From IMG/VR virus record IMGVR_UViG_3300018411_000085, positions 1 to 20,211 of that record: a stretch of 20,211 nt of DNA; one strand, given 5' to 3'. The stretch comes from a virus. Of this stretch, positions 1-20,211 are shown one piece after another (the stretch's first letter is position 1; every line of letters starts with the position of its first letter). The notes beneath the pieces were generated by a model. It saw only the letters and a program-made list of their open reading frames with translations, made no database searches and was not told the DNA's origin. Position numbers and translations under genes: made by a program.

Positions 1-654
1 GAAAGTGGGTTTATTCATGTTTAATGGTTCAATAAGCTCTCCTGTTGAATAGTGAGAGCTACTTAATGAGTCATAGGGTGAACCACTCATGTCATCAAAC
101 AAACCACTTGACATTTTGTTACCATCAGGGTCAATAGATAAGAAAGACTGTCCAGGGAATGACATTGTTCGGTTACCGCTACCGCCTACAAAATCATAAG
201 TTAGGTTAGGGTATACTGTAAACGTATCATCTACCTGTTTATATAAGTCCCCTGACTTATCATACACATCATCTATATCAGAACGGTTTAGCTCTTTAGC
301 CTCTTGTTCTGTTCCGTAGATACTTAATACAATTGGTGTATTTTTAGAACCATTTACAAAACCAACGATTACTAGTGTACCTACTTGAATAGGTTTAACG
401 GAACCAAAAGCTTTACCATTCTCTGTTGTTCCTGAGAACTCTCTAGGTAACTTAGCGGAATATCTACCTTTAGAGTTTGGTGAACTAGAGAATTTAGTAC
501 TGTCTCTAGTTAACTGTACGTCTACTGTACCATATTTATAATGAACCGCTATTACCTTAGCCATTACAATTCTATCAATATTCATTCCAGGGTTTTTAGG
601 AACTAAACTGTGTTCCCCTAAACTCGACTGGTTTATTGGTTTATAATTTACCAC
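1..654 (-). CDS. Baseplate / tail spike-base protein, OB-fold-like N-terminus (partial)
   Basis: This reading frame is open from a GTG at 654-652 to the left edge, 218 codons, with its C-terminus outside the window. The start is set by a strong ribosome binding site (AAGGAAGGTG, about 5 nt upstream) that overlaps the stop codon of the hub gene, so the two are probably translated from the same message. The protein begins VNYKPINQSSLGEHSL. Residues about 33-120 have the look of an OB-fold baseplate domain: a stretch of the type MAKVIAVHYKYGTVDVQL, then a glycine/charged segment, then IQVGTLVIVGFVNGSKNTPIVL, a pattern typical of gpV/gp5-like spike bases. Position directly after the hub gene fits a central spike or baseplate-wedge role. 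The family assignment is inferred from pattern and position only. The rest of the protein could carry further domains that cannot be seen here. Confidence 0.72.
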   Translation of the reverse strand, partial: MVNYKPINQSSLGEHSLVPKNPGMNIDRIVMAKVIAVHYKYGTVDVQLTRDSTKFSSSPNSKGRYSAKLPREFSGTTENGKAFGSVKPIQVGTLVIVGFVNGSKNTPIVLSIYGTEQEAKELNRSDIDDVYDKSGDLYKQVDDTFTVYPNLTYDFVGGSGNRTMSFPGQSFLSIDPDGNKMSSGLFDDMSGSPYDSLSSSHYSTGELIEPLNMNKPTF

Positions 655-667
655 TTAATCACCTTCC

Positions 668-3133
668 TTATGGTTGTGCTACCCAAGCATCTTTGTCCCA
701 GGCATTTCCCCAGTAACCGCTGTCCATAGGTTTAATCTGACAACCCATTGCATAGTTATTTGTACCTGTACCGTTCCAACCTACGAACTTGCCACCATCT
801 ACATACATACCCATGTGTGAACCGTTATTAAAGTAAACAATGTCTCCGTAGTTTAGGTCTGAAATAGATAAGCCTGTTCCTTTACGTTTAATATTGGTAG
901 ATGCCTTAATACCTGTTGTATTGGTACCTCTATCAAATCTTAATCCTGCGTGTTCATATGACCACCATACGAAACTTGAGGAGTCTAGTAGGTACGGGGC
1001 AGACTGCTCTAGTGGGTTAGTGTTGGAACCACGCCCACCACCCGAATGATAAGCGGTAGCTCCTCTCTTATCATCAGCGAATGTCTTACCAAAGTCTGTT
1101 GCTTTTTTCATAATCTCGTTGGCACTATTTGTTGTACCACCACTAGAACTATCACTAGAGCTGTCTCCGCCTCCTTGTGGAGTGGCAAGGTAGACCTCAG
1201 GGTCTATTGTGTTGCTAGCATTGTTGCCCCATAAGACTTTAGCGATAACAAAGTGTAAATGAACCCCTGTACTATAGCCAGTGGTACCCATACCCCCAAT
1301 GCGTTGTCCCTTTGTCACCTTATCACCTACTGACACGTTAAATGTCTCAAGGTGGGGATAGGCTGAAAAATATTGGTCGTTGTCGTGTTTAACCCATATA
1401 ACGTTACCTAGACCGCCATTGTTAAATTCAGCTACCATGACCGTCCCCGACATAGTGGCATATATAGGGTCGTTCGTGTTCCCCGCTAAGTCTAGCCCAG
1501 CGTGAAAGTCCTGTTCTCCTGAAATAGGGTCAATTCGTGGACCGTATTTATCTGTAGTTGGTGTTCCAGCTCTAACAGGTAGGGCTGGTTTAACACCACC
1601 ACCACCTCCACCAGGAGATTGTCTTTCAGCTTCACCAGCCTCATTTAACTCTTCTAATGTTAGCTCTCCTAGGTAACCACCTTTAAACTCTTGTGGTGGA
1701 CCGTAAATTGGTTGGAATCTCTTAACCTTACCACCAATCTTTAACCCTCTAGTTACATTAATAGTGGTTGTGTACCCACTCTCTCTAGAGAAGTTATGTT
1801 GTACAGATTCTATATAGTACTCCCATTTTTCTTTCTTAATTTCATCATGGTAAATCAGTCGTTTACCTACTCGATAGCTTGGGTGCCCTGCTACTACAAA
1901 TGAGCCTGAATAAAATAAAGGGTTCATAGAATACCAATAGTAGAGTTTCTTAGAGAACCGTTCTACTCTATCAGGGTCAGCACCCTCCGACTCATCTGTA
2001 TCTTCATCAGTAGTTGTATCTACTTCTTCATCGTCTTCATCTTCACTATTTTCCATAGCACTATTTAAAGCTTCATCTGACATCATACTTAAAAATTGGT
2101 TTTCTACTTGTAGTAGTTTATAGCCATAGTGGGAAATAAGACTTTCATTTGTCTGAGGTTTAGCTGTGAATATTGCAATATTCTCTTCTAGTTGTGAGCC
2201 TGGAATTACGTTATATACTGAGTATGTCTCTGTATCATTCTGTCCTACCTCTTCTTGGATTACCTCATGTGAGTACATATTTAACTCATCTAAAGCCTCC
2301 CAGTCCGATTTATCAAAAGGTGTTCTACGTACAATCATCTCAGACATTTCATATCCGTCTTTGTCTTTATATGTATCAAAGAATACTTCCATGAATGGTC
2401 TGCTTGCTACACTCTTAATCATTTGGTTTAATGAACCCTCAAAGCTCGTAATAGGGCTTGGGTCTAGTAGGAACTCATCATCTGTCCAAGAGTCAATCAA
2501 TAGATTTAATCTTTCCTTATAAGATTCTGTAGTTCCTGTTTCTGACTTAAATGTGTAGTCTACATAGTCTAAGAAACTTACTAATAGGAACTTAACCGTA
2601 TCGGCTACAGAAGTACCTTGTATTTCTGTACCTAGTGATTCAATACCTACACCACTACGGTTATCTAACCAACCAATTGATATAGGTAAGGTTACGTTTT
2701 GAATAACTCTTAGTTCAAAGTTAAGTAAGATTTTAGCGAAAGATTGACCTGTTAATTTATACAATCTTGTACCATCATTATAGTCCCCTTCGCTCTTAAT
2801 CTCAGTCAATAATCCTACTACTACTACATCATTCTTAACCGTATCTTTAGCATTGGGGTAGCCAACTTTTGTTTCATTAGGGTTTAATTTAATGATTACT
2901 AAGTCATTAGGTCTTACTAGTTCCTCCCAACGTGTGTCTGAGGCTACAGTAATTGTAAAGGCACTTGAATCATCATTCATGTCATTCTTAGTAGATACAC
3001 TAATAATCTTTTCTCTAATAGAGTCTTGATTAAAGTTATCTGACTCGTATCTAATGTTATATTCTGCTGTTTCAGTTAGTATGTTAACAAGGACATCAGG
3101 TCTCCTCATTTTAACTATCATTTCATTTTCCAT
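668..3133 (-). CDS. Baseplate hub protein with M23 endopeptidase and NlpC/P60-like domains (tail-associated lysin)
   Basis: This 821-aa protein should sit at the tail tip and help digest the cell wall during DNA injection. Residues about 1-465 look like a gp27/XkdQ-type hub, interrupted by a very acidic linker at about 357-388. A glycine-rich hinge (about 507-513) leads to an M23 metallopeptidase (about 525-650). Its zinc and catalytic signature is visible: H544 and D548 in HAGLD, H594 in YPHL, and H625/H627 in HLH. A Ser/Gly linker (about 653-670) then leads to an NlpC/P60-like domain (about 675-821). There the usual DCSGFV reads D717-S-S-S-F-V, so the catalytic cysteine position is Ser718, while His773 (GSHMGMYVDG) and a possible third polar residue, Asn787, are present. 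The start ATG has AGGAG 8 nt upstream and lies about 25 nt downstream of a predicted transcription start. SPO1-like relatives carry lytic domains in the equivalent gene, though the domain combination varies. Confidence 0.88.
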   Translation of the reverse strand: MENEMIVKMRRPDVLVNILTETAEYNIRYESDNFNQDSIREKIISVSTKNDMNDDSSAFTITVASDTRWEELVRPNDLVIIKLNPNETKVGYPNAKDTVKNDVVVVGLLTEIKSEGDYNDGTRLYKLTGQSFAKILLNFELRVIQNVTLPISIGWLDNRSGVGIESLGTEIQGTSVADTVKFLLVSFLDYVDYTFKSETGTTESYKERLNLLIDSWTDDEFLLDPSPITSFEGSLNQMIKSVASRPFMEVFFDTYKDKDGYEMSEMIVRRTPFDKSDWEALDELNMYSHEVIQEEVGQNDTETYSVYNVIPGSQLEENIAIFTAKPQTNESLISHYGYKLLQVENQFLSMMSDEALNSAMENSEDEDDEEVDTTTDEDTDESEGADPDRVERFSKKLYYWYSMNPLFYSGSFVVAGHPSYRVGKRLIYHDEIKKEKWEYYIESVQHNFSRESGYTTTINVTRGLKIGGKVKRFQPIYGPPQEFKGGYLGELTLEELNEAGEAERQSPGGGGGGVKPALPVRAGTPTTDKYGPRIDPISGEQDFHAGLDLAGNTNDPIYATMSGTVMVAEFNNGGLGNVIWVKHDNDQYFSAYPHLETFNVSVGDKVTKGQRIGGMGTTGYSTGVHLHFVIAKVLWGNNASNTIDPEVYLATPQGGGDSSSDSSSGGTTNSANEIMKKATDFGKTFADDKRGATAYHSGGGRGSNTNPLEQSAPYLLDSSSFVWWSYEHAGLRFDRGTNTTGIKASTNIKRKGTGLSISDLNYGDIVYFNNGSHMGMYVDGGKFVGWNGTGTNNYAMGCQIKPMDSGYWGNAWDKDAWVAQP

Positions 3134-3165
3134 ACACTCTGCTCCTATCCTCGTTTCTCACTCTA

Positions 3166-3193
3166 TAATATATCATGGTCATTTTAATGTCAA
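3166..3193 (-). promoter_or_regulatory. Predicted promoter for the hub/baseplate unit
   Basis: On the minus strand the shared motif TGATATATTA occupies 3175-3166, and a perfect TTGACA lies upstream at 3193-3188. The spacer is 15 nt to TATATT or 17 nt if TATTAT is taken as the -10. This is the only one of the six motif copies with a recognisable sigma-A type -35. It sits between the tape-measure terminator and the hub gene, so it can restart transcription for the baseplate genes. Function is inferred. Confidence 0.62.
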
Positions 3194-3194
3194 A

Positions 3195-3225
3195 TAAAAA
3201 AGAACCTACTCATTTGTAGGCTCTT
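3195..3225 (-). terminator. Intrinsic terminator after the tape measure gene
   Basis: Read on the minus strand, a 10-bp stem AAGAGCCTAC / GTAGGTTCTT (3225-3216 with 3209-3200, one G-U pair) with a 6-nt loop is followed directly by a T run. It begins 8 nt past the tape measure stop codon. The typical hairpin plus T tract makes this a confident call. Confidence 0.85.
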
Positions 3226-3232
3226 TCTTATT

Positions 3233-6200
3233 TTATGACTGTCTTGATTCTCTAGTAAAGAAACTTGATATTGTTTCCATAAGTGAGTTACTTGTTTTCT
3301 CAGCAACCCTTTCACCTACTTCATTACCGATATTCTTACCATCTTTACTATCTGTATTTACATTTACATTTACGTTTGTAGTAACATTACCTGTAGAGGC
3401 ACTTGTATACTTCTCAGAACCTTTCATAGTTCTAGCAATCTTATCTGCCCAACCAGGGTCTGTAGCATAGTTGTGTCCTTTACCACTAGGGTCTCTGTTC
3501 ATTGAGGATAACGTAGTTTGACCTTGTGAGTAGTATTCATCAGCAATAAACTTAGAACCCTCAATAATACCTGCTTTAGCACCATCATAACCATAAGCAC
3601 TAGAATAAGGGGTAGCATCAAATGCTCCAATACCGTAGAAGTTGTTTTTATCTTTTACAATATTACTTGTTCCCCAACCAGTTTCAAGGGCTGAATGGGC
3701 TACAAGGTAACGTGGGTCTAACCCTGAAACCTTACCAGCCTCCATATATGCTTCACCTTGGTTGTACATTAGACTACCTTCGGTAGCATTAGAGTTAATC
3801 CATTCATTTAACTGACCAGCGGTTAAAGTATCTACTGTTTTACCTAAGTCATGTTTAGTTAAGTCTGTGTTAGACCAGTACTTACCTTTATCTGTGTAAC
3901 CTAGTTCTCCGCCAACTCCTGAACCGCTACCACTAACAGAGCTACCACTAACAGAGCCTCCACTACCAACACCATCTGTTAAACCAACAATACCATTTTG
4001 TCTTTTAGCAACTGCTAGTACACGAATACACTCTCTTAGTATTTCCTCAGCTTGATTTAGATTATCTTCCTCTAGACCAATAGCTTTCATTCTAGTTTTA
4101 AGATTACTTGTACGTTTAGACTCACTGGCTTGGTCCTCAGCAGTATAAGACCCATTCTCTTTGGCTAGAGCCTCATCGAATGTAGGAGCATTTTCAGATA
4201 CTTGACCTGTTAACTTATCCCAAGTATTACCTGCATCTGTACCAGCCATACCACCTAGTTTAGAACCTCCAATTGCACCACCGATACCACCAAGAGCACC
4301 ACCGATAACAGTACCAATACCTGGTAGAATCATAGTACCGATTGAAGCACCTAGCATAGCCCCACCTTTGGCACCTAAAGCACCACCAGCTACTGAGCCT
4401 GCCCCTTCAATAAGGGCATTATCTTTTTTACCTTCTTCGGCATTGATTACTTTGGAACCAATTTCATACGCTCCTGCTAATGCACCGATTATAGGTAAAG
4501 CTTTACCAGCACCTTTAGATAGTCCGCTAGCTCCTTTAGTTAGTCCACCTAGTCCTCCAAGACCTTTAGCAACGTCATCAGCAGAACTATAAAGACCTTT
4601 GTTTCCTAAGACATCATCAGCACCACCAAGAACTTTACTACCAATGTCGTCTACTGAGCCTTTCGCTTTACCTAGTCCTGAACGCATTCTAGATAGCAGT
4701 CCACCACCACTAGAGGCACCAGCACTTGCACCCTTAACACTTGCACTAGCTCCTACACCACCAAATTCATCAGCGGAACTAAATATTTTACTTCCTAATT
4801 TTGTTCCTTTAAGGTTGTCTGCTATAGGGCTTAACTTAGAAGAAACTTTACTACCAAAGCTTGTTCCTTTAAGTGAGTTAAACATCCCTGCTGTATTGCC
4901 AACTAACGTACCCTCAGCACTTAACTTACTACTTGTCATTTTCTTAAGTACTTGGGAGCCTAACGACATACCACCTGAACTTAAGACACCAGAGGCAATC
5001 CCTCCTGCGAATGAGGATAGTAGGGCACCTGTTCCAGTAGCACCAGTAAACTTGTCAACTATTTTAGCTACGTTAACAGCAATATCTGCCAGCCAGCTAT
5101 CGGTAGAGTTTAAGTTTTTTCTATCTTTGTAAGCCTGTCTAGCATCTCTGTCTGAGTCGGGAGATTCTCCATAGGCTTGGATACGTTCTTCAAACTCTTT
5201 TTGACCCATTCCTTGTGAGCTATCAATAACTCCACTAATACTTTCATCATTAAGCTTACCGTCTTCTCTTAATCTATCAATCTCTTCAAGTTGGTCAGTA
5301 GTTAGTCCGAAACCATAGTCCTCATTAACTCGCATAGCCATACCTAGACGTTCGTCTCGGTCCATACCTTCTGTACCAAAGTTAAACATGCTAGAAATAA
5401 TCTCAGGAGTTACACCCTGTTCTCTAGCTTTAGAGAATTGATAATAACCTCCTAGTCCTTTGTATTCTGTACCTGCACCCATAGCCATACCCAATAGTGA
5501 GTTTGCTTGTGTGCCTCTAACAGCACTATCCATATTACCAATAGCCTGTCCTAGGTTTTCACCTTGTAGGGCTTCATTACCTGTACTTGACATTACTGTG
5601 GCTAATGCTTGTCTTTCAGACAATTCTCGTTCAGATACTCGTCTACCAGCAAATAATTCTTTAGTCATTTCTGACATCATCTTAATTTGCTCTTCTTCTC
5701 TACCAATCATTCCTGATTGTTCAATAGCTCCTAAGAAACCTTCTTGTAGGCTACGGATAGAGTCAGAGTCACCTTCTAAGGCACCACTACGCATTAGACT
5801 ACCCATATAGTCATTCATGGACTGTTGTTCTACAGGAACTACCCTAGAACCTTCACCCATTGCACTAACACTAGCTGTTAACTCATCTGAGGAAAGGTTT
5901 CCCCCACCTCTACGAATAACATCAGCCATTTCCATAGCTTGTGTAGCATTAGTGTATCCCCCATCAATACCAGCATTTGTTATTTCTCTACGGATACTAC
6001 GGTAGTCTTCATTACCTGTCGCTTGACCAATTCTCATAGAAGTTGGTTGTACATCATTATAAATGGACTGTCCTGCTTGAAGTTGGTTTCTTACTGCCAT
6101 ACCACCAGCCATAACGGACATCATACCATAGGTACCTGCCCTAGAGTGGATTGTACCTAGTAAAGTATCTTCCGCTGGTGATACTGATACAGGAGCCTTA

Positions 6201-7096
6201 CCGTCCTTACCCTTTAAATCGTCCTTAGTAGACTCTAGGAAGTCCTGAGCCTCAGTAATACTACCCATTTCCCTATCAATTGCCTTAATAGCATCTTGAA
6301 TGTTCTTAAGGTTCTTTTCCTCTTGTTTAAGGATAACGTTCAATTGATTATACTGGTCCATAGTATCTTCCAAAGCACGTTTTTGGCTACCACTAGCTGG
6401 TTCCCCTATATCTTCAATCTTCTGATTATAGTCACTCATTTGACCTTTAATAGAGTCAATATAATCCTTAATATTGATTTCCTCGGTTGAGGCTAGGTCT
6501 CTATTTCTTCTAGCACTTTCAACTAAACGTTGAGGGTTCTCAATCAATTGTCGGGTACTAACATATCTTTCCGCATCAGGTCCCGACAAGTGTCTAGTGT
6601 TCATTGCTGTTCGATGTATAGACTTGTATTGTGTAAAGGTAGATTGAGTATTTTGTGCGCTACGTTCAGCTCTTGACTTAAATGCTTGTGAACGTTCAAT
6701 ATCATTATAGTAATTACGTGCTGAACCGTATTCATGGAAACCTGCACCCGTACTATCCATTCGTCTATCGAATATATTACGGTTTTGTTTCTCCATTTTC
6801 TTCATTATTTGGTCTACTTTACGTTCGTACTTCTCTAACTCTTTAGTGTCGAAACCATTAGCATCAGCATTAAACATATCTCTATTAATTGTATGTTGTA
6901 ATCTTGAAGCCTCTCTACGAGCACGAATAATTCCCCCTAGGTACTGACTAAAGTTATCGTCACTATTGGGGTCGTTCATTACATTATTTCCGTGGAACTG
7001 TAGTTCACTAATACGGTCCTCTAGACCTTGTATTCGCTCCTCCGCACTACCTGTATCCGCATCAAAACTTAAAATATATTCTTCACGTTGTGCCAA
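3233..7096 (-). CDS. Tail tape measure protein with C-terminal glucosaminidase (GH73-like) domain
   Basis: This 1287-aa protein sets tail length and is ejected at infection. The N-terminal quarter is charged and coiled-coil-like (notably about 206-295). Residues about 320-670 are helical and rich in Met, Gly and Gln. A Ser/Gly/Lys region with degenerate repeats (LKGTxxGSK, SSAD) follows at about 740-855. Residues about 860-960 form a hydrophobic glycine-zipper stretch, the membrane-active part common in tape measures. A Ser/Gly linker leads to a glucosaminidase/FlgJ-like lytic domain at about 1080-1235, with the signature AHSALETGWGTS and catalytic-type Glu1138. The last 50 residues are Asn/Val-rich, then amphipathic. 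The start is a TTG at 7096-7094, supported by AGGTGG 6 nt upstream. It follows the chaperone frames by 16 nt, the usual order of G, G-T and tape measure. A terminator follows its stop. Confidence 0.93.
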   Translation of the reverse strand: MAQREEYILSFDADTGSAEERIQGLEDRISELQFHGNNVMNDPNSDDNFSQYLGGIIRARREASRLQHTINRDMFNADANGFDTKELEKYERKVDQIMKKMEKQNRNIFDRRMDSTGAGFHEYGSARNYYNDIERSQAFKSRAERSAQNTQSTFTQYKSIHRTAMNTRHLSGPDAERYVSTRQLIENPQRLVESARRNRDLASTEEINIKDYIDSIKGQMSDYNQKIEDIGEPASGSQKRALEDTMDQYNQLNVILKQEEKNLKNIQDAIKAIDREMGSITEAQDFLESTKDDLKGKDGKAPVSVSPAEDTLLGTIHSRAGTYGMMSVMAGGMAVRNQLQAGQSIYNDVQPTSMRIGQATGNEDYRSIRREITNAGIDGGYTNATQAMEMADVIRRGGGNLSSDELTASVSAMGEGSRVVPVEQQSMNDYMGSLMRSGALEGDSDSIRSLQEGFLGAIEQSGMIGREEEQIKMMSEMTKELFAGRRVSERELSERQALATVMSSTGNEALQGENLGQAIGNMDSAVRGTQANSLLGMAMGAGTEYKGLGGYYQFSKAREQGVTPEIISSMFNFGTEGMDRDERLGMAMRVNEDYGFGLTTDQLEEIDRLREDGKLNDESISGVIDSSQGMGQKEFEERIQAYGESPDSDRDARQAYKDRKNLNSTDSWLADIAVNVAKIVDKFTGATGTGALLSSFAGGIASGVLSSGGMSLGSQVLKKMTSSKLSAEGTLVGNTAGMFNSLKGTSFGSKVSSKLSPIADNLKGTKLGSKIFSSADEFGGVGASASVKGASAGASSGGGLLSRMRSGLGKAKGSVDDIGSKVLGGADDVLGNKGLYSSADDVAKGLGGLGGLTKGASGLSKGAGKALPIIGALAGAYEIGSKVINAEEGKKDNALIEGAGSVAGGALGAKGGAMLGASIGTMILPGIGTVIGGALGGIGGAIGGSKLGGMAGTDAGNTWDKLTGQVSENAPTFDEALAKENGSYTAEDQASESKRTSNLKTRMKAIGLEEDNLNQAEEILRECIRVLAVAKRQNGIVGLTDGVGSGGSVSGSSVSGSGSGVGGELGYTDKGKYWSNTDLTKHDLGKTVDTLTAGQLNEWINSNATEGSLMYNQGEAYMEAGKVSGLDPRYLVAHSALETGWGTSNIVKDKNNFYGIGAFDATPYSSAYGYDGAKAGIIEGSKFIADEYYSQGQTTLSSMNRDPSGKGHNYATDPGWADKIARTMKGSEKYTSASTGNVTTNVNVNVNTDSKDGKNIGNEVGERVAEKTSNSLMETISSFFTRESRQS
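3926..3955. repeat. 15-bp perfect tandem repeat, two copies, in the tape measure linker
   Basis: The plus-strand unit gctaccactaacaga occurs twice back to back (3926-3940 and 3941-3955), and a degenerate continuation follows. It encodes a Ser-Val-Ser-Gly type linker just before the glucosaminidase domain. A tandem repeat of in-frame unit length can expand or contract without breaking the frame. Confidence 0.85.
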
Positions 7097-7112
7097 TTAA
7101 AACCACCTACCT

Positions 7113-7655
7113 TTATATCCACAACTCGTCATCATCATCTTCAAAGTCCTCTAAACCTACAATATCATTTGTACTTAATGTTTCCTCAGTTACTACCTTA
7201 CTATCTCTAAGTTTCTTTCTTTCCATAAACTCATTAGCAGTAATCTCACCATTATTTAATCTTTCAGTATCCTTAGCCTCTTCTAAAGCTTTTTGGATAT
7301 TGTTTTGTACAGTAAGCTCAGTCTCTTGTAGTTTCTCAGTATCATTACCTTCTTCTAACATTTCATTAATCTGTTCTCGTTTCTTCTTAGCCTCTTCGTT
7401 CTCTATACGTTCTACAGACTCTTCCATTTTATCATAATCAATGTCATAGTCAATATCTGTAAACTCGTCTTCATACCAACTAGTGTCAGGGTCTTTAAAT
7501 GACTCATCATCACCCTTATTCTTACTAAAGGCTTTCTCTCTTTGAATTATATCCTCTTCCATGTTAGATAGGATAAATGCAACCTGTTCACTTGTTAGTT
7601 CTTGGAACCTTGGGTCTGTAGGAAGTACTTTAAACTCTCGCATGATTATCCACAT
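7113..7655 (-). CDS. Tail assembly chaperone, downstream (T-like) frame, probably made by frameshift
   Basis: The frame from ATG 7655 encodes 180 aa, but that ATG is probably not the real start. The same frame is open upstream to about 7718 and beyond, encoding AQDSISSEDFNWTIKQPYSR directly before MWIIMREF, which reads like genuine protein. There is no Shine-Dalgarno sequence before ATG 7655 or ATG 7643, whereas almost every other gene here has a strong one. Position between tube/sheath and tape measure, plus a first frame ending just upstream, matches the gpG/gpGT-type tail chaperone arrangement of lambda and many other phages. If fused at the proposed slip site, the product would be about 343 aa. 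The C-terminal region is rich in Glu, Lys and Asp with helical character, then a very acidic end (EDFEDDDDELWI). The chaperone role is inferred from position and architecture. Confidence 0.8.
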   Translation of the reverse strand: MWIIMREFKVLPTDPRFQELTSEQVAFILSNMEEDIIQREKAFSKNKGDDESFKDPDTSWYEDEFTDIDYDIDYDKMEESVERIENEEAKKKREQINEMLEEGNDTEKLQETELTVQNNIQKALEEAKDTERLNNGEITANEFMERKKLRDSKVVTEETLSTNDIVGLEDFEDDDDELWI

Positions 7656-7707
7656 ATTACGTGAATAGGGTTGTTTAATCGTCCAGTTAAAGTCCTCAGA
7701 ACTTATA

Positions 7708-8145
7708 CTATCTTGTGCGAAATGAGCTACGGAAGTCCGCGTAATCCTCCGATACCATTAGAGGAATGTCTAAGTTATAACTTTTTTCAATATCTAAAAC
7801 ATCAGGTACTTTGTATCCTTTAGGTGAACATACTACAATTAAAGCAAATAGATAGTAAATATCAAAGTATGCTTTAGGTACGAACTCTGCTACACCATTT
7901 AAGTATCGTGCCATCAATCCTGAGATAGCTCCCTCTTCTAAAGCATTGGGAATGTGTACCTCTACGTCAAACTCAACGTCTCCATACTCAGGTCCAAGCT
8001 TATAGTGTTTCTTAAAAGTATCGTTCTCACCACGAATAATCTTTGTGTAGTTCTCCTTAGCCTTTACCTGTTTCTCGTTATCAGCTCTACGTTTCTTTTC
8101 TTCTTCTGTTAATCCTTCTTGTTCAAAGTCTTTATTCTCTACCAT
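7708..8145 (-). CDS. Tail assembly chaperone, upstream (G-like) frame
   Basis: This 145-aa protein lies first in the unit that leads to the tape measure gene. It has a charged, Lys/Glu-rich N-terminus (about 1-45) and then a compact mixed domain containing VHIPNALEEGAISGLMARYLNG and YFDIYYLFALIVVCSPKGYKVPD, resembling the first tail chaperone of other long-tailed phages. The start ATG has GAGGAG upstream and lies about 46 nt below a predicted promoter. It ends with SSFRTR and a TAG at 7710-7708. The next frame is open through this stop, so part of the ribosomes probably shift to make a longer G-T fusion. The fold is not recognised with certainty. The role is inferred from order (tube, chaperones, tape measure). 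Confidence 0.8.
   Translation of the reverse strand: MVENKDFEQEGLTEEEKKRRADNEKQVKAKENYTKIIRGENDTFKKHYKLGPEYGDVEFDVEVHIPNALEEGAISGLMARYLNGVAEFVPKAYFDIYYLFALIVVCSPKGYKVPDVLDIEKSYNLDIPLMVSEDYADFRSSFRTR
7716..7722 (-). other. Candidate +1 programmed frameshift site (TTT-C) between chaperone frames
   Basis: Frame 0 reads TCA TTT CGC ACA AGA TAG. The downstream frame lies one base later (or two back). At TTT CGC the Phe tRNA could re-pair from TTT to TTC and continue with GCA CAA GAT. The downstream frame's last in-frame stop is a TAA about 35 nt upstream (7757-7755), so the shift must occur between that point and the TAG at 7710-7708. Of the codons in this interval, only TTT followed by C lets the same tRNA re-pair well. 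A GGAGG at 7750-7746 lies 23 nt upstream, farther than in the classic prfB site. Confidence 0.55.
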
Positions 8146-8198
8146 ATATGTCTCCTCTTTCCTATTATATTAACCTTTTGGTCTTGTTTACTCAAATA

Positions 8199-8208
8199 TA
8201 ATATAGCA
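8199..8208 (-). promoter_or_regulatory. Predicted promoter for the chaperone-tape measure unit
   Basis: TGCTATATTA on the minus strand, immediately downstream of the tail tube terminator and 54 nt upstream of the first chaperone ATG. It is one of six identical or near-identical motif copies in the window. No clear -35 is seen, since that region is occupied by the terminator stem. Confidence 0.6.
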
Positions 8209-8211
8209 AGC

Positions 8212-8239
8212 AAAAAAGGACTAGATTTCTCTAGTCCTT
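8212..8239 (-). terminator. Intrinsic terminator after the tail tube gene
   Basis: A perfect 10-bp stem AAGGACTAGA / TCTAGTCCTT (8239-8230 with 8225-8216), with a 4-nt loop, is followed by a T tract on the minus strand. It lies 21 nt past the tube stop codon and directly before a promoter motif. Confidence 0.9.
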
Positions 8240-8260
8240 AGTTACTTATTTTAACTGTTG

Positions 8261-8689
8261 TTACTTAGCATCTCCACTAGATGAGTTTAAGAATTTCCAT
8301 GTAGAACTTTCTGAAACCATTGAGTTTGCTGAGAACTCCTCAGAGATACTCTCTGCTGAACAGCCATGATAGATAACGATTACTTCTTTAGAGTACTTAT
8401 CAATCACTCGAATGTCAATAACGTCCTTGTGAATAATATCTGTACCTAAAGCACCGAAACCTAATTTATCTAATGACTCTTTCTTCATACGTAAACGTTC
8501 CAAAGTGATTGTACCATCAAATTGTAGGTATACGTGTTCAGCTGGTGCTAAGTCACCAATTTCATAAGCCCCTGTAGTACCAAAGTCTCGAGAGGCTTGT
8601 AAGCTTTGTGCACGACCGATAACATGGTTCCCAATCATAAGAAGGACCGTATTACCAGTTTGAATAGTTTGCTTTTGTTCTGTTGCCAT
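8261..8689 (-). CDS. Tail tube protein
   Basis: This 142-aa protein should form the inner tail tube through which DNA passes. Length and position immediately after the sheath gene match the tube protein of SPO1-like phages, which is close to this size. Recognisable parts are the N-terminal TGNTVLLMIGNHVIGRAQSL, the central loop with FDGTITLERLRMKK, and a C-terminal beta segment, all compatible with the tube fold shared with type VI Hcp. The start ATG has AAAGGA upstream. The gene is 19 nt downstream of sheath with no promoter motif between, so sheath and tube should be co-transcribed. A strong terminator ends the unit, as expected for the two highly expressed tail proteins. Confidence 0.9.
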   Translation of the reverse strand: MATEQKQTIQTGNTVLLMIGNHVIGRAQSLQASRDFGTTGAYEIGDLAPAEHVYLQFDGTITLERLRMKKESLDKLGFGALGTDIIHKDVIDIRVIDKYSKEVIVIYHGCSAESISEEFSANSMVSESSTWKFLNSSSGDAK

Positions 8690-8708
8690 CTATCTATCAG
8701 TCCTTTCC

Positions 8709-10415
8709 TTACGCTGAGATTGTTTGCATTTTGTAAACAATGCTAGCATCAACTTTACGTAAACTCATAATTGGGTAAACTGTAAATGTTACGCTTGCAA
8801 CGTTTCCGTTAATAACTACTTGAATATCTTCTGCATCATAATCTTGTACTTCATTTTCTCGTACCTTTTGGTCTAAGAATGAGATAATATCTGTCTTGAT
8901 GATTGAAGGAGATAACATACTGTTTTTAGTACCGATAAAGTTTTCCTCTAAGCGGTTACGTAACTCAGATACTAGGAAGTCATGTGCCTCACCAGCAGAG
9001 TTAGTATTCTTAATAGGGTTACTTGGGTCACGGTAAGTAGTCAAGTCTTCGTCAATACGGAAGTTAGTTACTTCTTGGTTACGGTTGAAACCAGCCATGA
9101 TAACACCACTAGTGTTTAGTGAGTCCATTGTGTTAGCATCGTGAACTGTTGAAAGCTCAGTTAATGCAAATGGTTTAAACATGATTGATTCACCTAAAGC
9201 TACAGCAGAAGTGTAACCTGCTACTTGTGAAGCCATTAAGTAACCAGGAATTTGTAATTGTCGTCCGTCACTCATAGTACGTTTACCTGAGAAACCTACG
9301 TAAGAAACACGGTCTGATTTAAGAGCAGATGCTCGTGACATAACCTCGTTAGGTTGTTCATCATATTTACCACCTACGATAGCTCGCATTGGTTCACCTT
9401 CGTTTGTACGTTCAGTAACAAAGTGTCGAGCCTCTGAATGGATTGTTTGTGAGTCTGTCAATGGTACTAAGTAGTAACCACCTTGGTTAGCTAACTGTGC
9501 AAATTTACTTGCCCATGAAGTAGGAGAGGTTCCGTTGTCTCCACCTGTTAAGTTTACAGGACCAAAGTTTTCTAATGCTGTACCAGCGTTAGTTACTTCA
9601 ACACTTACTAAGTTAGAGTATGCTAACTGGTTTTCAATGTCAGCGTATAGTCCAGTTACTTTAACTGGTGTTCCTTTATTAATAACTGTTTCTGAAATTG
9701 GGTCTAACCCTTTTGTAGCGATGTTCTTATCGCCTGTGAATCCCATAGTAGCTTCAAATCCAGCTACTGATGAAATAGCATTTGCTAAGTCAAATGCGTC
9801 TACGTAAATACCTTTGTCTCCTAAAGAGAACTTAGCCTCTACTGCTGTTACTGCATCTGCACCTGATGATAGGATTAATTCTTGTGCTTGTCCTTGTGTA
9901 CCAGTAATTTCTACTGAGGCATAAGGAGATTCACCTTCGTAAGCTACTGTAAAGATAGTACCTAAACCATCATAAACTGTGTCTTCACCGTTTAATGAAA
10001 CTTTTAATCGTTTATCACCAAAGGCATTATCGTCTAATTCAATATTAATTGAGTTAGCCTCTTCACCATAAATTAGTGATTCAAATTTAAGTCCACCTTG
10101 TGTTAAAGTAGCATTTGTTGCCTCTTGTGCACGAATAGCTAGGATTTCTCCTGCTGAGATATTAGTCATAGATGGATTCCATGCTAATTCCATTGCATCT
10201 ACTAAGTCACCACTACGGAAAATGTCTCGTGCTTGAACCATATTAGTTAAGCGATAAACAGTATTAGGTTTACCACCCTCCGCATTACCAACTAACATTA
10301 AAGTTTTGTTAGAATCAGAGGCTGAACCAGTTACTGCTGATGTATCTGAGAACACTCGAGCATGTGGTCTAGTAGTTGGACGTTTTGGAAACGCTTCTGT
10401 ATAATCAACTGCCAT
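8709..10415 (-). CDS. Contractile tail sheath protein
   Basis: This 568-aa protein polymerises around the tube and contracts at infection. Size is very close to the sheath of A511 and phage K. The C-terminal conserved sheath domain is clear: residues about 445-568 include RIDEDLTTYRDPSNP, then DFLVSELRNRLEENFIGTKN, then DIISFLDQKVRENE, and the ending VTFTVYPIMSLRKVDASIVY. The N-terminal third carries beta-rich insertions typical of outer sheath domains. The start ATG has AAAGGAGAG upstream, which is formed by the last codons of the preceding 91-aa gene, so that gene and sheath are tightly packed and perhaps coupled. It is the third gene of the unit starting at about 11.57 kb. Confidence 0.95.
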   Translation of the reverse strand: MAVDYTEAFPKRPTTRPHARVFSDTSAVTGSASDSNKTLMLVGNAEGGKPNTVYRLTNMVQARDIFRSGDLVDAMELAWNPSMTNISAGEILAIRAQEATNATLTQGGLKFESLIYGEEANSINIELDDNAFGDKRLKVSLNGEDTVYDGLGTIFTVAYEGESPYASVEITGTQGQAQELILSSGADAVTAVEAKFSLGDKGIYVDAFDLANAISSVAGFEATMGFTGDKNIATKGLDPISETVINKGTPVKVTGLYADIENQLAYSNLVSVEVTNAGTALENFGPVNLTGGDNGTSPTSWASKFAQLANQGGYYLVPLTDSQTIHSEARHFVTERTNEGEPMRAIVGGKYDEQPNEVMSRASALKSDRVSYVGFSGKRTMSDGRQLQIPGYLMASQVAGYTSAVALGESIMFKPFALTELSTVHDANTMDSLNTSGVIMAGFNRNQEVTNFRIDEDLTTYRDPSNPIKNTNSAGEAHDFLVSELRNRLEENFIGTKNSMLSPSIIKTDIISFLDQKVRENEVQDYDAEDIQVVINGNVASVTFTVYPIMSLRKVDASIVYKMQTISA

Positions 10416-10420
10416 TTAAT

Positions 10421-10696
10421 TTACTCTCCTTTTAAATATTTTTCTAGGTATACAAGGAACTCTTTCTCATCTTCTAATAGATATTTACCTTGCATGTACC
10501 CTTTGAAACCAGCAATCTGCATTTGAGATAACCCATATCTTGGGGTAGCTGATTTAATGAAATCATTAATATTTGCAAATGATTTCTTTTTAGGTTTTGT
10601 ATTATCGTCTTTAGCTTTTACAGATTGTTTACCCTTAGTATCTTGCTTAGGGGTATACTCTTTTTTAGTTTCTGTATTTTCTTTTTCAACTGCCAA
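10421..10696 (-). CDS. Small basic protein of unknown function, upstream of sheath
   Basis: A 91-aa protein I do not recognise. The first 40 residues are Lys/Thr/Glu-rich and probably disordered. The rest (SFANINDFIKSATPRYGLSQ followed by MQIAGFKGYMQGKYLLEDEKEFLVYLEKYLKGE) looks like a small helical domain. The start is a TTG at 10696-10694 with AAGGAG 9 nt upstream. The final Lys-Gly-Glu-stop supplies the ribosome binding site of the sheath gene, 5 nt away. A small gene at this position is seen in other SPO1-like phages, but its function is unknown to me. Possible roles are a neck or sheath-assembly accessory. Confidence 0.75.
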   Translation of the reverse strand: MAVEKENTETKKEYTPKQDTKGKQSVKAKDDNTKPKKKSFANINDFIKSATPRYGLSQMQIAGFKGYMQGKYLLEDEKEFLVYLEKYLKGE

Positions 10697-10709
10697 TTTT
10701 TACAACTCC

Positions 10710-11537
10710 TTATCTAGTAATTAATTTGCTCAACTCGTAGGCGGAATTATATTCTACTGAATGAGTTACGATATATGTTAGATTTAGGGTTCTAGCATAT
10801 ACAGGTCTGTCACCATCACTTATCATTTCTTTTAGGGAAGAGAAGTCACTTTTTGAAAGGTTATACGTAAATTGTTCGTCTTTGGACTCTCTCATAATGA
10901 TAAATATTGTTTTTAGTATAATATCTAAACACCGCAACGTGTCAATGTTTGTGCTCAATGCTGTAATTCCTACACGCTCAGCGGACTGATAACCATAGCT
11001 TATACCATGAGCTTTCTGTCCTCCTGTGTAGTAATGAATGTTAAAGGATTCTCCTACTAGCCACTCATTATTGTTAGCATTGATTGTAAGGTAGGAGTCT
11101 TCAAAAGATAAGTTATCTTCTTCTGAGAACTCAATTCCCTCTATATGACTTAAGTCATTAATAGGATTAGAGAGCTTCATATACAACTTGTCTTCATCTT
11201 CACCATACTGAAACTCTCCATACTCGTTGACAAGATTGCTTGCAATATAATCATAGTTACCTGTAACACTACCAAGAGAGCCATCTCTCTTACTATCTTT
11301 CATGGTACTTGGTCCTACCTCTATTACAAACGCATTAAAGTCTGATTTAGATTGTGGGTATGTGTAAAGTACATTAATCTCTTTACCTTCTTCTCCACCA
11401 AAAGTTTCTATAAATCGTTCTCTAGCTTTCTCATCAATATTCTGTAAGGTTTCATTCAGTACAGCTTTATCTTTTAGTAATTGGTTAAGCAAGCCTTTGA
11501 CTTTGTTAAACACATAAGTATCAACGCTTTTAATCAT
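10710..11537 (-). CDS. Head-tail joining / probable tail terminator protein
   Basis: A 275-aa protein between the gp10-like gene and the sheath, where other contractile-tailed phages encode the tail terminator or joining protein. Its N-terminus is helical (VDTYVFNKVKGLLNQLLKDK). The middle is beta-rich and charged. The C-terminus contains ALSTNIDTLRCLDIILKTIF and RPVYARTLNLTYIVTHSVEY, a pattern compatible with a terminator-type fold with a final beta segment. The start ATG has AGAGG upstream and lies about 20 nt downstream of a predicted promoter, making it the first gene of a four-gene unit (this, the 91-aa gene, sheath, tube). The role is inferred from position. No catalytic motif is seen. 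Confidence 0.7.
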   Translation of the reverse strand: MIKSVDTYVFNKVKGLLNQLLKDKAVLNETLQNIDEKARERFIETFGGEEGKEINVLYTYPQSKSDFNAFVIEVGPSTMKDSKRDGSLGSVTGNYDYIASNLVNEYGEFQYGEDEDKLYMKLSNPINDLSHIEGIEFSEEDNLSFEDSYLTINANNNEWLVGESFNIHYYTGGQKAHGISYGYQSAERVGITALSTNIDTLRCLDIILKTIFIIMRESKDEQFTYNLSKSDFSSLKEMISDGDRPVYARTLNLTYIVTHSVEYNSAYELSKLITR

Positions 11538-11564
11538 CTTATTACCTCTTTCAATTACTGTTCT

Positions 11565-11574
11565 TAATATATCA
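11565..11574 (-). promoter_or_regulatory. Predicted promoter for the sheath-tube unit
   Basis: TGATATATTA on the minus strand in the 45-nt gap between the gp10-like gene and the 275-aa gene. One of six copies of the motif. No clear -35 hexamer. The predicted leader is about 20 nt. Confidence 0.6.
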
Positions 11575-11582
11575 GATAAATG

Positions 11583-12191
11583 CTAACCCATTTTCCAATC
11601 TATGATTCTTTTTACAATATCATTAATTTCTTGCATAACGTCATCACGTTTAATATCTCTATTAATTATCCATGAGTCCGCAGGAGATTTATCTGATACT
11701 GTTCTGAATGATACGTAGCCCACTCTATTACCTTGTTTAACCTTAGTAATTGATTTAGACCTTGTAGCCTCTCTAGGGTTAAAGGGGTTAATCTTTCTAC
11801 TTTTTCTACCTTCGTATAAGTAGTCAGATACTTTTGAATCCCCTATATCTAAGTTTTTAACGTCTTTATATAATCTATTAGACATGTCCTTTGTTTTACG
11901 CTGTATAGGTACAACTAAGTACCAGCCACCATTCTTTTTACGTTTAGCTTTTGATGAAGCTCTAAAGAATGGTTTCATGTCCAATGGACCTGAGGTACCA
12001 GTTCTTCTCATAGTTATAGTCTTTGGTCCGATAGAGAACTCAAATTGGTCTCCGTATATTTTTTGTAGGTTCTTACTTGTATCCATCATTATATCTCTAA
12101 TAATATTCTCCGAGACTCTATGTAATAGACCCTCTTTGTTATTATCTAAGCTACGTATATCTACTCGTATACCTTTAGGTCCTCCTGCCAT
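11583..12191 (-). CDS. HK97 gp10-like tail completion / neck protein
   Basis: A strongly basic 202-aa protein. Near its C-terminus it has VSFRTVSDKSPADSWIINRD, which closely resembles the FRTVS..SP..SW motif characteristic of HK97 gp10/SPP1 gp16.1-type tail completion proteins. The N-terminal half has helix plus beta segments (LLHRVSENIIRDIMMDTSKN and EFSIGPKTITMRR). Its ATG overlaps the stop of the upstream gene by one base (TAATG), with GGAGGA just before, so translation is probably coupled. Such proteins cap the tail or form the joint with the neck. The assignment rests on the motif and on position between connector genes and the probable terminator gene. Confidence 0.75.
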   Translation of the reverse strand: MAGGPKGIRVDIRSLDNNKEGLLHRVSENIIRDIMMDTSKNLQKIYGDQFEFSIGPKTITMRRTGTSGPLDMKPFFRASSKAKRKKNGGWYLVVPIQRKTKDMSNRLYKDVKNLDIGDSKVSDYLYEGRKSRKINPFNPREATRSKSITKVKQGNRVGYVSFRTVSDKSPADSWIINRDIKRDDVMQEINDIVKRIIDWKMG

Positions 12192-13042
12192 TATATCATT
12201 CCTCCAAAGAACCCATTAGAGTTTTCTCTTTGTGGTTTATTAATTGGCTTAGGGTCTTGCTCATGAGCAACTTCTTCGTCATTCTCATCAGTAAAGTATA
12301 CTTGGTCTGTAAATATGTCTTCTCGTTTTAATAATAGTTTTTTAGGTAGATTATCAAACTGCTCTATTTCACTATCTTTGTTTGTGTATTGGTATCTACT
12401 TTCTTTAAGTAGGTCAATGACAACATACCTTAGTGCTGTTTTCATATTCATAGAAACAATATTGTTTTCTCCAAGTAAGTGTTCTCTAGGATAAATAATA
12501 TTTTTATCAATATCTAATGTATAATCTTCATTCTCTACTAATACTTTATCTACATTTCTTATGTATGTAATCTCTTTAACATCATAAGGGATTCTGAAAC
12601 CTTGTCTGATTCGTTTACTAGTAACATCAAATATAATCTGATTAGATAAGTAAACCTCAGGTACTGTAATTCTATCATTAAAAGAAATCTCTTTATTAGA
12701 TTGTGTTGTACCAATTGCTGTACCTGAGTCATACATTGCTAGGTCTGTACCGTTAGGTCCTTTAGCTTGGCTTGTAATAGCAATCGTTTCTTGTTCAGAA
12801 GGTAGGTAAGCAATACCTCGACCTCCACATATAGGACAATCTGCTTGAGGTGCATGAGTCATTGGGTTTCTACAAGGACAAATGTATGATTTCTCCCAAA
12901 ATACAGATATACCTCTGTCTCCTGTAAGGTGTTTAATACCTTTCATGTCGAACTCATGTCTAAAACCTGTATCTACTGGTGTACCACTAGGTACTACACT
13001 ATTGCCACCAATATCTTCTTTTGTAAATTTTGTTGGTCCCAT
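12191..13042 (-). CDS. Neck / head-tail connector protein with a zinc-type cysteine cluster
   Basis: A 283-aa protein in the connector block. Residues 55-75 hold four cysteines in the arrangement C55-x-C57, then C69-x-x-C72-Gly-Gly-Arg-Gly, much like one half of a DnaJ zinc finger or a zinc ribbon, and no other cysteines are visible. The central part is beta-rich (DRITVPEVYLSNQIIFDVTS, then ITYIRNVDKVLVENEDYTL). The end is acidic, then Asn/Gly-rich. The start ATG has a near-perfect AGGAGGTGA, which overlaps the stop of the upstream gene. The size is similar to the corresponding gene of phage K-like viruses. The precise role (adaptor, stopper or head completion) is not decided by the sequence. 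Confidence 0.72.
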   Translation of the reverse strand: MGPTKFTKEDIGGNSVVPSGTPVDTGFRHEFDMKGIKHLTGDRGISVFWEKSYICPCRNPMTHAPQADCPICGGRGIAYLPSEQETIAITSQAKGPNGTDLAMYDSGTAIGTTQSNKEISFNDRITVPEVYLSNQIIFDVTSKRIRQGFRIPYDVKEITYIRNVDKVLVENEDYTLDIDKNIIYPREHLLGENNIVSMNMKTALRYVVIDLLKESRYQYTNKDSEIEQFDNLPKKLLLKREDIFTDQVYFTDENDEEVAHEQDPKPINKPQRENSNGFFGGMI

Positions 13043-13053
13043 TCACTCACCTC

Positions 13054-14004
13054 CTATACAGAAATAAATCCATTACCATAGTAGCCTCTAAGTTTGTTTA
13101 ACCCATCAGCAATATCTTCATCTAGTTGACCAATCTCACTCTTAATTGCACCATTAGTTGCTGATGAAGTATAGGATACTGATTCCGATATACCATCAAT
13201 TGTTAATGTCTTACTAGATACCCCCATAGGGACAACTAATCTACCCCATTGTTGGAATATTTGTTTACTAGCCATTTTAATAACTAACTCATTAAGCAAT
13301 GTAGGCATTTCCCATTCCTCAGTAACACCCGCTCTACGTTGTGGTAGCATACCAGCAATGTAGGAAACATGAATAAGTTGTGGGTAAGAGTTTTGGTTAC
13401 CTCCACTTACAGGGTTTGGTTTATACCCTCCTAGGCTTGAACCGTTAGGTAGTGAACTTAATCCACCATGTAATCTACCTCCGTATCCACCATCAAACCC
13501 ACCAAAGGAGGCTCCTCCTGAGAATGTAGCAATACCTCCACCCATATTTCCACTTATAGCGCCATATAAAGGTGCTGAGGCTACTTGAATATGTCCTGGT
13601 CTGTTATATACCTTCCACCACTCACTAGGGTAGTTACGCTTGTAAGAACCGTTTGCCTCTAGACCTAAGGTTTCTACTTGTAGAATAGGTTTTGATTTAG
13701 CATGTAAGAACATGTAAGAAGAATACTCAGCGTAGTTATAGTCTTTATGTTCTGTTACTACTCGAGGTAGTATAACAATATCTAATTCAGTTTCCACTTT
13801 AGAGATAGCTGTTTCAATTGCATATGTATAAAAGCTATCGCCCATCTCATTACCTGTGTTAGGGTCAATAACCTTTACACCGAACATAGAGGCTTTAATA
13901 GCCTCAGGTGTAAGTCCGTAGTCGGATGGTGTAATACTTTCAATTGTTTCCAAGTCAACTAGTTTAGGGTTATTGTGAGAGTATGGTTCATTATATAATT
14001 CCAT
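13054..14004 (-). CDS. Head-tail connector / neck protein with glycine-rich insertion
   Basis: A 316-aa protein following the capsid region, in the place where SPO1-like phages encode a roughly 300-aa neck or connector protein. Residues about 50-115 (helix YTYAIETAISKVETELDIVI, then a hydrophobic beta stretch) resemble head-tail adaptor proteins. Residues about 148-205 are an unusual glycine- and serine-rich insertion (for example GGASFGGFDGGYGGRLHGG) that must be a flexible loop. After it comes QLIHVSYIAGMLPQRRAGVTEEW and a helix LLNELVIKMASKQIFQQWGR. The final part has SKTLTIDGISESVSYTSSATN. The start ATG has AGGAGGG upstream. The role is inferred from position and general architecture. Confidence 0.72.
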   Translation of the reverse strand: MELYNEPYSHNNPKLVDLETIESITPSDYGLTPEAIKASMFGVKVIDPNTGNEMGDSFYTYAIETAISKVETELDIVILPRVVTEHKDYNYAEYSSYMFLHAKSKPILQVETLGLEANGSYKRNYPSEWWKVYNRPGHIQVASAPLYGAISGNMGGGIATFSGGASFGGFDGGYGGRLHGGLSSLPNGSSLGGYKPNPVSGGNQNSYPQLIHVSYIAGMLPQRRAGVTEEWEMPTLLNELVIKMASKQIFQQWGRLVVPMGVSSKTLTIDGISESVSYTSSATNGAIKSEIGQLDEDIADGLNKLRGYYGNGFISV

Positions 14005-14021
14005 TTAAACCCTCCTAAGTA

Positions 14022-14312
14022 TTATTTATCTTCTGTGTCTTTCTTAGCTGTTGTTTTACGGGCAGGTGTTTTACGTGCTGTAGTTTTCTTAGGTTCTTCT
14101 TCCTTATCATCAGCCTTAGTTTCTTCTTTCTTAGGCTCAGCTTTCTTAGCTGTTGATTTAGTATCAGCTTCATATTCATAAACACCGATAGCCTCAGCTA
14201 ACTCTTTTTGTTGTTCTTGTGTAAGGTCTTTAGAGATACCATCTTTATCAAATGTTAATGTACCATATTTAGTTGCTGTAGTAAAGTCTCGTTTAGTTTT
14301 ATGTTTTAACAT
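14022..14312 (-). CDS. Small protein with lysine/alanine/threonine-rich histone-like tail
   Basis: A 96-aa protein directly after the capsid gene and its terminator. The first half (about 1-50) is a compact domain with a beta hairpin (KYGTLTFDKDGISKDL) and a helix (QEQQKELAEAIGVYEYE). The second half is low-complexity Lys/Glu, then Lys/Thr/Ala/Arg repeats such as TTARKTPARKTTAKK, similar to linker-histone tails. The start ATG has AAAGGAGA upstream. It could bind DNA or capsid at the portal vertex, or serve as a head-decoration or closure accessory. None of these can be decided here. No copy of the promoter motif lies upstream, so it may depend on read-through from the capsid unit or on a promoter I could not see. 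Confidence 0.75.
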   Translation of the reverse strand: MLKHKTKRDFTTATKYGTLTFDKDGISKDLTQEQQKELAEAIGVYEYEADTKSTAKKAEPKKEETKADDKEEEPKKTTARKTPARKTTAKKDTEDK

Positions 14313-14350
14313 AATAAGTCTCCTTTATATATTCTAGCTAGTTTTCAAAT

Positions 14351-14386
14351 AAAAAAGGGATAAGAGGTTTAACCCTCCTACCCCTT
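14351..14386 (-). terminator. Intrinsic terminator after the major capsid gene
   Basis: On the minus strand a 13-bp stem AAGGGGTAGGAGG / CCTCTTATCCCTT (14386-14374 with 14367-14355, two G-U pairs), with a 6-nt loop, is followed by a T run. It starts 15 nt after the capsid stop codon. It is the strongest hairpin of the three terminators. Confidence 0.88.
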
Positions 14387-14401
14387 AACGGTAATCAAAA
14401 A

Positions 14402-15874
14402 TTAGTAAACTTTTAATTCGTTTGTAGCTGTATAAGCCAAGTTTTTAATGTGAACAAATTTACGTGGAGTAAATAGTCCTAACGCACCATACCATAATAC
14501 AGAGAATGTAGTTGTAGCATTAGTACGAGCTAATGGTAATTGCATAACTGGTAACAATTCGTATAAAGTAATTGCATCAGAAGTGAATTGACCAACGAAA
14601 GCATCAGCAGTATCAGGAATAATATCGTTTTTATCTACGAATTTCAATTCAGACTGACCTTTAGTTGCAACACGTCCAATTAATTGGAAGTTTCCTGATT
14701 TACCTTTACGGTAGATAGTTACGAATTGAGGTGATTGTTGGTACATAGTTTGTAAAGTTACTGTTAACTCTACTGCACCAGTTTTGTCAGATACTGTAGC
14801 TGTAGCAGGAGCTGATTTAGCAGAAACTGCATCTTCACCATTTACTGTTACAACGTATTCTAATTCACCTAAGTCTTCTTCACGGAAGTTACCTGTAACA
14901 CCTGTTGCTAATGTAGCTACGATTTTAGCAGGTAGTGGAGCATTACGTGAAGGTTTGAATACTTCATCTAAAATGTTATCTGTTTCCATGATTGTAGAAC
15001 CATGTAATGAGATACGACCAGCAACTGTATCAGCTTTAGTAATGTTGATACCAGTTGTCATGTTTCCATTTCCATCAGCAACTAATGCAACTTGACGGTC
15101 TTGGTAACGGTTGTTGAACTCGTTTAATACACCGATTGGCATAATAGCATCTGTTGGAGTACCGAAACCTTTAGCAATTCGAGTCGCCGCTAGGTTAATT
15201 AATTGTTCAGATAAAGCTTCACCACGAGCGTCAATTACGTTCTCAGGAGCATCTTTAGCAATCAATTTAGCTAAACCATCAAATTGTAGACCTTGACCAG
15301 TTTCTGTAGAATCAGATAAGTCAGCATCACCGTAGAATGAAGCCCACTCAATTGTTTTAGCTGTTACACGTAAAGCAGATTCAACTTGAATTGTTAATGG
15401 AGATACTGTGTTGTCTACAATTTGTGAAGCAATTGTAACTCGGCGAGTATCAGATAAGAATTTCAAGTTAATAGCTCTACGGATGATACTTGGGTCATTT
15501 TCAGGAGCTACTTCGGGCTCACGTACAAATCGAGTTGCCCCAACTTCACCATAAGAAGTTAATACGTTGTGTTGTACAACTGTGTTGTTAACTTGTGATT
15601 TAGGTACTAAGTCATAGAAGTATAAGTCTTGCTCACGGAAAGTTAAAGTAGTTAAATCATCTTTTAAGTACTGTGCACGTAGTGCAGAACCGTTTGCTAA
15701 TTCCTCAGGGTTAATTTCATGTCCTGTAGATAATGCTTTAGATAACTCGTCATCTTGAGCTTGCTCTACTTGTTCCGCCTGTGCTACCACACCTGGAACC
15801 ATTTTGTCTAAAGTGTCTTTTTGGAAATCCGCTAGGATACCAACACCTACACCTTTTTCTTTTAGTTTATCCAT
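14402..15874 (-). CDS. Major capsid protein (HK97 fold, SPO1/A511 type)
   Basis: A 490-aa capsid protein that should form the icosahedral shell. The core is the SPO1-like coat family: AKTIEWASFYGDADLSDS, then GLQFDGLAKLI, VIDARGEALSEQLINLAA, KGFGTPTDAIMPIGVLNEF and the C-terminal LPVMQLPLARTNATTTFSVL closely match what I remember of A511 Cps. The N-terminus (about 1-60) is helical and probably a processed or scaffold-like arm, since a prohead protease is encoded just upstream. Residues about 314-425 look like an inserted Ig/FN3-like beta domain (PAKIVATLATG to QFVTIYRKGKSGNFQLIGRV) that would project from the capsomer. The start ATG has AAAGGA about 11 nt upstream. A dedicated promoter motif, a long structured leader and a terminator make this a single-gene high-output unit. 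Confidence 0.96.
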   Translation of the reverse strand: MDKLKEKGVGVGILADFQKDTLDKMVPGVVAQAEQVEQAQDDELSKALSTGHEINPEELANGSALRAQYLKDDLTTLTFREQDLYFYDLVPKSQVNNTVVQHNVLTSYGEVGATRFVREPEVAPENDPSIIRRAINLKFLSDTRRVTIASQIVDNTVSPLTIQVESALRVTAKTIEWASFYGDADLSDSTETGQGLQFDGLAKLIAKDAPENVIDARGEALSEQLINLAATRIAKGFGTPTDAIMPIGVLNEFNNRYQDRQVALVADGNGNMTTGINITKADTVAGRISLHGSTIMETDNILDEVFKPSRNAPLPAKIVATLATGVTGNFREEDLGELEYVVTVNGEDAVSAKSAPATATVSDKTGAVELTVTLQTMYQQSPQFVTIYRKGKSGNFQLIGRVATKGQSELKFVDKNDIIPDTADAFVGQFTSDAITLYELLPVMQLPLARTNATTTFSVLWYGALGLFTPRKFVHIKNLAYTATNELKVY

Positions 15875-15946
15875 TCGTTAAATGTTCCTTTCTCTTTTAG
15901 AGTATTGAATTGTTTCTAGTCTTATATAAAAGTAGAAATAGGGTCA

Positions 15947-15986
15947 GTACATGTAGCGAGGAGCCTATCTGTAGGACTACATGTAC
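15947..15986 (-). promoter_or_regulatory. Hairpin in the leader of the major capsid gene
   Basis: Inverted repeat with two perfect 10-nt arms, GTACATGTAG (15986-15977) and CTACATGTAC (15956-15947), enclosing 20 nt that contain a second small stem CCTA-CAGA-TAGG. It lies inside the predicted roughly 125-nt 5' leader, about 70 nt before the start codon. There is no T tract, so it is not an intrinsic terminator. It could protect the message, control translation or bind a protein. Function is unknown. Confidence 0.7.
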
Positions 15987-16005
15987 CTTTCCCATTTACT
16001 AACAT

Positions 16006-16015
16006 TAATATATCA
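16006..16015 (-). promoter_or_regulatory. Predicted promoter for the major capsid gene
   Basis: TGATATATTA on the minus strand in the 184-nt gap between scaffold-like and capsid genes, one of six copies of the motif. Transcription starting about 7 nt below it would give a leader of about 125 nt that contains the hairpin. No clear -35 is seen. Confidence 0.6.
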
Positions 16016-16058
16016 CTTGTCAGAACTTTGTGTTATTTAGGAATTAAAATACACTAAA

Positions 16059-17114
16059 TTATTTATTTAAGAAGGACTTAACCAACTCAAATTGTTCTTT
16101 ATTCTGACTTCCGTTGTTAATATCTAAGAACGCTCTACGTAAATCTTCACGGTATCCGTTGCTATAACCTGATGATTTATATGCTTTAGCTAGTTCATCT
16201 AAGAACTCTTGTCGGTGGTTATTCATAAACTCTTGAGGATTTTCTTTAACCTCTGTAGCCTCTACCATACCATCAAAAGATTTAGCTGTAGTTTCTTCTT
16301 CTTCTTTAGGTTCTTCTTCTAAAGTTTCTTGAATATGTGAAGCATCTTTACTTGCATATCCAACCGCATCTTCATCATCTTGGGTAACAGATTTAATTGC
16401 TTGCTCATCATCATTCTCACGATTTTGAGTTGCTACCTTAACTGATTTAGAAGTAACTTCTTCTTCTTCTTCTTCAACCTCAGCAGGCTCTTCTTCTTCT
16501 TTAGGTTCTTCTACTTCTTCGGCTTCAATAACAGCCTCAGGTTCATCCTCAGTAACTTCTTCTACAGGTTCTTCTTCCTTAATAGTTTCAGCCTCTACTT
16601 TAGGTTCTACCTCTTGTTCAACTGGTTCAGATTCAACTGTCTCTGTTACTAAACCTTTTGTAACTGTATCCTCTAATTGAGTGATACGGTCATCAATACG
16701 TGCCATAGATGAGTCAAGGATAGACTTAATAGCTTCAAACATGTCAGACTCGGATTTCTTAGCTTTGTCTTCATCGTCTTCTTCGTCATCTTTAGAATCT
16801 TTAGAATCTTCCTCTTCTTCGTCCTCATCTTCCTCTTTAGAATCTTTAGTAGATTTCTCTACTTCTTCTTTTGGTTCTTGAGTCTCAGCAGGTTCTTCTT
16901 CTTTAGTTTCTACTACTTCTTCTTTAGGTTCTTCTACAGGTTCTTTGTCCTCAGCCTCTTCATAAGATGATTCAGCGTTAGTTTCGTGTACCTCAATCTC
17001 AGGCGCATGTTCCTCAACATCCTGTGAAACTTGTTCAACCTGTTCTTGTTTTACATCGTTCTCTTGTTCTGTAGACTTCTCGAATTGTTCTAAAATTGTT
17101 CCTTCTGTTTCCAA
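16059..17114 (-). CDS. Acidic scaffold-like protein
   Basis: A 351-aa, very acidic protein lying between the prohead protease and the major capsid protein, the normal place of the capsid scaffold. Residues about 1-280 are low-complexity Glu/Lys/Val/Asp with KDSKDD-type repeats around 90-125 and a helical segment at about 125-165 (MFEAIKSILDSSMARIDDRI, then TQLEDTVTKG) that could form a coiled coil. The last 65 residues (from about FMNNHRQEFLDELAKAYKSS to VKSFLNK) form a basic/mixed helical domain, as expected for the coat-binding end of a scaffold. The start is a TTG at 17114-17112 with GGGAG about 9 nt upstream, 4 nt after the protease stop. The role is inferred from composition and neighbours. 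No homology can be claimed for the disordered part. Confidence 0.72.
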   Translation of the reverse strand: METEGTILEQFEKSTEQENDVKQEQVEQVSQDVEEHAPEIEVHETNAESSYEEAEDKEPVEEPKEEVVETKEEEPAETQEPKEEVEKSTKDSKEEDEDEEEEDSKDSKDDEEDDEDKAKKSESDMFEAIKSILDSSMARIDDRITQLEDTVTKGLVTETVESEPVEQEVEPKVEAETIKEEEPVEEVTEDEPEAVIEAEEVEEPKEEEEPAEVEEEEEEVTSKSVKVATQNRENDDEQAIKSVTQDDEDAVGYASKDASHIQETLEEEPKEEEETTAKSFDGMVEATEVKENPQEFMNNHRQEFLDELAKAYKSSGYSNGYREDLRRAFLDINNGSQNKEQFELVKSFLNK

Positions 17115-17118
17115 GGTT

Positions 17119-17916
17119 CTAATCTCCCTTCTCAGTTAAGTTACTTACAAATGAGTCAGCCTCATCATAACTTAAACCTTTTGCTAGTTGTAATAATAAA
17201 ATATCTGTGTCTTTATCATTACGTTCAGTTTCTTTAAGCATCTTACTTACTTGGTTCCATAATCCAGTATCGTTTGACTTTCTAGCCTCAGCGATAACTG
17301 TCATAGCACTTAATACTTTTTCTCGTCTTAGTGCCTCAGCATCTTCTACCTCAGCAGGGTTTGTTTCCACTCCTGTTTGCCAAGACTTAACTAATGTTTC
17401 CCATGTTGCATTTGGATTGGCAGGGTGAGTAGTTAAAGCTACGTTAGTAATCATAACACTCTCAATAACATTTTTACTTACTGTGTTACGTTTACGAACT
17501 TTACCCTCGATTGAGAATCCAATCTTTCTACCCATACCATCATTATTTAAGTTGTTAGCTAGTCGCCATAACTCTTGAGCATACTCATTAGACTTCATTA
17601 GCTTAGCCTCTACGAATAATCCTTTTTGGAAATCTACGTAAGAGTTTTCTGTTGGAACACCAATAATGTGTTCGGGTCTGTTTGAATGTTCATAGTTAAT
17701 ATAACCTGATTTGATAAAGTAATTAATATCAATACCTTGTGGTTCTACGACTTCACCTTGTAGGTCTAGGTCAGGGGTAGAGGCATAGCCTCGTACATAC
17801 CAGTCACCTACTGAGGTTTCTGTACCGTTGCTGTCTACTGTTACTTCTGTTGATTTAACAATCTCAGCAGGGACGAAAATATTCATGTTTGTTTCTTTCG
17901 TTAACAATTCTTCCAT
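17119..17916 (-). CDS. Prohead maturation protease
   Basis: This serine protease should cleave scaffold and capsid N-termini during head maturation. The prohead protease signature is visible: DWYVRGYASTPDLDLQGEVV, then YINYEHSNRPEHIIG with catalytic-type His77, and GRKIGFSIEGKVRKR with catalytic-type Ser135 (numbered from the ATG chosen here, 265 aa). The frame is open to a TTG at 17943, but that start would lie upstream of the strong AGGAGG at 17935-17930 and only about 5 nt from the predicted transcription start. I therefore place the start at ATG 17916-17914 (13 nt from AGGAGG). A TTG at 17925-17923 (4 nt from it) is the alternative. Position between portal and scaffold is canonical. The C-terminal third is helical and charged. 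Confidence 0.9.
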   Translation of the reverse strand: MEELLTKETNMNIFVPAEIVKSTEVTVDSNGTETSVGDWYVRGYASTPDLDLQGEVVEPQGIDINYFIKSGYINYEHSNRPEHIIGVPTENSYVDFQKGLFVEAKLMKSNEYAQELWRLANNLNNDGMGRKIGFSIEGKVRKRNTVSKNVIESVMITNVALTTHPANPNATWETLVKSWQTGVETNPAEVEDAEALRREKVLSAMTVIAEARKSNDTGLWNQVSKMLKETERNDKDTDILLLQLAKGLSYDEADSFVSNLTEKGD

Positions 17917-17955
17917 TGTGGTCAATGCACCTCCTATTACCAATAATTACGCTCT

Positions 17956-17965
17956 TAATATAGCA
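17956..17965 (-). promoter_or_regulatory. Predicted promoter for the protease-scaffold unit
   Basis: TGCTATATTA on the minus strand, starting 3 nt after the portal stop codon and about 30-50 nt upstream of the protease start. One of six copies of the motif. Its position makes the TTG at 17943 unlikely as the protease start. Confidence 0.6.
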
Positions 17966-17967
17966 AG

Positions 17968-19758
17968 TTAGTCATTATTGTTAGGGTCTAGGCTTGTTGC
18001 GTGGGAGTTTGCGTTATCTTCTCCTTTAATCTGACCATCTTTACCAACTTCACCAGTTGTTCCTGAGCCATTTACTTTGCTACTTGAACCATCCAGTCCT
18101 CTTTGTTGTTCTTGGAAGTTGTTAGCATCACTTGTGTCCTCACCTGTACGAGTAGTCCCGCTTGAGTTAGAAGTAGGTTTATCTCCATCAGGTTTGTTTG
18201 GGTTCTCATAAGTGATAGGTGTCTTTGTATTTTCCATAAGGAATGCTAACCGTTCTTGTTGTTTCTTATATAGGAATTGTTCTTGTTGGTAAATTTGACC
18301 ACGTCTCTGAACGATTACACCATTGGCTGGAATGTCTCCACCAATTATATCACCAGTAAGTCCTAGCTCTCTACGAGCTTCATTGATTGTCTGAGCAACC
18401 TTAGTCTTCTCTGTAATGACATTAATCTTTTCTAGTTGTTCAGCAATGTCGCCACCAACAAATTGGAATGTAAATTCTTCACCCAACTCATTGATAATGT
18501 TGTTATTGATTACATCCTCTATAAACAACAATAAAGGCAATAAGCCTTTTTTCTGTGAGTCTTGAGTTTTTCTACTTGTCGTACCGCAACTAATCGAACA
18601 ACTAGAACCACTTGCACCTGAATTATTCGGGAAGTTACTCTCGGTAGGGTCTATTTGGAATAAACTAGTAATGGTGTTAATTAACATGTTGGTCCATTTC
18701 TCAAATTGCATATCGTTAGCACTAGGGGTCATGTTAACGAACTTAGCATCCTCAGCTGTAATTACTGGAATCTTCCAGCTTGCATTTGCACCTGATACTG
18801 AGTTTTGCCATTCTCTACGGAAAGCCTCTAGAGATACTTGAGACTGTTGTCCCATGGGTTTAATATTTAGTAAACCTCTAGTTGTTCCTCCGTGAGAGAA
18901 GAACATGTCATTAAATTTTAATGTACTTGTGTAGGCATTGAATAATGGTAAACCAATTTCTAGTTCTGACCAACCATATCCAGCTGAGTAAATATCACTT
19001 CGAGGGTTTCTAACAGCAAATGCCATCTCCTTCTCGTCATATCTAGTTACAATCTGACTATCAATTACCTGTACATACATAGTTCCTCGCTTAGGTTTAT
19101 TACCGTTCTTATCCGTACCAATGAAAATAGTTGTAGGGTCAACTAATTCAAAGAACTTCAATTCACCTTTTTTACTATCATAAACCTTTTCAAAGTTTAC
19201 TTGGTCATATGTATAAGTGTCTCTTACAATCTTCTTTAAGAAAGTTACAAAGGAGTCTCTACTAGGGTTGTATTCATCTCCTGTGTTTGTAAGAAAGTCT
19301 TCAATCTCTCTCATACGTTTCTCTTGTCGTTTTGTCGGTACTGCTGATATATCTTTTAATCTTACTTGAAAGCCTTGACCTTTTTCTGAGTATCTAGACG
19401 GTCTAGCGAACATAGACACTTGGTTAGCTCTTGTATTGATAATAGAGTTTAGAATTAAGTTACCTGAATACTGTTTTAGTATTAGATGAACGTTTCTAGT
19501 ATCAGTAGCACCTTTAGTTTTATATCCCATTCCTGAATCAATGTTTCCAATCAGTAAGGGTTCTGAGTAAGAGTTAATATTTTTACCGTTATAGGACTTA
19601 TTAATTTCCTCTGTTTGTTCTTTAGCTGACTCTGTCTTAGGGCTATTTAGTTTATCATAAATTGTCTTTATCCTAACCGAATAATCGTCAGTAACGTTAA
19701 ATACTTGCTCTTGTTCCTTATCTTCCTCTTTTTTGAAGAAGTTAAATAATTTTGCCAT
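17968..19758 (-). CDS. Portal protein
   Basis: A 596-aa portal protein that should form the dodecameric DNA gateway at one capsid vertex and dock the terminase. The SPO1-like portal pattern is visible: LNSIINTRANQVSMFARPSR (about 103-122), the stem/wing region VDPTTIFIGTDKNGNKP (about 206-222), SELEIGLPLFNAYTSTLKFN (264-283), and SLFQIDPTESNFPNNSG before a Ser-rich loop and KKGLLPLLLFIEDVINNNII. The C-terminal about 80 residues are Asn/Gly/Ser/Asp-rich and disordered. Residues 385-396 contain the only two cysteines (C387 and C391) in a Ser-rich loop. The ATG follows the 121-aa gene by 28 nt with a modest ribosome binding site (GGTGGTGAAGAG). The length is slightly greater than the portal of phage K-like viruses as I recall them. 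Confidence 0.93.
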   Translation of the reverse strand: MAKLFNFFKKEEDKEQEQVFNVTDDYSVRIKTIYDKLNSPKTESAKEQTEEINKSYNGKNINSYSEPLLIGNIDSGMGYKTKGATDTRNVHLILKQYSGNLILNSIINTRANQVSMFARPSRYSEKGQGFQVRLKDISAVPTKRQEKRMREIEDFLTNTGDEYNPSRDSFVTFLKKIVRDTYTYDQVNFEKVYDSKKGELKFFELVDPTTIFIGTDKNGNKPKRGTMYVQVIDSQIVTRYDEKEMAFAVRNPRSDIYSAGYGWSELEIGLPLFNAYTSTLKFNDMFFSHGGTTRGLLNIKPMGQQSQVSLEAFRREWQNSVSGANASWKIPVITAEDAKFVNMTPSANDMQFEKWTNMLINTITSLFQIDPTESNFPNNSGASGSSCSISCGTTSRKTQDSQKKGLLPLLLFIEDVINNNIINELGEEFTFQFVGGDIAEQLEKINVITEKTKVAQTINEARRELGLTGDIIGGDIPANGVIVQRRGQIYQQEQFLYKKQQERLAFLMENTKTPITYENPNKPDGDKPTSNSSGTTRTGEDTSDANNFQEQQRGLDGSSSKVNGSGTTGEVGKDGQIKGEDNANSHATSLDPNNND

Positions 19759-19786
19759 TTAGTTACTCTTCACCACCTTTAATGCC

Positions 19787-20152
19787 TTATACATAATAAG
19801 AAATATGTGAGTCATCTAAGAATGTTTCCCCATTAGGGAGTTCAACTTCAACAAGGTTAGGGATGTCCTCGTTGTAGAAGAATCTTTTTCTTGACTCATA
19901 TACTTTCGTATAATCTTCTGACTCAACTTCATTCTCTTGATTTAATAATAAAACATTTCCAGTATCTGAAATACCTAACACTCTGTGGTTTGAACCTTCT
20001 TCTAGGGAAATAAATAACTGAACGTTCTTTCCACCAAAGCTGTTATAGTAATCAATTGCTCTCACCCAGTCATTAGGGAAATCAGGGTTTCTAGCATACA
20101 TTTTAGAATCCATCCATGTTTTATCTTCTTCAAAAACGTAAATGTTAATCAC
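19787..20152 (-). CDS. Protein of unknown function upstream of portal
   Basis: A 121-aa acidic protein I do not recognise. It has alternating beta-like segments (INIYVFEEDKTW, then NVQLFISLEEGSNHRVLGIS, DTGNVLLLNQENEVE, VEVELPNGETFLDDSHISYY) and no membrane segment, signal peptide or catalytic motif. The only start that uses the full frame is a GTG at 20152-20150, but the ribosome binding site AGGAG ends 1 nt before it, which is unusually close. The next in-frame ATG is codon 14 and has only a weak GAAGAAG upstream. It lies first in the unit with the portal, about 15 nt below a predicted promoter. A role in packaging or portal assembly is possible from position only. Confidence 0.7.
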   Translation of the reverse strand: MINIYVFEEDKTWMDSKMYARNPDFPNDWVRAIDYYNSFGGKNVQLFISLEEGSNHRVLGISDTGNVLLLNQENEVESEDYTKVYESRKRFFYNEDIPNLVEVELPNGETFLDDSHISYYV

Positions 20153-20174
20153 ACTCCTCGTATCGTGTCTATAT

Positions 20175-20184
20175 TAATATAGCA
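20175..20184 (-). promoter_or_regulatory. Predicted promoter for the 121-aa and portal unit
   Basis: TGCTATATTA on the minus strand at the right edge of the window, about 22 nt upstream of the GTG of the 121-aa gene. One of six copies of the motif. The predicted leader is about 15 nt. No clear -35 is seen in the 27 nt available. Confidence 0.58.
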
Positions 20185-20211
20185 CGTAAATCATACTTAG
20201 TAGTGTTTTTA

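What the first reader, a model, noticed from the sequence alone, without database searches (positions are those of the whole stretch)
3166..20184. Six copies of one promoter-like motif, TGNTATATTA, mark the transcription units of the structural module
The sequence shows TGCTATATTA at 20184-20175, 17965-17956 and 8208-8199, and TGATATATTA at 16015-16006, 11574-11565 and 3175-3166. All are on the coding strand, all are in gaps just before a gene, and I found none inside genes. The motif resembles an extended -10 (TGn-TATATT) followed by a fixed A, and only the copy at 3.17 kb has a TTGACA -35. SPO1 late promoters are known to have a GATATT -10 with a phage-encoded sigma factor, so this may be the equivalent late promoter of this phage group. 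The absence of a common -35 suggests a modified or phage-specific polymerase.
Basis: partly seen in the sequence, partly recalled or inferred. Interest (0 to 1): 0.62.

Follow-up and report, generated by a model that had tools for sequence, protein, structure and literature searches.

The report
Late promoters of an Aerococcus phage
Six identical short DNA signals sit in front of the capsid and tail genes of a virus that infects Aerococcus bacteria; they are almost certainly the switches that turn on its particle-building genes late in infection, the same kind already mapped by RNA sequencing in related Staphylococcus and Listeria viruses.

Summary
TGNTATATTA occurs exactly six times in the window, all on the coding strand, all in gaps before genes; shuffles average 0.37. 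The window is 94.8% identical to Aerococcus phage AVP, Herelleviridae. In AVP 13 of 15 copies are intergenic, 10 of them in the late module. The near-identical TGNTATAATA is confined to the early end (early 13:0, late 0:10, p = 9e-7).

New here: the Aerococcus regulon; copies at the same five operons across three subfamilies, three of them also in a fourth; a G 6-7 nt downstream at 10/10 Aerococcus late-module sites, matching the published start; and AVP_137, missed in the AVP paper, as the late sigma. The gene overlapping it (PHROG_1089, 'unknown') is probably the counterpart of SPO1 gp33. The 3.17-kb copy overlaps a host-type promoter. No Aerococcus phage transcripts exist, so start sites and sigma dependence are inferred. 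Verdict: new member of a known kind.

The parts
20175..20184 (-). late promoter -10 element TGCTATATTA, 61 nt before the pre-portal gene (AVP_70 start); predicted start G at 20169
   Evidence: start by the offset rule
17956..17965 (-). late promoter TGCTATATTA in the 42-nt gap between portal and prohead protease; predicted start G at 17950
   Evidence: same position in nine other genera
16006..16015 (-). late promoter TGATATATTA, 131 nt before the major capsid gene; predicted start G at 15999
11565..11574 (-). late promoter TGATATATTA before the g79-g80-sheath-tube operon; predicted start G at 11558; in Twort-, Listeria- and Enterococcus-type phages this promoter is inside g79
8199..8208 (-). 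late promoter TGCTATATTA directly after a terminator, before the tail assembly chaperone; predicted start G at 8193
3166..3175 (-). late promoter TGATATATTA before the tail lysin gene; predicted start G at 3159
3165..3193 (-). overlapping host-type (sigma-A) promoter TTGACA-17-TATTAT, so a possible dual promoter
3205..3220 (-). terminator-like hairpin CCTAC-AAATGA-GTAGG followed by TTCTTTTTT, just upstream of the 3.17-kb promoter
   Evidence: read; weak stem, plus-strand version listed
8216..8239 (-). intrinsic terminator (10-pair stem) after the tail tube gene, 7 nt before the 8.2-kb promoter
14355..14386 (-). intrinsic terminator (13-pair stem) after the major capsid gene
17968..19758 (-). 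portal protein, expressed from the 20.18-kb promoter
   Evidence: PHROG portal
17119..17925 (-). prohead protease, expressed from the 17.96-kb promoter
   Evidence: PHROG_1028
14402..15874 (-). major capsid protein, expressed from the 16.01-kb promoter
   Evidence: PHROG_752
8261..11537 (-). g79, g80, tail sheath and tail tube, expressed from the 11.57-kb promoter
   Evidence: PHROG_1000 for g79; AVP annotation of sheath and tube
3233..8145 (-). tail assembly chaperone (two ORFs) and tape-measure/tail lysin, expressed from the 8.2-kb promoter
   Evidence: PHROG_1038, 4988, 1047
668..3133 (-). tail protein with lysin activity, expressed from the 3.17-kb promoter
   Evidence: PHROG_1015

Best explanation
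The six sites are the late promoters of the structural module of an Aerococcus phage of family Herelleviridae. Early in infection host RNA polymerase with sigma-A reads TTGACA/TGn-TATAAT promoters. These include a perfect one (TTGACA-17-TATAAT) in front of AVP_133-137, the gene cluster that ends with the late factors. The late sigma (AVP_137, counterpart of SPO1 gp34), probably with the small protein encoded just upstream (AVP_136, candidate counterpart of SPO1 gp33), then binds host core polymerase. This holoenzyme reads the 10-base element TGn-TATATT-A without a -35 and starts at a G 6-7 nt further on. Six such starts, some placed directly after terminators, split the window's genes into units for portal, protease/scaffold region, capsid, sheath/tube, chaperone/tape measure and tail lysin. 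Shown: motif, placement, synteny, initiator-G signature, lack of a -35, presence of the sigma. Inferred: timing, start sites, and use of this sigma by this motif in Aerococcus phage.
For: Six exact copies against 0.37 expected. AVP: 13/15 intergenic against 14% non-coding DNA, p = 5e-10; of 35 permutations of the seven bases TATATTA it has the most intergenic hits, with the sigma-A-like TATAATT second. TGNTATAATA and TGNTATATTA are mutually exclusive between early and late modules. Orthologous copies before portal region, protease, capsid, g79 and chaperone in Kay-, Silvia-, Sepuna-, Pecentum-, Schiek- and Kochikohdavirus; at protease, capsid and chaperone also in Nituna- and Goettingenvirus. 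Pooled 60 sites: -35 match 2.65 against 2.64 shuffled; G enriched 2.5-fold at +6 and +7; Aerococcus late module 10/10. Late timing and the same motif measured in Kayvirus and Listeria phages. AVP_137 = PHROG_1025 sigma, E = 1e-53.
Against: No RNA data exist for an Aerococcus phage. Nobody has shown biochemically, in any of these phages as far as I found, that the phage sigma reads this motif. TGn-TATATT could also be used by sigma-A as an extended -10. The TG is mostly missing in the most distant genera that keep the core. Window and AVP are too similar (motif 60/60 identical, flank 97.6%) for flank drift to be tested inside Aerococcus phages.
Confidence: 0.88

Rival explanations
1. They are ordinary extended -10 promoters read by host sigma-A; late timing would come from an anti-sigma or copy number, not from a new sigma.
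For: TGn-TATATT is one base from the sigma-A extended -10; the 3.17-kb copy has an overlapping TTGACA-17-TATTAT, and the minus-strand copy at AVP 92.7 kb has TTGACA-18.
Against: Early and late 10-mers do not mix; no -35 in pooled late sites; the core follows the phage family across hosts from Staphylococcus to Bacillus; no homologue of the G1/K anti-sigma was found in AVP by tblastn.
Confidence: 0.1
2. The motif is a binding site for a phage activator or a DNA-processing signal, not a -10 element.
For: Ten fixed bases with no second element is unusual for a promoter.
Against: Published 5' ends in Listeria phage CKA15 and coverage steps in Kayvirus lie at the same motif; G at +6/+7; coding-strand orientation.
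Confidence: 0.01
3. Chance matches in AT-rich intergenic DNA.
For: The window is AT-rich, and with one mismatch counts are near chance.
Against: 0 of 100 shuffles reach six; synteny across genera.
Confidence: 0.005

Closest known systems
Kayvirus late promoters (Staphylococcus phages vB_SauM-515A1 and K; PMC7698491, PMC9241854, PMC10383478)
   Same: TGnTATATTA -10 box, no -35, initiator G about 6 nt downstream, mainly in the structural module, phage sigma present
   Different: Third base is mostly T in Kayvirus, A or C in Aerococcus phage; five of six copies have an orthologous place, but the copy before g79 is intergenic here and inside the gene in Kayvirus
Pecentumvirus late promoters (Listeria phage CKA15; PMC12282133)
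   Same: TGCTATATTA, no -35, 5' ends mapped by ONT-cappable-seq, late genes, homologous sigma (39-42% identity)
   Different: Third base nearly always C (5 of 6 in the structural region)
SPO1 late promoters (CGTTAGA-N18-GATATT, gp33/gp34; cited in PMC3601020)
   Same: Core ATATT of the -10; homologous sigma gp34 with an overlapping upstream gene in the same order
   Different: SPO1 has a -35 and no TGn; TGNTATATTA is absent from the structural module of the SPO1-like phage SP8
T4 late promoters (TATAAATA; gp55, gp33, sliding clamp gp45; from general knowledge)
   Same: Works alike in outline: a long -10 only, a small sigma plus a co-factor
   Different: Different motif; no relationship of the proteins tested; a role for a sliding clamp was not examined

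Membership tests
Herelleviridae (Kay/Pecentum-type) late promoter | -10 box TG[TC]TATATTA or very close | tested here: met
   six exact TGNTATATTA; N = A or C
Herelleviridae (Kay/Pecentum-type) late promoter | no conserved -35 | tested here: met
   pooled late sites equal shuffles; one exception at 3.17 kb
Herelleviridae (Kay/Pecentum-type) late promoter | start at a G about 6 nt after the box | tested here: inconclusive
   G at +6 or +7 in 10/10 Aerococcus late-module sites, p = 1e-5; no transcript mapped
Herelleviridae (Kay/Pecentum-type) late promoter | placed before structural and packaging genes, coding strand | tested here: met
Herelleviridae (Kay/Pecentum-type) late promoter | phage encodes the gp34-type sigma | tested here: met
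   AVP_137, PHROG_1025, E = 1e-53, next to recA as in phage K; a 93.5% identical environmental contig also carries its start. Not in the window itself, which is a 20-kb fragment.
Herelleviridae (Kay/Pecentum-type) late promoter | late transcription | not testable with these tools
   no RNA data for Aerococcus phages
SPO1-type late promoter | CGTTAGA-17/19-GATATT | tested here: not met
   -10 is TATATT, not GATATT, and no conserved upstream element
host sigma-A promoter | TTGACA, 17 nt, TATAAT | tested here: not met
   five of six sites lack a TTGACA -35; the 3.17-kb site overlaps TTGACA-17-TATTAT
SPO1 gp33 family (for AVP_136 / PHROG_1089) | sequence homology to gp33 and position overlapping gp34 | tested here: inconclusive
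   an ORF of this size ends at or overlaps the sigma start in 11 of 12 genomes, 67 nt before it in Dionysus; gp33 ranks first of 56 SPO1 proteins, score 29.2 against 16.2, P = 1.4e-4, probability only 52%; function untested

The most novel reading that the evidence does not exclude
All non-SPO1 Herelleviridae share one ancestral two-protein late transcription machine: the gp34-type sigma plus a so far unnamed gp33 counterpart (PHROG_1089; K gp118, AVP_136). It reads a -10-only promoter with core TATATTA. The SPO1 branch differs by a GATATT -10 and a -35. The missing late factor sought in phage K would then include K gp118.
Probability: 0.5. Interest if true: 0.6.

Novelty: new member of a known kind. 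Interest (0 to 1): 0.4.

Why it matters
It extends a late promoter class known from Staphylococcus and Listeria phages to Aerococcus phages and, by synteny, to Enterococcus and many Bacillus phages, giving a simple rule for marking late operons in Herelleviridae, including phages considered for therapy. A 2024 study of phage K (PMC11598898) states that late promoters and the phage factors that read them are not understood; the conserved 10-mer and the sigma plus PHROG_1089 gene pair are direct, testable candidates, next to the host rpoC mutations that block late transcription.

Tried and rejected
Flank drift between window and AVP: too similar to be informative. Anti-sigma of phage K (gp137) in AVP: no tblastn hit; AVP_119 lies at the syntenic place but is not detectably related. 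SPO1 middle sigma gp28 in AVP: no hit. AVP_45, called the sigma factor in the AVP paper: 72 aa, only sub-threshold hits, rejected. Sequence search of solved structures with the sigma alignment: nothing significant. AlphaFold model of the Listeria sigma: moderate (pLDDT 67, pTM 0.41); the best Foldseek hits are nearly all sigma factors, many of the sigma2+sigma4 type, but with E no better than 0.01, so only supportive. SPO1-type late promoters in SP8's structural module: no convincing set at these operons. Rfam and tRNA scans of the window: nothing.

Full report
What is there. TGNTATATTA occurs exactly six times in the 20,211-base window, all on the minus strand, which is the coding strand of all the genes; 100 dinucleotide shuffles give a mean of 0.37 and a maximum of 3. 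All six lie in gaps before a gene. With one mismatch allowed the count is near chance, so the whole 10-mer is the signal. The sigma-A-like 10-mer TGNTATAATA is absent from the window.

Where it comes from. The window is a virus record held as a 20,211-base fragment, 94.8% identical over its whole length to positions 39,280-59,546 of Aerococcus phage vB_AviM_AVP, MH729379, family Herelleviridae. AVP is the complete reference used here.

Genome-wide behaviour in AVP. There are 15 exact copies; 13 are intergenic although 86% of the genome is coding (p = 5e-10). Of the 35 permutations of TATATTA placed after TGN, this one has the most intergenic hits (13; mean 1.5); second is TATAATT, the sigma-A form. 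Ten of the 13 lie in the late module (37.6-90 kb). In that module TGNTATATTA has 10 intergenic copies and TGNTATAATA none; in the early module (0.5-9 kb) the counts are 0 and 13 (Fisher p = 9e-7). One base pair in the -10 hexamer thus separates the two sets.

Flanks. Pooling 60 late-module sites from ten genera, no upstream position is conserved, and the best match to TTGACA at 16-18 nt spacing is the same as in shuffled sequence (2.65 against 2.64). Downstream, G is found at +6 in 45% and at +7 in 43% of sites against 18% background. In Aerococcus phage all ten late-module sites have a G at +6 or +7 (p = 1e-5). This is the place where the Kayvirus RNA-seq study put the first transcribed base, also enriched for G (PMC7698491). 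The exception for the -35 is the 3.17-kb copy: TTGACA lies 15 nt before TATATT but 17 nt before an overlapping TATTAT, an 11/12 sigma-A match. It may serve both early and late.

Synteny. The motif sits at the same five operons (pre-portal region, prohead protease, capsid, g79/sheath, tail assembly chaperone) in Kayvirus, Silviavirus, Sepunavirus (Twortvirinae), Pecentumvirus (Jasinkavirinae), Schiekvirus and Kochikohdavirus (Brockvirinae), and at protease, capsid and chaperone in Nitunavirus and Goettingenvirus (Bastillevirinae). The third base follows the lineage: T in Staphylococcus phages, C in Listeria, Enterococcus and Bacillus phages, A or C in Aerococcus phage. In Brochothrix (Klumppvirus) and Lactobacillus (Harbinvirus) phages the core TATATTA is kept before several of these genes, mostly without TG. 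It is missing in the SPO1-like phage SP8. All distinct capsid leaders examined outside SPO1-like, Brochothrix and Lactobacillus phages have the full TGN motif.

A promoter that moved. In Twort-, Listeria- and Enterococcus-type phages the sheath-operon copy is inside g79, at the codons for Cys-Tyr-Ile-Ile (about codons 24-28). In Bacillus phages the same codons keep CTATATTA but lose TG through a Cys-to-Arg change. In Aerococcus phage the protein has no such residues and the motif lies 27 nt before the start codon. The operon keeps the element even where the codons that contained it have gone; that the internal copy is an active promoter is an inference.

Prior knowledge. Kayvirus late promoters: TGTTATATTA, no -35, 12 sites, mostly in the structural region (PMC7698491). 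Phage K late promoters: no -35 (PMC9241854). Listeria phage CKA15: TGCTATATTA at 25-40 min by ONT-cappable-seq, no -35 (PMC12282133). A 2017 in silico study of a Kayvirus (PMC5618024) had failed to find it.

Who reads it. The AVP paper named ORF45 as a sigma factor (PMC6409932); that 72-aa protein has only sub-threshold hits. AVP_137, two genes downstream of recA, is the real candidate: PHROG_1025 RNA polymerase sigma factor, E = 1e-53, with homologues in all 12 genomes examined, including the SPO1-like one. Pfam finds sigma region 2 weakly, and region 4 only in one member. The model of the Listeria homologue resembles two-domain sigma factors, weakly. A perfect TTGACA-17-TATAAT promoter lies before AVP_133, upstream of the cluster AVP_133-137. 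A short inverted repeat within the cluster after AVP_133 was not assessed as a terminator, so co-transcription up to the sigma is not proved.

A possible second factor. In SPO1, gp33 ('sigma factor accessory') overlaps gp34 and acts with it in late transcription (PMC3601020). In 11 of the 12 genomes an ORF of 104-135 aa ends at or overlaps the sigma start; in Dionysus it ends 67 nt before. Outside SP8 these belong to one family (AVP's member is PHROG_1089, unknown function). A profile of nine of them ranks gp33 first among 56 SPO1 proteins, score 29.2 against 16.2 for the next, P = 1.4e-4, though the alignment covers only 47 columns and the probability is 52%. I regard this as a likely but unproved homology.

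Limits. No transcript data for Aerococcus phages; no biochemistry linking this sigma to this motif; annotation-based intergenic calls; genera are related, so pooled counts are not independent.

Noticed in passing
L003:15582-15923 (AVP_136); K gp118 (NC_005880 110898-111251): Small gene next to or overlapping the late sigma gene in all genomes examined, PHROG_1089 'unknown function'; probable counterpart of SPO1 gp33, the late-transcription co-factor.
   Followed up: yes
window 15875-16002, minus strand: The capsid mRNA leader forms a strong hairpin near its 5' end (dG -29.9, z -3.2); in AVP a U-A pair becomes C-G and a G-C becomes G-U. Many other genera have an unrelated-sequence hairpin at the same place, several with CCUCC or CUCCU in the loop; Silvia- and Twort-type leaders lack it.
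   Followed up: partly
window 7113-7760, minus strand: The ORF annotated 'RNA polymerase' (AVP_84) is the C-terminal part of a tail assembly chaperone (PHROG_4988 covers both ORFs); its frame is +1 to the first ORF and open back to 7760, overlapping the first ORF's end, so a programmed frameshift is possible.
   Followed up: partly
window 11565-11574 and L021-L026 g79 genes: The sheath-operon late promoter is inside g79 (about codons 24-28) in other genera but intergenic in Aerococcus phage.
   Followed up: yes
L001:24663-24881 (AVP_45): Called a sigma factor in the AVP paper; only sub-threshold hits, probably a mis-annotation.
   Followed up: yes
L002:42724-42733 (AVP 92,724-92,733), minus strand: The only minus-strand copy, TTGACA-18-TGATATATTA, in a 2-kb stretch (90.6-92.8 kb) without annotated genes; possibly a promoter for a non-coding RNA, as phage K has long non-coding RNAs.
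   Followed up: no
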